Assembly: GCF_003054055.1 (NCBI RefSeq)
Contig: NZ_QBKI01000007.1
Span: 62,001-126,000, forward strand
Direction: 5' to 3'
Length of the DNA: 64,000 nucleotides
From: Pontibacter mucosus
GTDB lineage: Bacteria > Bacteroidota > Bacteroidia > Cytophagales > Hymenobacteraceae
A model generated the notes under the pieces. That model was given only the letters and a program-made list of their open reading frames with translations, was not told the DNA's origin and ran no database searches. Positions 1-64,000 of this stretch are shown piece after piece (the first letter of the stretch is position 1; every line of letters starts with the position of its first letter). A program made the translations under genes and the position numbers.

Positions 1-42
1 TTTTTTTTGCGCGCCTGCCAAGTATACTTTGTGTTGCAGGGC

Positions 43-83
43 AAACAAGAAGGCCAGCTATACTTTAGCTGGCCTTCTTGTTT
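43..83. terminator. Strong hairpin terminator downstream of proline dehydrogenase
   Basis: A perfect 18-bp inverted repeat (43-60 with 66-83) surrounds a 5-base loop. Read on the minus strand it lies just past the stop codon of the proline dehydrogenase gene and ends in A/T-rich sequence, so it should stop that transcript; its symmetry allows use from either side. The top of the hairpin contains the window's recurrent word TATACTT. Confidence 0.8.
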
Positions 84-98
84 AAAACCGGTAACCGC

Positions 99-1289
99 TT
101 ACTCCTTCGCCTTCCTGCGGCGCTCCAGCTCGTTTTGTATCAGAGTGAACTCGCGGCTGCTCTGGCCGGCAATGGCGGTGTTCTCGTTGGCGCGGCGCAG
201 CAGGTAAGGCATTACCTCCACCACCGGGCCATAGGGCACATACTTGGCTACGTTATAGCCGGCCTTAGCCAGGTTAAAGGAGAGGTTGTCGCTCATGCCG
301 TAGAGCTGGGCAAAGTATACGCGCGGGTCGTTGGGGGCTATGTTGTGCTCCTCCATCAGTTCCATCAGCAGGTAGCAGCTGGCCTCGTTGTGGGTGCCGT
401 TGCAAAAGGAAATCCGGTCGATGTGTGCAATGCAGAAGCGCAGGGCGTTGTTAAACAGGTCATCCGTGGCCTGCTTGGTAGGGTTGATGGGGCTGGGGTA
501 ACCTTCCTGCTCGGCAACCTTCCGCTCCTTTTCCATATATGCGCCGCGCACCAGCTTGGCCCCCAGGTAGTAGCCCCCCTTTACAGCATGCTCGAAGTCG
601 CGGTTGAGCACATCCAGGCGGTCGTGGCGGTAGAGTTGGTAGGTGTTGTAGATGTTGGCCTTCTCCTTGTTGTAGAGCGCCATCATCTCGTACGTCAGGT
701 TATCGATGGTTTCCTGAATCCAGCTTTCCTCGGCGTCTATAAACACGCGCACGTCGCGATCGTGGCAGCGCTTGCAGATCTCGTTCACGCGGTCGCGGCC
801 ACGCTCAAAGGCGGCGCGCTCGGTGGCGGAGAGTTCCTGCTTCTTCTGTACTTTCTCCAGCAGCTTAATGTCGATAAGGCCGGTAATTTTGAAGACAGAG
901 AACGGAATATGCTTGTTGCGGTGCGCCTTCTCAATGGTCCGCAGCAGCTCGTCGCGGGTGGCGTCAAAGCTTTTCTCATCGCCCTCGCCCTCCACAGAGT
1001 AATCCAGAATGGTGCCGATGTTATACTTGCCCAGCTCCTGTATCGCGCGCTCCGACTCCTCGATGGTTTCGCCGCCGCAGAAGTGGTTGAAAATGGTTGG
1101 TTTTACGATGAACTTGACCGGAAGGTGAAGCTTTATCGCCGTGTTGAGCAAGGCACCACCGGCCTTCACAAACGTGTTGCTGTTCATGGACTTAAACAGC
1201 AGGTACATTTTATATAACTCCGCGTCGGATTTGGATGAAAACGCGATAGCTGTATCGTCAAAAGAGACTTTATTGGTAATCAGGTTCAT
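99..1289 (-). CDS. Proline dehydrogenase (PRODH, monofunctional)
   Basis: A 396-aa FAD enzyme that oxidises proline to 1-pyrroline-5-carboxylate and passes electrons to quinone, the first step of proline catabolism. The PRODH barrel covers nearly the whole protein. Recognisable blocks are LVRGAYMEKER around residues 246-256, FAQLYGM near 326-332, YVPYGP near 350-355 and the RRANEN substrate-carboxylate motif at 365-370. The P5C dehydrogenase domain of long PutA proteins is absent, so that step must be encoded elsewhere. The length fits single-domain bacterial PRODH. The ATG at 1289 precedes a short N-terminal lead with no signal peptide. The gene is transcribed away from the aromatic operon, across a 225-bp divergent spacer, and ends at a strong hairpin. 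Confidence 0.93.
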   Translation of the reverse strand: MNLITNKVSFDDTAIAFSSKSDAELYKMYLLFKSMNSNTFVKAGGALLNTAIKLHLPVKFIVKPTIFNHFCGGETIEESERAIQELGKYNIGTILDYSVEGEGDEKSFDATRDELLRTIEKAHRNKHIPFSVFKITGLIDIKLLEKVQKKQELSATERAAFERGRDRVNEICKRCHDRDVRVFIDAEESWIQETIDNLTYEMMALYNKEKANIYNTYQLYRHDRLDVLNRDFEHAVKGGYYLGAKLVRGAYMEKERKVAEQEGYPSPINPTKQATDDLFNNALRFCIAHIDRISFCNGTHNEASCYLLMELMEEHNIAPNDPRVYFAQLYGMSDNLSFNLAKAGYNVAKYVPYGPVVEVMPYLLRRANENTAIAGQSSREFTLIQNELERRRKAKE

Positions 1290-1514
1290 GTACGTATTTT
1301 TAAGCGGTGCAAAGATAGCAGGCCGGGGGTTGCGAACAACTAATAAAACCGGCGTAAAAGCTAAAATTATACTTTGCCTAAAGTATAAACTCCGGCGCCC
1401 GCTTTGCTGTTTTATGCATGGGCTGATGCGGAACGTGTGGCTCCTGTTAAATTATACTTTGGCAAGCGCCTTTTTGCCCCGCATCGGCTACCTTTGTAAC
1501 AATACACGCAACGG
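1290..1514. promoter_or_regulatory. Divergent promoter region between PRODH and DAHP synthase
   Basis: This 225-bp spacer between divergently transcribed genes must hold both promoters. I cannot assign either with confidence. It contains three copies of the recurrent word: TATACTT near 1368 and 1455, and AAGTATA near 1380. Confidence 0.4.
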
Positions 1515-2597
1515 ATGAAGTTTAACCACGCAGAATCTTTTTTTTCGGCTGCGCAGCAGGGGCAGCCGCTGGTAATTGCCGGGCCCTGCAGTGCCGAAAC
1601 CGAAGAGCAAGTGCTGCAAACGGCCCGGGCGCTGAAGCAGCAAAACATTCATTTATTCAGGGCGGGCATCTGGAAGCCGCGCACACGCCCCGGCAGCTTT
1701 GAGGGCGTCGGCTCTCAGGGGCTGGCCTGGCTCAACCGCGTCAAGCGGGAACTGGGAATGAAAGTTAGCACCGAAGTGGCCACCGCCCGCCACGTGGAAG
1801 AGGCCCTGAAACAGGAGATAGACGTGCTTTGGATTGGGGCGCGCACCACGGTAAACCCCTTTGCCGTGCAGGAAATAGCCGATGCGCTGCAAGGGGTACA
1901 CGTGCCGGTGATGGTGAAAAACCCCGTGAATCCGGATCTGGCCCTGTGGATTGGCGCCATCGAACGCATCTACCACGCCGGGGTAACGGACCTGGTCGCC
2001 ATCCACCGCGGCTTCTCGTCTTACCAGAAGACAAAGTACCGAAACGTGCCGGTGTGGCAGATTCCCATCGAGCTGAAGGCCCGCTACCAAAGTCTGCCGC
2101 TTATCGTTGACCCCAGCCACATCGGGGGCAGGCGCGAGCTGATTTTCCCGGTGTCGCAGAAGGCGCTGGATTTGGGCTATGACGGGGTGATGATAGAGAC
2201 GCACCCCACGCCGGACCTGGCCCTGAGCGATGCCGCGCAGCAGGTAACACCCGCCCGCCTGGCCGAGATACTGGGCCAGCTGCAGGTGCGCAAAACCCGC
2301 TACGACGATGCCGAGCTGGAGAACCGTTCCGAGCAGTTGCGCCTGCAGATAGACGCCGCTGACCATGACATCATACAGGCACTGGCCCGCCGTATGGCCC
2401 TGGTGGAGCAGATTGGGGAGTATAAAAAACTCAACAACGTACAAGTGCTGCAGATCGAGCGCTGGAAGGAAATTTTCCGGACCCGGGCCGAGTGGGCGGC
2501 TGAGGCAGGTATCAACCCGGCCTTTGTGGAGGAGCTCTACAAGCTGATTCACGTGGAGTCGATTCGTAAGCAAACGCAGATTTTGGATGGGGTTTAA
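1515..2597 (+). CDS. Bifunctional 3-deoxy-7-phosphoheptulonate synthase / chorismate mutase
   Basis: A 360-aa fusion. The N-terminal domain (about 1-260) is a type I-beta DAHP synthase joining phosphoenolpyruvate and erythrose-4-phosphate. It shows IAGPCSAET at 21-29, KPRTRPGSFEG at 54-64, GARTT at 108-112, a KNP at 135-137, IHRGF at 163-167, DPSHIGG at 199-205 and an ETHP metal-site motif near 228. The C-terminal segment (about 265-360) is an all-helical AroQ-type chorismate mutase. This domain order is known in Bacteroidota, where the mutase can act as the allosteric sensor for prephenate. It opens an aromatic-amino-acid run with aroB and aroA. Coupling entry to the shikimate pathway with the chorismate branch makes feedback control likely, though the sequence does not show the effector. 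Confidence 0.93.
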   Translation: MKFNHAESFFSAAQQGQPLVIAGPCSAETEEQVLQTARALKQQNIHLFRAGIWKPRTRPGSFEGVGSQGLAWLNRVKRELGMKVSTEVATARHVEEALKQEIDVLWIGARTTVNPFAVQEIADALQGVHVPVMVKNPVNPDLALWIGAIERIYHAGVTDLVAIHRGFSSYQKTKYRNVPVWQIPIELKARYQSLPLIVDPSHIGGRRELIFPVSQKALDLGYDGVMIETHPTPDLALSDAAQQVTPARLAEILGQLQVRKTRYDDAELENRSEQLRLQIDAADHDIIQALARRMALVEQIGEYKKLNNVQVLQIERWKEIFRTRAEWAAEAGINPAFVEELYKLIHVESIRKQTQILDGV

Positions 2598-2751
2598 CGC
2601 CGGAGTTGTTATATTGCCTGCTTGCGAAAGTTTGCGCGTTAAATTGTGAAATGGCTGGAAGGCTAAATGACCGATCGCTGCATCGGGATTTATACTTTCT
2701 ACCCGTTTAACTCTTTAACTCCTAAACGCTCTAACTCCTAGACTCCCAAGT
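2598..2751 (+). promoter_or_regulatory. Spacer ahead of aroB with CTAACTC-type low-complexity tract
   Basis: 154 bp between the DAHP synthase gene and aroB. It has one TATACTT word near 2692 and then, just before the aroB start, a low-complexity run (about 2707-2747) of variants of TTTAACTC / CTAACTCC. A similar tract precedes the sialidase start at 37366. Confidence 0.4.
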
Positions 2752-3789
2752 ATGACCGAAACAATACATATCGGCAAGGATGCCCTGCAACAGCTGCCGG
2801 AACTGCTCAAGAACCGGGCCTTCAGCAAGGTGGCGGTGCTGGTGGATGAAAACACGCTGCGTCATTGTTACCCTAGCCTAAAGCCCTACTTGCCCGAGCA
2901 CGACCTGATCCAGATCCAAAGCGGGGAGGAGCACAAGACCCTGCAGACCTGCGAGTACATCTGGCAGCGCATGACGGAGCTGCACCTGGACCGCTGGGCG
3001 GTGCTGGTGAATTTGGGCGGTGGCGTGATTGGCGACATGGGCGGCTTCTGCGCAGCCGTGTTTAAGCGCGGTTTATACTTTGTGCAGGTGCCCACCACCT
3101 TGCTGGCGCAGGTGGATGCCAGCGTGGGCGGTAAAACCGGCATTGATTTTCATGGGCTGAAAAATCACATCGGGGTATACCAGGAGCCGCAGGCGGTGTT
3201 CATCAACCCTGCTTTCCTGCAGACGCTGCCGCCACGGGAGCTCAAGTCCGGATACGCCGAAATCATCAAGCACTGGCTTATTGCCGACAAGGAAGCCTTT
3301 CTGGAGCAGCGCCATGTGGGCCTTGTTGCCGCGGACTGGGACAGCCTGATCCACCAGTCTGTAAGTATAAAATCCAGGGTAGTGGAGCAAGACCCGCTGG
3401 AGGGTGGGCTGCGCAAAATTCTCAACTTCGGCCATACCGTAGGCCACGCCGTGGAAAGCTACCTGCTGGAGCAGCCGGGGCGTGCGCTGCTGCACGGCGA
3501 GGCCGTGGCCGTGGGCATGCTCTGCGAGGCCTGGATTAGCCGCAAACACGAGCTGCTTTCCCCGGAAGAGTTGGATAAGATTGAAACCTTCCTGGCATCG
3601 GTGTACGAGAAAGTGACGCTCTCCGAGCAGGATATCCAGCAGATGGCCCAGCTCGCGCTGCACGACAAAAAGAATACCCGTTCCACCATCAACTGCACCT
3701 TGCTGGAAGGCATCGGCAACGCCGTGTACGACCAGCCCATCATGGTACAGGAAATTGTTGAATCACTACGCTACTATACCTTACTATGA
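2752..3789 (+). CDS. aroB: 3-dehydroquinate synthase
   Basis: A 345-aa NAD- and metal-dependent enzyme that cyclises DAHP to 3-dehydroquinate in the shikimate pathway. The NAD-binding turn GGGVIGDMGG is at about 89-98 and the conserved stretch PTTLLAQVDASVGGKT at 114-129. KSGYAEIIK at 165-173, NFGHTVGHA at 225-233 and LLHGEAVAVGM near 246-256 supply the expected Glu/His metal ligands. The length is normal for the family. The stop overlaps the next start in ATGA, so aroB and aroA are translationally coupled. Several recurrent TATACTT/AAGTATA words lie inside the gene, in different reading frames (for example LYF near residue 108 and SI near 205). Confidence 0.95.
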   Translation: MTETIHIGKDALQQLPELLKNRAFSKVAVLVDENTLRHCYPSLKPYLPEHDLIQIQSGEEHKTLQTCEYIWQRMTELHLDRWAVLVNLGGGVIGDMGGFCAAVFKRGLYFVQVPTTLLAQVDASVGGKTGIDFHGLKNHIGVYQEPQAVFINPAFLQTLPPRELKSGYAEIIKHWLIADKEAFLEQRHVGLVAADWDSLIHQSVSIKSRVVEQDPLEGGLRKILNFGHTVGHAVESYLLEQPGRALLHGEAVAVGMLCEAWISRKHELLSPEELDKIETFLASVYEKVTLSEQDIQQMAQLALHDKKNTRSTINCTLLEGIGNAVYDQPIMVQEIVESLRYYTLL

Positions 3790-5012
3790 GCCAAAGCCTC
3801 ACCTTACAACACCCTACCGGTAAACTGACCGGAACGATAAAGCTGCCAGCCTCGAAAAGCGAAGCCAACCGCGCCCTCATCATTGCGGCGCTGTCGGGGC
3901 AGGAGTCGCAGTTGCATAACCTTTCCGAAGCCAACGATACCCAGTTGCTCCAGCGCCTGCTGCAGAGCGATGACCAGACCATAGATGCCGAAGATGCCGG
4001 CACCGTGATGCGCTTCCTGACGGCCTACTACGCCGTGACGGGGCAGCAAAAGTTGCTTACTGGCACCGAGCGCATGTGCCAGCGGCCGATTAAAGTGCTG
4101 GTAGAGGCCCTGCGCGAGCTGGGAGCAAGTATAGAATACGTAGGCGAAGAGGGCTATCCGCCCTTGAAAATAGGCGGGTTTAAGGGCAGCGGCCAAAAGC
4201 ACCTGAAAGTGCGCAGCGACATCAGCAGCCAGTATATCTCTGCCCTGCTGATGATAGCGCCCCTGCTGCCCGAAGGCTTGGAACTGGAGCTGGAAGGCAA
4301 AATCGGTTCCCGCCCCTACATTGAAATGACGCTTTCGCTCATGCAGCACTTCGGCGTATCGGCCGACTTCTCCGGCAACATCATCACCGTGAAGCCGCAG
4401 AAGTATAAAGCAGCTGAGTTTACCGTCGAGTCTGATTGGTCGGCGGCCAGCTACTGGTACAGCCTGGTGGCGTTGGCCCAGGAGGCCGATATCACATTGC
4501 TGGGCCTGAAAGAAAAGTCGTTCCAGGGCGACCGGGCTATTGCTGATATCATGTACCGCCTGGGCGTGTATACCGAGTTTACCAAACAAGGCGTGCGACT
4601 GCTGAAAAAAGAGCATGAGCGGCATATTTCCCTGGACTTTTCTGATTGCCCGGACCTGGCGCAAACGGTAGTGGCGCTGAGTGCAGGCATAGGCATTGCG
4701 GTGGACATGACGGGCCTGGAAAGCCTGCGCATCAAGGAAACAGACCGCATCCAGGCACTGCAGATAGAAGTCCTGAGCCTGAACGCCTCCCTGCAGGAGG
4801 TGACGCCGGGCGTATTCAGCCTGAAACCAGGCATTCTGCAGAAAAAAGAACTCTCCTTCCGTACCTACCAGGACCACCGCATGGCCATGGCCTTTGCGCC
4901 GCTGGCGCTCTTGCAGCCGATTGAGATACAGGAGCCAAGCGTGGTGCGCAAATCGTACCCCAGGTTCTGGGAAGACTTGCAGAAGGTAGGTTTTGAGGTG
5001 ACGTATAACTAA
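3786..5012 (+). CDS. aroA: 3-phosphoshikimate 1-carboxyvinyltransferase (EPSP synthase)
   Basis: A 408-aa enzyme that transfers the enolpyruvyl group of PEP to shikimate-3-phosphate. The substrate-binding LPASKSEANRA lies near residues 20-30. GTVMRFLTAYYA, SDISSQYISALLM, ESDWSAASYW, RIKETDRIQAL and the C-terminal YQDHRMAMAFAP are all in family order. The chain is slightly shorter than the enterobacterial enzyme, which is common in Bacteroidota. It overlaps aroB by four bases and is followed 13 bp later by an unknown gene, so it probably shares one transcript with both. The N-terminal loop is the more divergent SKSEANR form rather than SKSVSNR. Confidence 0.93.
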   Translation: MSQSLTLQHPTGKLTGTIKLPASKSEANRALIIAALSGQESQLHNLSEANDTQLLQRLLQSDDQTIDAEDAGTVMRFLTAYYAVTGQQKLLTGTERMCQRPIKVLVEALRELGASIEYVGEEGYPPLKIGGFKGSGQKHLKVRSDISSQYISALLMIAPLLPEGLELELEGKIGSRPYIEMTLSLMQHFGVSADFSGNIITVKPQKYKAAEFTVESDWSAASYWYSLVALAQEADITLLGLKEKSFQGDRAIADIMYRLGVYTEFTKQGVRLLKKEHERHISLDFSDCPDLAQTVVALSAGIGIAVDMTGLESLRIKETDRIQALQIEVLSLNASLQEVTPGVFSLKPGILQKKELSFRTYQDHRMAMAFAPLALLQPIEIQEPSVVRKSYPRFWEDLQKVGFEVTYN

Positions 5013-5025
5013 AGTATAAATCAGG

Positions 5026-5550
5026 ATGCCGGAACGGAAACTGTACGGGGATGCCAAGCTTATAGAAGCGCTTTTAAGCCAAATGCAGCTCATGGAAGAG
5101 GCAGCAGGTGGCTGGGCAGCGGTGTATAAGGATACCTCTTCGGGCAGGTTCTGGATGAAATGTTACACGACAGCCGGTGAGCAGGGTAGCGGTGGCTACG
5201 AACTGCTCATCCGGCTGCCACTGCCCACTACCCAGGAGCTTATCGGCCTGGCCATACTTTCTCCCAATGAAGATGAAGCCGTGGCGGCCATCATGCGCCT
5301 GCTGGAGGAAGAGGCCGTGGAGCAAAAGGACTTCCGGGAGCAACTAGTCACGCAGCTGGAAGAGCTGACTGGGGAAAGTATAACTCCGGAGCAAAAGCAG
5401 CGGCTCAGGGAAATTATTACCCTTACCTCCCTCAGCGACCCCATGAATAAGCGGGAAGTGCTGGGCAAAACCGCCGCGCAGGTGCAGGCCGATGTGGCGT
5501 ATTTTGAGGCGGTGTCAGAACGGGCGCGACAGCTGTTGCGAGTTTTGTAG
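5026..5550 (+). CDS. Unknown protein at the end of the aro operon
   Basis: I do not recognise this 174-aa soluble protein. No signal peptide or membrane segment is visible. The first half is mixed alpha/beta with a GGWAAVY...GRFW...CYTTAGE pattern. The second half is strongly charged and helical (runs of EEE, EQLVTQLEEL, PEQKQRLREII), and coiled-coil or all-helical packing is plausible. It begins 13 bp after the aroA stop, with an AAAGTATAA word in the gap, and faces the convergent RhuM-Fic gene 14 bp past its end. The operon position suggests co-expression with chorismate synthesis but does not reveal a role. Confidence 0.75.
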   Translation: MPERKLYGDAKLIEALLSQMQLMEEAAGGWAAVYKDTSSGRFWMKCYTTAGEQGSGGYELLIRLPLPTTQELIGLAILSPNEDEAVAAIMRLLEEEAVEQKDFREQLVTQLEELTGESITPEQKQRLREIITLTSLSDPMNKREVLGKTAAQVQADVAYFEAVSERARQLLRVL

Positions 5551-5563
5551 AATTGGTGCGGGG

Positions 5564-6559
5564 TTAGTTCTGCTGGTTGATCAGGTTTACAATCACTTTG
5601 ATCATCATGTCCTTCTCTGTCGGATCACTTTCCGCAATCAGGAGCGTTAACGCCACGAGCGCATTGTCAGCAATGCGCTTGCGGCCTTCTGCATCGTAAA
5701 GCAGTTGGTTCTTCTCCATGAACCACACGAACAGGAAAGCCGCGATTCTTTTATTTCCGTCCGAAAAGGAGTGATTCTTCACGACAAAGTATAGCAGGTT
5801 GGCTGCTTTCTCTTCGGTAGAAGGGTATAAGTCCTCTCCGCCAAACGATTGGTAAATGGTGTTGATGGAGCTCTGGAAGCTTTCATCCTTTTCGCGCCCA
5901 AACAGCTCAGATCCCCCGAATTTCTCTTTAAGCGTATGAATTGCTGCTATGGCGCTCTTATACGTAATCCTGAAAAGCTCCTGCCGGTGCGTGCCGGTGA
6001 TAGTCAGGCGCTGGTGATCGTAGTCGTCAAGTACATCTAATGCGTACGTATAGTCGCTTATGACCTGCAGAAGTCCTGCGCTTTCGTCGCCTGTCAGTTC
6101 TTTCCGCTGAATGACGTTCTGCAGAAGTTTTACCGTTTGCTTCAGGTCGTTATACTTCTGGGCCTGCTCCTTCAGTCGCTTCTCATTCAACGTATAGCCC
6201 TCTACTAAATGCCGGCGCAACACGTTGGTGGCCCAAATCCTGAACTGCGTACCGCGCTTCGAGTTAACCCTGTAACCTACAGAGATAATGACATCAAGGT
6301 TATAGTAGTCTACTTGATAAGTTTTACCATCAGATGCAGTTGTTGCAAAATTTGCAACAACTGCATCGCGAATTAGCTCTTCGGATTGAAAAATATTCTT
6401 TAGATGCCGTGATACGACGGACTTGTCTCTTCCAAATAGTTCAGAAAGCTGGTTTAACGTTAACCACACCGTCTCCTGCTGCAGTATAACATCAATGGCG
6501 GCCTGACCAGCCTCTGTCTCATAGATGAATACCTCACCAATGCCGTTTTCCTCTTCCAT
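5564..6559 (-). CDS. RhuM-like N-terminus fused to a Fic/Doc domain
   Basis: A 331-aa protein starting at the ATG at 6559, beginning MEEENGIGEV. Upstream in-frame codons overlap the neighbouring gene and look non-coding. Residues 1-125 match the RhuM virulence-protein family: LTLNQLSELFGRDKSVVSRH resembles a winged-helix segment, followed by DVIISVGYRVNSKRG. The C-terminal half carries a Fic/Doc core with HSFSDGNKR at 263-271. The Lys in GNKR resembles Doc-type kinases rather than the HxFxxGNGR of AMP-transferring Fic enzymes. Proteins with this pairing are annotated in many bacteria, but their target is uncertain. No obvious small antitoxin gene sits beside it. It probably modifies a protein substrate, with a DNA- or protein-binding N-terminus. 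Confidence 0.8.
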   Translation of the reverse strand: MEEENGIGEVFIYETEAGQAAIDVILQQETVWLTLNQLSELFGRDKSVVSRHLKNIFQSEELIRDAVVANFATTASDGKTYQVDYYNLDVIISVGYRVNSKRGTQFRIWATNVLRRHLVEGYTLNEKRLKEQAQKYNDLKQTVKLLQNVIQRKELTGDESAGLLQVISDYTYALDVLDDYDHQRLTITGTHRQELFRITYKSAIAAIHTLKEKFGGSELFGREKDESFQSSINTIYQSFGGEDLYPSTEEKAANLLYFVVKNHSFSDGNKRIAAFLFVWFMEKNQLLYDAEGRKRIADNALVALTLLIAESDPTEKDMMIKVIVNLINQQN

Positions 6560-6588
6560 AAAGCTGTAAAGTATAAACCGGGGATGAG

Positions 6589-7383
6589 CTAAGATAGTGA
6601 TTTTCTTACCTCCTCCACTACCTGCTGCAGGTAAGCCGGGGCTTTTGCCAGCCGGCTGCCGTACCAGCTGAACATCTCCCCATTCACCACTTTTATACTT
6701 GCCTGCGGGCACAGCTCCCGAAATTCGGCGATATGTTTCTCTTTGAAAGGGTAGGGCTCTGAGGATAAAAGTATAAGCTGTGGGCTAGCCTGCTGCAATT
6801 GCTCTGGTGTGATTTCGGGATACCGCTCCAACTCGTCAAAGGCATTAGCAAAGCCGCAGCGCCCAAGCAGGTGGTCGATGATGTTGTGGCTGCCCACAGC
6901 CATGTAAGGTTTGCGCCAAATAAAGTAGGCCGTTTTTACACCTGGCTGCACCGGCTGCAGGCTCTCAAAGCCTTGTTTTATACTTTGCTCCAGCTCTGCT
7001 GCTTTACCTTCAGTACCCGTTAGCACCCCCACCTGCTGCAGCATCTGCAGCGCATCCTCCAAAGTATAAATGTCGCTCATCCATACGTTATACTTTTGCT
7101 GCAGCTGTTCAATACCTTCTTTATAGTTCTCCTCTTTGTTCCCGATTATCAGGTCGGGTTGCAAGGCATCAATCTTATCGAAATGAAAGTTCTTGGTGCC
7201 ACCTATGACGGTTTTATACTTTACCTGCTCTTTAGGATGAATGCAAAACTTGGTAACGCCCACTACACGGTCGCCAAGGCCCAGGTCAAATAAAAGCTCG
7301 GTTTGCGAGGGCACCAGTGACACGATGCGCTGCGGAGGCTGCAGCAGCGTGATTTGATGGCCCATTTGATCGGTGAAGGTCAT
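6589..7383 (-). CDS. Helical-backbone metal/cobalamin-type substrate-binding protein
   Basis: A 264-aa protein of the BtuF/FepB-like periplasmic-binding-protein superfamily. The family pattern RIVSLVPSQTELLFDLGLGDRVVGVT near the start is followed by PDLIIGNKEEN, a helical linker and a second lobe (PYMAVGSHNIIDHLLGRCG, then PQLILLSSEPYPF). From the ATG at 7383 there is no signal peptide. An upstream in-frame start at 7491 would add 36 residues but does not give a convincing export signal. No permease or ATPase gene is adjacent, so whether it serves an ABC importer or is a cytosolic corrinoid/heme-type binder is open. It lies 29 bp upstream of the RhuM-Fic gene on the same strand. Confidence 0.75.
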   Translation of the reverse strand: MTFTDQMGHQITLLQPPQRIVSLVPSQTELLFDLGLGDRVVGVTKFCIHPKEQVKYKTVIGGTKNFHFDKIDALQPDLIIGNKEENYKEGIEQLQQKYNVWMSDIYTLEDALQMLQQVGVLTGTEGKAAELEQSIKQGFESLQPVQPGVKTAYFIWRKPYMAVGSHNIIDHLLGRCGFANAFDELERYPEITPEQLQQASPQLILLSSEPYPFKEKHIAEFRELCPQASIKVVNGEMFSWYGSRLAKAPAYLQQVVEEVRKSLS

Positions 7384-7508
7384 AGTAACAAAGTATAAAT
7401 GATAGTGGATGTTACCTGAACATACGCAAGGTAGCCTAAAAAACAAAACCCCCACAGGTCCCGGAGAGGGTAGCGCTGCGAGGGTTTTCACTTGGCTAAA
7501 AGTGATGC

Positions 7509-8579
7509 TTAGCTCAGGTAGCGGAAATCCTGCTTGTCCTGAATTTTAAGTACAGTTTCGTAAATGAGCTTGATCACGTTGTCCACGTCGTCTTTGTGCA
7601 CGGTTTCTACCGTCGTGTGCATATACTTAAGTGGCAGCGAGATAAGCGCAGAAGCCACACCGGCGTTGGAGTAGGCGAAGGCGTCGGTGTCGGTGCCGGT
7701 AGCGCGCGACACGGCCGAACGCTGGAACGGGAGCTCTTTCTCCTGCGCGGTGCGGATAATCAAATCGCGCACGTTGTTCTGCACGGCCGGGCCGTAGGCA
7801 ATCACCGGGCCTTTGCCACAGTGGATGTCGCCGCTCGTTTTCTTGTCATACATCGGCGACTGCGTGTCGTGGGTGACGTCGGTGATGATGGCCACGTCCG
7901 GGTTGATGCGGTGAGCGATCATCTCGGCGCCGCGCAGGCCAATCTCTTCCTGCACTGCGTTCACCACGTACAGTCCGAAGGGAAGTTGGTTGCCGTTTTC
8001 CTTCAGCATGCGCGCCACCTCGGCAATCATAAAGCCACCAATGCGGTTGTCCAGGGCACGGCCCACGTAGTAGCGGTCGTTCAGCACCGTGAACTCATCC
8101 TCAAAGGTAGCCACACAGCCCACATGCACGCCCATGGCCTCTACCTCTTCGCGGTTGCTGGCGCCACAGTCCAGAAACACGGTCTCGATGGTGGGGGCTT
8201 TATCCTGCTCCACTTTGCGCACGTGGATGGCCGGCCAGCCGAAAACTGCTTTCACGATGCCCTTGTTCGTGTAAATGTTCACACGCTTGGAAGGGGCGAT
8301 GAGGGCATCGGAGCCGCCGTTGCGCTTCAGGTAGATGTAGCCTTCCGGGGTGATGTAGTTCACAAACCAGCTGATCTCATCAGCATGGGCCTCAATGACT
8401 ACTTTGTACTCGGCCTGTGGGTTGATGACGCCTACTACAGTACCGTAAGTATCCACAAAGTACTCATCAATGTATGGTTTTATGTACTCCAGCCAGAGTT
8501 TCTGGCCCTCCGACTCGAAGCCGGTAGGAGAGGAGTTGTTCAGGTATTTCTGAAGGAAGTCAAAAGATTCTTGTCGCAT
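7509..8579 (-). CDS. M42-family metallopeptidase (glutamyl aminopeptidase/endoglucanase type)
   Basis: A 356-aa cytosolic aminopeptidase of the tetrahedral M42 family, using two metal ions. The metal ligands are visible: EAHADE with His65/Asp67, the bridging Asp in RALDNR at about 177, the catalytic Glu pair in VQEEIG at 211-212, the Asp in ITDVTHD near 234 and the late His in KYMHTTVE. The length is typical. The gene is on the minus strand, downstream of the acyl-CoA carboxylase gene with a gap of about 95 bp. It is a housekeeping-type peptide-recycling enzyme. Sequence alone does not give substrate preference. Confidence 0.9.
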   Translation of the reverse strand: MRQESFDFLQKYLNNSSPTGFESEGQKLWLEYIKPYIDEYFVDTYGTVVGVINPQAEYKVVIEAHADEISWFVNYITPEGYIYLKRNGGSDALIAPSKRVNIYTNKGIVKAVFGWPAIHVRKVEQDKAPTIETVFLDCGASNREEVEAMGVHVGCVATFEDEFTVLNDRYYVGRALDNRIGGFMIAEVARMLKENGNQLPFGLYVVNAVQEEIGLRGAEMIAHRINPDVAIITDVTHDTQSPMYDKKTSGDIHCGKGPVIAYGPAVQNNVRDLIIRTAQEKELPFQRSAVSRATGTDTDAFAYSNAGVASALISLPLKYMHTTVETVHKDDVDNVIKLIYETVLKIQDKQDFRYLS

Positions 8580-8673
8580 GTAAGGTGGTTGTTTTGTAGG
8601 TGTTTGATTTCATATGGGGCCTATACCAGGTTAGCGCAATGCGGTGTAGGCTATTGGTCAAGTATAAGTACAG

Positions 8674-10219
8674 TTATAACGGAATGTTTCCGTGCTTCTT
8701 GCGTGGCAGCGTTACGGCCTTGTTTTCCAGCATCTTGAACGCCTTAATCAGTTTGGCGCGTGTCTCGTGCGGCATGATTACCTCGTCGATAAAGCCACGG
8801 TGCGCAGCGCGGTACGGCGTCGCAAATTTCTCTTTGTACTCCTGCACCTTCTCGGCCAGCTTCGCCTCCGGATCCTCGGCAGCGGCAATCTCCCGCTTAA
8901 AGATAATCTCAGCAGCCCCCTGCGCGCCCATCACGGCAATCTCGGCCGTTGGCCAGGCGTAGTTCATGCTTGGAGTTCATCACGTCGTAGGCGCCGCCGT
9001 AGGCTTTGCGGGTGATGACGGTGATGCGTGGCACGGTGGCCTCGCAGAAAGCGTAGAGCAGCTTGGCCCCGTTGGTGATGATGCCGCGCCATTCCTGGTC
9101 GGTGCCCGGCAAAAAGCCCGGCACGTCCTCGAGCACCAGCAGCGGCACGTTAAAGCTGTCGCAAAAACGCACAAAGCGGGCAGCTTTGGTGCTGGCGTTG
9201 ATGTCGAGTACGCCGGCCAGTACGGCAGGCTGGTTGCCCACAATGCCGATACTTCTGCCCCCCAGGCGGGCAAAGCCCACCACAATATTCTCCCCAAAGT
9301 TCTTGTGTACTTCAAAGAAGGAGTCCGCGTCGATGATGCCCTCGATTACCTCGCGGATGTCGTAGGGTTGGTTCGGGTTTTCCGGAATGATGGTGTCGAG
9401 TACTTCGCGGGTTTCATCCCCCTGCGGCTCATAAGGCAGCGACGGCGGCAGTTCCTCGCAGTTTTGCGGGATGTAGCTCAGCAGTTTTTTGAGGTGGTTG
9501 ATGCATTCTACCTCGTTAGCGCAGGAGAAGTGGGTCACGCCGCTCTTGGTGCTGTGGGTGCTAGCGCCGCCCAGTTCCTCGGAGGTTACTTCCTCGTGCG
9601 TTACCGTTTTTACCACGTTAGGGCCGGTCACGAACATATAAGAGGTGTCTTCCACCATCATGATAAAGTCGGTGATGGCCGGCGAGTATACCGCGCCGCC
9701 CGCGCAGGGGCCCATAATGGCCGAAATCTGCGGAATAACGCCCGAAGCTAGGGTATTGCGGTAGAAAATGTCAGCATAACCGCCCAGCGACACCACACCT
9801 TCCTGGATGCGGGCACCACCGGAGTCGTTGAGGCCGATGACAGGAGCCCCGTTTTTCATGGCCAGCTCCATGATCTTGACGATCTTTTCGGCGTGGGTTT
9901 CAGAAAGCGAGCCACCCAGTACGGTAAAGTCCTGGGAGAAAACATACACCAGGCGGCCGTTGATGGTGCCGTAACCGGTTACCACGCCATCGCCCAGAAA
10001 GTACTGCTTGTCCAGCCCGAAATCCTTGGAGCGGTGCATCACAAACTTGCCGATTTCCTCAAAAGAGCCTTCGTCGAGCAGCAGGTGGATGCGCTCGCGG
10101 GCAGTTAGCTTGCCTTTCTTGTGCTGCGCCTCAATTCTTTCCTTACCGCCTCCAAGAAGGGCCTCGGCGTTTTTACGTTCAAGGGTTTCTATCTGGGCTT
10201 GTCTGATTTCTCCTGCCAT
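8674..10219 (-). pseudogene. Acyl-CoA (propionyl-CoA) carboxylase beta subunit, frameshifted
   Basis: The first 420 or so codons from the ATG at 10219 encode a biotin-dependent acyl-CoA carboxylase carboxyltransferase subunit: [43 protein letters not shown], then [11 protein letters not shown] and [15 protein letters not shown]. Immediately after SKH, near 8968, the frame breaks. The rest of the subunit ([23 protein letters not shown] to KKHGNIPL) continues in another frame down to 8674. Relatives usually have four residues between SKH and the xNYAWP block, so a net loss of about 14 bases is inferred. Upstream frame and downstream ATG overlap by two bases, so reinitiation is conceivable. Otherwise the gene is inactive, or the assembly is wrong here. 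Confidence 0.85.
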
Positions 10220-10509
10220 ATAAGGGTATAAAATATATACAGTTCTTAATGTTTATTTCCCAAATTTATAAACTCTGTCGCTAATAACGGTACAATTACA
10301 GCATTTTTTGGATATAAGGCAGAGCATGCGGATCTATCCTCCGGAAAGTATAAATAACAGACTCCAGGCGCAGTTCAGGCACAATTGAGGCCGGGTAGAA
10401 CTGAATTTATGGTGCACGCATTCTTAATTAACTGCAGATGTGCTATTTTTGAGGCCTTGAACCCTGGTAGCGGAACCATAAACCCTGTTCTGCGCCTTTT
10501 ACTTACACT

Positions 10510-11586
10510 ATGGCCAACGAAGTGAACAACCCTATAGCAAAAAGAAAACGCAAGCAGAAAAGCATGCTGGTACCTGGCTTGATTGCGCTGGGTATGTTCC
10601 TGTTTGTGAGCTTCTCTTATTACGCCTACCAGATTGTGTACACCATGAACGTAGACACCAAGGGGCGCGAGGCGTATGTGCTCATTCCAACGGGAGCCAC
10701 CTATGAGCAGGCCATGGACTCCGTGGAGGCAAGCGGCGTAATCATCGACCGGCTCTCGCTGCGTTTTATGTCCAAGCTGATGGACTACGATAAACTGGTG
10801 AAGCCGGGGCGCTACAAGCTGGAGCACGGCTGGAACAACCGCCAGCTGATAGGGGTGCTGCGCCTGGGCCAGCAAACCCCGCTTAACCTGACCTTCAGCA
10901 ACGTGCGCCTGCGCAGCCAGCTGGCCGCCAAACTGGCCTCTGAGGTAGAAGCCAGCGAGCAGGAGCTCGACAGTTTGCTGAGCGATGCGGAGTATCTGAA
11001 AACCCTTGGCTTCGATACCACCAACGTCGTGAGCATGTTCATCCCGAACACCTACCAGGTATACTGGACCATTACGGCGCCCGAGCTAATGGACCGGATG
11101 AAGAAAGAGTACGACCGCTTCTGGACTGACGAGCGCAAAGCCAAGGCCGAGCAACTGGGGCTGACACCGCATCAGGTAAGTACGCTGGCCTCCATTGTGC
11201 AGGCCGAGACGCTCAAGAACGATGAGAAGCCCCGGGTGGCGGGCGTATACCTTAACCGGCTGGAGCGCGGCATGCTGCTGCAGGCCGACCCAACCGTGGT
11301 GTTTGCCGTGGGCGATTTCACCATCCGGCGCGTGCTTAACAAGCACCTGGCTCACGATTCTCCCTACAATACCTACATGTACAAGGGCTTGCCCCCTGGA
11401 CCCATCAACGTGCCGGCCATCTCCAGTATAGATGCGGTGCTGAATCCGGAGAAACACAGCTATTTATACTTCTGCGCCAAAGAGGACTTCTCCGGCTACC
11501 ATGCCTTTGCCACTACCATGGCTGAGCACCAGGCCAACGCGCGCCGCTTCCACCGTGCCCTGAACGAGCGGAATATCATGCGGTAG
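10510..11586 (+). CDS. mltG: Endolytic murein transglycosylase MltG (YceG-like)
   Basis: A 358-aa inner-membrane protein that cleaves nascent glycan strands and so sets peptidoglycan chain ends. A basic N-terminus (KRKRKQK) leads into one transmembrane helix at about 19-45, followed by a LysM-like region and the YceG catalytic domain. The catalytic Glu is Glu233 in SIVQAETLK. It is followed by RVAGVYLNRL, LQADPTVVFA, SPYNTYMYKGLPPGPI and the C-terminal YLYFCAK. The length matches the family. It stands alone on the plus strand behind a 290-bp spacer shared with the divergent carboxylase gene. Confidence 0.93.
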   Translation: MANEVNNPIAKRKRKQKSMLVPGLIALGMFLFVSFSYYAYQIVYTMNVDTKGREAYVLIPTGATYEQAMDSVEASGVIIDRLSLRFMSKLMDYDKLVKPGRYKLEHGWNNRQLIGVLRLGQQTPLNLTFSNVRLRSQLAAKLASEVEASEQELDSLLSDAEYLKTLGFDTTNVVSMFIPNTYQVYWTITAPELMDRMKKEYDRFWTDERKAKAEQLGLTPHQVSTLASIVQAETLKNDEKPRVAGVYLNRLERGMLLQADPTVVFAVGDFTIRRVLNKHLAHDSPYNTYMYKGLPPGPINVPAISSIDAVLNPEKHSYLYFCAKEDFSGYHAFATTMAEHQANARRFHRALNERNIMR

Positions 11587-11755
11587 CGACGTTGTTGGTT
11601 GTTAGTTATCCGTTATTAGAATGAGCGGTGCTAATGTATACTATGAGAGTATAACTTTGCTTTGGCGTCAGACCGACAGTTCGTAGCGGAACCCGTTATA
11701 CTTATCCATCCGTAACTGTCAACCAATAACGAACAACGAATAACGAACAACCAAC
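11587..11755. repeat. Inverted GTT/AAC-rich repeat ahead of the thioesterase start
   Basis: The left arm (about 11594-11618) reads in variants of GTTGGTTGTTAGTTAT. The right arm (about 11731-11755) is its approximate reverse complement, roughly 21 of 25 positions by eye, and ends directly at the ATG at 11756. The loop of about 110 bases contains a TATACTT word near 11698. In mRNA the start codon would sit at the base of a long stem. Confidence 0.5.
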
Positions 11756-12166
11756 ATGTTTGAATCCGAAGTACAATTGCGCGTGCGTTACGCCGAGACT
11801 GACCAGATGGGGTACGTGTACCATGGCAACTATGCCGCTTACTTTGAGGTAACGCGCACCGAGGTTTTTCGCAAGTTGGGCATTGAGTACAAGGAGATGG
11901 AGGAGTCGGGCACGATGATGCCGGTGCTGGAGTTGAAGACTAAGTTTATCCGCCCGGCCAAGTATGACGACCTGCTCACGATCAGGCTCTTTGTTAAAAG
12001 CAAACCGCACGGCACACGTATAAAGTTTGAGTACGAGGTGCTGAACGAGGAGGGCACGCTGCTAACCATCGGGGAGACGCTGATGGTGTTTGTAGACATG
12101 AAAACCGGTCGCCCCACCGAGATACCCGCCCTCATACACCTGAAGTTAGACGCATATTTTAGTTAA
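11756..12166 (+). CDS. Acyl-CoA thioesterase, YbgC / 4-hydroxybenzoyl-CoA type
   Basis: A 136-aa single hot-dog-fold enzyme expected to hydrolyse short or aromatic acyl-CoA thioesters in the cytosol. The N-terminal signature VRYAETDQMGYVYHGNY places the catalytic Asp at DQMG, followed by YFEVTRTEVFRKLG. The length is standard for YbgC-like proteins. Its stop codon shares one base with the start of the YihY gene (TAATG), so the two are translationally coupled. YbgC proteins elsewhere associate with membrane or Tol-Pal functions, but nothing here shows that link. Confidence 0.88.
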   Translation: MFESEVQLRVRYAETDQMGYVYHGNYAAYFEVTRTEVFRKLGIEYKEMEESGTMMPVLELKTKFIRPAKYDDLLTIRLFVKSKPHGTRIKFEYEVLNEEGTLLTIGETLMVFVDMKTGRPTEIPALIHLKLDAYFS

Positions 12167-13140
12167 TGAGGCTGAACCCGCAATACCTGAAGCGCCGCCG
12201 GGCCTACCGCAAGTTCATCGTTTTCCTGAAGCGGTGGCGTTTCAGCAATGGCAGGTACTCGGTGTATGATGTGGCCGATGTGCTGATAGGGGAACTGCGC
12301 CTGGACTCCGTCACCAAGCGGGCCTCTTACATGGCCTTCAACTTTACGCTGGCCACCTTCCCAACCATCATCTTCCTCTTCACGCTTATACCCTACATCC
12401 CCAACATTCTGCCAATGGACCTGGGGCAGAGCATCCTCGATTTTCTGGGCGATGTGCTGCCGGAGGAGATGTACACGGCCGCCTACGGAACGATAGAGGA
12501 CATTGTTAACAAGCCGCGCGGGGGCCTGCTTTCTTTCGGTTTCCTGTTCGCGCTCGTGCTCTCGACCAATGGCATTATGTCCCTGATGGATGCCTTCGAC
12601 AAAAAGTACCATACGTTTTATAAACGCGGTTACCTGCGCAAACGCCTGATAGCCACCGTGCTGACCGTGGTGTTAAGTATGATTTTGCTAATTGCGGTGG
12701 CAGCCACTTTCTTTGGGCAGTGGATTCTGGATGTGCTGGTGTTCTACGAGGTTGTGACGGAAACCTATACGTATACGTTGCTGGTGATTCTGAAGTACGT
12801 GGCGATCATCCTGCTCTTCCTGCTGGCCACCTCGCTCATCTACTATTTCGTACCCGCTATCGAGGACAAGTGGCCGTTCTTCTCGGCAGGGGCCGTGGTG
12901 GCTACGGCACTTATTTTCCTGGTGTCGATGGGCTTCTCGCTCTACATCAGCGCCTTCGACACCTATAACAAGTTCTATGGCTCCATGGGCGCCTTGATTG
13001 GTCTGATGATCTGGCTCGACTTCGTTTCGATGATCCTTATACTTGGGTTCGAGATCAACGTGAGCATTGACACAGTGACCAAGCGCCTGGTGCGCACCCC
13101 CACCTCGCACTCCGGCAAAATGGCGAGGGCAGAAGTATAA
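12166..13140 (+). CDS. YihY/BrkB-family integral membrane protein
   Basis: A 324-aa membrane protein with about six hydrophobic segments: near residues 58-80 (ATFPTIIFLFTLIPYIPNI), 120-140 (LSFGFLFALVLSTNGIM), 165-190, 200-225, 238-262 and 275-300. The family hallmark RASYMAFNFTLATFPTII near the first helix and GALIGLMIWLDFVSMILILG near the last are clear. The molecular function of this family is not established; early reports of RNase BN activity were not upheld. The gene overlaps the thioesterase by one base. It ends just before paired AAGTATAA and TTATACTT words at 13135-13152. Confidence 0.88.
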   Translation: MRLNPQYLKRRRAYRKFIVFLKRWRFSNGRYSVYDVADVLIGELRLDSVTKRASYMAFNFTLATFPTIIFLFTLIPYIPNILPMDLGQSILDFLGDVLPEEMYTAAYGTIEDIVNKPRGGLLSFGFLFALVLSTNGIMSLMDAFDKKYHTFYKRGYLRKRLIATVLTVVLSMILLIAVAATFFGQWILDVLVFYEVVTETYTYTLLVILKYVAIILLFLLATSLIYYFVPAIEDKWPFFSAGAVVATALIFLVSMGFSLYISAFDTYNKFYGSMGALIGLMIWLDFVSMILILGFEINVSIDTVTKRLVRTPTSHSGKMARAEV

Positions 13141-13245
13141 ACTTATACTTTTAGCAAACCGGGGGAGCGCCGGGAGAATTTCAATTTGACAATCAACGAT
13201 TTGGAGTTTCCTTCCATAAAACAGAAGAATTTTTTTGTCGTATAG

Positions 13246-13277
13246 TTTTGAAAGTTCGATGCCGTGTTCTACTTTTG
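13246..13277 (+). promoter_or_regulatory. Bacteroidota-type promoter for tRNA-Ser
   Basis: A TTTTG (-33 element, ending at 13250) is followed 19 bases later by TACTTTTG at 13270-13277, which matches the Bacteroidota -7 consensus TAnnTTTG. The predicted start lies just ahead of the tRNA at 13293. Confidence 0.65.
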
Positions 13278-13292
13278 TACACGAATTGAGAC

Positions 13293-13377
13293 AGAGAGTT
13301 GGCGGAGTGGTCGAACGCGGCGGTCTTGAAAACCGTTGACTGTAACAGGTCCGGGGGTTCGAATCCCTCACTCTCTG
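13293..13377 (+). tRNA. tRNA-Ser (anticodon UGA)
   Basis: An 85-nt cloverleaf with a long variable arm. The acceptor stem AGAGAGT (13293-13299) pairs with ACTCTCT (13370-13376), with discriminator G at 13377. The anticodon loop CTTGAAA (13325-13331) reads UGA at 13327-13329, and the T-arm GGGGGTTCGAATCCCTC is intact. CCA is not encoded, as is frequent in Bacteroidota. A promoter lies upstream and a rho-independent terminator downstream. A recombinase fragment 240 bp further on suggests that this tRNA served as an integration site. Confidence 0.95.
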
Positions 13378-13401
13378 CTGGTAGGAATACCAAAATCAAC
13401 T

Positions 13402-13436
13402 AAAAGCCTGCAAACGAAGCGTTTGCAGGCTTTTTT
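13402..13436 (+). terminator. Rho-independent terminator after tRNA-Ser
   Basis: A 10-bp GC-rich stem GCCTGCAAAC/GTTTGCAGGC (13406-13415 with 13421-13430), with flanking A and T runs, ends in TTTTTTG. It lies 25 bp past the tRNA. Confidence 0.88.
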
Positions 13437-13616
13437 GTTTCTGCCGGACCCCTAAACTTGGCACCTTTTCAGGTATTTTAGGTGCGTTATCCGGTGAGTT
13501 CCTCAAACGTCTCCAATGACTCACCGAACAGGGGTTTAACTCATTGACACACAAGGTGTACAGAAGCTGTATATCTTGACTAAGGCTACTTTTGTTTAAC
13601 CTTTCAAGTCACTGTT

Positions 13617-13793
13617 ATGAGCATCAATTTCAGCCTCCTCTTCTACTTCAAGAAACCAGAGCACCACCAGACAGGCCCCGTGCCGATCTACCTGCGAGTC
13701 ACCGTGGCCGGCAGGTGGGCAGAGCTGGCAACAAGTAGGGCTATTGAACCTGAAAGATGGGTTTCTATGCTGGTGCAAAATCCACTATGTTAA
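13617..13793 (+). pseudogene. N-terminal remnant of a tyrosine recombinase (integrase)
   Basis: Only 58 codons remain, starting MSINFSLLFYFKKPE and continuing GPVPIYLRVTVAGRWAELAT to EPERW. This is the arm-type DNA-binding N-terminus typical of Bacteroidota tyrosine recombinases carried by integrative elements. After EPERW the frame runs into unrelated residues and stops at 13791. The core-binding and catalytic R-H-R-Y domains are missing. It lies about 240 bp beyond the 3' end of tRNA-Ser, a usual attachment position. The likely history is an integrated element whose recombinase was truncated by deletion. No second tRNA 3'-end copy (att) was found by eye in the window. Confidence 0.75.
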
Positions 13794-13817
13794 TCTTATC
13801 TACAGAACTGCCTTTAT

Positions 13818-13850
13818 AAATCAAGCTGCCTCTAGCAGGCAGCTTGATTT
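13818..13850 (+). terminator. Hairpin terminator after the integrase stub
   Basis: A perfect 13-bp stem (13818-13830 with 13838-13850, sequence AAATCAAGCTGCC and its complement) has a 7-base loop and ends in TTT. It lies 25 bp past the truncated recombinase frame. It may be the original terminator of the deleted integrase gene or of a lost neighbour. Confidence 0.65.
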
Positions 13851-14038
13851 ATCTATCATGAAGTGAAAGTAGTTTTACAGACGATTAAGCTCTTGCCAGC
13901 GGTAAATTGTTATTTTCCTATTCTTCTACTAGCAAGCATATGGATACTTTCTATTGAAAATTAGAGTATTACAAATGATATTTATAAGTGTAAATATATT
14001 ATATTTAGGCATAGGCCTGCCTAGGTAATAAAGTTCGG

Positions 14039-14952
14039 CAGCCACCTAGGCTGTGTCTGCAAAATGGGGTTTAGTTCAAGTTGCTGTGGTTGTGGTAATT
14101 GGAGGGGAAATAGCAGGTGAGTCACGGCAGGTACGAGTTAAGTCAACGCCAGTGGGAGCTGATACAAGAGGAGCTGCCGCGGCCCGTAATGCGGGAAGAC
14201 AGCAAGGGCAGGCCCAGCCGGCCGGACAGGGAGCTGCTCAACGGCATGTTCTGGATTCTGTGCTCGGGCAGCCCCTGGCGGGACTTGCCCGACAGGTACG
14301 GCCCCTGGCAGACGGTGTATGACAGGTTCCGGAAATGGCAGCAGCAGGGCGTGTTTGAGAAGATACTCCAAAAGCTCAGGCTGCGCCTGCAGCAGGATGA
14401 GTACCTGGCCTTAACACCTGGTTTGTGGACACCACCGTCAACAGGGCGCACAAGGCCGCGGCGGGGGCTAAAAAAAAGAAGGCCAGGCCCTAGGCGGGTC
14501 CCGGGGCGGCTTCTCGACCAAGGTGCACCTTTCGTGCTGCGGCAGGGGCTTTCCCGCTGCAGGTGCGCCTGACCGGCAGGCCGGCGAGGCCCCCCAGCTG
14601 CTCGGGCTCCTGGCGCTGGAGGAGAGAAAGCCTAAGGCAGTGGTGGCGGACAAAGGCTACGACAGCCGGCTTATCCGGAAGGCCCTGCGGGAGCAGCTGA
14701 TACAGGCCCAGATACCCGAGAGGGACCTTGCCGAGGGAAACAGGCGCAGAAGAAAGGGCAGACCACCTAAAGTGAGCAAAGAGCTGTACGGCCAAAGGAA
14801 CATCATCGAAAGACTCTTTGGCAGGCTCAAGGAAATGAGGCGGTTTGCCTGCCGGTTCGCTAAACTCGCTGACAGCTGTTTGGCTCTCGCTCAATTCGCT
14901 TTCATGCGAATCTGCCTCAAACCTTATTTTTCAGACACACCCAGTGCGATGT
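14039..14952 (+). mobile_element. IS5-family (IS427-like) insertion sequence, copy 1, degenerate
   Basis: This block of about 0.9 kb is repeated nearly identically at 20096-21010 in the same orientation. Imperfect terminal inverted repeats of 17 bp are visible: GGCTGTGTCTGCAAAAT at 14049-14065, and at 14926-14942 the complement of GGGTGTGTCTGAAAAAT. Identity with the second copy extends about 10 bp beyond each inverted repeat, so the exact ends are uncertain. No clean target duplication was seen. The internal transposase is frameshifted. Together with copy 2 it encloses four cargo genes. Confidence 0.85.
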
Positions 14953-14963
14953 GTAGAAGCTGA
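14117..14963 (+). pseudogene. IS5-family transposase OrfAB, copy 1, frameshifted
   Basis: The N-terminal part starts at GTG 14117 (SHGRYELSQRQWELIQEELP...GRPSRPDRELLNGMFWILCSGSPWRDLP). The C-terminal part holds VVADKGYDS and YGQRNIIERLFGRLK, the Y(2)R(3)E(6)K signature of DDE transposases. The design is OrfA/OrfB joined by a -1 shift on the A-rich run near 14469-14477 (A AAA AAG slippery context). Compared with copy 2, one base is missing near 14411 (CTGGCCTTAACACC versus CTGGACCTGAACACC). That throws OrfA out of frame before the first catalytic Asp. The OrfB frame runs out through the right inverted repeat. Transposition-incompetent. Confidence 0.85.
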
Positions 14964-15169
14964 GGGTGAATTTTCTATATCCCATACTGTAAGGGGCAGG
15001 GCGTGCTGTAGGAAAAGCTTTATTTTGAATAAGAGCATTGTTAGAGCTAGGGTGAATATCCCTTTAACTGCAGAGATGTCTATATGTCAAGATAAGATAT
15101 AAAATAGTGATGCGCTGCTGCTCAAGAGGCGATAAAGGTAGTGCTGTTTATCTTTAACCTTTTTATCTA

Positions 15170-16093
15170 ATGAGAAGAAGTGAATTTTTAAAATTCAGCC
15201 TGTTAGGTGCAGCAGCTCTTGCAAGCGGGACCTCCGCCTTGGCTGGAAGTCCTCCTGCTGCGCAAAAGGCAGCCAAAGCCTTCAACCTGAACTACGCCCC
15301 TCACTTTGGGATGTTCAAAGAGTCGGCTGGTGACGACATCATAAGACAGCTCCGGTTCATGAAGGACCAAGGCTTCACTGCCCTGGAAGACAATGGCATG
15401 ATGGGCCGCTCGGTAAGCGATCAGGAGAAGATAGGCAATGAGCTCGCCCGCCTGGGCATGACCATGGGCGTGTTTGTGGTGGATAAGGGAGGAAACTCCC
15501 AAAACACCCTGGCGGCGGGAAAGCAGGAGCACATCGATATATTCCTGAACGGGTGCAAGCGGGCTGTGGAGGTGGCCAAGCGCGTGAACGCAAAGTGGGT
15601 GACCGTGGTGCCCGGCGACTTTGAGCGAAGCCTGCCCATTGGCGTGCAGACCAGTCATGTGATCGAGGCCTTGCGAAGAGGGGCGGAAATTCTGGAACCG
15701 CACGGCATCGTGATGGTGCTGGAGCCACTCAGTGATACGCCCAATTTGTTTCTGCGTACCTCCGATCAAACCCATATGATCTGCAAGGCGGTAAATAGTC
15801 CTTCCTGCAAAATTCTGTACGATATCTACCACATGCAGAGAAACGAAGGCCACCTGATTCACAATTTGAACCTGACATGGGATGAGATTGCCTATATACA
15901 GGTAGGGGACAACCCGGGCAGAAAAGAGCCTACCACCGGAGAGATCAATTACAAGAATGTGTTTAAGCACATCTACGAAAAAGGCTTCAAAGGCGTGGTG
16001 GGCATGGAGCACGGCAATGCAAGGAAAGGGAAGGAAGGTGAAGCAGCTCTTATAAAAGCATATAGGGAGGTTGATAACTTTAAGCAGGCCTGA
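15170..16093 (+). CDS. Exported TIM-barrel isomerase, hydroxypyruvate-isomerase-like
   Basis: A 307-aa protein with a Tat-type leader (MRRSEFLKFSLLGAAALASG), so exported folded, probably to the periplasm. The mature part is a xylose-isomerase-like TIM barrel: MKDQGFTALEDNGMMGRS near 65-82, GVFVVDKGG, VTVVPGDFE, the Glu in MVLEPLSD (about 185-192), YDIYHMQRNEGH and VGMEHGNA. The acidic residues at strand ends fit divalent-metal sugar isomerases. It resembles the hydroxypyruvate isomerase group, but the substrate is unknown. It is the first cargo gene between the two IS copies and ends at a bidirectional hairpin facing ApbE. No recurrent AAGTATA words occur in it. Confidence 0.82.
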   Translation: MRRSEFLKFSLLGAAALASGTSALAGSPPAAQKAAKAFNLNYAPHFGMFKESAGDDIIRQLRFMKDQGFTALEDNGMMGRSVSDQEKIGNELARLGMTMGVFVVDKGGNSQNTLAAGKQEHIDIFLNGCKRAVEVAKRVNAKWVTVVPGDFERSLPIGVQTSHVIEALRRGAEILEPHGIVMVLEPLSDTPNLFLRTSDQTHMICKAVNSPSCKILYDIYHMQRNEGHLIHNLNLTWDEIAYIQVGDNPGRKEPTTGEINYKNVFKHIYEKGFKGVVGMEHGNARKGKEGEAALIKAYREVDNFKQA

Positions 16094-16133
16094 CAAGCAG
16101 CCTTCCCCTATAAAAGCTGCTGAAAACTAATAT

Positions 16134-16166
16134 GGTCAGGGTGATTCCGCTTAAACCACCCTGACC
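16134..16166. terminator. Bidirectional hairpin between convergent genes
   Basis: A 10-bp stem (GGTCAGGGTG at 16134-16143 with CACCCTGACC at 16157-16166) lies between the plus-strand TIM-barrel gene and the minus-strand ApbE gene. It could terminate both transcripts. Confidence 0.7.
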
Positions 16167-16195
16167 GTATTCGTTTTCTGTGTATCTGAGGAATG

Positions 16196-17194
16196 TTACT
16201 TCATAAGCTTCGTAAAGCCCGCGGTAGCGGTGTCGGCCACCGAGCCGTCTGTTTTACGGTATATGAAATAAGCCTCCAGCTTTTTGTGGCGGTTTACAAA
16301 GTCGAAGGCTTTCTTCAGGCCCATCCCCATCAGCGCATTGTCATAGGCATCGGCTGTCATGGCATCGCCGGCCAGCACCGTTACGCTGATCAGCTCGTTG
16401 TCTAAAGGATAACCGGTTTTGGGGTCTATCAGATGGGTGATTTTTCTAGAGCCGCTCTGGTAAAACTTTCTGTAATTGCCGGAGGAGGTGATAGCCCCTG
16501 TCTCCATTCTAACTATTTTCTGGATAGGATAGGGATCGTTAGGATTGTTAGCAGCCGGCCCCTCAATTCCGATGGACATCGGCTTTCCGTCAGGCTTACG
16601 ACCCTTCACCCGTATCTCACCGCCCAGCTCTACCAGGTAATTTCTGATGCCTTTCTTCTCCAGGAAGTTTGCCAGCACATCTACGGTATAGCCCTGAGCA
16701 ATGCCATCTACGTCTATGAGCACACAGGGAACGGCTTTCTGTAGATGGCCTTTTTGCAAGCGTATCTTATGGGCCCCGACACACTGCAGCAAAGCTTGTA
16801 TAGCGGCTGAATCGGGTAGCCCGGAGGCAGGCGCTGCCCCAAAGCCCCAAGCCTGCACCAATGGCTGCACAGTGATATCAAAGGCGCCACCAGTCTTTTT
16901 AGAGACCTGCTGCGCCTTTTTAACCACCTTCTGGAGATGCCTGTCTGTCTGTAGCCCGGACGCAGAGCGGTTAAACTGGCTTATCAGCGAGTATGGCTTA
17001 TAGATGGAAAGCGAACTGTCGATTTGCGCCAGTAGATAGGTTACCTGCTCCTTTGATATGCTGCTGTCTTTGGCGTAGTAGGTTATCTGGTATGTGGTTC
17101 CCTGGGCGAAGCCCCTGATGTGAAACGGTTTTAGCTCAGGTTGTTTGGTTAACGCAAGAAGTGGGATAAACAGGCACAGCAACAGAAATCGCAT
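16196..17194 (-). CDS. FAD:protein FMN transferase, ApbE family
   Basis: A 332-aa enzyme that attaches FMN to threonine residues of periplasmic or membrane redox proteins. A hydrophobic N-terminus (MRFLLLCLFIPLLALT) indicates export. Conserved ApbE features are present: FAQGTTYQITYYA near 30, DVDGIAQGYTVDVLANFLEKKG in mid-protein, ITSSGNY near 237-243, KITHLIDPKTGYPL near 252-265 and the C-terminal metal-binding AMTADAYDNALMGMG. The length is normal. It lies inside the IS-bounded block. No obvious flavinylation target (RnfG/NqrC-like or FMN-bind domain) is adjacent, so its partner is unknown. Confidence 0.88.
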   Translation of the reverse strand: MRFLLLCLFIPLLALTKQPELKPFHIRGFAQGTTYQITYYAKDSSISKEQVTYLLAQIDSSLSIYKPYSLISQFNRSASGLQTDRHLQKVVKKAQQVSKKTGGAFDITVQPLVQAWGFGAAPASGLPDSAAIQALLQCVGAHKIRLQKGHLQKAVPCVLIDVDGIAQGYTVDVLANFLEKKGIRNYLVELGGEIRVKGRKPDGKPMSIGIEGPAANNPNDPYPIQKIVRMETGAITSSGNYRKFYQSGSRKITHLIDPKTGYPLDNELISVTVLAGDAMTADAYDNALMGMGLKKAFDFVNRHKKLEAYFIYRKTDGSVADTATAGFTKLMK

Positions 17195-17365
17195 AGATAT
17201 AACAATGGTACTGGAACACTAGCAGCAGGAAGGCCATAAATGCCTGTAACACTTCTCCTGCATGGGAAAATTGAAAGAGATTGCCCCATCACCAGTTCTA
17301 TATGCTTGCCACGGCAGCCTTGGTATATGTAACAATCTCTTTATTGCCAACAAATTAGCAGTTTG

Positions 17366-18685
17366 TTAGATTACTTTTGTTTTGCCCGGTATGGCAATAG
17401 GGTAAAACCCGTTTGCATCTGGCAGAACCTTGGGCAAAGCATCCCAGGCTAAGGTTTCCGGCATCAGGTCTACGTTTGAGTTCAGGGCATCCTCCCACTT
17501 TATCTCCTGGCCGGAGTAGGTCGCGTAGCGGCCCAGCAGGGAAGTCATGGTGCTGAGGGCTGAGCGCTCTGCATCCGCAAACTTATACTGGCCCGCCGCT
17601 ATCGCAGCGAAAAGCTCGTCGTGCTCGGCCTGGTATGGGTTAGGGTCGTTCTTGCCGGCGTGGTCGTAGAGCACGTTCCCCTTGTAATCCCACAACTTGC
17701 CGCTGTTGTTGGCAGAAAGGTACACCCTGCCCTTTGTGCCCTGAAAGCTCTCATCCACCCGGTTTCTAGTTCCTTCGTAATGGCGGCACTGGCTTTGGAT
17801 CACCGTGCCATCAGCATATAGAAACTCCACCGTGTGGTTGTCGAAAATCTCGCCGTATTCCTTTCCTGTTCGCTGGAAGCGGCTTCCGGTGCCCTGTGCT
17901 GAAACCGGGTAGCTGTTCTTCACCCAGTTGGCGATGTCTATGTTGTGCACGTGCTGTTCGGTGATGTGGTCTCCGCACAGCCAGTTGAAGTAGTACCAGT
18001 TGCGCATCTGGTACTCCATCTCCGTCTGGTTGGCTTCCCGGGGGCGCACCCACACGCCGCCGCTGTTCCAGTAAACCTGCCCGGATACAATGTCGCCTAT
18101 TGCGCCGTCCTCAATGCGCTTAATCGTTTCGCGGTAATTGTTCTGGTAGCGGCGCTGTAAGCCTACCACCACGTTCAGCTTCTTGTTTTTCGCTTCCTCG
18201 GCGGCGGCAAGTACTTTACGGATGCCCGGTGAGTCTGTGGCAACAGGCTTCTCCATAAACACATGCTTGTTCTGCTTCACGGCCTCCTCGAAATGCATGG
18301 GTCTGAATCCGGGAGGGGCAGCAAGCAATACCACATCGGCCGCGGCTATCGCCTGTTTATATCCCTCAAATCCTACAAACTTCCTGCTCTCCGGCACATT
18401 GACCTTTGATTTTCCATATTTGCCAAACAGGCTCTTGTAGCTCTGGTCCAGACGGTCACGGAATGCGTCGGCCATCGCAACCAGCTTTACATCATACTTT
18501 GTTTCTAAAGCCTGGAAGGCGGCTCCTGTACCTCTGCCGCCACACCCGATGAGGGCAATTTTGATGGTGCCCCTGCCTGCTGCATACGCGCCTACCAGAG
18601 GAAGGCTGCTCAACATAGCCCCGCCAGCCAGTATAGCCGACGCCTTGAGGAACTCTCTTCGCTTATTTGAGTCGAAATCTTTCAT
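17366..18685 (-). CDS. Tat-exported Gfo/Idh/MocA-family oxidoreductase
   Basis: A 439-aa NAD(P)-dependent sugar dehydrogenase-like protein. The N-terminus (NKRREFLKASAILAGGAMLS) is a Tat signal. The Rossmann motif IALIGCGGRGTGAAF follows at about 42-56, then DVVLLAAPPGF and the characteristic EKPVATDSPGIRKVLAAAEE near 145-165. The C-terminal half is the usual substrate-binding sheet domain (NWYYFNWLCGDHITEQHVHNIDIANW). Exported members like this often carry a bound cofactor and act on sugars or sugar acids. It is downstream of the SUMF1-type gene on the same strand with a 37-bp gap, so probably one operon. The substrate is not predictable. Confidence 0.9.
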   Translation of the reverse strand: MKDFDSNKRREFLKASAILAGGAMLSSLPLVGAYAAGRGTIKIALIGCGGRGTGAAFQALETKYDVKLVAMADAFRDRLDQSYKSLFGKYGKSKVNVPESRKFVGFEGYKQAIAAADVVLLAAPPGFRPMHFEEAVKQNKHVFMEKPVATDSPGIRKVLAAAEEAKNKKLNVVVGLQRRYQNNYRETIKRIEDGAIGDIVSGQVYWNSGGVWVRPREANQTEMEYQMRNWYYFNWLCGDHITEQHVHNIDIANWVKNSYPVSAQGTGSRFQRTGKEYGEIFDNHTVEFLYADGTVIQSQCRHYEGTRNRVDESFQGTKGRVYLSANNSGKLWDYKGNVLYDHAGKNDPNPYQAEHDELFAAIAAGQYKFADAERSALSTMTSLLGRYATYSGQEIKWEDALNSNVDLMPETLAWDALPKVLPDANGFYPIAIPGKTKVI

Positions 18686-18722
18686 GCTGATTCTTTATAG
18701 GATTAAGGATGGAGAACAAAAA

Positions 18723-19724
18723 TCAATAGTCGGGAGTAGGTTGCTGGTTGTAGTAGGCATCAATTTCAGCCTGAGATGGCGGGTTCACAGGGCGCACGAG
18801 GCGGAGGCCAACGAATGGTGCCTCAGGGAACCACCAGTTGCTCTTGGGTATCTGCGGGTCAATGCGCTTCCAGCTTGGGTCCGAACCCTCCCGGTTGGCC
18901 GAGCGCAGCGAGGCAGCCTCATCCTCAAAGGAGCCTCCTCTAATGACATGGGGGTAAAGTTTCTCGGGCTTGGCAACCGGGTTTGCGGTGGCTTTGCCTT
19001 TAAACTTTTTGTAGAAATCTGGAATATACTGGTCTATCGTCCATTCGGCTACGTTGCCGTGCATGTCAAACAGGCCCCAGGCGTTGGGCTTTTTGCTGCC
19101 TACCGGGTGCGTTGCCTTGTTGCTGTTGGCCTGGTACCACGCATATTCGTCAAGTGTAGATGGGTCGTCGCCGAAAGAATACGCTGTCTGGGAGCCTGCC
19201 CTGCAGGCATATTCCCATTCGGCTTCGGTAGGCAGCCGGTAGAAGACGCCGGTGCGGGCATATAGCCATTTGCAAAACTGGATGGCGTTATACTGCGTCA
19301 TGCCTACGGCGGGATGATTTTCCTTCCCCATGCCAAAAGTCATGTCCAGGTACGGCTTGGTGGGGCGTGCTACGGCATCCACTTCAGCGCTGACAGCGCC
19401 GTTGCTCTGCGTGAGTTCATAATCCTTATATACAAACGGCTCAAAGATATCCCACGTCACTTCGTATTTGCCTATCCAGAAGGGGTCAATTTTTACCGGG
19501 TGCTGCGGCCCTTCGTCTGCTTCTCTTTCCTGCTCGCCGGCGGGACTTCCCATCATGAACTCGCCTCCGGGTATGGCCACCATATCAAACTTCAGGTTCG
19601 TTCCGGAAATTTCCTGCGTATAGGACTGCTTGCTGCTTTGCTGCGAGTGAGCGGGATGGAGGGCAAGGGTGAGGCATGTAAGCCCGGATAAGAGGATATG
19701 AAAGGGCAGTTTTGAGAGATTCAT
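18723..19724 (-). CDS. Exported SUMF1/FGE-fold protein, probably not a sulfatase maturase
   Basis: A 333-aa protein from the ATG at 19724 (MNLSKLPFHILLSGLTCLTL leader); the longer reading frame upstream looks non-coding. After the signal peptide comes a formylglycine-generating-enzyme-like fold: FMMGSPAGEQEREADEGPQHPV, FWIGKYEVTWDIFEPF, RLPTEAEWEYACRAG, NAWGLFDMHGNVAEW, VIRGGSFEDEAASLRSANR, then FVGLRLVRPV. The C-terminal cysteine pair expected in true FGE is missing; the R-x-x-NR segment has no Cys. It more likely binds or acts on something else, like many gliding/PvdO/EgtB relatives. It is paired with the Gfo/Idh gene inside the IS-bounded block. Confidence 0.85.
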   Translation of the reverse strand: MNLSKLPFHILLSGLTCLTLALHPAHSQQSSKQSYTQEISGTNLKFDMVAIPGGEFMMGSPAGEQEREADEGPQHPVKIDPFWIGKYEVTWDIFEPFVYKDYELTQSNGAVSAEVDAVARPTKPYLDMTFGMGKENHPAVGMTQYNAIQFCKWLYARTGVFYRLPTEAEWEYACRAGSQTAYSFGDDPSTLDEYAWYQANSNKATHPVGSKKPNAWGLFDMHGNVAEWTIDQYIPDFYKKFKGKATANPVAKPEKLYPHVIRGGSFEDEAASLRSANREGSDPSWKRIDPQIPKSNWWFPEAPFVGLRLVRPVNPPSQAEIDAYYNQQPTPDY

Positions 19725-20095
19725 TCCAGCTATTTTTGTTTCTCTTAAGTATGATGAGGACAGTGCAGAACTCAGGCACTGTCCTGTGAAATCTAAAAAT
19801 CTTATTTTTATGTGGCTGCTACGCAAGCTGCCAATTGTTTTGGAGTGTTTTATGTATGACTTAAACAAAGTAAAGAAGCCTTTACGACCACACATAATAA
19901 ATACAAAAATGGCTTAACTAAGGCTTATTGTCAATTTTAGGATAAATTTTGAGATTAACAACAAATGGCGCTACTAATATAGGAGTTACGCATAGTTTTT
20001 AATGAACATTAGTTGCGCTTTCCGGAACAGCCTTCACTGTAGGGCGCAGACCTCCCCGATGGTATTGTCGTGGGGGCACCCAGGCGAATCTCTGA
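19725..20095. other. AT-rich spacer upstream of the SUMF1-type gene
   Basis: About 370 bp between the SUMF1-type start and IS copy 2. It should contain the promoter of the SUMF1-Gfo/Idh operon, reading leftward, but I cannot place it with confidence. I see no gene, repeat or AAGTATA word in it. Confidence 0.5.
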
Positions 20096-21010
20096 CAGCC
20101 ACCTAGGCTGTGTCTGCAAAATGGGATTTAGTTCAAGTTGCTGTGGTTGTGGTAATTGGAGGGGAAATAGCAGATGAGTCACGGCAGGTACGAGTTAAGT
20201 CAACGGCAGTGGGAGCTGATACAAGAGGAGCTGCCGCGGCCAGTAAGCAGGGAAGACGGCAAGGGCAGGCCCAGCCGGCCGGACCGGGAGCTGCTCAACG
20301 GCATGTTCTGGATCCTGTGCTCGGGCAGCCCCTGGCGGGATTTGCCCGACAGGTACGGGCCCCTGGCAGACGGTGTATGACAGGTTTCGGAAATGGCAGC
20401 AGCTAGGCGTGTTTGCGCGCATCCTCAAGAAGCTACGGCTGCGCCTGCAGCAGGACGGGTACCTGGACCTGAACACCTGGTTTGTAGACGCCACCGTCAA
20501 CAGGGCGCACAAGGCCGCGGCGGGGGCTAAAAAAAAGAAGGCCAGGCCCTAGGCGGGTCCCGGGGCGGCTTCTCCACCAAGGTGCACCTTTCGTGCTGCG
20601 GCAGGGGCTTTCCCCTGCAGGTGCGCCTGACCGGCAGGCCGGCGAGGCCCCCCAGCTGCTCGGGCTCCTGGCGTTGGAGGAGAGAAAGCCCAAAGTGGTG
20701 GTGGCCGACAAAGGCTACGACAGCCGGCTTATCCGGAAGGCGCTGCGGGAGCAGCTGATACAGGCGCAGATACCGGAAAGAAGCCTGCCTGCGTGAAACA
20801 AGTGCAGAAGAAAGGGCAGACCACCTAAAGTGAGCAAAGAGCTGTACGGCCAAAGGAACATCATCGAAAGACTCTTTGGCAGGCTCAAGGAAATGAGGCG
20901 GTTTGCCTGCCGGTTCGCTAAACTCGCTGACTGCTACCTGGCTTTCGTTCAACTGGCCTTTATGCGTATCTGCCTCAAACCTTATTTTTCAGACACACCC
21001 AGTGCGATGT
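20096..21010 (+). mobile_element. IS5-family (IS427-like) insertion sequence, copy 2, degenerate
   Basis: The second copy of the element at 14039-14952, in the same orientation. The left inverted repeat starts at 20106 (GGCTGTGTCTGC) and the right one ends at 21000 (CAGACACACCC). Shared sequence again extends about 10 bp beyond both repeats. Point differences from copy 1 are scattered, so the copies have diverged since duplication. It bounds the cargo genes on the right, followed by the sialoglycan locus. Confidence 0.85.
20174..21003 (+). pseudogene. IS5-family transposase OrfAB, copy 2, frameshifted
   Basis: It starts at ATG 20174 with the same MSHGRYELSQRQWELIQEEL opening as copy 1. An extra G near 20355 (ACGGGCCCC versus ACGGCCCC) shifts the frame, and OrfA stops at 20380. 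The first catalytic Asp region (DLNTWFVDATVNRAHKAAAG) survives in the original frame up to the A8 slippery run near 20529-20536. OrfB has a further lesion near 20785-20800 (CCTGCGTGAAACAAG) that introduces a stop before the intact YGQRNIIERLFGRLK block. Its lesions differ from copy 1, so the two decayed independently. The 3' end is approximate, set at the right inverted repeat. Confidence 0.85.
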
Positions 21011-21147
21011 CGGTATTTCGTGTCGGGAATCAGAAATGCGGATGCAGCGGCAGGCTATCCTTGAGCAAGGTGCCTATGCGCATGGATTCTATTAATATAG
21101 TAGAGCCATTCTAATGGCTACTGTAGCTCCCTTAAATAGAGACACAA

Positions 21148-21174
21148 AAATGGGGCTATGATAAAGCCCCATTT
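21148..21174. terminator. Hairpin terminator downstream of the FadR-type regulator
   Basis: A 10-bp stem (AAATGGGGCT at 21148-21157 with AGCCCCATTT at 21165-21174) sits 65 bp past the regulator stop on the minus strand, flanked by A and T runs. Confidence 0.75.
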
Positions 21175-21238
21175 GCATTAGTCATATTTGCTCCCACTAG
21201 GTGAGAAGTATAAACCACCAACCTGCAGGTATTAGGAA

Positions 21239-21943
21239 TCATTTGCTTAAAATCCTGGCAAAGTGATTGTCGAGGTGGTTACGCATGCCGTTGCGCAGCA
21301 TCTCAGCGGAGCCATGCTCGATGATGTCTACCAGGCCTTTATGCGAGACAAACTTACGTACGGGAACATTCATGTTTAACAGGCCACTGCGGTTCACGTA
21401 GTCAAAAACTGGCAGCAGCATGTTCTGAAACTTCTTTAAGGTGGTATTACCGGATATTTCATAGAGCTTGCCGTGGAAAGATATCTCGTGCTGCACCTGG
21501 AAAATCGTTGAATCAGAGAGATCTGGCTCGTTCGCTACGATTTCTTTCAGTTCCTCAATGTCTTCTTTGGTTACGCGCTCCATGATAAAGTCTGCCATGC
21601 CGATCTCCAGTACCAGGCGTAGCTCAAAAACCTCGCGAAGCGTTGCGTTATCGAGCACCTGAGGTATCAGACGCTTTTCGAGCATAGACAGAAGGTCAGG
21701 GTTGGTAATAACGGCACCCCGGTGTTTCTTAGACTCTATCAGGCCTATCATCCGCAGGCGCAGCAAAGCTTCTCTTATCACGGTGCGGCTGACGCCCAGG
21801 GTAGCGGCTAGTTCCATCTCCTTCGGGATAGCGTCTCCCACTTTGAGGTTCTGCTGCACCAGCAGCTCAAGTAAGTTCATTTCTACTTTATCTACCAGAG
21901 AGCTTGTGTCGATGGTACCTAATTTGTTAAAAGGAGACTCCAT
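21239..21943 (-). CDS. FadR/GntR-family transcriptional regulator (candidate sialic acid regulator)
   Basis: A 234-aa repressor-type protein. The winged helix spans about 16-85, with AIPKEMELAATLGVSRTVIREALLRLRMIGLIE as the recognition helix and wing (38-70). The C-terminal FCD all-helical effector domain starts near 100. Candidate metal or ligand residues are His157 (FHGKLYE), His201 (HKGL) and His223 (RNHLDNHF). It is divergent from the SusC gene that opens the sialic acid locus; in other bacteria NanR belongs to this subfamily. A 13-bp GT-N3-AC palindrome lies in the intergenic region (22075-22087) and its core recurs near 54.2 kb. A sialic acid or ManNAc effector is an inference from context. 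Confidence 0.88.
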   Translation of the reverse strand: MESPFNKLGTIDTSSLVDKVEMNLLELLVQQNLKVGDAIPKEMELAATLGVSRTVIREALLRLRMIGLIESKKHRGAVITNPDLLSMLEKRLIPQVLDNATLREVFELRLVLEIGMADFIMERVTKEDIEELKEIVANEPDLSDSTIFQVQHEISFHGKLYEISGNTTLKKFQNMLLPVFDYVNRSGLLNMNVPVRKFVSHKGLVDIIEHGSAEMLRNGMRNHLDNHFARILSK

Positions 21944-22042
21944 GCTTGTGCCTTATATGTCTAACTTAAGTTTGTTAATAGTCAATCTACAAAGTTACTG
22001 GAAGTAATGTAAAGTTGTTTTAAGAAAAAGTTACGTATTTTT

Positions 22043-22073
22043 TTTGGATTTAAGATAAAGTAAGCTATGTTTA
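22043..22073 (+). promoter_or_regulatory. Predicted promoter of the first SusC operon
   Basis: TTTG (22043-22046) is followed after 19 bases by TATGTTTA at 22066-22073, one mismatch from the Bacteroidota TAnnTTTG element. The palindromic candidate operator begins two bases downstream. Confidence 0.5.
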
Positions 22074-22074
22074 T

Positions 22075-22087
22075 TATGTCATACATA
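22075..22087. promoter_or_regulatory. Candidate FadR-type operator (GT-N3-AC palindrome)
   Basis: TATGTCATACATA is palindromic except for its centre and contains the GT-N3-AC core typical of FadR-subfamily sites. It lies at the expected transcription start of the SusC operon and 132 bp from the divergent regulator gene. The inner 11 bases (ATGTCATACAT) recur exactly, in reverse complement, at 54221-54231. Confidence 0.5.
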
Positions 22088-22113
22088 AACCATCAACCTT
22101 AACCTCTCACCTT

Positions 22114-25100
22114 ATGAAACTTAAACCATTACTCAGGCTCTTCCTCTGGGGAGTATGTCTGCTCATGGCTCCCCAACTATTTGCCCAGGGGACGACAGTC
22201 AGCGGGCGGGTAATTTCTTCTGAAGATAAGCTGCCACTGATCGGGGTAAGCCTAAATGTAAAAGGTACAGACCGTGGCACCCAGACAGATGTAGAAGGGG
22301 CCTTTACCATTCGCGCGTCGGAGGGCGAGGTGCTCGTAATACGATATCTCGGTTTTGAGTCGCGCGAAGTAATTGTACAGAATAGTGCACAGGTACTGGA
22401 AATCGCGCTGTCGCCAGCCACTGCCAAGCTTGGCGAGGTGGTGGTAGTGGGCTATGGAACTCAAAGCCGCGAAACCCTAACCAATTCAGTGGCAAAGCTG
22501 GATCAGGAAGTACTGGCCAGTACGCCACGCGCCAACGTGGCCACTGCCTTACAGGGTACTGTTCCTGGGGTAAGGGTCGTAAACAGAACTGGGCAGCCTG
22601 GGGCGGCGCCATCTATTTTGCTACGCGGTGGGGCCTCCATTAATAGTCCTGGGGAGCCGCTGGTTATCGTGGATGGCGTGATCAGGTCACTCAATGATGT
22701 TCCTGCAGACAACATAGCTTCTGTAGAGATTCTGAAAGACGCCGCTTCAACAGCTATCTACGGTGCCAGGGCGAACAATGGGGTTATCCTGGTTACCACC
22801 AAGCAGGGAAAAGCCGGCACGGCGCAGGTGACCTATAAATATACCGGTGGCTATAATAAAAGAAGAGAGGGGTATAATTACCTGGGGGCCAGGGATTATA
22901 TCTACTATACCAGGCTGGGTTACCTGAACGCGGGCAGAACCTTAGCGCAGGCTAATTCATCCAGAGGTCTTGGGCTGTTAACGAATCCTGCTGATCTGGC
23001 CACCTTTGATATTCGCAAACTGGATGCCGAAAACAGAAGCCTGCTATCGCAGGGCTGGGAAGTAATGGCAGACCCGTACAACCCCACTGGTGATTCCATC
23101 ATCTTCCGCGATCATGGGGGGGAAGTGGAGGATATTGTGTTTCGGGACACCTATACAAAAGAGCATTATGTAAATGTAATGGGTGGCAATGATAGGGGTA
23201 AATACTTTGCCAGCTTTGACTATTACGACGAGGAAGGCGTGATCGTAGGCTCTGGCTACAAGCGGTATGCTTTCGACGTGAATGGCTCCTATAAAGTGAA
23301 GCCGAACGTGGAGGTGGGTACTGGCGTTACACTCTCGACCTCCTCTCAGATCGGCACCGTAGGCGGTGAGGTAAACACCCTCTACAGAACCCTGGCTATC
23401 TGGCCAACTTTCAACCCATGGTTAGATGAGGCAAAAACACTACCCAACCCGGGGAACGGTTCGAGCGACGGTAACCCACTGTATTGGCTGAATAAGCGCG
23501 AGGTTGATGACGAGGTGAACCGTATCGTGGCTAACGCCTCCGTGAAGTGGGACATTTTGCCGGGCTTATACTTTAGGGGAACCGGTAACGGCTACTTGTA
23601 CGAGAACCTGTTCCTGTCCTTTCAGCGCGCAACCCAAACGTATGCCAATATATTCGCCGCTAACCCGACTAGTAATACCAGCAGGACCTCCACCAATAGT
23701 TTTGACAGGACCTTCCAACAGCAGTATAACGGCCTGTTAAACTATACCACCACATTTGGGGCAAGACACAATATGGACGCCATGGTTGGTGCCGAGTATT
23801 TCGGAACAAAGGCAACCTTTATGCGTGTGCAGGGGCGAGATGCCCCAACGGATGATATTCCTACGGCAAACGCTTCTACCACCTTTGCCCCTGGTAGTAA
23901 TACCAGTTCCATTTCAGAGTACCGTATTGCCTCCGCCTTCGGAAGGCTGAGCTATGATTACGATCAGCGCTACCTGTTCACGGCGGTATTTCGCCAGGAC
24001 GCGGTTTCCAGCTTAGCTGAAGAAAACAGAGTGGGCTTTTTTCCAGGCATGTCAGCAGGGTGGAATGTGCACAAAGAAGCATTCTTTCAGAACGCCGGAT
24101 TGGATAAGTATATCTCTACCTTTAAGCCACGGATCAGCTACGGCGTGAATGGCAACGTGGCCGGCCTGGGTCGGTATGAGGTGCAGGGGGTATATGGACT
24201 TCAGACAAACTATAATGGCAAGGCGGGCTTCCTGAACACCGCCTTCACAAATCCTGGCCTTCGCTGGGAAAAGAGTAAGACTATGGACGTCGGCCTGGAC
24301 ATAGGCTTCCTGAACGACAGAATCTCTATCATAGCCGATTATTTTGACAGAAGAACCAGCGATCTGCTGACCAACCTGGATCTGCCAGGCTACATAGGCT
24401 ACGGTACTTTTAGAACCAACCTGGGTACCTTTCAGAACAAAGGCTTTGAGCTGACGGCCAATGCCGTTGCCCTTAGCTCGCCGGATGGGCTGAACCTGAC
24501 TTTTGGCGCTAATGCTTCCTTTGTGAAAAATAAGATTCTCAAACTGCCTTTCAACGGGAATGAAAACAACAGGCAGGGCGGCCTGCAGGTATATGACCCC
24601 GCCTCGGGAGAGGTGATATGGGTGGGCGGCCTGCAAGAAGGCGGCACTCTGGGTGAAATCTATGGCTTCAAGCAGGTATCTATCTTTAAAGATGAGGCCG
24701 AAATAGAAAGGGTCGCTAACAACAGATATGACGCGATCGCCAAGATCACCGGGCCGGGCCTTCCTGAGGGTGTGGACGGACGCATCACCCCGGGCGACGT
24801 GAACTGGCTGGATGTGGACCGCAACGACACCATTGACACCAGAGACCAGGTGTACCTGGGCAACACTACCCCAAAATGGACTGGTGGTTTCTCCGCAAAC
24901 TTATCCTATAAAGGCTTCTCGCTGTACAGCCGCTTCGAGTTTGCATTGGGGCATACTATCTACAATGACTTGGTGGCCAGAACGCTGGGTAACTACCAGG
25001 GAACCTTTAACTACATCGACCTGATAAAAGACGCCTGGTCGCCCACTAACACCGAGACTGACATCCCGAAGGTATACTTTGCCGATCAGGTGCGGGGCTC

Positions 25101-25419
25101 CAAGCAGAACTATACCAGAGCCAATAACGCTAATGGTACATTGAATGGTAATAACTCCCGCTTCTACGAGAAAGGCGACTACTTGGCCCTACGTGAGATC
25201 ACGCTTTCGTATGATGTGCCGAGCGGATTAGTCTCCAAGACAAGGGTGCTGTCGCAGGCCAGGATTTACACCACTTTCGGCAATCTGTTTTATATCACTG
25301 AATTCACTGGCCCGACCCCGGAGCCACCGGTTGATTCAAGCGGTAGGATAACAGGTGTGTACGTGGGAACCTATCCTACGCCAAGGTCCGCTGTTTTGGG
25401 TGTTCAGGTTACGTTTTAA
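22114..25419 (+). CDS. SusC/RagA-family TonB-dependent outer-membrane transporter (sialoglycan locus)
   Basis: A 1101-aa outer-membrane porin that imports a glycan or sugar captured by the SusD lipoprotein, powered by TonB. A signal peptide (MKLKPLLRLFLWGVCLLMAP) is followed by a carboxypeptidase-like domain (GRVISSEDKLPLIGVSLNVKG, about 30-105). The plug contains GEVVVVGYGTQS near 107-117, LRGGASINSPGEPLVIVDG and VEILKDAASTAIYGARANNGVI. The long beta-barrel ends in SAVLGVQVTF with a terminal aromatic residue. The length is normal. It is first in the operon with SusD and, further on, the sialidases and NanA. Given the neighbours it is a NanO-like sialic acid transporter candidate. Confidence 0.9.
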   Translation: MKLKPLLRLFLWGVCLLMAPQLFAQGTTVSGRVISSEDKLPLIGVSLNVKGTDRGTQTDVEGAFTIRASEGEVLVIRYLGFESREVIVQNSAQVLEIALSPATAKLGEVVVVGYGTQSRETLTNSVAKLDQEVLASTPRANVATALQGTVPGVRVVNRTGQPGAAPSILLRGGASINSPGEPLVIVDGVIRSLNDVPADNIASVEILKDAASTAIYGARANNGVILVTTKQGKAGTAQVTYKYTGGYNKRREGYNYLGARDYIYYTRLGYLNAGRTLAQANSSRGLGLLTNPADLATFDIRKLDAENRSLLSQGWEVMADPYNPTGDSIIFRDHGGEVEDIVFRDTYTKEHYVNVMGGNDRGKYFASFDYYDEEGVIVGSGYKRYAFDVNGSYKVKPNVEVGTGVTLSTSSQIGTVGGEVNTLYRTLAIWPTFNPWLDEAKTLPNPGNGSSDGNPLYWLNKREVDDEVNRIVANASVKWDILPGLYFRGTGNGYLYENLFLSFQRATQTYANIFAANPTSNTSRTSTNSFDRTFQQQYNGLLNYTTTFGARHNMDAMVGAEYFGTKATFMRVQGRDAPTDDIPTANASTTFAPGSNTSSISEYRIASAFGRLSYDYDQRYLFTAVFRQDAVSSLAEENRVGFFPGMSAGWNVHKEAFFQNAGLDKYISTFKPRISYGVNGNVAGLGRYEVQGVYGLQTNYNGKAGFLNTAFTNPGLRWEKSKTMDVGLDIGFLNDRISIIADYFDRRTSDLLTNLDLPGYIGYGTFRTNLGTFQNKGFELTANAVALSSPDGLNLTFGANASFVKNKILKLPFNGNENNRQGGLQVYDPASGEVIWVGGLQEGGTLGEIYGFKQVSIFKDEAEIERVANNRYDAIAKITGPGLPEGVDGRITPGDVNWLDVDRNDTIDTRDQVYLGNTTPKWTGGFSANLSYKGFSLYSRFEFALGHTIYNDLVARTLGNYQGTFNYIDLIKDAWSPTNTETDIPKVYFADQVRGSKQNYTRANNANGTLNGNNSRFYEKGDYLALREITLSYDVPSGLVSKTRVLSQARIYTTFGNLFYITEFTGPTPEPPVDSSGRITGVYVGTYPTPRSAVLGVQVTF

Positions 25420-25440
25420 GGCTAGTAAACTGCTTAGATC

Positions 25441-26973
25441 ATGAAAAAGAGTATCATATATTTTATTTCGCTCATCGGGACAGTAACGATGCTGGCAAGC
25501 TCCTGCTCTGATAAGCTGGATGTTGCACCGGTAAGCTCCATCAGTGACGCCAATTACTGGAAAACACCTGACCAGGTGGATGCTTTTGTGACAGGTGTTC
25601 ATGCCAGGTTCCGAGGGCATAACGCAAACTTCCGGACATTGGGAGAGTTACGAGCGGACATATTTGGGCAGGATCCCGGTTCCAGCGCTTCCTTTACAGG
25701 TGCGGCCTCCCAAGGACTGGAGCGCCTTTGGCTGCAGGCCTTAGACCCTAATGATGCTGGTGTCAGTGGGTTCGGAGGGTTTTACTCCAACATCGCCCAG
25801 ATTAATTTGCTCATCAGTAAACTCAACACCATTGATGTGGTGGCGCCTGCCACAAAGGATTACTACCTGGGCATTGCTTATGGGATGCGGGCCTTCTATT
25901 ACTTTCAGATGTACAGAACCTGGGGTGATGTCGTGATACAGACAGAGCCTATCTCTACGATTGACGTGGCCAACCTGGCGAAGCCTGCCTCCAGTCAGGA
26001 AGAGGTGATGAAACTGATCAAGGCTGATATTGATAGCTCCAATGTTAATTTCGGAGAAAACTACACCTTCAGGGAAGGCAAGTCCTTATGGTCAAAATCA
26101 GCCACCCAGATGCTGAAGGCGGAGGTCTATCTGTGGACGGGCCACAGAGGCAGCGGAGCGGCAGACGCCCAGGTGGCGAAGAATGCCTTAACCGATATTC
26201 AGGCCAATGCGCCTGGGTTAAGCTTGCTTTCCAGCTTTTCGGATGTTTTCGCGGCCAATAGCAAAGGGAATGCAGAAATTATCTTCGCTAGTCGCTACCT
26301 GTTAAACGAGGCGACCCAGGGGATAGGCTCTTTTTTGCCAGCGACGGCGAGCCTTGCAAACTTCTACGACTCCTTGGAAAACCGGCAGTTTTCCGTTGCG
26401 GTGGATAACTGGGGGGGAGTGTTGCGCGTGCCTGTCAAGGTTTCCACCTTCAGGGCCTTTGACGACAAGGACAGCCGGAAGTGGACCACCATTCAGCCGG
26501 CCTACTCGAAAGTTGGGGGTAACTATGTCATCGCCGGGGCATTTGTGAAGAAGTTCCAGGGAGAACAGAACGCCGGCACGCGTCAGTACACCAATGATTT
26601 TCCTATCTACCGTTATGCGGATCTTCTATTGTTGCTGGCAGAAGCCAAACTGATCCTGGGCGAAGACCCTGCTGCTGAGATAAATGCAGTCCGCCAGCGA
26701 GCCTATGGCACTAACTACGATGCTGCGGTGCACGGTTATCCTAACCAGCCGGTTGATGCCAATCCACAGGAGGCTATTTTGAGGGAGCGCTTCTTCGAGT
26801 TCATATTTGAAGGGAAGCGTTGGTACGACCTGCGCAGAATGGGTGACAGCTTCGTTTATGCGCATACGACCCTCTCGCCGGAGGAGTCCTACAAGTTGCT
26901 TTGGCCTATCGACAGGGGATCTCTGACAGATAACAGAGCCCTGAAGCAGAATCCAGGATATCCTGAGTTCTAA
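25441..26973 (+). CDS. SusD/RagB-family surface glycan-binding lipoprotein
   Basis: A 510-aa lipoprotein. The leader MKKSIIYFISLIGTVTMLAS ends at a lipobox (ASSC), followed by the SusD helical TPR-like fold: DANYWKTPDQVDAFV, MRAFYYFQMYRTWGDVVI, KAEVYLWTGHRG, PIYRYADLLLLLAEA and the closing EFIFEGKRWYDLRRMGDSFVY. It ends in the typical LKQNPGYPEF. It starts 21 bp after the SusC stop and is the partner that caps that transporter at the cell surface. From about 25.1 kb to 29.1 kb there are no AAGTATA words, in contrast with the following operon genes. Confidence 0.92.
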   Translation: MKKSIIYFISLIGTVTMLASSCSDKLDVAPVSSISDANYWKTPDQVDAFVTGVHARFRGHNANFRTLGELRADIFGQDPGSSASFTGAASQGLERLWLQALDPNDAGVSGFGGFYSNIAQINLLISKLNTIDVVAPATKDYYLGIAYGMRAFYYFQMYRTWGDVVIQTEPISTIDVANLAKPASSQEEVMKLIKADIDSSNVNFGENYTFREGKSLWSKSATQMLKAEVYLWTGHRGSGAADAQVAKNALTDIQANAPGLSLLSSFSDVFAANSKGNAEIIFASRYLLNEATQGIGSFLPATASLANFYDSLENRQFSVAVDNWGGVLRVPVKVSTFRAFDDKDSRKWTTIQPAYSKVGGNYVIAGAFVKKFQGEQNAGTRQYTNDFPIYRYADLLLLLAEAKLILGEDPAAEINAVRQRAYGTNYDAAVHGYPNQPVDANPQEAILRERFFEFIFEGKRWYDLRRMGDSFVYAHTTLSPEESYKLLWPIDRGSLTDNRALKQNPGYPEF

Positions 26974-27076
26974 ACCAATCCAAGGGCGGTGGCGCAGGCC
27001 TTCCCTTATTTGTCAGGTGCAAGCCGAGTAGGCATGTCTGAGAGCATGATAGAAAAACAGCTGCCAGGAAGACAAC

Positions 27077-27256
27077 ATGCGTGCCATTCTGGAGGAGGGC
27101 CGGCGCTGGTGGTCGATCCGCAGAGCCGGAAACGAGTGGGTGTTTGCCTACGTGGACCAGGTATACCTGGCCCCGGGACAGGAGTACAAACTGCTGCCTA
27201 TCTCGGTGGGCATGCTCAACTCCGACCCTAAACTGACACAGACGCCGGGGTATTAA
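27077..27256 (+). pseudogene. C-terminal remnant of a second SusD-like protein
   Basis: A 59-codon open frame encodes ILEEGRRWWSIRRAGNEWVF, continues with YLAPGQEYKLLPISVG and ends PKLTQTPGY. This is the unmistakable C-terminus of a SusD/RagB protein, matching the EGKRWYDLRR ... NPGY end of the intact gene just upstream but clearly different in sequence. Everything upstream of it is missing; a stop (TAG) lies nine codons before the first Met. It sits between the intact SusD gene and a sialidase gene. It is probably the scar of a deleted or replaced SusC/SusD pair rather than a functional gene. Confidence 0.78.
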
Positions 27257-27289
27257 AGCTTTGTTAAACTATAACCATATCGCGCATAG

Positions 27290-28537
27290 ATGAAAGTAGC
27301 AATGAAAAGCATCCGCAGCTTGTCGTATTACCCCTTGCTCATAGGCCTTGTATGGTTGTTTGCATGTCAGTCGAAAGACCACATGGAAGTGCAGCCTATC
27401 AATAAGATAGAAGCCAGCAGGCTGGGGCCTTTTGTGGATACGGCAAATATAGCCAGGACTGTGCTCTTTGGTAATGACATTGAAGGGGTTAACTTCGTGC
27501 GTATTCCCGGGTTAGCTAAAACTAAGAAGGGAACCTTGATTGCTGTATGCGACGCAAGGGTAGAGACCAACAATGATTTGCCCAACAATATCGATTGCAT
27601 CATTCGCCGCAGTAGTGATGATGGGAGAACATGGGGTGAGGTTCAGACAGTGTTGAATATGCCTGGAGAGGAAGGTGTAAGCGACCCTTCGATATTGGTA
27701 GACCAAGTAACCGGAACTATCTGGATATTCTTAAACTACAGCAAGGCAGGAGTTGGAGTCGGTACCTCCCAGCCTGGATATGGTGATGATACCATTCATA
27801 TCTTGGCAGTAAGGAGTGATGATGATGGCCTGACCTGGTCTGAGCCAGTGGACATAACTCGGTCGGTAAAGGCTGAAGACTGGCGCTATGTTATCTCTTC
27901 TCCTGGCCATGGCATACAGTTGAAAGATGGTACACTTCTGCAAACAGGCTATTACGCTGTCCCGAATACGATCAGCAGGAACCCACGTGCCTTTGCTTTC
28001 TATAGCAAAGACCATGGCCGTACTTGGCAGAGAACAAAGCCTGTGGCACAGCGTGTAACAGAAGGAATGGCCGTACAATTGGAAGATGGACGTATCCTGA
28101 TGAACATGCGCGGCCAAGTAAATGCAAGGGCTTTGTCCTACAGCAGCGACCTGGCAGGAGCCTGGAGTGCACTGGAGTATGACCAGACATTGGTTGAACC
28201 TGGCTGTCAAGCCAGCATTATCAAACTGCAGCATGGACCTGCAAAGGGCAAGGATTGGCTGGTTTTCGGGAATCCTGCCGCCACCACCCGTTCAAACTAT
28301 ACACTAAGGCTGAGTCTGGATGGGGGCAAATCATGGGTAAACTCCCTGCCTCTGTGGTCTCAGGGTGCTGGTTATTCTGATATAGTTGAGCTTAGTAATG
28401 GTGACCTAGGTGTACTTTATGAAAAATGGGGCGGCAGAGGATCGAAAGCAGTTCTTGAGTTTGCACGTGTACCAAAGCAGTTACTAATCGGTAAAAGCTT
28501 TCTGCCGGGCTCTGCTGCATCTCCCATAAATGACTAA
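27290..28537 (+). CDS. Exo-alpha-sialidase, GH33 (first of three), lipoprotein
   Basis: A 415-aa sialidase that releases terminal sialic acids. A lipoprotein leader ends in WLFAC (Cys26). The catalytic beta-propeller begins at FVRIPGL, with the first active-site Arg at 71, followed by the acidic loop NNDLPNNID. Asp-box repeats are SSDDGRTW, SDDDGLTW, SKDHGRTW and SLDGGKSW. NMRGQ and TTRSNY provide the other carboxylate-binding arginines, and GYSDIVELSNGDLGVLYE the Tyr/Glu region. Base composition is visibly more AT-rich than in the other two sialidase genes. It follows a SusD remnant and lies in a zone lacking AAGTATA words, so a separate origin is plausible. Confidence 0.9.
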   Translation: MKVAMKSIRSLSYYPLLIGLVWLFACQSKDHMEVQPINKIEASRLGPFVDTANIARTVLFGNDIEGVNFVRIPGLAKTKKGTLIAVCDARVETNNDLPNNIDCIIRRSSDDGRTWGEVQTVLNMPGEEGVSDPSILVDQVTGTIWIFLNYSKAGVGVGTSQPGYGDDTIHILAVRSDDDGLTWSEPVDITRSVKAEDWRYVISSPGHGIQLKDGTLLQTGYYAVPNTISRNPRAFAFYSKDHGRTWQRTKPVAQRVTEGMAVQLEDGRILMNMRGQVNARALSYSSDLAGAWSALEYDQTLVEPGCQASIIKLQHGPAKGKDWLVFGNPAATTRSNYTLRLSLDGGKSWVNSLPLWSQGAGYSDIVELSNGDLGVLYEKWGGRGSKAVLEFARVPKQLLIGKSFLPGSAASPIND

Positions 28538-28611
28538 TATCGAAAGGTATTGTCTGGTACACTTTTCCTGTAGGATGGGGAGAATATACATTTACATACA
28601 CATAAATTAGA

Positions 28612-29550
28612 ATGATAAAACACTTACAGGGGCTCATCGCGGCTCCGTTTACGCCCATGCACGCTGATGGCAGCCTGAACCTGGCGCTGATCCCATCCTA
28701 CTATAGCCTGCTGAAAACAAATGGGAATACAGGGGCCTTTATCTGCGGATCCACCGGGGAGGGCGTGTCGCTGACACTGGAGGAGAAGAAGCAGGTAGCC
28801 GAGGCCTGGGCCGAGGCTACCAAAGGCGACGATGACTTTAAGGTGATCACGCTGGTGGGCGGCACCTGCCTGCAGGATGCCATCGACCTGTCGCGGCACG
28901 CGCAGCGTATCGGCCTGTACGCCGTGTCGTTTACGGCCCCTTCCTACTTTAAGCCCGCCTCGGTGCAGGTGCTGGCCGAGTGCTGCAAAGCGGTGGCTGA
29001 TGCTGTGCCGCAGATGGCCTTCTATTACTACCACATTCCGGTGCTGACGGGGGTGGGTTTCCAGATGATAGACCTGCTCAGAGAGGTGGAGGGAAGCATC
29101 CCTAACTTTGCGGGCATCAAGTATACGCACGAGGATTTCATGGATTTCCTGTCCTGCCTGCGCTTCAGCAACGGCAAGTACGACATGCTGTGGGGCCGCG
29201 ACGAGAACCTGCTGTCTGCCCTGGTACTGGGGGCCAAGGGCGGTGTGGGCAGCACCTACAACTATGCCGCCCCGCTCTACACCAGCTTGATAGAAGCCTT
29301 TGAGCAGGGCGACCTGGAGAAGGCCCAAGGCCTGCAGCAGCAGTCCATCGATATGATCCGCCTGCTGGGCAAGTATGGCGGCATTGCCACCGGAAAAGCC
29401 TACATGAAACTGATCGGCCTCGACTGCGGCGCGTTCCGTCTGCCAGTCCGCAACATGGGTACAGCGCAGTTCCAGTCTTTTAAAGAGGATGTGGCCGCAC
29501 TGGGTTTTGACGAATACTGCTCCCGCGCACCTGAAACGAAATTTGCCTAA
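28612..29550 (+). CDS. nanA: N-acetylneuraminate lyase (dihydrodipicolinate synthase family)
   Basis: A 312-aa cytosolic class I aldolase cleaving N-acetylneuraminate to ManNAc and pyruvate. The family features are GSTGEG at 46-51, the catalytic Tyr in YYYHIP (Tyr140), and the Schiff-base Lys170 in GIKYTHED. GAKGGVGSTYN and a NanA-like C-terminus follow. Related enzymes of the superfamily act on other 2-keto acids, but the neighbours (sialidases, a mutarotase-transporter and a 2-epimerase) make NanA the best call. It is followed 10 bp later by the mutarotase-transporter fusion, so co-transcription is expected. Confidence 0.92.
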   Translation: MIKHLQGLIAAPFTPMHADGSLNLALIPSYYSLLKTNGNTGAFICGSTGEGVSLTLEEKKQVAEAWAEATKGDDDFKVITLVGGTCLQDAIDLSRHAQRIGLYAVSFTAPSYFKPASVQVLAECCKAVADAVPQMAFYYYHIPVLTGVGFQMIDLLREVEGSIPNFAGIKYTHEDFMDFLSCLRFSNGKYDMLWGRDENLLSALVLGAKGGVGSTYNYAAPLYTSLIEAFEQGDLEKAQGLQQQSIDMIRLLGKYGGIATGKAYMKLIGLDCGAFRLPVRNMGTAQFQSFKEDVAALGFDEYCSRAPETKFA

Positions 29551-29559
29551 CACAGTCTG

Positions 29560-32241
29560 ATGAAAAGTATCCTGCCAACACTTCTTTTTCTACTCGCCTT
29601 TACCGTGGGCCGGGCAGAACAGCAAAAGCCTAATAACCTGGAGTGGTCTGTTGCTGCCACACTTCCTGCCTCTCCCGGGCAGGCAGTGCAGCCGGGCCTG
29701 GCCGGTCCGGTGGGGGGCGTGCACAACAACGCGCTGCTGCTGGGCGGTGGGGCCAACTTCCCGGAGGGCATGCCCTGGGAGGGAGGAAAGAAAAAGTATT
29801 GGCAGGATATTTTCGTCTTGCTGAAGGACGGGCAAGGCAAGTATAGCTGGCACGACAAAACCTTTCAGCTGCCGCAGCCGCTGGCCTACAGCGCCAACGT
29901 GGCCACCCCACAGGGTGTGGTAAGTATAGGCGGGGAGAATGAGCAGGGCATCCAGAACACGGTACTGCTGTTGCAGTGGAACCCCGCCTCCAAAGATGTG
30001 AAGGTGGAGGCGCTGCCGGCACTGCCGCTGCCCCTCACCAATGCTGCCGCAGCCGTCATCGGCAACCAGGTTTACGTGGCAGGCGGCGAAACCACGGGCA
30101 AGGCCAGCAACGGCTTTTACCGCTTAAACTTATCCTCACTTTCCAAAGGCTGGGATCAACTGCCGGAGCTGCCAAAAGCACTGTCGCATGCGGTGGCGGT
30201 GGTGCAGTCCAACGGCGAGTACCCGGCTTTATACCTGATTGGCGGCAGGGCCAGAACCGAGTCCGGCGTGAGCGAACTCTATGGCTCTACTTTCCGCTAC
30301 GATCCGAAAAAGAACAACTGGAAACAACTTAGCAACATCTCCGACGGCAAGGGCAACGAAACAACGCTCTCTGCCGCTACCGGCGTTATCACCGGGGCCA
30401 ACTACATCCTTGTCTTCGGGGGCGACAAAGGCAATGTCTTCACACAGATAGAGCAGCACAACGCCGCCATCGCCCGCACCACCGACGAGGCCGAGAAGGC
30501 AAGGCTGGAGGCTTCGCGCCTGGCCCTTCAGACCCAGCACGAGGGCTTCAGCAAAGACATTTACCTCTACAACACTGTTACCGACGCCTGGACTAAGTCC
30601 AGCGAGCTGCCTTATGCGCCCGTTACCACCTTTGCCACCCGCTGGGACAACGACATCCTGATCCCTTCCGGCGAAATCAGGCCGGGGGTGCGCACGCCGG
30701 AGGTGCTCAAAGGCAATCTCGCGCCACAGCATTACTTCGCCTGGCTCGACTACGTGGTCGTGGTGTTATACTTGCTGCTGATGGTGGGCATTGGCATGTG
30801 GACCTCCCGCAACCAAAGCACCACTGACGACTACTTCCGCGGCGGGCAGCGCATACCGGGCTGGGCCGCTGGCCTGAGCATCTACGGCACACAACTCAGC
30901 GCCATCACCTTCATGTCCATCCCGGCCAAGACATACGCCACGAACTGGAACTACTTTATACTTCAGATGACCATTATCCTGGTCATTCCGGTTATTACCA
31001 CCTACTTCATTCCGTTTTACCGCAAGTTGCAGATAACCTCGGCTTACGAGTACCTGGAGAAGCGCTTTAACTACGTGGCGCGCGCCCTGGCCTCGTTGCT
31101 CTACATCATGCTGCAGCTCGGTCGCCTGGCCATCGTGCTCCTGCTGCCGAGCCTGGCGCTTACCCTGGTGACAGGCATTAACGTGAACCTGTGCATCCTG
31201 CTGATGGGCATAATTACAATCTTTTATACCATGAAGGGCGGCATTGAGGCCGTGGTATGGACGGACGTGGCGCAGGTGGTTATACTTTTAGGTGGCGCCC
31301 TGGTGTGCCTGGTGATGATCCCATTCCAGTTGGAGGCCGATGCCAGCACGATCTGGCAAACTATCCAGCAAAACGAGAAGCTCAATATTATCGACCTCAC
31401 TTTCAGCTTTAATGAGCCCACGCTGTGGGTGGTAGTGCTGGGTGGCCTGGCTATCAACGTGATCTCCTATGGTACTGACCAATCGGTGGTGCAGAAATAC
31501 CTGACCACAAAAAACGAGGCGGAGTCGAAGAAAAGTATGCGTTTGGGTGCCTGGATGGCGCTGCCTTCGGCTATCATCTTCTTCTCGATCGGAACCATGC
31601 TGTACCTGTTCTTCCGGGAGCACCCGGAGAAGGTGAACTACCAGCTGCAAAGCCAGGACGCTATCTTCCCATGGTATATCGTAACGGAGCTTCCGGCGGG
31701 CATCACCGGCCTATTGATTGCCGCCATATTCGCAGCGGCCATGTCTACCCTGAGCAGCAGCATGAACTCGGTGACCACGGCCATCATCACCGACTTTTAC
31801 AGGCGTTTTGTGCCGACCAAGTCAGACAAGAGCTACCTGAGCACCGCCAAGTACATCACCCTGACGATAGGCGTGGTGGGCACCTCGCTGGCGCTGGTGA
31901 TGGCACAATGGGGCATCTCCTCGCTCTGGGACCAGTTTAACACTATACTTGGCCTGTTCACCGGCGGCCTGGGCGGCTTGTTCGTGCTGGGTATTTTCAC
32001 CAAGCGCGCCAACGCCAAAGGGGCCATCACAGGGCTTCTGCTAAGCGGGCTGGTGCAGTTTTATATCAGCCAGTACACCAACATCAACCTGCTGCTCTAT
32101 GCCTTCACCGGGTTGGCATCCTGCGTGACGTTCGGGTACCTGTTCAGCCTGCTTTTCGGCGGCCAGGAGCGCGAGCACGAGGGCCTGACGATCTATGAGA
32201 GCGAGGCGCAGCGCAGCAAGGTGAGGGAGAAGGTGATGTAA
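29560..32241 (+). CDS. Fusion of N-acetylneuraminate mutarotase (Kelch) and sodium:solute symporter
   Basis: An 893-aa two-part protein. After a signal peptide (MKSILPTLLFLLAFTVGRA), residues 25-390 form a Kelch beta-propeller of the NanM type (GGVHNNALLLGGGANFPEGMPWEGGKK is diagnostic; VYVAGGETTG, LYLIGGRA and LVFGGDKG are further blades). This domain should lie in the periplasm and interconvert sialic acid anomers. From about 391 (FAWLDYVVVVLYLLLMVGIG) there is a full sodium:solute symporter with 13 or so membrane helices (TTDDYFRGGQRIPGW, TFMSIPAKTYATNW, AAAMSTLSSSMNSV). Anomer conversion is thereby tied to inner-membrane uptake. The domain boundary is continuous in one frame with no sign of assembly joining. 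Confidence 0.92.
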   Translation: MKSILPTLLFLLAFTVGRAEQQKPNNLEWSVAATLPASPGQAVQPGLAGPVGGVHNNALLLGGGANFPEGMPWEGGKKKYWQDIFVLLKDGQGKYSWHDKTFQLPQPLAYSANVATPQGVVSIGGENEQGIQNTVLLLQWNPASKDVKVEALPALPLPLTNAAAAVIGNQVYVAGGETTGKASNGFYRLNLSSLSKGWDQLPELPKALSHAVAVVQSNGEYPALYLIGGRARTESGVSELYGSTFRYDPKKNNWKQLSNISDGKGNETTLSAATGVITGANYILVFGGDKGNVFTQIEQHNAAIARTTDEAEKARLEASRLALQTQHEGFSKDIYLYNTVTDAWTKSSELPYAPVTTFATRWDNDILIPSGEIRPGVRTPEVLKGNLAPQHYFAWLDYVVVVLYLLLMVGIGMWTSRNQSTTDDYFRGGQRIPGWAAGLSIYGTQLSAITFMSIPAKTYATNWNYFILQMTIILVIPVITTYFIPFYRKLQITSAYEYLEKRFNYVARALASLLYIMLQLGRLAIVLLLPSLALTLVTGINVNLCILLMGIITIFYTMKGGIEAVVWTDVAQVVILLGGALVCLVMIPFQLEADASTIWQTIQQNEKLNIIDLTFSFNEPTLWVVVLGGLAINVISYGTDQSVVQKYLTTKNEAESKKSMRLGAWMALPSAIIFFSIGTMLYLFFREHPEKVNYQLQSQDAIFPWYIVTELPAGITGLLIAAIFAAAMSTLSSSMNSVTTAIITDFYRRFVPTKSDKSYLSTAKYITLTIGVVGTSLALVMAQWGISSLWDQFNTILGLFTGGLGGLFVLGIFTKRANAKGAITGLLLSGLVQFYISQYTNINLLLYAFTGLASCVTFGYLFSLLFGGQEREHEGLTIYESEAQRSKVREKVM

Positions 32242-32323
32242 GTATAAATCATAGTCTTTTAAAGTATAAACACAAGTATAAAGCGGCGCTGAAAGTCGCA
32301 GCAAGTATAAAACACAAAGTATA
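32242..32323 (+). repeat. Intergenic cluster of five AAGTATA words
   Basis: The 82-bp gap between the symporter and sialidase genes contains five copies of AAGTATA in the same orientation. They include AAAGTATAAAC, CAAGTATAAAG and AAAGTATAATG, the last overlapping the sialidase start. This is one of the densest clusters in the window. Confidence 0.75.
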
Positions 32324-33895
32324 ATGACTAGAGCCAAAGGTATCCTGTGCTGCCTGTTGCTGGTGCTTTTCTGTAGCGTGAGCTGCACCAGAAGCGTAAA
32401 CAAATCGGTTCCCGCAGTGAGCGGGATAAGTATAACGAGTACTGCCCCGGCCGTGCCTGTGCTGCGGGGCACGGAGCATAACCCGGTGGTGCGCGTAACG
32501 ATGTACGTGCCGGCGGGCGGCGAAAGTATAAATTTCCAAAGTATAAAAGGCCGGCTCAACAGCACAGCCCTGCAGGATGTGGAGAAACTGGATGTATACT
32601 TTACAGGCTCTGAGGCGCTGTTCAAAACCGATAACCTGGTAAAGTCTATCCGGCCGACGACAGAGGAGTTTGAGGTGCCGCTGCGCATTCAGGCCAAGCC
32701 GGGCAAGCACTACATCTGGTTCAGCGTCACCCTGAAGGAGACGGCCAACATCGACAACAAAGTGGCGTTGCACGCTACCCAACTGACAGACGCGGCTGGC
32801 AAAGTATACCCTGTAGCAGAGGATGGCACGGAGCATACCAAACGCATGGGCATTGCCCTGCGCAAGGCCGGCGAGGACGGCTCGCACACCTACCGCATCC
32901 CGGGCATCGCCACCACCGACAAAGGCACCCTGATTGCCGTGTACGACATCCGCTACGACAACGCCCGCGACCTGCCGGCCAACATCGACGTGGGCATGAG
33001 CCGCAGCACCGACGGCGGCAAAACCTGGGAGCCGATGAAGATCATCATGGACATGGGCGAGCCGCACGAAAACAACGGCATCGGCGACCCATCCATCCTT
33101 TTTGACCCCGCCACCGGCAAAATCTGGGTGGCGGCGCTGTGGAGCAAGGGCAACCGTTCCATTGCCGGTTCCGGCCCCGGCCTCTCGCCGGACGAGACAG
33201 GGCAGTTTGTGCTGGTGAGCAGCGACGACGACGGTAAAACCTGGTCGGAGCCGTACAGCATCACCGAGCAGATCAAGAACCCCGACTGGCGCATCTACTT
33301 CAACGGTCCCGGCAACGGCATCGTGATGCAGAACGGCACACTGGTGTTCCCGTCGCAGTACTGGGATGAGAACAAGATGCCGCACTCTTCGGTCATCTAC
33401 AGCCAGGATAACGGCAAAACCTGGAAGAGCGGCATCGGCGCAAAGGCCAACACCACCGAGAGCCAGGTAGTAGAAACTACACCCGGCACCCTGATGCTGA
33501 ACATGCGCGACAACCGCGGCCGCTTCCGCTCCGTGGCCACCACCACCGACCTGGGCCAGACCTGGGTAGAGCACCATACGTCCTACAGCGCCCTGCCGGA
33601 TCCGGTGTGCATGGCCGGTTTCATCAAAGCCGACGTGAGCACGAAGAATGGGAAAGAGGAAGTTCTTTTCTTCAGCAATGCCGCCACGTCCTACGGCCGC
33701 TATGACATCACGCTCAAAGCCAGCACCGACCTGGGCGAGACCTGGCCCGCGGCCAACGCCCTGCTGGTAGACGAGCGCGGCACGTACGGCTACTCGGCCC
33801 TCACCAAAATCGACGACAACACCATCGGCCTGCTCTACGAGGGTGTGCGCGAGTTATACTTTGTGCGCATTCCGGTAAGTGAAGTGCTAAACTAG
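32324..33895 (+). CDS. Exo-alpha-sialidase, GH33 (second), with N-terminal accessory domain
   Basis: A 523-aa lipoprotein (MTRAKGILCCLLLVLFCSVS then Cys). Residues about 45-165 form the beta-sandwich accessory domain typical of large Bacteroidota NanH proteins (NPVVRVTMYVPAGGESINF). The six-bladed propeller starts with HTYRIPGIATTDKGTLIAVY near 186 and the acidic loop ARDLPANID. Asp boxes STDGGKTW, SDDDGKTW and SQDNGKTW, the LNMRDNRGR arginine and the C-terminal YGYSALTKIDDNTIGLLYE nucleophile region follow. It follows the transporter fusion, with a run of AAGTATA words in the gap. It is probably surface-anchored and the main desialylating enzyme. Confidence 0.93.
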   Translation: MTRAKGILCCLLLVLFCSVSCTRSVNKSVPAVSGISITSTAPAVPVLRGTEHNPVVRVTMYVPAGGESINFQSIKGRLNSTALQDVEKLDVYFTGSEALFKTDNLVKSIRPTTEEFEVPLRIQAKPGKHYIWFSVTLKETANIDNKVALHATQLTDAAGKVYPVAEDGTEHTKRMGIALRKAGEDGSHTYRIPGIATTDKGTLIAVYDIRYDNARDLPANIDVGMSRSTDGGKTWEPMKIIMDMGEPHENNGIGDPSILFDPATGKIWVAALWSKGNRSIAGSGPGLSPDETGQFVLVSSDDDGKTWSEPYSITEQIKNPDWRIYFNGPGNGIVMQNGTLVFPSQYWDENKMPHSSVIYSQDNGKTWKSGIGAKANTTESQVVETTPGTLMLNMRDNRGRFRSVATTTDLGQTWVEHHTSYSALPDPVCMAGFIKADVSTKNGKEEVLFFSNAATSYGRYDITLKASTDLGETWPAANALLVDERGTYGYSALTKIDDNTIGLLYEGVRELYFVRIPVSEVLN

Positions 33896-33904
33896 AAAAC
33901 GGCG

Positions 33905-33940
33905 ATACACCTGCCCGGCTATACTTTCGGGCAGGTGTAT
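33905..33940 (+). terminator. Hairpin terminator with TATACTT in its loop
   Basis: A perfect 13-bp stem (33905-33917 with 33928-33940) encloses a 10-base loop containing TATACTTT. It follows the sialidase stop by 10 bp and precedes the esterase gene by 17 bp, so it may only attenuate transcription within the operon. Confidence 0.7.
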
Positions 33941-33956
33941 TGTATTCATATCTGCC

Positions 33957-36032
33957 ATGACGCGTTTCCTACTACTTTTTATCGCTTTTATACTTGCTAT
34001 ACCCGGGTATTCGCAGCAAGCCACGGCCCGGCTGAAAGTAGCCTGTATTGGCAACTCCGTAACCTACGGCTACGGAATCGAAGACAGAGAGCAAAAGGCT
34101 TATCCGGCGCAGCTCCAGCATTTGCTCGGGCCAAAGTATGAAGTAGGTAATTTCGGGTTGAGCGGGGCTACGCTGCTGCGGAAGGGCCACCGGCCCTATA
34201 CCCAAACCCAGCAGTACCAGGATGCCCTTGCCTTTGAGCCTGACATTGCCGTTATCCACCTGGGCCTCAACGATACCGATCCGCGCAACTGGCCCAACTA
34301 CCGCGATGAGTTTGCCGCAGACTACTACCACCTGATAGACACGCTGCGGGCCGTGAACCCGGAAGTACGCATCCTTATCTCCCGGCTCACGCCCATCTTC
34401 TCGGGGCACCCGCGCTTTGCGTCCGGCACCCGTGACTGGTACTGGCAAATTCAGGAGCTGATACCTGTCATCGCTGAAAACAGAAACGTGGAGCTGATGG
34501 ACCTGCACACCCCGCTCTACAGCCGCCCTGACCTGTTTCCGGACGAGCTGCATCCCACTGCCGAGGGTGCGGGCATTATAGCGAAAACCGTGTTCGGGCA
34601 CCTGACAGGCAAGTATGGCGGCTTAAGGTTGGCGCCCGCTTTCTCCGACCACATGGTGCTTCAGCAGCAAATGCCGGTTCCGGTGCAGGGCATTGCCGAT
34701 GCCGGGCAGGAGGTAACCGTGCGGTTTAACGGAACGGAGGTAAAGACCAACCCCGGCCCTGACGGGAAATGGAAAGTCATACTTCCGCCTCAGAAAGCAG
34801 GAGGGCCGTTTCAACTGCAGGTTTCTACTCAGGATAAAAGTATAAGTATAAACGATGTGCTGGTGGGGGAGGTATGGCTGAGCTCCGGGCAGTCGAACAT
34901 GGCTTTTCCGCTGGCAGCGGCCCAGGGTGGGAAAGAGGAGCTGCGGCAAGCGCAGCAGCTTTCAAACGTTCGCCTGTTAAACCTGAAGCCGCTTGCCGAA
35001 ACGGGTAATTTCGCCTGGGACTCGCTCACGCTGCACCAGGTAAACCAACTGGCCTACTTCTCGGGCTCCTGGCAGCGGGCCGACTCAGCGACGGCAAGGG
35101 ATTTCTCGGCGGTGGCCTATTACTTTGGCAAGCAATTGCAGGAGGAGCTAAACGTGCCTATCGGACTGATACAGGTAGCTGTGGGCGGCTCTACCACCGA
35201 GTCGTGGATTGACCGCTATACGCTGGAGCACCACCCGCAGCTGGTGCACATGCTGCATAACTGGCGCAAGTCGGATTTTGTGATGGGCTGGGCCCGGGAA
35301 CGAGCCGGCGTAAACGTGCAAGCCGCAAAAGCAGTAAAGCAGCGCCATCCCTACGAACCGGCTTATAACTACGAGGCAGGCATTGCCCCGCTCATCGGTT
35401 TTCCTATTAAAGGCGTGATATGGTACCAAGGCGAGAGCAACGCCCACAACATCGAGCTACATGAAGAACTGTTTAAGACACTGGTGAACAGCTGGCGCGA
35501 GAAATGGGGCTATGATTTCCCCTTCTACTACACGCAGCTCTCCAGCATCAACCGCCCCAGCTGGCCGCACTTCCGCGACAGCCAGCGCCGCCTGTTCTCG
35601 CAGGTAGACAACACCGGCATGGCCGTCACAAGCGATGTTGGCGATGCGCAGGACGTGCACCCGACGCAGAAGAAGCAGGTAGGGGAGCGGCTGGCGGCCT
35701 GGGCCCTGGCTAAAACCTACGGCAAGCGCTTACCCTACAGTGGTCCGCTGTTCAAGGAGGCGCAGTTCTCGGGCAACCAGGCTGTCTGTACGTTTGAGCA
35801 CGGCAAGGGACTGCAGGCTAGCGACGGCGCGACCCTCCGCGGCTTTGAGGTAGCGGGCAGCGACAGGATATTCAGAGCGGCCAAGGCCGAGGTGCGGGGT
35901 AACAAAGTATGGGTGTCTTCGGAGGAAGTGCCTGCGCCGAAGTACGTGCGCTACGCCTGGGAGCCTTACACGACGGCCAACCTTGTTAATAAAGCGGGCC
36001 TGCCAGCCTCTACGTTCACCTCAACCAAGTAA
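33957..36032 (+). CDS. Two-domain sialate O-acetylesterase (SGNH + SASA)
   Basis: A 691-aa exported esterase removing O-acetyl groups from sialic acids so that sialidase and lyase can act. A signal peptide (MTRFLLLFIAFILAIPGYSQ) is followed by an SGNH/GDSL hydrolase (about 25-215) with IGNSVTYG (catalytic Ser), HLGLNDTD and DELHPTAEG. The SASA domain (about 220-690) follows: FSDHMVLQQQMPVPVQG, VWLSSGQSNM (catalytic Ser), GVIWYQGESN and DVHPTQK. Dual-domain NanS enzymes of this layout are known in oral and gut Bacteroidota. It starts 17 bp after the hairpin and runs straight into the epimerase gene (14-bp gap). Confidence 0.9.
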   Translation: MTRFLLLFIAFILAIPGYSQQATARLKVACIGNSVTYGYGIEDREQKAYPAQLQHLLGPKYEVGNFGLSGATLLRKGHRPYTQTQQYQDALAFEPDIAVIHLGLNDTDPRNWPNYRDEFAADYYHLIDTLRAVNPEVRILISRLTPIFSGHPRFASGTRDWYWQIQELIPVIAENRNVELMDLHTPLYSRPDLFPDELHPTAEGAGIIAKTVFGHLTGKYGGLRLAPAFSDHMVLQQQMPVPVQGIADAGQEVTVRFNGTEVKTNPGPDGKWKVILPPQKAGGPFQLQVSTQDKSISINDVLVGEVWLSSGQSNMAFPLAAAQGGKEELRQAQQLSNVRLLNLKPLAETGNFAWDSLTLHQVNQLAYFSGSWQRADSATARDFSAVAYYFGKQLQEELNVPIGLIQVAVGGSTTESWIDRYTLEHHPQLVHMLHNWRKSDFVMGWARERAGVNVQAAKAVKQRHPYEPAYNYEAGIAPLIGFPIKGVIWYQGESNAHNIELHEELFKTLVNSWREKWGYDFPFYYTQLSSINRPSWPHFRDSQRRLFSQVDNTGMAVTSDVGDAQDVHPTQKKQVGERLAAWALAKTYGKRLPYSGPLFKEAQFSGNQAVCTFEHGKGLQASDGATLRGFEVAGSDRIFRAAKAEVRGNKVWVSSEEVPAPKYVRYAWEPYTTANLVNKAGLPASTFTSTK

Positions 36033-36045
36033 AAAATCTCCCGAT

Positions 36046-37227
36046 ATGGAAGCCAATCATACAAAAGACCTGAACTACTACAAAGATTTCTACAAAAGCC
36101 AGCTTCTGAACGACACCGTACCGTTCTGGTTCCCGCGCTCTATCGATGAGGAACATGGTGGTTACCTCCTCATGCGCGATGCGGATGGCAGCCTGCTGGA
36201 CGATGACAAGGCCGTCTGGATACAGGGCCGCGCCGCCTGGCTACTGGCGACGCTGTATAACACCGTAGAGCAAAGGCCGGAGTGGCTCGTAGGCGCCAAG
36301 AAAGGCATCGACTTTCTGCGCCAGCACTGCTTCGATACCGACGGACGCATGTTTTTCCACGTGACACGTGATGGTAAGCCTATCCGCAAGCGTCGCTACT
36401 TCTTCTCCGAGACTTTTGCCGTGATTGCCTTTGCCGCCTACGCCAAAGCCAGCGGCGATGAGGAGATTGCCCGGGAAGCCCGTGAGTTGTTTGGCAAGTG
36501 CCTGGAGTATGCTACCACGCCAGGTTTGCTGCCAGCCAAGTATACCGATACGCGCCCATCTAAGGGTATTGGCGTGCCGATGATCCTGATGAACACGGCC
36601 CAGCAGCTGCGTGACACTATCGGCGACGAGCGCTGCGACGAGTGGATCTCCAAGTGGATTGCTGAAATTGAACGCGACTTTGTAAAAGACGACATCCGTT
36701 GCGTGATGGAGCAGGTGGCCCCTGACGGTAGCATCATCGACCACATCGACGGCAGAACCCTGAACCCGGGCCACGCGATTGAAGGCGCCTGGTTTATACT
36801 GTATGAGGCCCGCTACCGCAACAACGACCCGCAGCTGATTGACCTCGGTTGCCGCATGCTCGACTACATGTGGGAGCGGGGCTGGGACAAAGAGCACGGC
36901 GGGATTTTATACTTCCGCGACGTGTACGGCAAGCCCGTGCAGGAGTACTGGCACGACATGAAGTTCTGGTGGCCGCAAAACGAGACCATTATTGCCACGC
37001 TGCTGGCCTACCTGATGACGGGAAACCAGAAGTATGCCGACTGGCACCAGCAAATCCACGACTACGCCTACAGCCACTTCCACGACAAGGAACACGGCGA
37101 ATGGTTCGGTTACCTGCACCGCGACGGCAGCCTGTCCAACGGCTCCAAAGGCAACCTCTTCAAAGGCCCCTTCCACCTGCCGCGCCAGGAATGGTACTGC
37201 TGGCAAGCCCTGGAAGCCTTTCTATAA
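36046..37227 (+). CDS. N-acylglucosamine 2-epimerase (AGE/RnBP family)
   Basis: A 393-aa cytosolic (alpha/alpha)6-barrel enzyme converting ManNAc to GlcNAc, the step after the lyase in the Bacteroides-type sialic acid route. The start is the ATG at 36046 (MEANHTKDLNYYKDFYKSQL); an earlier in-frame Met overlaps the esterase. Family landmarks are HGGYLLMRDADG, WIQGRAAWLLATLYN, RKRRYFFSETFAVIAFAAYA, NPGHAIEGAWFILYEA and KFWWPQNETIIATLLAY, supplying the conserved His and Arg residues. Length and composition are normal. It lies 14 bp after the acetylesterase, and the position supports the ManNAc role over other AGE-family sugar epimerases. Confidence 0.92.
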   Translation: MEANHTKDLNYYKDFYKSQLLNDTVPFWFPRSIDEEHGGYLLMRDADGSLLDDDKAVWIQGRAAWLLATLYNTVEQRPEWLVGAKKGIDFLRQHCFDTDGRMFFHVTRDGKPIRKRRYFFSETFAVIAFAAYAKASGDEEIAREARELFGKCLEYATTPGLLPAKYTDTRPSKGIGVPMILMNTAQQLRDTIGDERCDEWISKWIAEIERDFVKDDIRCVMEQVAPDGSIIDHIDGRTLNPGHAIEGAWFILYEARYRNNDPQLIDLGCRMLDYMWERGWDKEHGGILYFRDVYGKPVQEYWHDMKFWWPQNETIIATLLAYLMTGNQKYADWHQQIHDYAYSHFHDKEHGEWFGYLHRDGSLSNGSKGNLFKGPFHLPRQEWYCWQALEAFL

Positions 37228-37365
37228 ATTTTGAATGAGTGCTTGAGTGAATGTGTGAATGATCATCTCAGACCACTCAACTTTCTAACCTTCTAACTTT
37301 CTAACTCCAGCGCCGCAAGGTGTTGCGGCGCTACAACTCTTAAACTCTTTAACTCTATAACTATA
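37228..37365 (+). repeat. Low-complexity CTAACTC spacer with hairpin ahead of third sialidase
   Basis: This 138-bp gap contains CTTTCTAAC/CTTCTAAC/CTAACTCC repeats at 37281-37307. A perfect 10-bp hairpin AGCGCCGCAA/TTGCGGCGCT lies at 37309-37332. More TTAAACTC/TTTAACTC variants follow up to the start codon. It resembles the tract before aroB. Confidence 0.55.
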
Positions 37366-38532
37366 ATGTTTAGATTACTACTTACCGTCTCCTTTCTTTT
37401 TACCGCACTTTTCGCGCAAGCCCAAACCACCGACGTGCCGGTGTTTGTCTCCGGCCAGGAGGGGCATAAATCCTACCGAATTCCGGCTATCATTGACCTG
37501 CCAAACGGCGACATACTGGCCTTTGCAGAGGGCAGGGTGCATGGCGCAGCCGACTTTGGCGATGTGAACATCGTGCTGAAACGCAGCTCAGACAAGGGCA
37601 AAACCTGGTCGGCACTGCAGACGGTGGTGGATTACGACACCCTGCAGGCAGGCAACATGGCTCCCGTGGTCGACCTGACCGACCCAAAGTATCCAAAGGG
37701 CCGCATTTTCCTGTTCTATAACACGGGCAATGCCCATGAGTATGAAGTACGAAGCGCCAAAGGCTACCGCGAAGTATGGTACATCACCTCCACCGACAAC
37801 GGGCATACCTGGTCGGAGCCGGTGAACATCACCACGCAGGTGCACCGCCCCAACATGCCTTCGGCCAACCGGGCTTATACTTTTAAGGAAGACTGGCGAT
37901 CATACGCCAACACGCCCGGCCATGCCATTCAGATTGCCAATGGCAAGTATAAAGGTCGTATCTATGTGGCTGCCAACCACTCAGCCGGCGCGCCTCAGCA
38001 CAACTTCGAGGATTATGCTGCCCACGGCTTCTATACCGACGACCACGGTCAAACTTTCAAGCTAAGTGAGGTAGTACCCGAAACGGGCAGCAACGAGGCC
38101 ATGGCTGTGGAGCTGACCAAAGACAAACTGATGATGAACATCCGCAACCAGCAGGGTGATGTGCGCGCCCGTATTGTGAGCATAAGCAGCGACGGCGGTG
38201 CCACCTGGGACACGACTTACTTCGATAAGCAACTGCCCGACCCGGTAAACCAGGGAAGTATACTTAACCTTGGCAAAAAGAAGGGGAAAGCCATACTTGC
38301 TTTCTGTAACGCCGCCGACCCGCAGCGCCGCGATAACCTGACCCTGCGCATCAGCTACGACGAGGGCAAAACCTGGCCCGAGCAGCATGTTATCGCCAAA
38401 AGCCCAAACAACGAGCGCGACCACGCCGCCTACTCTGACCTGGTAAGGATAGGGAAGAAAGATATCGGCGTGCTGTACGAGAAGCACGGCTATGAGCGGA
38501 TTGTGTTTACCGTAGTGAAATGGAAAAAATAG
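37366..38532 (+). CDS. Exo-alpha-sialidase, GH33 (third), secreted
   Basis: A 388-aa sialidase with a standard signal peptide (MFRLLLTVSFLFTALFAQAQ) and no lipobox, so periplasmic or secreted. The propeller starts at KSYRIPAIIDLPNGDILAFAEGR, with the first active-site Arg in YRIPA. ADFGDVNIVLKRSSDKGKTW, STDNGHTWSEP, TDDHGQTF and YDEGKTW are Asp-box variants. NIRNQQGDVRAR and RRDNLTLRISY contain the other arginines, and HAAYSDLVRIGKKDIGVLYE the Tyr/Glu nucleophile pair. It is much shorter than the second sialidase because it lacks the accessory domain. This suggests division of labour between linkages or compartments; linkage preference cannot be read from sequence. Confidence 0.92.
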   Translation: MFRLLLTVSFLFTALFAQAQTTDVPVFVSGQEGHKSYRIPAIIDLPNGDILAFAEGRVHGAADFGDVNIVLKRSSDKGKTWSALQTVVDYDTLQAGNMAPVVDLTDPKYPKGRIFLFYNTGNAHEYEVRSAKGYREVWYITSTDNGHTWSEPVNITTQVHRPNMPSANRAYTFKEDWRSYANTPGHAIQIANGKYKGRIYVAANHSAGAPQHNFEDYAAHGFYTDDHGQTFKLSEVVPETGSNEAMAVELTKDKLMMNIRNQQGDVRARIVSISSDGGATWDTTYFDKQLPDPVNQGSILNLGKKKGKAILAFCNAADPQRRDNLTLRISYDEGKTWPEQHVIAKSPNNERDHAAYSDLVRIGKKDIGVLYEKHGYERIVFTVVKWKK

Positions 38533-38853
38533 CAGTGCAGCAGGCGTACTCCCTTAGGAAGTGAGCGCATGTATATATATAAATTTGCGTTTACGAAAAC
38601 ATTACGTATTTTTCCTCTCCTATAAGGCTTACGCCTTAACTGGGTGGCGCTTTGCAGCGCCACCCAGTTGCTGTTTCCTTATTCAACATTCTCTTTATTC
38701 CCTCCATGTTCTCAGGAAAGTGCGTAAGGGGAGCATTCTATACTTGTACAGATAGTAGTGTAGGTATACAGAGATAGCTTGTCTAACTTAAAGCGTTAAC
38801 GAAAACACAAGTATAAAATCCGGGTTTGTAAAACCTACTGATAGAATAACAAA
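38533..38853 (+). other. Spacer between the third sialidase and the first GH27 gene
   Basis: About 320 bp without a gene. It holds a strong hairpin at 38638-38669 (listed separately). It also has a TATACTT word near 38740 and an AAGTATA word near 38811. A promoter for the galactosidase run probably lies in the AT-rich part after 38740, but none is convincing. Confidence 0.5.
38638..38669. terminator. Strong hairpin after the third sialidase
   Basis: A perfect 14-bp stem (38638-38651 with 38656-38669, core TGGGTGGCGCT) with a TTGC loop lies about 105 bp past the sialidase stop. There is no long T tract directly after it, so a role in termination or mRNA 3'-end stability is inferred. Confidence 0.65.
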
Positions 38854-40077
38854 ATGAGAATTACTGCTTTTATTTTCCTGGCTCTGTGGCTAACTGCTTT
38901 TTCGGCCCCGGCGCAGGATAACTCCTCAGATAGTAAGCGCCTGGCCCCCACGCCGCCTATGGGCTGGATGACCTGGAACTTCTTTGCCGATAACATCAAT
39001 GAAAAGGACATCCGCGAGATGGCCGATGCCATGGTGGCCTCAGGCATGGTGGAGGCCGGTTACAACTACATCTTCATCGACGACGGCTGGCAGGGCGGCC
39101 GCGACAACCGCAACAACATCATCGCTGACCCGAAGAAATTCCCCTCTGGCATCAAGGCCCTGGCCGAGTACGTGCATAGCAAGGGCATGAAACTGGGCAT
39201 CTACTCTGATGCGGCGCAGCTGACGTGCGCGGGCTATACCGGCAGCCTGGGCTTTGAGGAACAGGATGCCAAAACCTTCGCCTCCTGGGACATTGATTAC
39301 CTTAAGTATGACTACTGCTTTGCGCCGAAAGACTCGGCCACAGCCGTGGAGCGCTACACCAAAATGAGCCAGGCCCTGCGCAAGAGCGGTCGCGACATCG
39401 TGTTCGGCATCTGCGAGTGGGGGCAGCGCAAGCCCTGGCATTGGGCCGCCGAGGCCGGCGGGCAACTGTGGCGCACCACCTACGACGTGCGCGACAAGTG
39501 GAAGAACCTGAGCTGCGATGAGAACGCCGAGGGCATCATCGACATCCTGGATATCAATGCCGAATTACACGAGTATGCCGGCCCGGGCCGCTGGAACGAT
39601 GCGGATATGCTTGTGGTAGGACTCTACGGCAAGCCAGGCCCCTCCGGCGACATGGGAGGGGTTGGCATGAACGACACCGAGTACCAGAGCCAGATGAGTC
39701 TGTGGAGCATCATGGCCTCGCCGCTGATTGCCACCAACGATATCCGCAACATGAACGAGGCCACCAAGCGCATCCTGTTGAACAAAGAGGTAATCGCCGT
39801 GAACCAGGACGCACTGGGCAAGCAGGCTGAGCGCAAGGTGCATGACGGCACCTGGGATGTGTTTGTAAAGCCGCTGCAGAACGGCGAGGTGGCCGTGGCT
39901 ATCCTCAACCGGGGCGACGCGGCAAAGAGCTACAGCATCGACTGGGCAAAGCTGGGCCTGAAGGGAAAGTATGAGGTGCGCGACCTGTGGGCGCACAAAA
40001 CCGTGGGCAAAGGCAAGGGCTGGAAAGGCCGCGTGCAGTCGCACGAGACAAAGCTGTTCCGCCTCAAGAAGATTTAA
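38854..40077 (+). CDS. Alpha-galactosidase / alpha-N-acetylgalactosaminidase, GH27 (first)
   Basis: A 407-aa secreted enzyme (leader MRITAFIFLALWLTAFSAPA). The GH27 barrel opens with TPPMGWMTWNFF and includes YNYIFIDDGWQGGRD and FPSGIKALAEYVHSKGMKLGIYSDA. The nucleophile is Asp153 in YLKYDYC and the acid/base candidate Asp211 in TTYDVRD. The C-terminal part is the usual beta-sandwich (VGKGKGWKGRVQSHETKLFRL). GH27 members cleave terminal alpha-Gal or alpha-GalNAc, and sequence alone cannot decide between them. Its place between sialidases and a beta-galactosidase indicates trimming of glycoprotein or glycolipid caps. Confidence 0.9.
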   Translation: MRITAFIFLALWLTAFSAPAQDNSSDSKRLAPTPPMGWMTWNFFADNINEKDIREMADAMVASGMVEAGYNYIFIDDGWQGGRDNRNNIIADPKKFPSGIKALAEYVHSKGMKLGIYSDAAQLTCAGYTGSLGFEEQDAKTFASWDIDYLKYDYCFAPKDSATAVERYTKMSQALRKSGRDIVFGICEWGQRKPWHWAAEAGGQLWRTTYDVRDKWKNLSCDENAEGIIDILDINAELHEYAGPGRWNDADMLVVGLYGKPGPSGDMGGVGMNDTEYQSQMSLWSIMASPLIATNDIRNMNEATKRILLNKEVIAVNQDALGKQAERKVHDGTWDVFVKPLQNGEVAVAILNRGDAAKSYSIDWAKLGLKGKYEVRDLWAHKTVGKGKGWKGRVQSHETKLFRLKKI

Positions 40078-40104
40078 CAGCATATACCCTGAAGCACGTT
40101 ATAA

Positions 40105-43275
<3,171 letters not shown>

Positions 43276-43293
43276 TTTTGATTGGTTTTTTAG

Positions 43294-43328
43294 CGGAGCG
43301 GCACATGGGGATACCTGTGGCCGCTCCG
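43294..43328 (+). terminator. Hairpin terminator after the GH2 gene
   Basis: A 9-bp GC-rich stem CGGAGCGGC/GCCGCTCCG (43294-43302 with 43320-43328), with three further pairs inside, lies 19 bp past the stop and is followed by TTT. Two AAGTATA words follow before the next gene. Confidence 0.7.
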
Positions 43329-43423
43329 TTTGTGCTTAAGCATCTGTTAGCAAAGTATAAAAAGTATAAGCCAGGGAATTTCGGCGGTGGGAGAGGATGT
43401 ATACTTTTAGGAAGACACACTAT

Positions 43424-44686
43424 ATGTTAAGAAAACTCATTCCTTGCCTTTTGCTGCTCGCGCTGCTTGCCTGCCGCAATCAGCCGAATAGCACCGTGAC
43501 CAGCCCGACACCTGCGGCAGGTAAAACAGAAGCGGTAGCAGAGCGTCCCGGAACGCCCATCATGGGTTGGTCGAGCTGGAATAATTTCCGCGCCAACATC
43601 AACGAGGACATCATCAGGGCGCAGGCCGATTTTATGGTTTCCTCGGGGCTGCAGGAGGCTGGCTATACTTATGTCAACATCGACGACGGCTTCTTTGGCG
43701 GTCGCGACGCAGAGGGAAGTATAGTAGCCCATCCGGAACGATTCCCAAGCGGCATGCGGGCCTTGAGCGACTACATCCACGCCAAAGGCTTGAAAGCGGG
43801 GATTTACTCCGATGCTGGCATCAATACCTGCGCCTCTTACTGGGATAAAGACACCGTGGGCGTGGGCATGGGCCTGTATGGGCACGATGCGCAAGATTTA
43901 CAGTTGATGCTGCAGGAGTGGAACTACGACTTTATTAAAGTAGACTGGTGCGGTGGCGATTGGCTGGGGCTCGACGAGCAGACCCGCTATACCCAGATTG
44001 GCAACCTAATTCGTCAGATTCGGCCGGATGTGGTATACAACGTGTGCCGCTGGAAGTTTCCGGGCGAGTGGGTGGTGCCGCTGGCAGACTCCTGGCGCAT
44101 TTCCGGCGACATCGACAATACCTTCGCCTCGGTGATGCACATCGTGGACCTGAACGCGGAGCTGTGGAAGCACGCCTCGCCGGGCCATGTAAACGACATG
44201 GACATGCTGCAGGTAGGGCGCGGCATGAGCTACGAAGAAGACAAAACGCACTTTTCGATGTGGTGCATGATGAGCTCCCCGCTGCTGGCCGGCAACGACC
44301 TGCGCCAGATGAGCCCGGAAACCATCAGCATCCTGACGAATAAAGAACTGATTGCCATCAACCAGGATAAGCTCGTCTACCAGGCCCGCCGCTTGGTAGA
44401 CAAAGGCGACCAGGAAGTATGGGCCAAGCCGCTGCAGACCACCATCAGCGGGCAGGTAGCCGTAGCCCTGCTCAACAGGTCCGGGAAAACCGCTACCATC
44501 GCCTTCCAGCCAGATTCTGTGGGTCTAGATGCTACCAAAGGCTACACGATGCGCGATTTGTGGGCGAAGAAAGATTTTGCCGTTTCTACAGCGAAAGAAG
44601 TTAGTTTTGATGTTCCGGCACATGGGGTTGTTGTGCTGAAGCTGCAGGGAGTTTCCAGGCCTTACAATGTATTTCAGTATAAGTAA
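43424..44686 (+). CDS. Alpha-galactosidase-like enzyme, GH27 (second), lipoprotein
   Basis: A 420-aa protein. The ATG at 43424 gives a clean lipoprotein leader (MLRKLIPCLLLLALLAC), so it is preferred over the in-frame ATG at 43397. The GH27 barrel has GTPIMGWSSWNNF, YTYVNIDDGFFGGRD, GLKAGIYSDAGINTC, the nucleophile Asp174 in FIKVDWCGG and acid/base Asp229 in WRISGDI. It differs markedly from the first GH27 protein (extra GVGMGLYGHDAQDLQ insertion, WCGG nucleophile context), so the two probably have different substrates, such as alpha-Gal versus alpha-GalNAc or arabinopyranose. It is last in this run before a 750-bp non-coding region. Confidence 0.88.
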   Translation: MLRKLIPCLLLLALLACRNQPNSTVTSPTPAAGKTEAVAERPGTPIMGWSSWNNFRANINEDIIRAQADFMVSSGLQEAGYTYVNIDDGFFGGRDAEGSIVAHPERFPSGMRALSDYIHAKGLKAGIYSDAGINTCASYWDKDTVGVGMGLYGHDAQDLQLMLQEWNYDFIKVDWCGGDWLGLDEQTRYTQIGNLIRQIRPDVVYNVCRWKFPGEWVVPLADSWRISGDIDNTFASVMHIVDLNAELWKHASPGHVNDMDMLQVGRGMSYEEDKTHFSMWCMMSSPLLAGNDLRQMSPETISILTNKELIAINQDKLVYQARRLVDKGDQEVWAKPLQTTISGQVAVALLNRSGKTATIAFQPDSVGLDATKGYTMRDLWAKKDFAVSTAKEVSFDVPAHGVVVLKLQGVSRPYNVFQYK

Positions 44687-44689
44687 GGT

Positions 44690-45437
44690 AGTAGTTGTTG
44701 GAGTTTTAGACAAAAGAGAGGGAAGCTTTGAAGTAGCGGGTCCAACCACCCCTACCCCTCCTTGGCTAAGGAGGGGAGTTTGTAACTGCTTTGGCTGAAG
44801 TATAAGTTCTATGGTCAAAGTATAAACACCCCTGTAGTCCCCTCAAGGGGACAGTCTATACTTGTTGTATAGCAAGGGCAGTGGCTATCGATTCTGTTCC
44901 CAACCTTTGGGTTGAGCGCCTCGAGAGGTTCCGGTGACGAGCGCAAGCGAGGCAGCCCGAGGCACGAGGGCAGGAAGCGAAAGCAGCGCGATGCCCGAAG
45001 GCGAGCCCTCTCGGGCTTGAGAGCACCACTGCAAGAGATGAAAAGGTAGGTTGGTGGGAACTATAGGATGAACGGAGGCTAGCAAGGATAGCTTGTTTCA
45101 AGCTGAAGAAAGCAGCGGCTATGAAAGTATAGACCGGCAAGTATAAAAGTATAGCTGAAGTATAAGTATGGCTTTGTGAGCCAGTTGGGTTGCAAACCCA
45201 ACATCATAGGTAGGCACGAGTTGCAAACTAGCGCCAGCAGGGTAGGGGCTATAGAGCTATAGCCAAAGTATAAGAAGGCACAAGCGGATGCCTGCGCCAG
45301 AGAAAGTATAAGTATGGCCAAAGTATAAAGTATAACTTTTGAAGTCAACTAGGTAACAGACTCAATACCATAGATAAACACAAGCCTGCGCCAGTGAAAT
45401 CGACAAACAGCAAAAGCAAAGTATAAACACTCTAAAT
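44690..45437. repeat. Non-coding palindrome-rich region crowded with AAGTATA words
   Basis: About 750 bp with no convincing gene. I count roughly 13 AAGTATA/TATACTT words here, the highest density in the window. Small perfect hairpins occur at 44755-44776, 44833-44854, 45184-45202 and 45247-45264. There is a GC-rich, self-complementary stretch at about 44925-45030 (GCCCGAG near its start, CTCGGGC near its end). A 30-bp repeat at 45211-45240 recurs at the window's right end. CCTGCGCCAG occurs twice (near 45291 and 45390). This could be a repeat nest or a structured transcript. Confidence 0.65.
45211..45240 (-). repeat. 30-bp REP-like repeat, copy A
   Basis: Matches 63967-63996 in inverted orientation with a single mismatch by eye. 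It contains the near-palindrome AGTTGCAAACT and ends in GCGCCAGCAG. Confidence 0.8.
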
Positions 45438-47375
45438 ATGAAGTATAAGTTTACCTCCAACGTATGGCGCTACACCCTGGCAGCTATACTTTCCCTTATC
45501 ACCCTCCAAACCCACGCCTCCGACACCCTGAACGTGGTGACCCACAACCGCCTGACCGTGGTGACAGACCCGAGCCAGGGCAATAATTACTACAAAGCCT
45601 GGGGCGTGTTCCCGGCCAAAGGCGAGGACATTAGAAGTATAAAACTGAAGCTGCGCCTGGGCTGCCCCGACAACATGCGCTGCGCCGACTGGGACTACAA
45701 AGACCACATCACCATCCGCCGCACCGGTGGCAAAAAAGGTGAGTCGCAGGATATTGAGATTGGCCGCATGCTGACGCCTTACGGCGGTGCCTTTGGCAAG
45801 GAATGGACCTTCGATTGGGAGGTGGATGTGACCGACTTCAGCCTGCTGCTGCGCGACAGCGTGGAGATAGAGTATAACCACACCGGCTGGGAGCCCAACG
45901 AAGACCGTGGCTGGACCCTGACGCTGGACTTTGAAATCGTGAAAGGCAAGCCGGCCTGGGAGCCTATTGCTATCCAGAAAATTTACGACGGCGCCTACCG
46001 CTACGGCGACTCGGCCAACCCAATCGAAAACGCACTGAAGCCCGTAACTTTCACGGCGGATAAGAATGCCGCTTTTGCCCGCCTGCGCGTGGTGCAGACC
46101 GGCCACGGCATGGACAAGCCAGACAACTGCGCTGAGTTCTGCAGCAAGTATAGGGAAGTATATTTCGATGAGAAACTTATCGACAGGAGAGACATCTGGA
46201 AGAAATGCGGCGAGAACCCGCTTTACCCGCAGGCCGGTACCTGGGTGTACGACCGTGCCGACTGGTGCCCCGGCGATTTGATGCAGCCTGACCTGTTCGA
46301 CCTGCCCGTGAAGCGCGGCGGCCAGCATACCGTAGACATCAACATGGAAGATTATGTTTCCTCGGAGCCAAGTGCGGATGCCTACATCACCGCCTACCTC
46401 ATCCAGTATAAAAAGCCTGCCGCCAAAAATGATGTGGCTATTACGGATATCATCCGTCCCTCGCTGAAGGATGCGCACCGCCGCCAGAACCCGGGCAACG
46501 TGCATCCGCAAATCGTGGTGCGTAACATGGGCGCGGCGCCCCTTACAAGTATGGAGATTAGCTACGGCACTAAAGGCTTCCCAAAAAAGAAGTATAACTG
46601 GACCGGTAACCTGCAGCCAGCTGGCTACACCGTTATTGCCCTGCCCGGCGAGATTGAGAGCAACGTAGGACAGAACTCCTTTGAAGTGGAGTTGCAGCGG
46701 CCAAACGGTAAAAAGGACAAGTATGCGGCTGACAATAAAATGGCAAGCGCTTTTGAGGCCGTGCCACGGCACGGGGGCACGATGATCGTATACCTGATGA
46801 CGAACAACCAGCCGGAGCAGAACAGCTACGCGCTGAAGGACAGCGAAGGGAAAATTATCCGGGAAAGAGCCGCCGGAACCCTGAAAGCCAACACCCTGTA
46901 CCGCGATACGGTGCAGCTGGCGAACGGAAACTACGAGTTTATACTTCAGGACACCGGAGGAAACGGGCTGGAGTTCTGGGCTAACCCGCGCGGCGGCCGG
47001 GGCAAGGTGCGCCTGCTGGATAAGGATGGCGCCATGCTGCAGGACTTCGAGTCTGACTTCGGGTCTTCGGTACGCTACGCCTTTGAGGTAGGCACGCCGG
47101 TGGCGCCTGTCACCGACCAAACCTCCTTCGGCCTGTACCCAACCCGCACCAACGATACCACCACCTTCGACTACTACGCCAACCTGCCCCACGACGTGCT
47201 TGTGCAGATCGTAACCGATCCGGGCGATGAGGTGGTGCTGGAGCAGAAGTATGAGCAGATAAAAGAGGGCGTGTTTACCTACGACCTGAGCCACCACCCC
47301 AAAGGCCGCTTTTACCTGAAGGTTTTTGTGGATGGCGTAGAGAAATTCAAGAAGCGCATCCGTCTGAAAGAGTAA
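45438..47375 (+). CDS. PNGase F-type peptide-N-glycosidase with type IX secretion domain
   Basis: A 645-aa exported amidase that would detach whole N-glycans from asparagine. After a signal peptide (to about 27) comes the two-domain PNGase F fold. Diagnostic segments are CPDNMRCADWDYKDHI near 76-91, and GHGMDKPDNCAEFCSKYREV followed by YFDEKLIDRRDIWKKCGENP around 225-255, then WVYDRADWCPGD. Residues about 325-545 are additional beta-sandwich regions (a CARDB-like segment from about 335). The last 85 or so residues (SFGLYPTRTNDTTTF ... DLSHHPKGRFYLKVFVDG) match the type A C-terminal sorting domain of the type IX secretion system. That indicates surface or extracellular delivery. It makes glycoprotein N-glycans the likely target of the locus. 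Confidence 0.9.
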   Translation: MKYKFTSNVWRYTLAAILSLITLQTHASDTLNVVTHNRLTVVTDPSQGNNYYKAWGVFPAKGEDIRSIKLKLRLGCPDNMRCADWDYKDHITIRRTGGKKGESQDIEIGRMLTPYGGAFGKEWTFDWEVDVTDFSLLLRDSVEIEYNHTGWEPNEDRGWTLTLDFEIVKGKPAWEPIAIQKIYDGAYRYGDSANPIENALKPVTFTADKNAAFARLRVVQTGHGMDKPDNCAEFCSKYREVYFDEKLIDRRDIWKKCGENPLYPQAGTWVYDRADWCPGDLMQPDLFDLPVKRGGQHTVDINMEDYVSSEPSADAYITAYLIQYKKPAAKNDVAITDIIRPSLKDAHRRQNPGNVHPQIVVRNMGAAPLTSMEISYGTKGFPKKKYNWTGNLQPAGYTVIALPGEIESNVGQNSFEVELQRPNGKKDKYAADNKMASAFEAVPRHGGTMIVYLMTNNQPEQNSYALKDSEGKIIRERAAGTLKANTLYRDTVQLANGNYEFILQDTGGNGLEFWANPRGGRGKVRLLDKDGAMLQDFESDFGSSVRYAFEVGTPVAPVTDQTSFGLYPTRTNDTTTFDYYANLPHDVLVQIVTDPGDEVVLEQKYEQIKEGVFTYDLSHHPKGRFYLKVFVDGVEKFKKRIRLKE

Positions 47376-47395
47376 ACCTTTACCTTCCCAACTAA

Positions 47396-47435
47396 AAAAC
47401 GCCTCCTGCAGTCGACTAACTGCAGGAGGCGTTTT
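47396..47435 (+). terminator. Strong rho-independent terminator after PNGase F
   Basis: A 17-bp perfect stem (47396-47412 with 47419-47435, core CGCCTCCTGCAGT) with a 6-base loop ends in a T run, 20 bp past the stop. It separates the sialoglycan block from the ROK-SusC/D block. Confidence 0.9.
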
Positions 47436-47734
47436 CTATTTGTGGCATCCCCTCGGGCTGCGGGTTTTTAGAAATCCATCAAAAAAAATCGGTGTAACTT
47501 TTAATAAATCCCATTATTAATTCATTCCGGTTTAGTGCCGTGCGTGTGCGAATACATTGGTGGAACGCCTTTTTAATGTACTATTTTTATTGGTAAAGTG
47601 TAAAGGTGATTAATTACTCAAAGTTGTCCTATCTTTTTAAAAAAATCGATAAAGTTTTTTTTTATTAAAAAAAGTTCGTCTACCTTGGTAACAATTCCGT
47701 AACACAAGCTTTAAAAAATAATATCCCTGATTCG
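47436..47734 (+). promoter_or_regulatory. AT-rich promoter region of the ROK operon
   Basis: A 300-bp AT-rich leader. TACCTTGG at 47681-47688 is one mismatch from the TAnnTTTG element and equals the element predicted at 54209-54216. No clear -33 TTG at the right distance was found. No AAGTATA word lies in this region. Confidence 0.4.
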
Positions 47735-48955
47735 ATGTTTGATAAGCAGGTTACCTATAAGAGGAACATCGTGAAGCACCTGTACTTTGCAGGAGAGCTC
47801 TCATGTGCGGACCTCAGCACGCTTACCAACAAGAGTGTGCCCCTTACTGCCCGGATGCTGAACGAGTTAATCGGCGAGGGAACTATAGTGGAGAAGGGAT
47901 ATGCGGTTTCCACTGGCGGAAGGAGACCCCTGATGTACTCGCTGAAGCCGGACCTGATGTATATCGTCTCGGTGGCCATGGACCAGCTTGTTACCCGCAT
48001 TGCCCTGCTGGATATGCATAATAACTATGTCGGGGAGGTGCATAGCATAGATCTGCCCCTGGCAGGCAACCCCAACGCCCTCCGTGACCTGGGCCAACAC
48101 CTGAAAGAATTCCTAAAGCAAGCAAAGGTACCTAAAAACAGCATTATCGGTGTTGGGGTAGGCATGCCTGGCTTTGTGGATGTTGTGAAAGGAGTCAATC
48201 ACTCGTTCTTAAAAGTAGAGGAAGGTAACAGTATCATCAGCTACCTGGAGTCTGTCATTAAACTTCCGGTGCTGATAGATAACGACTCGAGCCTGGTGGC
48301 CCTGGCAGAGCACAAGCTCGGGGCGGCCAAAGACAGGCAGAACGTGATGGTGCTGAGCATAGGCTGGGGCATTGGCCTGGGCATGGTGCTGGACGGGGCG
48401 CTCTTCAGGGGGCACAATGGTTTTGCCGGCGAGTTCAGCCACATCCCCATCTTTATGAACAACAAGATGTGCAGCTGCGGCAAGAGCGGGTGCCTCGAGA
48501 CAGAGACCTCGCTGGTGGTAGTGGCTGAGCGGGCGGTGAAAGGGCTGCAGGAAGGAAGGGTGTCGATGCTGCAGGGGCTTAGCCTGGATGATATGGAGGC
48601 CACCTCCAATGCCATTATGGAGGCTGCCCTGAAAGGCGACCGCTTTGCGATAGAGCTGTTTTCCGAAACGGCCTATAATATTGGCAGGGGCGTGGCCACG
48701 CTTATCCACCTGCTTAACCCGGAGCTGATAGTGCTCAGCGGCCGCGGCTCCCTGGCCGGAAAACTCTGGATGGCTCCCATCCAGCAGGCGATAAACGAGC
48801 ACTGCATCCCCAAGATCGCCGAAGATACAGAGATCAGGATTTCCACGTTTGGGTACCAGGCCGAGATTATTGGCGCAGCCGCGCTGGTGATGGAGCATTA
48901 CGATACCCTGCGTTTAGCGAAGAGTAAAACGGCTGGCGACCACCAGGTCGTTTAG
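47735..48955 (+). CDS. ROK-family (NagC-like) transcriptional regulator
   Basis: A 406-aa protein. The first 75 or so residues form a winged helix (NIVKHLYFAGELSCADLSTL, ... GYAVSTGGRRPLMYSL), which separates it from ROK sugar kinases. The ROK domain follows with GVGVGMPGFVD, LIDNDSSLVALAEHKLGAA and the zinc motif GEFSHIP...CSCGKSGC near 237-252. NagC-type members sense amino-sugar derivatives such as GlcNAc-6-P. Given the upstream sialic acid and N-glycan genes, a hexosamine signal is plausible. It lies 76 bp ahead of SusC on the same strand, so it may regulate its own operon. Confidence 0.9.
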   Translation: MFDKQVTYKRNIVKHLYFAGELSCADLSTLTNKSVPLTARMLNELIGEGTIVEKGYAVSTGGRRPLMYSLKPDLMYIVSVAMDQLVTRIALLDMHNNYVGEVHSIDLPLAGNPNALRDLGQHLKEFLKQAKVPKNSIIGVGVGMPGFVDVVKGVNHSFLKVEEGNSIISYLESVIKLPVLIDNDSSLVALAEHKLGAAKDRQNVMVLSIGWGIGLGMVLDGALFRGHNGFAGEFSHIPIFMNNKMCSCGKSGCLETETSLVVVAERAVKGLQEGRVSMLQGLSLDDMEATSNAIMEAALKGDRFAIELFSETAYNIGRGVATLIHLLNPELIVLSGRGSLAGKLWMAPIQQAINEHCIPKIAEDTEIRISTFGYQAEIIGAAALVMEHYDTLRLAKSKTAGDHQVV

Positions 48956-49031
48956 CCCGATGTAGTACCCATATATAAATTAAATTCTAACTAACGGTTT
49001 CAAAAATTTTTTACAATCAAAACTGTTTTCT

Positions 49032-52000
49032 ATGAGAAAAGTGTTGACGAAACAGTTTGTGCTCTGCATGTTGCTGTGCCTGTTTACGGGATTGGCCTTT
49101 GCGCAGCAGACACGAACGATCACCGGTACAGTTAAAGATGAGAAAGGTATTGCTATACCTTTTGCATCGGTACAAGTGAAAGGAACTACAACGGGAACCA
49201 CAACCGCTGAGGACGGAACATTCAAGCTTTCCGTGAACGAAGGGGCTGTTCTGCTGGTAAACTCGCTTGGCTATGACTCCAAAGAAGTAACTGTTGGGGC
49301 TGGCAGCACACTAAACGTAACCTTAGGGAGCAGCAGCAGCCAGCTCAGCGAGGTAGTGGTGACGGCACTGGGCATCGAGCGCGAGAAGAAATCGCTGGGC
49401 TATGCCGTGCAGGAAGTGAAGGGTGAAAGTATAGTAGAGTCCAGAGAGGCTAACCTGGCAAACTCTCTGACAGGTAAAGTGGCTGGTCTGCAGATTACCC
49501 GCTCCAGCAACGGTCCGGCTGGTTCTTCCAAAATCATACTTCGCGGTAACAACTCGCTTACAGGCGACAACCAGCCGCTGATTGTGGTAGATGGTATTCC
49601 GATCGATAACTTCACCGGAAGAAACAACAACGACTACTGGAACCCGGGCCTGGACATGGGTAACGGTCTGGCCGATATCAACGCTGAGGATATCGAGAGT
49701 ATATCTGTGTTGAAAGGCCCGTCCGCAGCCGCGCTTTATGGCTCACGAGCTGGTAACGGTGTTATCCTGATCACCACCAAATCTGGTAAACCACAGGATG
49801 GCTTGGGTATCACGATTTCATCTACCGTAGGATACGATGAAATCTTTACCTATCCGGAATTACAGAGCACCTTTGGTCAGGGAACCGAGGGAACTCATGA
49901 TCCGATGTCTGGCTTAAGCTGGGGTCCAAGAGCAGAAGGACAAACCGTGCAGAACTGGAGAGGCGAGAATGTGCCGCTGCGCATCTACGATAACATCGAT
50001 AACTTCTTCAGGAAGGGACTGTACTCCAGCCAGAACATATCGTTCCAGCAGCAGTACAACAACACGTCCATCTATACTTCCTTCAACCGCTTCGACAACG
50101 AGGGCGTTTCCCCTGGCGTGAACCTGTCCAGAACCAACCTGATGGCCAGAGCTGTCAGCAACTTCGGCAAGTCCGACCGTTGGACCACAGACACGAAAGT
50201 ACAATACACAAAGTCTAATGCCGAGAACAGACCGATTGGCGGTAACAACCCTAACAACTCCTTTGGAACACTGTTCGGGCTTCCTCGCTCCATGGACATC
50301 CGTGATTTTGAGCAGGCCGTTGACGGTGAAGGCAAGATGATCTGGTACGGAACCAGCAGCCAGATGAACCCTTACTGGAACAGCAGGTATAACCTGAACC
50401 AGGACCTCAGAGACAGGTTTATCCTGAATGGCTCGGTGAAGTATGATTTTACTGATTGGTTGAGCGCAGAGCTTAAAGGTGGCGCCGACATGCACTACAC
50501 AACCACCGAGAGCAAGCTTTACGGTGGCAGCCCGCAGACGCCATCCGGAAGATACAGCTTGGGCAAGCAGAACTTTACAGAGACGAACTTCAGCACGCTT
50601 ATCACCGCGCAGCGCGACAATGTGGTTGGCAAGCTGGGAGGTATGGTAACTTTGGGCGGTAACCTGATGGCGCAGAAGTTCAGCTCTATGAACGGCAGCG
50701 CCGGCGAGCTGGAAGTACCTAACCTGTTCTTCCTCAACAACAGCATCTCTAACCCAAGTGTGGGCCAGGATTACCGTGAGCATAAGATCAACTCGGTGTA
50801 CGGATCGGTGCAGCTGAACTGGGATGGTTACCTGTTCCTGGATGCGACCTTCCGTAACGACTGGGCCTCAACCCTTAACCAGGACAACCGCTCCTACTTC
50901 TACCCATCTGTGAGCGCCTCTTATGTGCTGACAGACATGCTGGAGACGACGGGTACCGTGCTTCCTTCCTGGCTGAGCTTTACAAAGCTGAGAGCTTCTT
51001 ATGCCGAGGTGGGTAATAGCCTTCCGGCTTACCAGCTCTACAACACCTACTGGATTGGTAAAGATCCGAACGGGAATACAACAGCCGGACGAAACAACAT
51101 TCTCTTCGACCCAAGTGTGAGAAGTGAGCTGATCAAGGCCTACGAAGCAGGTCTGGAGGCACGATTCTTCGACAACCGCATCGGGATAGATGTGGCCTGG
51201 TACAAGTCTAACGCCACACGCCAACTCATCGACCTGCCTATGGACCCGCTGAGCGGCTATAGCTTCAGAAAGATTAACGCAGGCGATATCCAGAACAAAG
51301 GTGTAGAGATCATGGTGGATGCAGACGTGATCCGTAACCCGGAGGGCTTCAACTGGAACATCAGCGGAAACTACTCCAGAAACCGCAACACCGTGGAGGA
51401 GCTTTACGGGGATATCGAAATTTACCCACTGGGAGGCTTTGACGATGTGCGCGTGAATGCAGTAGTTGGTGGCGAGTATGGCGAGATCTACGGCAGCACT
51501 TTCAGAAGAGTGGATGATCCGGAGAGCCCATACCATGGCCAGCTTCTGTTGAATGCAGACGGCTTGCCAGTAATTGGAGAGCAGGGCGTAAAGCTGGGTA
51601 ACCAGCAGGCGGATGCCCTTCTTGGTTTAAACAACAGGCTGCGTTACAAAGGTCTGGGGCTGTCCTTCCAGGTTGACGCCCGCATCGGAGGCGAGATTTT
51701 CTCCGGTACGCACGTGGCCATGCAGCGCAGCGGTACAGGTGCCGCTACTCTTAGAGATGGTGGTCGCGAGAGCTTCGTGGTGGAGGGGGTGATTCAGGAT
51801 CCAACTTCTGGTCAGTATAACACCAACACCACAGCGGTGACTCCTCAGAACTACTGGAATGCCGTGGCTGGTGTAAACAACCTGGGTATCACAGAAGCTA
51901 ACATCTATGATGCTACAAATGTGCGCCTGCGCAACGTGCAGCTGAGCTATGCCCTGCCAGGCGGCCTGTTGTCTAAAACACCGCTTCAGAGAGCCAGCGT

Positions 52001-52157
52001 TGGCATAACAGCCACGAATGTTTGGTTGATTTCAAGCCACATGGATGGACTTGACCCTGAGTCTGTTTTTGCAACAGGAACCAACGCGGTAGGTTTTGAG
52101 AACGGAAGTATGCCAACAACACGTTCTATCCTGTTCAACCTTACGCTGGGCTTCTAA
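49032..52157 (+). CDS. SusC/RagA-family TonB-dependent transporter (second pair)
   Basis: A 1041-aa outer-membrane importer. A signal peptide (MRKVLTKQFVLCMLLCLFTG) precedes a carboxypeptidase-like domain (GTVKDEKGIAIPFASVQVKG). The TonB-box-like SEVVVTALGIEREKKSLGYA is near 98-117. The plug includes LRGNNSLTGDNQPLIVVDGI and SISVLKGPSAAALYGSRAGN, and the barrel ends in TTRSILFNLTLGF. It differs substantially from the first SusC, so it probably imports a different glycan. It is paired with the SusD gene 20 bp downstream and follows the ROK regulator. Confidence 0.92.
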   Translation: MRKVLTKQFVLCMLLCLFTGLAFAQQTRTITGTVKDEKGIAIPFASVQVKGTTTGTTTAEDGTFKLSVNEGAVLLVNSLGYDSKEVTVGAGSTLNVTLGSSSSQLSEVVVTALGIEREKKSLGYAVQEVKGESIVESREANLANSLTGKVAGLQITRSSNGPAGSSKIILRGNNSLTGDNQPLIVVDGIPIDNFTGRNNNDYWNPGLDMGNGLADINAEDIESISVLKGPSAAALYGSRAGNGVILITTKSGKPQDGLGITISSTVGYDEIFTYPELQSTFGQGTEGTHDPMSGLSWGPRAEGQTVQNWRGENVPLRIYDNIDNFFRKGLYSSQNISFQQQYNNTSIYTSFNRFDNEGVSPGVNLSRTNLMARAVSNFGKSDRWTTDTKVQYTKSNAENRPIGGNNPNNSFGTLFGLPRSMDIRDFEQAVDGEGKMIWYGTSSQMNPYWNSRYNLNQDLRDRFILNGSVKYDFTDWLSAELKGGADMHYTTTESKLYGGSPQTPSGRYSLGKQNFTETNFSTLITAQRDNVVGKLGGMVTLGGNLMAQKFSSMNGSAGELEVPNLFFLNNSISNPSVGQDYREHKINSVYGSVQLNWDGYLFLDATFRNDWASTLNQDNRSYFYPSVSASYVLTDMLETTGTVLPSWLSFTKLRASYAEVGNSLPAYQLYNTYWIGKDPNGNTTAGRNNILFDPSVRSELIKAYEAGLEARFFDNRIGIDVAWYKSNATRQLIDLPMDPLSGYSFRKINAGDIQNKGVEIMVDADVIRNPEGFNWNISGNYSRNRNTVEELYGDIEIYPLGGFDDVRVNAVVGGEYGEIYGSTFRRVDDPESPYHGQLLLNADGLPVIGEQGVKLGNQQADALLGLNNRLRYKGLGLSFQVDARIGGEIFSGTHVAMQRSGTGAATLRDGGRESFVVEGVIQDPTSGQYNTNTTAVTPQNYWNAVAGVNNLGITEANIYDATNVRLRNVQLSYALPGGLLSKTPLQRASVGITATNVWLISSHMDGLDPESVFATGTNAVGFENGSMPTTRSILFNLTLGF

Positions 52158-52177
52158 TCAAATAAAGCAATTCGATT

Positions 52178-54082
52178 ATGAAAAATATATTGAAGAAATC
52201 GTGGGTGCTGATGGCGACGGGACTGTTGCTGACCTCATGTAATGACTTTGAAGAGATAAACGTAAGCCCTGTGGCTGCCAACGCGGACCAGGTGCAGGTG
52301 GAGTACTTTATCAATAACTCGATTATCAGCGCACAGATGAACCCTGATGTGGCTGAGCGATCCTTCATACTTTACTGGAAAGTGGCCGCCCACTATCAGG
52401 AGGGAGGAACCCTATCTGCAGGTGGCTATAACGATGGCTGGACAAGCGCCTACTACAACCAGGTGGCCAGCTGGCTTAATGCAGCCAACACGGCTATTGA
52501 AATTGCCAATGGCCATATTAGTTCTGGTAATACACAGCCGTACACCAACAACCTGCTGCAGGTGGCCCGTATCTGGCGAGCGTACCTGATGAGCGAGATG
52601 TCTGACAACTTCGGCCCTATTCCGATTAATGCCTTCCAGGGTGAAAACCCGGAGTTCTCGGATGTGAAGTCGGTTTATTACTTTACGCTTGAGGAGCTGA
52701 AGGACGCGAGCGCTAAGCTGGATGCGTCTGTGGAAACGAATGACAGGCTGAGAAAGCTGGACCCTGCTTATGCCTATAACTGGGATAGCTGGAAAAAGTA
52801 TGCCAACTCGCTGCGCCTGCGTCTGGCCATGAGACTGTCCGAAGTGGACCCAGCTAAAGCCCAATCTGAGTTTGAAGCTGCTGCGGCTTCCAGCGAGCTG
52901 ATCCTGTCAATGGGTGACGTATTCAAGGTACAGGAAAGACCAGGTTGGGATGCCCTTTCTGGTGTGATGAGCCGTGAGTGGAACGCACAGTTTTTGTCTC
53001 AGACACTGTTTAACACCTACTTTAACCTGGGCGGCGTAGAATCCAGAAACCTGCTCGGTGGCTCTTTCCACAGCGCTATCAAGCCTGCCGATTGGTTGGG
53101 GCAACGATTTGAGAATCACTTTGCCACCAAAACCAATAACCCATCTGCCGGGTACTGGTTCAATGGTCTGCCGCATGCCATCGACCCACGCGCCTACGAA
53201 TCGTTTATCATTCCGGGTGATTTCTCCAACCCTAACTTTAGCAACTATCCTTCCTGGACAACCGATGCCAGAAACACGAAGCGTCAGCTGCTGGATGACA
53301 ACGGTAATGTGTTGAAGGAGATTGATGCTACGAATACTTGGAACTCCACTACAAACGGGTCGTGGGGAGCGAAAGGAGCTAAAAACAGGCTCTACACCTA
53401 TTCAGGCACCATTCCGCGTATGTCGCATGAGTTCAGGACAAGCCAGAGCCAGCGCGTTTTCTTTGGCCCCTGGGAAACATACTTCCTGATTGCTGAGGCT
53501 GCGCTTCGCGGATGGAGCACACCTATGGGAGCCAAGGACGCGTATGAGGCCGGTATTGCAAGTAGCTTTGAGTATTGGAACCTGCCAATGCAATCTTACC
53601 TGAGCTCAGAGGAGTATAACAGAAATGGTACTTCCGTAAGCTGGGATCACACGGCCGAGCCTCCTGCTACACAGCAAATGCAGTTTGAGAATGGCTATAC
53701 GGGCGAAGCAGGTCAGACGGCTTTCAAGTATCCGGACAACCACCTGTACAAGAACGGAACCGTGAAAAATGATCACCTGACCAAGATCATCACCCAGAAG
53801 TACATCTCCCAGTTCCCGTGGCTGCCACTGGAGGCCTGGAACGACCACAGAAGACTTGGCTTGCCGTTCTTTGAGAACCCTGCCGTCGAGAACCCGCTTC
53901 CAAACCTGCAGGCACTGAACTCCTCAAACTACATGGAGAGCCGCGTGGAGTTCTTCCCGCAGCGTCTGAGGTATCCATCCAGCCTGATAAACACGAACCC
54001 TGCCGGCTATGACCAGGCAGTGGGAGCCCTGGGTGGCCCTGATGCCGTGAGCACCCCGCTTTGGTGGGCGCAAAAGAAGTAG
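52178..54082 (+). CDS. SusD/RagB-family lipoprotein (SusD-like 2 type)
   Basis: A 634-aa surface lipoprotein with leader MKNILKKSWVLMATGLLLTS and lipobox Cys. The body shows the alternative SusD subfamily pattern: DQVQVEYFINNSIISAQMNP, RIWRAYLMSEMSDNFGPIPI, KKYANSLRLRLAMRLSEVDP and the late WNDHRRLGLPFFENP. It lacks the classic FEGKRWYDLRR closing motif, which fits the SusD-like 2 group often paired with SusC proteins for oligosaccharides or peptides. It is longer than the first SusD. It ends just ahead of a hairpin terminator. Confidence 0.9.
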   Translation: MKNILKKSWVLMATGLLLTSCNDFEEINVSPVAANADQVQVEYFINNSIISAQMNPDVAERSFILYWKVAAHYQEGGTLSAGGYNDGWTSAYYNQVASWLNAANTAIEIANGHISSGNTQPYTNNLLQVARIWRAYLMSEMSDNFGPIPINAFQGENPEFSDVKSVYYFTLEELKDASAKLDASVETNDRLRKLDPAYAYNWDSWKKYANSLRLRLAMRLSEVDPAKAQSEFEAAAASSELILSMGDVFKVQERPGWDALSGVMSREWNAQFLSQTLFNTYFNLGGVESRNLLGGSFHSAIKPADWLGQRFENHFATKTNNPSAGYWFNGLPHAIDPRAYESFIIPGDFSNPNFSNYPSWTTDARNTKRQLLDDNGNVLKEIDATNTWNSTTNGSWGAKGAKNRLYTYSGTIPRMSHEFRTSQSQRVFFGPWETYFLIAEAALRGWSTPMGAKDAYEAGIASSFEYWNLPMQSYLSSEEYNRNGTSVSWDHTAEPPATQQMQFENGYTGEAGQTAFKYPDNHLYKNGTVKNDHLTKIITQKYISQFPWLPLEAWNDHRRLGLPFFENPAVENPLPNLQALNSSNYMESRVEFFPQRLRYPSSLINTNPAGYDQAVGALGGPDAVSTPLWWAQKK

Positions 54083-54113
54083 AAAATGTTAATTCAATAC
54101 TAAGTCCTGCTAG

Positions 54114-54146
54114 AGTCCTGCCCGCCTAAAAAGCGCGGGCAGGACT
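54114..54146 (+). terminator. Terminator after the second SusC/SusD pair
   Basis: A 12-bp stem (core GTCCTGCCCGC/GCGGGCAGGAC, 54114-54125 with 54135-54146) ends in TTT, 32 bp past the SusD stop. Confidence 0.85.
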
Positions 54147-54220
54147 TTAAACGGGCAGTTTGCCCTATTATAAAGAAGGTTTTGCATTGAAAGCAAAATC
54201 TTTTTTTATACCTTGGCAAT

Positions 54221-54260
54221 ATGTATGACATGAAACAAAAAACTGACATTTGTCATACTT
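54221..54260. promoter_or_regulatory. Paired GT-N3-AC operator candidates
   Basis: ATGTATGACAT at 54221-54231 is the exact reverse complement of the core of the site at 22075-22087. TTGTCATACTT at 54250-54260 is an inverted second site. They begin four bases after the predicted -7 element, at the expected transcription start. Confidence 0.5.
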
Positions 54261-54644
54261 TTTCCTTGCCTTCAGGTAACCTGACAGATCCTTTATAACC
54301 TTAAAACTTGATTTTTACTATATCGGCAAGGTTTTACAAATTATTTGCGTTTTCGAACACATTTTTCAACCCTATGACTTGTGTTTTAGCTTTGAAAATC
54401 ATATGTTTAGAGCTAAATGAGAGGAAAAAGGCAGCATGGCGATGCGTGTTTAAACGTGTACGAAAGTCTTAATTGCCACACTCCCTCATATTTTAAAGCG
54501 AGCCAACTGAAATAACATAAGACATAAGACACAAACCACCCAACACCAAGCTTTTCTACCAGACGTCACAGTTCCAGAGTAAAACAGTTTTACCAATTAC
54601 ACAAATAACCTAATTAACCTACCTTTTTAATTGATGATGCCTAT

Positions 54645-57600
54645 ATGAAAAATTCTACCAAACTATCAGCGCTGCTGCTGATGGCGCTTGCTGTGGGCGG
54701 GCCTGTAAGCAGTAGGGCGCTGGCCGACTCTGGGCTCAGGCCTGAGCAGTTAGTCCGGCTAAACGAGGGGCTTGTTGATGCTGCCTGGCAGGCAACCGCC
54801 GTTCAGGGGAAAGTAACAGGATCCAAAGGAGAGGCCCTTCCTGGGGTAACAGTTGTTCTGAAAGGAACTACTACCGGCACCACTACCGGCGTGGATGGTT
54901 CCTTCAGCCTGAATGTGCCGAACGGAACCGGTACGCTGGTTTTCTCCTACATAGGTTATGTGGCGCAGGAAGTGTCTGTGGACGGAAAATCCACATTAAA
55001 TATTACGCTGCAGGAAGACACCAAAGCGCTTGATGAAGTAGTAGTAGTGGGCTACGGCGAGCAGAAGAAAGCTAACCTGACCGGCTCCGTGTCTACGGTA
55101 AGCTCCGAAGTGCTCGAATCGCGCCCGGTGCAGAATGTGGGGCAGGCGCTGCAAGGCGTTATGCCAGGCCTGAACCTGCAGACGACAGGATTGGGCGGTG
55201 AGCTGAATCAGCCGCTCAACTTCAATATCCGTGGTGCCGGCACCATTGGTAATACCTCCTCTTCTCCTTTGGTACTCATCGATGGAATGGAAGGCAACCT
55301 GAACGCCATCAACCCGCAGGACATTGAGTCTGTAACGGTGCTGAAGGACGCAGCTGCTTCCTCTATCTATGGTTCACGAGCGCCATTCGGTGTAATCCTG
55401 GTGACGACCAAGTCTGGTAAGGCTGGTAAAAACCGCGTGAGTTACTCGAATAACTTCCGGATTTCGGATCCAATGGGTCTGCCTACCATGATGGATTCCT
55501 ATACTTTTGCGATGTACTTCAACGAGGCGGCTGCCAACGGCGGCGAGTCTCCTAAGTTTTCGCAGGAGGTGCTCGACAGAATTCAGCAGTACCAGCGTGG
55601 CGAGATTGATTATGCCACGGTGCCAAACGCCAATGGCGACCGATACGAATATTATACCGGCTCTCATGGTAATACCGATTGGTTTAAGGAGCAATACAAA
55701 GACAACTCCTTCTCGCAGGAGCATAACGTCAGCCTGAACGGTGGAACGGAGAACATGCAGTACTATGTGTCCGGTGGTTATCTGGACCAGGGAGGCTTAA
55801 CTCGTCACGGAGGCGATGAATTCCAGCGCTACAGCTTCTCAGGCAAGATAGATGCTAAAATCTCCGAGCTGGCTAAGTTTAACTACTCAGCTAGGTACGT
55901 GCGCCAGGACTTTACCAAGGCCACACACCTTACCGACTTGTTCTACCACAACGTGGCCCGACGCTGGCCCACAGTACCTGTTACTGACCCTAACGGACAC
56001 TGGTCTGACCCAAGCGAGATTGCGCAGCTGAGAGAAGGCGGCCGTCTTAATACGCAGGAGGACTGGTTGTACCAGCAAGCCCAGCTGACACTTACGCCTG
56101 CAAAAGGCTGGAACATTATTGCCAACGGTAACTACCGTATCCGCAATTATAACAACCACAACGACGTACTTCCAGCTTATGGCTATGATGTGGCTGGTGA
56201 GGCATATGCCATTCCAGTAGGTTGGAATTCGGCTGGATACACGTATGTGTATGAGTATGCGCTGAAAGAGGACTATTTTAGCTCTAACATCTACTCTGAT
56301 TACAGCTTCAGTTTCAATGATAGCCACAACTTTAAAGTGCTTGGTGGCTTTAACTCTGAGTTGACGAAGTACCGTGACCTGGGTGGCTCAAGAACTGGCT
56401 TGATTACGCCATTGCTGCCAACCATTAACACGGCTACCAATGATAGCAGAGCGACGGCAGGCGGGTATCAGCACTGGGCCATTGCAGGTTTCTTCGGTCG
56501 TTTGAACTACAACTTCAAAGAGCGTTACCTCTTGGAATTAAATGGCCGCTATGACGGTAGCTCCCGCTTTATCAGGGACAAGCGCTGGAACTTCTTCCCA
56601 TCCGTATCCGCTGGTTGGAACGTGGCCAATGAAGACTTCTGGACGTTTGATGACCTTATCCAGACATTCAAGATCAGAGGCTCTTACGGAGAGTTGGGTA
56701 ACCAGCAGACAAACAACTGGTATCCATTCTATACGCTTCAACCTGTTAGCGTAGGTACCGGCGGGTGGCTGTTGAACGGGCAGAAACCAAACACTGCCGG
56801 AGCTCCTGGTATCGTGAGTACGCTTCTTACCTGGGAGCGGGTAACCAGTTGGAACGCAGGCTTTGATGTGGCCCTGCTTAACAACCGCCTGAACCTGAAC
56901 TTCGATTACTTCCAGCGCAAGACCTTTGACATGGTAGGTCCGGCACCGGAGCTCCCTGTAATCCTGGGTACCGGAGTTCCTCAAATCAATAACACGGACA
57001 TGGAGTCCAAAGGCTTTGAGATTGAGGCCAGCTGGCAGGATAACATTGGCGAATTCAACTATGGCGTGCGTGCCGTGTTGGCCGATGACTACCAGGTAGT
57101 GACAAAATATCCGAATGTGACGGGTAACATCAGCCAGTATTACAATGGCAGAAAGTTCGGGGAGATATGGGGCTATACCACAGTAGGAATAGCGAAAACC
57201 CAGGCAGAAATGGATGCGCACCTGGAGAAAGTTGACCAGAGCTCCATGGGTAGTAACTGGGGACCCGGCGATATCATGTACGCTGACCTGAACGGAGACG
57301 GCAAGATAAACGGAGGTGCCGGAACACTGGACGATCCAGGTGACCGCAGCATTATCGGTAACAGCGCCATGAGATACCGCTATAGCCTGGACCTGACTGG
57401 TGACTGGAAAGGCTTTGATGTGCGTGTTTTCTTCCAGGGTGTAGGCAAGCGCGACTACATGCCAAACGGCCCATACTTCTGGGGTGTTAACGGCGGCATG
57501 TGGCAGTCAGCAGGCTTTATGGAGCACATGGACTTCTTCCGTGACGAGAACTCACCGATGGTACAGGCTGGCGTAGCTGGTGTAAACCTGGATTCTTACT

Positions 57601-57899
57601 TCCCAGCCCCTGACTTTGGGTACGGAGGCAAAAACCAGCAAACCCAGACCCGCTACCTGCAGAATGGCGCTTACCTGAGGCTGAAGAACGTGCAGCTCGG
57701 TTACTCGCTGCCTGCCTCGCTTACCTCTAAAATTGGGGTAGACCGTGTAAGGCTGTATGTATCAGGTGAAAACCTGCTAACATTCACTGACATGATTGAC
57801 ATCTTTGATCCGGAGTCTGTAGGTCTGAATGGATGGAACGACGGTAAAACCTATCCATATGCACGTGTGCTCTCTTTCGGCCTTAACCTTAACTTCTAA
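54645..57899 (+). CDS. SusC/RagA-family TonB-dependent transporter (third pair)
   Basis: A 1084-aa outer-membrane importer. The N-terminal extension (about 1-50, MKNSTKLSALLLMALAVGGP leader and a spacer) is longer than usual. It is followed by a carboxypeptidase-like domain (GKVTGSKGEALPGVTVVLKG), KALDEVVVVGYGEQKKANLT near 126-145 and the plug IRGAGTIGNTSSSPLVLIDG with VTVLKDAAASSIYGSRAPFG. The barrel ends in VLSFGLNLNF. With its SusD partner 12 bp downstream it forms the import unit closest to the GH16 and sulfatase genes. The candidate FadR-type operators upstream suggest shared control with the first SusC operon. Confidence 0.92.
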   Translation: MKNSTKLSALLLMALAVGGPVSSRALADSGLRPEQLVRLNEGLVDAAWQATAVQGKVTGSKGEALPGVTVVLKGTTTGTTTGVDGSFSLNVPNGTGTLVFSYIGYVAQEVSVDGKSTLNITLQEDTKALDEVVVVGYGEQKKANLTGSVSTVSSEVLESRPVQNVGQALQGVMPGLNLQTTGLGGELNQPLNFNIRGAGTIGNTSSSPLVLIDGMEGNLNAINPQDIESVTVLKDAAASSIYGSRAPFGVILVTTKSGKAGKNRVSYSNNFRISDPMGLPTMMDSYTFAMYFNEAAANGGESPKFSQEVLDRIQQYQRGEIDYATVPNANGDRYEYYTGSHGNTDWFKEQYKDNSFSQEHNVSLNGGTENMQYYVSGGYLDQGGLTRHGGDEFQRYSFSGKIDAKISELAKFNYSARYVRQDFTKATHLTDLFYHNVARRWPTVPVTDPNGHWSDPSEIAQLREGGRLNTQEDWLYQQAQLTLTPAKGWNIIANGNYRIRNYNNHNDVLPAYGYDVAGEAYAIPVGWNSAGYTYVYEYALKEDYFSSNIYSDYSFSFNDSHNFKVLGGFNSELTKYRDLGGSRTGLITPLLPTINTATNDSRATAGGYQHWAIAGFFGRLNYNFKERYLLELNGRYDGSSRFIRDKRWNFFPSVSAGWNVANEDFWTFDDLIQTFKIRGSYGELGNQQTNNWYPFYTLQPVSVGTGGWLLNGQKPNTAGAPGIVSTLLTWERVTSWNAGFDVALLNNRLNLNFDYFQRKTFDMVGPAPELPVILGTGVPQINNTDMESKGFEIEASWQDNIGEFNYGVRAVLADDYQVVTKYPNVTGNISQYYNGRKFGEIWGYTTVGIAKTQAEMDAHLEKVDQSSMGSNWGPGDIMYADLNGDGKINGGAGTLDDPGDRSIIGNSAMRYRYSLDLTGDWKGFDVRVFFQGVGKRDYMPNGPYFWGVNGGMWQSAGFMEHMDFFRDENSPMVQAGVAGVNLDSYFPAPDFGYGGKNQQTQTRYLQNGAYLRLKNVQLGYSLPASLTSKIGVDRVRLYVSGENLLTFTDMIDIFDPESVGLNGWNDGKTYPYARVLSFGLNLNF

Positions 57900-57911
57900 T
57901 TACCCATCGTA

Positions 57912-59903
57912 ATGAATAGATCAATTAGCAATAAGTTATATGCAGTGCTGTTATTTCTCGGCTTTGTTGGGATAACAGGCTGTAACGATTACCTGGACAG
58001 GGAGCCTCTGTCTGACGTAACACCGGACAAATACCTTTGGAGTGAGGCGGACCTGGCGGCTTATACCATCGCCCGGTATAACTTCCCGACACATGGTGGC
58101 TGGGGACCGGGTACCTTCAGTTCGGATAACCACACCGATAACCAAGTGAGCAGCGGTTACGCTAACCGCTGGGTACCTGGCGAATGGCGCGTGCCACAGG
58201 CTGGTGGTGCCTGGGAGTTTGGTAACATCCGCCAAACCAACTACTTCCTGCAGACTGTAGTGCCCCGCTGGAAGGAGGGAAAAATAACAGGTAACACCAG
58301 CAACGTAGCCCATTATATAGGCGAAGGCTACTTCCTGCGTGCCTACGAATACTTTAACAAAGTTCAGGCGGTAGGTGATTTCCCGATTGTAAAGACAACC
58401 CTGCCAGACAAGGCGGAGCAGCTGACACAGGAATCCAAGCGCAGACCGCGCCATGAGGTGGCCCGCTTTATTATCTCCGACCTGGACTCGGCCATACAGT
58501 TGCTGAGCACAGCGCCTCCGGGCGGTAAAAACAGGATATCCCAGCATGCGGCCCAGCTTTTCAAGTCCAGAGTAGCCCTGCATGAGGCTACCTGGCTGCT
58601 GTACCACAAAGGCACAGCCCACGTACCAGGTGGCGCAGGCTGGCCGGGCCAAGGTAAAGTAGATAACTTCAGCATCGACATCGATGCTGAGATCGACTAC
58701 TTCCTGACGCAGGCAATGGAGGCTTCTTCTGCGGTTGCGGATGCAGTACCGTTGGTAGAAAACACCAAGGACAACGGGTATGACTCTTCCAACAACCCTT
58801 ACTTTAAAATGTTCGGAGATCAGAGCCTGAGCAAGTATAGTGAGGTGCTACTGTGGCGTCAATATGACCCTACGCAGGGTATCAACCACAACGTGAACCA
58901 CTACCTGAACCGCAATGGTGGCAACACCGGGTTTTCCAGAGGCTTCGTGGACAACTTCCTGATGAGCAACGGCCTGCCTATCTATGCAGCGGGTTCCGGC
59001 TACCAGGGAGACGACTACATTGAAGACGTGAAAGAGGATCGTGATAACCGCCTGCAAATATTCATGAAGGCTCCTGGCGAGCTGATGTATAAAGGCAACA
59101 CAAACCAGGATGGTTCACCTATTGTGTTTGGCAATCCGGACATTGTTGGTCTGGCTGAGACACGTGACGTAACGGGTTACTCTGTTAAGAAGGGTGTGGC
59201 TTATAGCTTTAGTGAGGCTGAGGGCAGCCACGGTTCTACCGGAAGCATCGTGTTCCGTGCTGTAGAGGCTTACCTGAACTACATCGAGGCTTCTTACCTG
59301 AAAGAAGGAAGCATCAACGGCAAGGCCGAGCAATACTGGAGAGCCATTCGTGAGAGAGCTGGCGTGAACCCTGACTTCAACGTGACCATTGCAGCGACTG
59401 ACATGAACCAGGAGGCTAAGAATGACTTTGCCGCTTATTCTGCCGGAAAACTGCTGACCGACGCAACGCTCTACAACATCCGTCGTGAGCGCCGCACCGA
59501 GCTGATGGCCGAAGGCATGCGCTATACAGACCTGAAACGCTGGAGAGCATTGGATCAACTTAAGACACAGCCATACATTGTTGAAGGCTTTAAAGTTTGG
59601 GGCCCGATGCAGGAGTGGTACGTGGATGAAAAGACTGGGGAGTCGAAACTGATTGAGGCAGAGACTGCTGGTAAAACGGCCAACGTTTCCAAGAAGTCAG
59701 AAAGCCTGTACCTGCGCCCTTACCGCGTGAACCTGAGTGGCAGCAACCTGGTGAAGGACGGATACCGTTGGGCCAATGCGCATTATCTGGAGCCGATTGC
59801 CATACAGCACTTCCTGATCACTTCACAGGGCGCCGCAGATGGCTCGGTTATTTACCAGAACCCGGGCTGGCCGCTGCAGGCCAATGCCGGCGCAACAGAA
59901 TAG
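57912..59903 (+). CDS. SusD/RagB-family surface lipoprotein (third pair)
   Basis: A 663-aa lipoprotein (leader ending GITGC). Classic SusD features are DVTPDKYLWSEADLAAYTIA, GEGYFLRAYEYFNKVQAVGD, FKSRVALHEATWLLYH, VFRAVEAYLNYIEASYLKEG and the closing NIRRERRTELMAEGMRYTDL near 520-545. It ends in YQNPGWPLQ. It is larger than average for SusD, with a longer loop region around 150-300, which may reflect a complex glycan ligand. It starts 12 bp after SusC and is followed by a terminator before the GH16 gene. Confidence 0.92.
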   Translation: MNRSISNKLYAVLLFLGFVGITGCNDYLDREPLSDVTPDKYLWSEADLAAYTIARYNFPTHGGWGPGTFSSDNHTDNQVSSGYANRWVPGEWRVPQAGGAWEFGNIRQTNYFLQTVVPRWKEGKITGNTSNVAHYIGEGYFLRAYEYFNKVQAVGDFPIVKTTLPDKAEQLTQESKRRPRHEVARFIISDLDSAIQLLSTAPPGGKNRISQHAAQLFKSRVALHEATWLLYHKGTAHVPGGAGWPGQGKVDNFSIDIDAEIDYFLTQAMEASSAVADAVPLVENTKDNGYDSSNNPYFKMFGDQSLSKYSEVLLWRQYDPTQGINHNVNHYLNRNGGNTGFSRGFVDNFLMSNGLPIYAAGSGYQGDDYIEDVKEDRDNRLQIFMKAPGELMYKGNTNQDGSPIVFGNPDIVGLAETRDVTGYSVKKGVAYSFSEAEGSHGSTGSIVFRAVEAYLNYIEASYLKEGSINGKAEQYWRAIRERAGVNPDFNVTIAATDMNQEAKNDFAAYSAGKLLTDATLYNIRRERRTELMAEGMRYTDLKRWRALDQLKTQPYIVEGFKVWGPMQEWYVDEKTGESKLIEAETAGKTANVSKKSESLYLRPYRVNLSGSNLVKDGYRWANAHYLEPIAIQHFLITSQGAADGSVIYQNPGWPLQANAGATE

Positions 59904-59959
59904 TCAATCATCAAAAGGTGAATATTTGATTAGATTGAGGTTGTAGTTTTAGTTTAAGT

Positions 59960-60008
59960 AAGGGAAAAGGGACTGCCAGGCTTTAGCTTGTGCAGCCCCT
60001 TTACCCTT
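59960..60008 (+). terminator. Terminator after the third SusC/SusD pair
   Basis: A 17-bp stem with two mismatches (59960-59976 with 59992-60008, purine-rich left arm AAGGGAAAAGGGACTGC) is followed by TTTTTATT, 57 bp past the SusD stop. GH16 starts 21 bp later. Confidence 0.75.
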
Positions 60009-60028
60009 TTTATTAAGTTCAACAAAAA

Positions 60029-60844
60029 ATGATACAGAGGCTCTGGGTTTTAGTACTGCTTATACTTTGTGCCGGCTGCACAGCTATTCCGCAAAAGGCA
60101 AAGCCAGTGGAGTGGGTATTGCTGTGGGATGATGAGTTCGAAACGGACGGGGCACCTGACCCTGCAAAATGGAGTTTCTCCGGCAGAAAATCCCCTGACT
60201 GGGCCTGCTACTGCGCCGATAACCCATCCACCACGTTCGTGAAAGACGGCCAGCTATACTTACGCGGCATTCTGAATGAGGACCCGGCAGATACGGCCAA
60301 ATACCAGACCGCCTGTATCCAAACCAAAGACAAGTTTGCCTTTAAGTATGGCAAAGTAGAAGTAAGAGCCAAGCTCTCGAAGGGCAAAGGCTCCTGGCCT
60401 GCCATCTGGCTTATGCCGCAGGAAAGCAAGTATGGCGGCTGGCCGAACAGCGGGGAGATCGACATTATGGAGCACCTCAACTACGACTCTATCGTGTACC
60501 AGACCCTGCACAGCCACTACATCGATAACTTACAACAGAAAACAAACCCCGTATATTTCGCCACCCCCCCGTTCCGGGAAGGCGAATTCAACACCTATGG
60601 CCTGGAGTGGTACCCCGACCGGCTTGACTTCTTCATCAACGGCCAGAAAACATTCTCATACCCTAAAATCAAAAACGCCAACTCTTCGCAGTGGCCCTTC
60701 GACGAGGAGTTTTACATCATCCTGGACCAGGCGCTTGGCGGCAACTGGGTGGGCAGTATAAAAGACGAAGACCTGCCCGTGCAGATGGTGGTGGATTGGG
60801 TGCGGGTCTACCAGACAAGTAATCAACTACAGGCTAACCTATAG
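60029..60844 (+). CDS. GH16 endo-glycanase, lipoprotein
   Basis: A 271-aa enzyme with a lipoprotein leader (VLLILCAGC). The single GH16 jelly-roll domain contains WDDEFETDGAPDPAKWSF, FKYGKVEVRAKLSKGKGSWP and the catalytic GEIDIMEH, with nucleophile Glu143, Asp145 and acid/base Glu148. The close LDQALGGNWVG is also present. Members cleave laminarin, lichenan, agar, porphyran, or the beta-1,4-galactosyl links of mucin/keratan-type chains. The subfamily cannot be assigned by eye. Adjacent sulfatases and the upstream galactosidases favour a sulfated galactose-containing glycan. It is followed 7 bp later by the first sulfatase. Confidence 0.88.
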   Translation: MIQRLWVLVLLILCAGCTAIPQKAKPVEWVLLWDDEFETDGAPDPAKWSFSGRKSPDWACYCADNPSTTFVKDGQLYLRGILNEDPADTAKYQTACIQTKDKFAFKYGKVEVRAKLSKGKGSWPAIWLMPQESKYGGWPNSGEIDIMEHLNYDSIVYQTLHSHYIDNLQQKTNPVYFATPPFREGEFNTYGLEWYPDRLDFFINGQKTFSYPKIKNANSSQWPFDEEFYIILDQALGGNWVGSIKDEDLPVQMVVDWVRVYQTSNQLQANL

Positions 60845-60850
60845 TACATC

Positions 60851-62380
60851 ATGCTAGGCAAAAAAAGTATACATACGCTCTGTCTGTTGCTGGCCATACT
60901 TTGCATGGCTCCCTTTGCGTATGCCCAACAGAAGCCGAATGTTATCCTGATCTATGTAGATGACTTGGGATACGGCGATCTGGGCAGTTACGGTGACACC
61001 CGAATCTCCACCCCGCACCTGGATAAGTTAGCCGGACAGGGCATCCGCTTTACGCGTGGCTATGCCACCTCGGCCACTTGTACCCCCTCACGCTATGCCC
61101 TGATGACGGGCGAGTACCCTTGGCGAAAACAGGGAACCGGCGTGTTGCCCGGCGATGCGGCATTGGTGGTGCCCACCGATAAACTAACCTTGCCAGGCGT
61201 GTTCAAGAAAGCCGGGTATGCTACCGCCATCGTGGGCAAGTGGCACCTGGGTTTGGGCGATGCAGTAGAGAAAAACTGGAACGAGGACATTAAGCCCGGA
61301 CCCAACGAGGTAGGCTTTGACTACTCCTTTATCTTCCCGGCCACTGCCGACCGGGTGCCTACTGTTTTCATGGAAAATGGCAGGGTAGTAGGGCTTGACC
61401 CGGCAGATCCCATACAGATAAACTACAGGGAGAAAATAGGCAACGAGCCTACCGGAAGAGAGAACCCGGAACTGCTCAAAATGAAAGCTTCGCCCAACCA
61501 CGGGCACGACAATACCATCATCAACGGCATTGGCCGCATTGGCTACATGAGCGGCGGCACCAAAGCCCGCTGGACTGACGAAGAAGTACCGCTTACCTTT
61601 CTGCAGAAAGCGAAAGACTTTATCGTGGATAATAAAAAGCAGCCGTTCTTCCTGTTCTACTCCCTCACCGAGCCACACGTGCCGCGCATGCCCTCCACAT
61701 ACTTTAAGGGCACGAGCGAGCTGGGCTACCGGGGCGATGTAATCCTGCAGATGGATTGGGCCGTGGGAGAGATTATGAAAGAGCTGGAACTGCAGGGCTT
61801 GGCGAAAAATACCCTCATCATTTTTACCAGCGATAACGGCCCGGTGCTGGACGATGGCTATGAGGATGAGGCGGTAACGAAGCGAAACGGCCACATGCCG
61901 GCTGGCCCTTTGCGCGGCGGCAAGTATAGCGCTTTTGAGGCCGGCACCCGCGTGCCCTGGATTGTGCGCTGGCCCGGTAAAATAAAGCCAGCCGTATCGG
62001 ATGCCATGGTCTCGCAGGTGGACCTGGTGGCCTCTTTTGCCAGTCTGCTGCGCCAGCCACTGGCCCCCACCGATGCCCCCGACAGTCAGGATATGAGGAA
62101 GGCTCTGACTGGGAAATCCAGACAAGGCAGGAGCGTTTTAGTGCAGCATGCGGGCACGCTGGCCATTGTAAAAGACAACTGGAAGTATATCGAACCCAGC
62201 CAGGGGAGAGCTTATAATCCCCTGACGGATATAGAACTGGGTAACGCGCCGGAGCCACAGCTCTACAACTTGAGCGAGGACATTGGCGAAAAGCAGAATC
62301 TGGCAGCACAGCATCCGGAGAAGGTAAAGGAATTAGCACAGCTGTTGCAGGAAATCAAACAAGCAGGAAAAAGCAGGTAA
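60851..62380 (+). CDS. Formylglycine-dependent sulfatase (S1 family, first)
   Basis: A 509-aa exported arylsulfatase-fold enzyme (leader to about 25, AYAQQ). Metal ligands appear in IYVDDLGYGDLGSYG. The modification site is CTPSR with Cys77, the type converted to formylglycine by FGE or anSME. GYATAIVGKWHLG and IIFTSDNGPVLDDG complete the active site. The C-terminal subdomain (APEPQLYNLSEDIGEKQNLA) is typical. The S1 subfamily and so the sulfate position cannot be set by eye. It overlaps nothing but is only 7 bp from GH16 and 19 bp from the next sulfatase, so probably one transcript. The maturase is not in this window. Confidence 0.92.
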   Translation: MLGKKSIHTLCLLLAILCMAPFAYAQQKPNVILIYVDDLGYGDLGSYGDTRISTPHLDKLAGQGIRFTRGYATSATCTPSRYALMTGEYPWRKQGTGVLPGDAALVVPTDKLTLPGVFKKAGYATAIVGKWHLGLGDAVEKNWNEDIKPGPNEVGFDYSFIFPATADRVPTVFMENGRVVGLDPADPIQINYREKIGNEPTGRENPELLKMKASPNHGHDNTIINGIGRIGYMSGGTKARWTDEEVPLTFLQKAKDFIVDNKKQPFFLFYSLTEPHVPRMPSTYFKGTSELGYRGDVILQMDWAVGEIMKELELQGLAKNTLIIFTSDNGPVLDDGYEDEAVTKRNGHMPAGPLRGGKYSAFEAGTRVPWIVRWPGKIKPAVSDAMVSQVDLVASFASLLRQPLAPTDAPDSQDMRKALTGKSRQGRSVLVQHAGTLAIVKDNWKYIEPSQGRAYNPLTDIELGNAPEPQLYNLSEDIGEKQNLAAQHPEKVKELAQLLQEIKQAGKSR

Positions 62381-62399
62381 CAACGTATAACTTTCGTTT

Positions 62400-63941
62400 A
62401 TGATGAAGCAAGTACTCTTACTCATGGCGGCTTTTGTGTGGAGCTTTGCGGCGCTGGCACAGCAGCCGTCCAAACGGCCCAACATCGTCATCATCGTGTC
62501 CGACGACCACGCCTTTCAGGCCATTAGCGCCTACGGTGGCAACCTGATGCAGACACCCAACATCGACCGCATTGCCAAAGAAGGCGCCACCTTCAACAAA
62601 GCCTACGTGACCAACTCCATCTGCGGTCCGAGCCGCGCCGTTATCCTTACAGGCAAGTATAGCCACAAGAACGGGTTTAAGGATAACGAGAACTCCCACT
62701 TCGACGGCAGCCAGAACAGCTTCATCAAGGAGCTGGGCAAAGGCGGTTACCAGACGGCCTGGGTAGGCAAGTGGCACCTGGAGAGCGACCCGCAGGGCTT
62801 CGACTACTGGAAAATACTTCCGGGCCAGGGGCACTACTTCAACCCCGACTTCATCAACATGGACGGCAGCCGCGAGCGCATCGAAGGCTACGTGACCAGT
62901 ATCACTGAGGATGTAGCCGAAGAGTGGCTCGACAGTCGCGACAAGAGCAAACCCTTTGCCTTAGTAATTGGCCACAAGGCCACGCACCGCACCTGGATGC
63001 CGGACCTGGACGACATGGGCATGTTCGATGATAAAACCTTCCCGCTGCCAGCCAACTTCTACGACAACTATACCAACCGCGAGGCGGCGCGTGTGCAGGA
63101 CATGACCATCGACAAAACGATGATTATGGGCTATGACCTGAAGATGTACCCGGATTATGAAAATACCCGCGAGGGCAACATCGTCCGCATGAACCCCGAG
63201 CAACGGGCAAGACTGGCAGCTTACTACCAGCCCATCTACAACGACCTGATGGCGCGCAACCTGCAGGGCAAGCAGCTGGTGGAGTGGAAGTACCAGCGCT
63301 ACATGCGCGACTACCTGGCCACGGCCGCCTCCCTGGACCGCAGCATTGGCCGCACGCTCGATTACCTCGATAAGAACGGCCTGGCCGATAATACCATCGT
63401 GATTTACATGTCGGACCAGGGCTTCTACATGGGCGAGCACGGCTGGTTCGATAAGCGCTTTATGTACGAGGAGTCCTTCCGTACGCCGATGGTGATGCGC
63501 TACCCGGGCGTGGTAAAGCCGGGCACCAAATCAGAGCATTTCGTGATGAACCTTGACATTGCGCCGACCATGCTCGATGCCGCCGGGGTGACCATTCCGA
63601 AGGACATGCAGGGCGAGTCGTTCCTGCCGCTGCTGACCAGTAAGAAAGCCAAAGGCCGCGACGCGATGTACTACCACTACTATGAGAACGGCGAGCACTC
63701 CGTTTCGCCGCACTTTGGCATCAAGACAGGCCGCTACAAGCTCATCCGTTTCTACAAAAGGGTAGAGGGATGGGAGCTTTACGACCTGCAGAAAGACCCA
63801 AGCGAAATGAACAACCTCTACGGCAAGAAAGGCTATGAGAAAATTACCGCCAAACTCAGAAAACAGCTGGACGGCCTGCTCGACAAGTATGAGGACGACG
63901 GCGCCAAACAGTTGTTGGCTAAAGAGGGCGGGAATATTTAA
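62400..63941 (+). CDS. Formylglycine-dependent sulfatase (S1 family, second; GlcNAc-6-sulfatase-like)
   Basis: A 513-aa exported sulfatase (leader MMKQVLLLMAAFVWSFAALA). IVSDDHAFQAISAYGG gives the metal-binding aspartates, and CGPSR with Cys75 is the formylglycine site. GYQTAWVGKWHLESDPQGFD, VIGHKATHRTW and YMSDQGFYMGEHGWFDKRFM follow. The overall pattern resembles the group containing N-acetylglucosamine-6-sulfatases (S1_11-like) more than that of the preceding enzyme; this is my recollection of the family, not a search. Paired sulfatases with different specificities beside GH16 suggest a multiply sulfated glycan such as keratan- or mucin-type chains. Confidence 0.9.
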   Translation: MMKQVLLLMAAFVWSFAALAQQPSKRPNIVIIVSDDHAFQAISAYGGNLMQTPNIDRIAKEGATFNKAYVTNSICGPSRAVILTGKYSHKNGFKDNENSHFDGSQNSFIKELGKGGYQTAWVGKWHLESDPQGFDYWKILPGQGHYFNPDFINMDGSRERIEGYVTSITEDVAEEWLDSRDKSKPFALVIGHKATHRTWMPDLDDMGMFDDKTFPLPANFYDNYTNREAARVQDMTIDKTMIMGYDLKMYPDYENTREGNIVRMNPEQRARLAAYYQPIYNDLMARNLQGKQLVEWKYQRYMRDYLATAASLDRSIGRTLDYLDKNGLADNTIVIYMSDQGFYMGEHGWFDKRFMYEESFRTPMVMRYPGVVKPGTKSEHFVMNLDIAPTMLDAAGVTIPKDMQGESFLPLLTSKKAKGRDAMYYHYYENGEHSVSPHFGIKTGRYKLIRFYKRVEGWELYDLQKDPSEMNNLYGKKGYEKITAKLRKQLDGLLDKYEDDGAKQLLAKEGGNI

Positions 63942-63966
63942 GAATCTGCCTGTCTAAAAGCTTCTT

Positions 63967-63996
63967 CTGCTGGCGCGAGTTTGCAACTCGTGCCTA
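63967..63996 (+). repeat. 30-bp REP-like repeat, copy B
   Basis: Inverted copy of 45211-45240 with one mismatch. Here the centre forms a near-perfect hairpin (CGAGTT-TGC-AACTCG, extended by GGC/GCC), 25 bp past the sulfatase stop. Confidence 0.8.
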
Positions 63997-64000
63997 TCAA

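Follow-up and report, generated by a model that had tools for sequence, protein, structure and literature searches.

The locus raises the question of whether one regulator could control two SusC operons 32 kb apart, one for sialic acid uptake and one with GH16 and sulfatase genes, through a short palindrome that both carry upstream. In the window (the whole 64,000-nt stretch of Pontibacter mucosus DNA analysed here), this palindromic site probably switches sialic acid uptake together with several neighbouring glycan-degrading units. In our main reading, to which we assign a probability of about 0.8, it would be the 17-bp operator of a FadR-subfamily regulator that represses its own gene and the nan genes, acts on other units of the cluster, and is released by an effector.

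A 17-bp Palindrome and Its Genomic Background

The starting point was an 11-mer, ATGTCATACAT, which the sequence-only reading had placed at 22076-22086 and, inverted, at 54221-54231, each copy starting within five bases of a -7 element. Both coordinates and both strands (+ and -, respectively) were confirmed, and each copy lies directly 3' of a -7-like element (TATGTTTA, 22066-22073; TACCTTGG, 54209-54216). These are the only two matches in the window, where dinucleotide shuffles predict 0.03 and none of 100 shuffles held two copies. That reading had also proposed a genome-wide motif scan as a check. The whole 5.23 Mb Pontibacter genome contains the same two matches only, both within 32 kb (~1% by random placement); the reversed-pattern control gave three, so that two copies per genome are, as a count, about the chance level.

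The actual unit is longer than 11 bp, comprising a core, TAWGTNNNACWTA, and an extended 17-bp palindrome, ATTATGTNNNACATAAT, of which the 11-mer is the core. Genome-wide, neither the exact core (19 places vs. 15 for the reversed control) nor TATGTNNNACATA with one mismatch (77 vs. 105) is in excess, and enrichment was therefore judged by location and conservation. By location, 8 of the 19 exact core places fall on the contig of the cluster (6.2% of the genome; p ~8e-6). Ten of the 11 off-contig exact sites were inspected by eye, using the first residues of the flanking ORFs rather than a family search, and none precedes an obvious amino-sugar gene. Two off-contig exact sites exceed 16 bits (16.3 and 18.9) and were taken as background.

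Matrix Scans and Candidate Targets

When this genome and its closest relative were left out of matrix training, the top six of all positions in the 322 kb contig were, in order, the operator upstream of the nan SusC (O1), a site at a divergent GH20/MFS pair, a site upstream of an FGE-type gene (O4), the operator upstream of SusC3 (O3), a GH125 site, and a site beside the regulator gene (O2). These six reach at least 16 bits, compared to 0.4 expected under an order-3 Markov model and 0.86 with permuted columns, and none of 200 permutations reached six. In the clusters of relatives (1.10 Mb), 50 sites scored at least 14 bits, where permuted matrices averaged 11.4; none of 100 permutations reached 50, with individual permuted matrices giving up to 43 sites and 4 of the 100 giving at least 23. 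Such scans support a predicted regulon that extends beyond two operons and takes in the regulator's own gene. The sites at O2, the FGE-type gene, GH125, and the GH20/MFS pair are additional to those of the sequence-only reading. Two further contig sites, at window positions -6807 (13.4 bits) and 152137 (15.0 bits), were not taken as members.

The newly noted targets differ in their conservation. Of 10 regulator-positive loci, 7 have the GH20 promoter site, as against 0 of 20 loci lacking a strong regulator match. At GH125, a site occurs in 4 of 16 regulator-positive rows, with medians equal to those of 10 negative rows (p 0.49), and with a matrix from outside the family this site falls outside the top 12 positions. 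O4 (19849..19865, 22.4 bits) has a counterpart in only two of nine orthologous upstream regions. It lies inside the first-ATG ORF (18723-19895) yet upstream of the likely true start of the FGE-sulfatase-domain protein, which we re-set to Met58 (18723..19724, reverse strand; Pfam), given that in two orthologs a stop interrupts the long ORF, at residues 19 and 24, and that three orthologs begin at residues 52-57. A GFO/IDH/MocA protein (17366-18685; Pfam) follows the FGE-type gene.

The SusC3/GH16/Sulfatase Unit

The third SusC operon (54645..63941, forward strand; Pfam) encodes SusC3, SusD3, a GH16, and two sulfatases. Upstream lies O3 (AATATGTATGACATGAA, 54218..54234, 18.4 bits), which includes the second 11-mer and ranks fourth in 322 kb; it holds the same rank when the matrix is built solely from sites outside the family. 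A candidate upstream promoter, P1 (ATTG-N19-TACCTTGG, 54186..54216, forward strand), with aligned positions in G123, G129, and G083, ends one base before O3. The second inverted site claimed at 54250-54260 fared poorly: this stretch, TTGTCATACTT, has two mismatches to the 11-mer, its 17-mer (CATTTGTCATACTTTTT, 54247..54263) reaches 11.0 bits, less than any of the 35 sites used to train the matrix (12.6-28.7), and it is lost in G129 and G083. It is probably non-functional alone.

The most serious alternative is that the operator is real at the nan and regulator promoters, with the 11-mer before SusC3 a coincidence or a decaying relic, and that SusC3 is controlled by another regulator at a second promoter only. 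Scores of at least 18 bits are expected 0.13 times per 322 kb by chance, and thus about two O3-like scores per genome (one exact off-contig site is at 18.9), so O3 is unexceptional genome-wide by score alone. Moreover, the best conserved part of the SusC3 upstream alignment (six genomes) is a block ~180 bp downstream of O3 (54345..54464), in which a candidate second promoter, P2 (TATGTTTA, 54402-54409), sits between CG-centred palindromes (54345-54361 and 54444-54464) that are candidate sites of another regulator. O3 decays in G129 and G083, the SusC3 site of the latter (13.7 bits) falling under our 14-bit cut-off, and no site of at least 14 bits was found upstream of SusC3 in G083, G109, G081, or G060. 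Together with the weakness of the second inverted site, these points speak for this alternative.

Against it stands the comparison across genomes. The GH16 unit is present in the stretches examined from 12 genomes, and in 8 of these a site of at least 14 bits precedes either the unit or the ECF sigma gene at the head of its operon (G083 not among them), compared to 0 of 20 other SusC upstream regions (1,500 bp each). Three arrangements are seen: the site at P1, two sites elsewhere before SusC3 in G115, and, in G008, G087, and G019, a site ahead of the ECF sigma gene; these last lie ~2.4 kb from SusC3 and beyond the span examined in the control regions. Further, in G067, SusC3/SusD3 were not found in the stretch, but the P1-operator-P2 block still stands before GH16. 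We consider coincidence or relic unlikely, and the proposed coordination of the nan genes with the SusC3/GH16/sulfatase unit gains comparative support, in which case the predicted control would act at P1 only. A weak candidate site abutting the GH16 start (ATTAAGTTCAACAAAAA, 60012..60028, 15.9 bits) may be chance.

The nan Promoter

The nan gene run (22114..38532, forward strand; Pfam/NCBIfam), a presumed operon, comprises SusC1, SusD1, a sialidase, a NanA-type lyase, a NanM-SSF transporter fusion, a second sialidase, a SASA/GDSL esterase, an N-acylglucosamine 2-epimerase, and a third sialidase. Using the promoter consensus, we called the SusC1 promoter as TTTG (22043-22046)-N19-TATGTTTA (22066-22073), spanning 22043..22073 on the forward strand. 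O1 (ATTATGTCATACATAAA, 22073..22089, 26.4 bits), the best position of the 322 kb contig, includes the first 11-mer and starts on the last base of this -7 element. The same one-base overlap with the -7 octamer is seen in 27 of the 34 orthologous regulator-divergent regions, and in four more the operator starts six bases past it; in L083, the site picked was a spurious A/T palindrome, and the row was scored as a miss. In 31 of 34 regions, then, the operator starts on the -7 element or shortly past it and would thus cover the nan start site. This placement argues against the regulator being an activator at some targets, or a self-repressor only with nan and SusC3 sites that do not block transcription. 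Some FadR-subfamily proteins do also activate, as described for GntR1/2 at ptsG in the available text of PMC2230225; here, we regard such a role as improbable. On the other side of the divergent region, O2 (TATATGTCTAACTTAAG, 21954..21970, 16.5 bits) lies just upstream of the regulator start codon and is presumed to be an autoregulation site.

The GntR/FCD Regulator

The presumed binder is a 234-a.a. protein (21239..21943, reverse strand) with an N-terminal GntR-type winged helix-turn-helix (PF00392, 58.6 bits, curated cut-off 27) and an all-helical FCD effector domain (PF07729, 62.4 bits, cut-off 24.3). The helices are present in the AF2 model used (pLDDT 76.6, pTM 0.60), which was built from a deeper alignment and replaced a first model (pLDDT 69.4); fold relatives are FadR, NanR, PmiR, and VanR. 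As the sequence-only reading had it, the sole FadR-type gene diverges from the first site: it is the only GntR/FCD gene among the 44 window ORFs scanned with Pfam (of 112 listed, the remainder being mostly short or overlapping).

The exact core site is present in all 34 orthologous regulator-divergent regions, with 0.155 expected from dinucleotide shuffles. Eighteen of these regions are from outside the family and were fetched after the motif had been fixed, and the core is present in 18/18, including Dyadobacter and Chitinophaga loci; 12 of the 30 fetched loci (L161-L171, L174) were left out beforehand as probable duplicates of genomes already in the G set. Sites in close relatives are non-independent. 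On this comparative evidence, the palindrome is a widely conserved putative control site, and the GntR/FCD protein is its likely binder, in keeping with the earlier suggestion that the GT-N3-AC core fits the FadR subfamily. Binding by another regulator is very improbable. A candidate was the ROK-family protein encoded at 47735-48955, since BT0433, the predicted B. thetaiotaomicron NanR, is a ROK protein according to PMC3878776; we rejected it given the GntR/FCD association at 34/34 loci, Dyadobacter and Chitinophaga included, and a core of FadR-subfamily type, as given in the available text of PMC4494728 and PMC2230225.

Within the family, strong regulator matches (75-100% identity) and a NanA-type lyase occur in the same 16 of 150 genomes; 9 of the 25 regulator matches were weak (24-38% identity) and were not counted as orthologs.

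Proposed Mechanism

What the sequence itself shows is the operator, how it is conserved, where it lies, and that it co-occurs with the regulator. In the mechanism we propose, the GntR/FCD protein would bind the 17-bp palindrome and, as a repressor of its own gene and the nan genes, would lie over the transcription start, immediately 3' of the -7 element. It would further control other units of the same ~75 kb glycan cluster, namely SusC3/SusD3/GH16/sulfatase, the FGE-type gene, GH125, and the divergent GH20/MFS pair. A sialic acid breakdown metabolite (Neu5Ac, ManNAc, or GlcNAc) probably enters a metal-containing FCD pocket and would release the repressor.

Comparison with Known Systems

The regulator resembles E. 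coli NanR in its winged helix-turn-helix and FCD domains and its location beside sialic acid genes. The E. coli metal ligands (D172, H176, H222, H244) and carboxylate arginine (R128) align to E153, H157, H201, H223, and R109, invariant in 34/34 orthologs; Asp172 is replaced by Glu153, with the other metal ligands and the arginine kept. For the other Neu5Ac-contacting residues of NanR, no convincing alignment was found. The regulator scores 87.1 bits with the E. coli NanR model NF003011, below the family cut-off of 260, and its GT-N3-AC palindrome contrasts with the GGTATA direct repeats of E. coli NanR described in the available text of PMC8012715 and PMC4494728.

The A/T-rich GT-N3-AC palindrome and the double divergon sites, each near its own gene, are like those that Suvorova et al. 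2015 (PMC4494728) describe for FadR-subfamily regulons. The consensus box given there is TKGT/ACMA, compared to mostly AWGT/ACWT here; in Dyadobacter and a Cytophagaceae MAG, the sites nearer the regulator have TTGT half-sites. The table of that paper lists 634 FadR-subfamily transcription factors in 36 groups, none from Bacteroidetes. Within Bacteroidota, B. thetaiotaomicron NanR is likewise predicted to govern a sialic acid/GlcNAc regulon (available text of PMC3878776), but it is a ROK protein, whereas 21239-21943 has GntR/FCD domains and no ROK domain. In later papers, Zobellia galactanivorans AusR is described as a GntR repressor that controls several PUL promoters and is released by degradation intermediates; its loci are for alginate, not sialoglycan. 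We found no described GntR/FCD sialic acid regulon in Bacteroidota in the open-licence literature searched, which does not imply absence from print. The kind of switch is familiar; this one seems undescribed.

The PUL regulators described in Bacteroidota mostly act locally (HTCS, SusR, ECF/FecR). In this cluster, a single cytoplasmic sensor that probably responds to a sialic acid metabolite appears to bring several units under joint control, so that cleaving off the capping sugar could act as a signal that the glycan beneath is open to attack. A broader proposal, which we hold at slightly less than even odds, is a FadR-type sialic acid regulator that occurs across several genera of Bacteroidota, differs from E. 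coli NanR (family model, operator) and Bacteroides NanR (protein family), and would couple sialic acid uptake to a whole host-glycan (N-glycan and sulfated-glycan) super-cluster, its SusC/GH16/sulfatase link having been rebuilt more than once (at the upstream promoter, elsewhere ahead of SusC3, and through control of the ECF sigma gene). The sites give a concrete operator-to-target prediction in Pontibacter, Rufibacter, Adhaeribacter, Dyadobacter, and Chitinophaga, and the locus offers an example of an operator retained while the adjoining receptor pair is exchanged.

Candidate operator and divergent promoters

The GntR/FCD (FadR-subfamily) regulator encoded at 21239-21943 on the reverse strand (234 a.a; PF00392 and PF07729) is divergent from the nan genes (22114-38532) and, acting through a candidate operator, would govern nan, its own gene, and further units of the glycan cluster, a reading to which we give a probability of about 0.8, and not higher because the counts at two sites, those before the FGE-type and GH125 genes, are patchy. 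The sequence-only reading had placed one 11-mer, ATGTCATACAT, at 22076-22086 before nan SusC and, in reverse complement, at 54221-54231 before SusC3; both copies are present, within the sites here named operators O1 (22073-22089) and O3 (54218-54234), with none elsewhere in the window or the 5.23 Mb genome. Two copies per genome is ordinary (reversed-pattern control: 3); both lying inside 32 kb is unusual (~1%). Their claimed nearness to -7 elements also held, each copy coming straight after a -7-like element, which we counted as unusual.

Site alignment lengthened the core, TAWGTNNNACWTA, to a 17-bp palindrome, ATTATGTNNNACATAAT, and all 34 regulator-divergent regions contain an exact site, where dinucleotide shuffles predict 0.155. 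In 15/15 family relatives with a strong ortholog, the regulator gene and a nan cluster are divergent, with a mismatch-free TAWGTNNNACWTA upstream of the SusC gene (in G019, of a SusD remnant in its place). Scanning the genome collection by peptide pattern once the motif was fixed gave 30 loci, of which 12 repeat genomes already in the set; the 18 additional loci (Dyadobacter, Chitinophaga, and one Cytophagaceae MAG), fetched after that point, all carry the exact site, and at locus L189 it precedes a NanA-type gene without SusC. Genome-wide, the core occurs exactly at 19 places, hardly more than the 15 of the reversed control, and the 11 places off the contig are therefore probably background for the most part; the other eight fall on the contig, which is 6.2% of the genome (p ~8e-6).

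The -33/-7 promoter consensus is TTTG-N19-TAnnTTTG. On the SusC strand, the end of a TAnnTTTA octamer coincides with the operator's first base in 27 of the 34 regions, a -7-like octamer ends six bases ahead of the operator in four more, and the other three are Adhaeribacter-group rows without a clear promoter register. An operator so placed would cover the start site, and repression across the transcription start is thus the simplest reading. A further site, O2 (21954-21970, 16.5 bits against the 17-bp matrix), lies immediately 5′ of the regulator gene and may serve autoregulation of this candidate repressor. A second, regulator-nearer site (at most one mismatch, GT/AC intact) was found in 10/16 family regions and 18/18 outside the family, where it begins no more than 62 bp from the regulator start in 17/18 and is overlapped in 14 rows by the octamer CAnnTTTG, one mismatch from the -7 consensus. 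FadR-subfamily divergons described in the available text of PMC4494728 share this double-site arrangement.

The regulator protein

Strong orthologs (75–97% identity) occur in 15 relatives, making 16/150 family genomes with P. mucosus itself, and a NanA-type lyase was found in exactly these 16; nine further genomes gave only weak matches. The closest named regulator, 97% identical, is from P. chinhatensis, in a search that may leave out records very near the window's own. A structural model of moderate confidence (pLDDT 76.6, pTM 0.60) comes closest, among solved structures, to a Streptococcus GntR protein, DhdR, NanR, PmiR, and VanR. In the part of PMC8012715 consulted, E. coli NanR has four metal ligands and a carboxylate Arg; these align to E153, H157, H201, and H223 and to R109, respectively, all invariant across 34 orthologs, whereas the remaining Neu5Ac contacts gave no convincing alignment and the protein scores below the NanR family model cut-off (87 vs. 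260 bits). It resembles NanR by position and probably by signal, but is not a NanR family member by the tests made here.

In Bacteroides, by contrast, NanR is a ROK protein (PMC3878776, in part). The sections of the FadR-subfamily compendium at hand contain no Bacteroidetes member (PMC4494728), and AusR of Zobellia is described in extracts of PMC7874173 and PMC8286568 as a GntR repressor of alginate loci. Our open-access literature search found no description of this putative sialic-acid regulon, which is of a known type and whose present member seems undescribed in the literature searched.

Candidate regulon on the contig

We scanned the 322 kb contig with a 17-bp matrix built from 35 unique sites of relatives, excluding P. 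mucosus and G123. The six best positions all lie within the glycan cluster: O1 (26.4 bits), the GH20/MFS divergent region (contig 154619, 24.6 bits), O4 before the FGE-type gene (19849-19865, 22.4 bits), O3 (18.4 bits), GH125 (contig 136858, 17.8 bits), and O2. These six sites of at least 16 bits compare with 0.4 expected from an order-3 random model and 0.86 when the matrix columns were permuted, with 0/200 permutations reaching six. An alternative matrix, trained on the 20 unique sites from loci beyond the family and on no others, kept O1, GH20/MFS, O4, and O3 in the top four places, in that order, with O2 sixth; the GH125 site was absent from its top 12. By eye, neither the GH125 nor the GH20/MFS site showed a promoter as clear as that of nan.

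The genes at contig 126–156 kb include GH84, GH20, a sulfatase, GH29, GH20, GH125, and an asparaginase-family protein, as well as CutC, GH29, GH20, GH92, GH20, and MFS; the cluster looks like one for N-glycan and sulfated host-glycan breakdown, substrates that we infer. Among 30 fetched GH20d loci, sites of at least 14 bits occur in 7/10 with a strong regulator match vs. 0/20 without, two of the latter being at 81–83% identity and the other 18, at 61–69%, possibly paralogs. GH125 sites were found in 4/16 regulator-positive rows vs. 0/10 negative (medians 5.2 vs. 5.0), and the O4 site in 2/9 orthologous upstream regions. The first-ATG ORF of the FGE-type gene (18723-19895) is overlong, two orthologs having a stop at residues 19 and 24 and three starting at 52–57; its start is likely Met58, and with that start the operator at 19849 falls 5′ of the coding sequence.

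Probable link to the SusC3 unit

By itself the O3 score is unconvincing, as about two such sites are expected per genome. In relatives' clusters (1.10 Mb) we found 50 sites of at least 14 bits against a permuted mean of 11.4 (maximum 43; 0/100 permutations reach 50). Of these, 27 lie in the regulator/nan region and the other 23 before SusC3 or GH16 (7), GH20d/MFS (6), GH125 (3), the ECF sigma gene of the SusC3 operon (3), GH20b (2, one 655 bp off), and ROK (1), or between convergent genes (1). The proposed coordination of nan with the SusC3 unit (54645-63941) gains comparative support: such a site precedes the unit or its ECF gene in 8/12 GH16 genomes (P. mucosus and the 11/15 relatives with GH16 in the examined stretches), namely P. 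mucosus, G123, G129, G115, G067, G008, G087, and G019, with scores below the cut-off in G083 (13.7) and in G109, G081, and G060 (8.5 or less); close relatives share inheritance, and these are not independent events. The 1,500 bp upstream of each of 20 non-orthologous SusC genes held no site of at least 14 bits (maximum 10.0), a span beyond which the ECF-linked sites sit.

In G008, G087, and G019 (loci L215, L221, and L227) genes for ECF sigma and FecR stand ahead of the SusC3 ortholog (the additional STN domain was confirmed in G008), and a 22–25-bit site lies 65, 56, and 336 bp upstream of the sigma gene, respectively. In G067, the same block of upstream promoter (P1), operator, and second promoter (P2) as at SusC3 precedes GH16 in a stretch without a SusC3/D3 ortholog, and G115 has two strong sites (22.6 and 20.5 bits) at other positions before SusC3. 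Given these differing arrangements, the link seems to have arisen two or three times.

Another regulator likely also acts at SusC3, since the best conserved block across six aligned upstream regions is P2 (TATGTTTA), ~180 bp downstream of O3, with its flanking CG-centred palindromes (54345-54361, TTGCGTTTTCGAACACA; 54444-54464, GCGTGTTTAAACGTGTACGAA). These palindromes also occur in G109 and G081, where the FadR-type site is lacking. The FadR-type protein would then gate P1 only at SusC3 in P. mucosus.

Receptor exchange and neighboring genes

In 8/15 family relatives the nan SusC shares only 41–45% identity; G123, with a regulator 97% identical, is among them. The SusC/SusD pair (22114-26973; relatives L071–L085) differs even among closely related genomes, while the regulator beside the variant SusC is 80–97% identical and the operator is retained; variable receptors beside a constant operator and regulator suggest receptor cassette exchange. 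Between the PNGase-like and SusC2 genes, a ROK-family protein (47735-48955, 406 a.a, with ~118 residues ahead of the ROK match) is a possible second sugar-responsive regulator, and in G055 a 15.9-bit site precedes its ortholog. Elsewhere in the window are an IS4/5-type transposase in two overlapping ORFs (14117-14963) and, amid housekeeping genes, a protein with RhuM-family and Fic/DOC domains (5564-6712).
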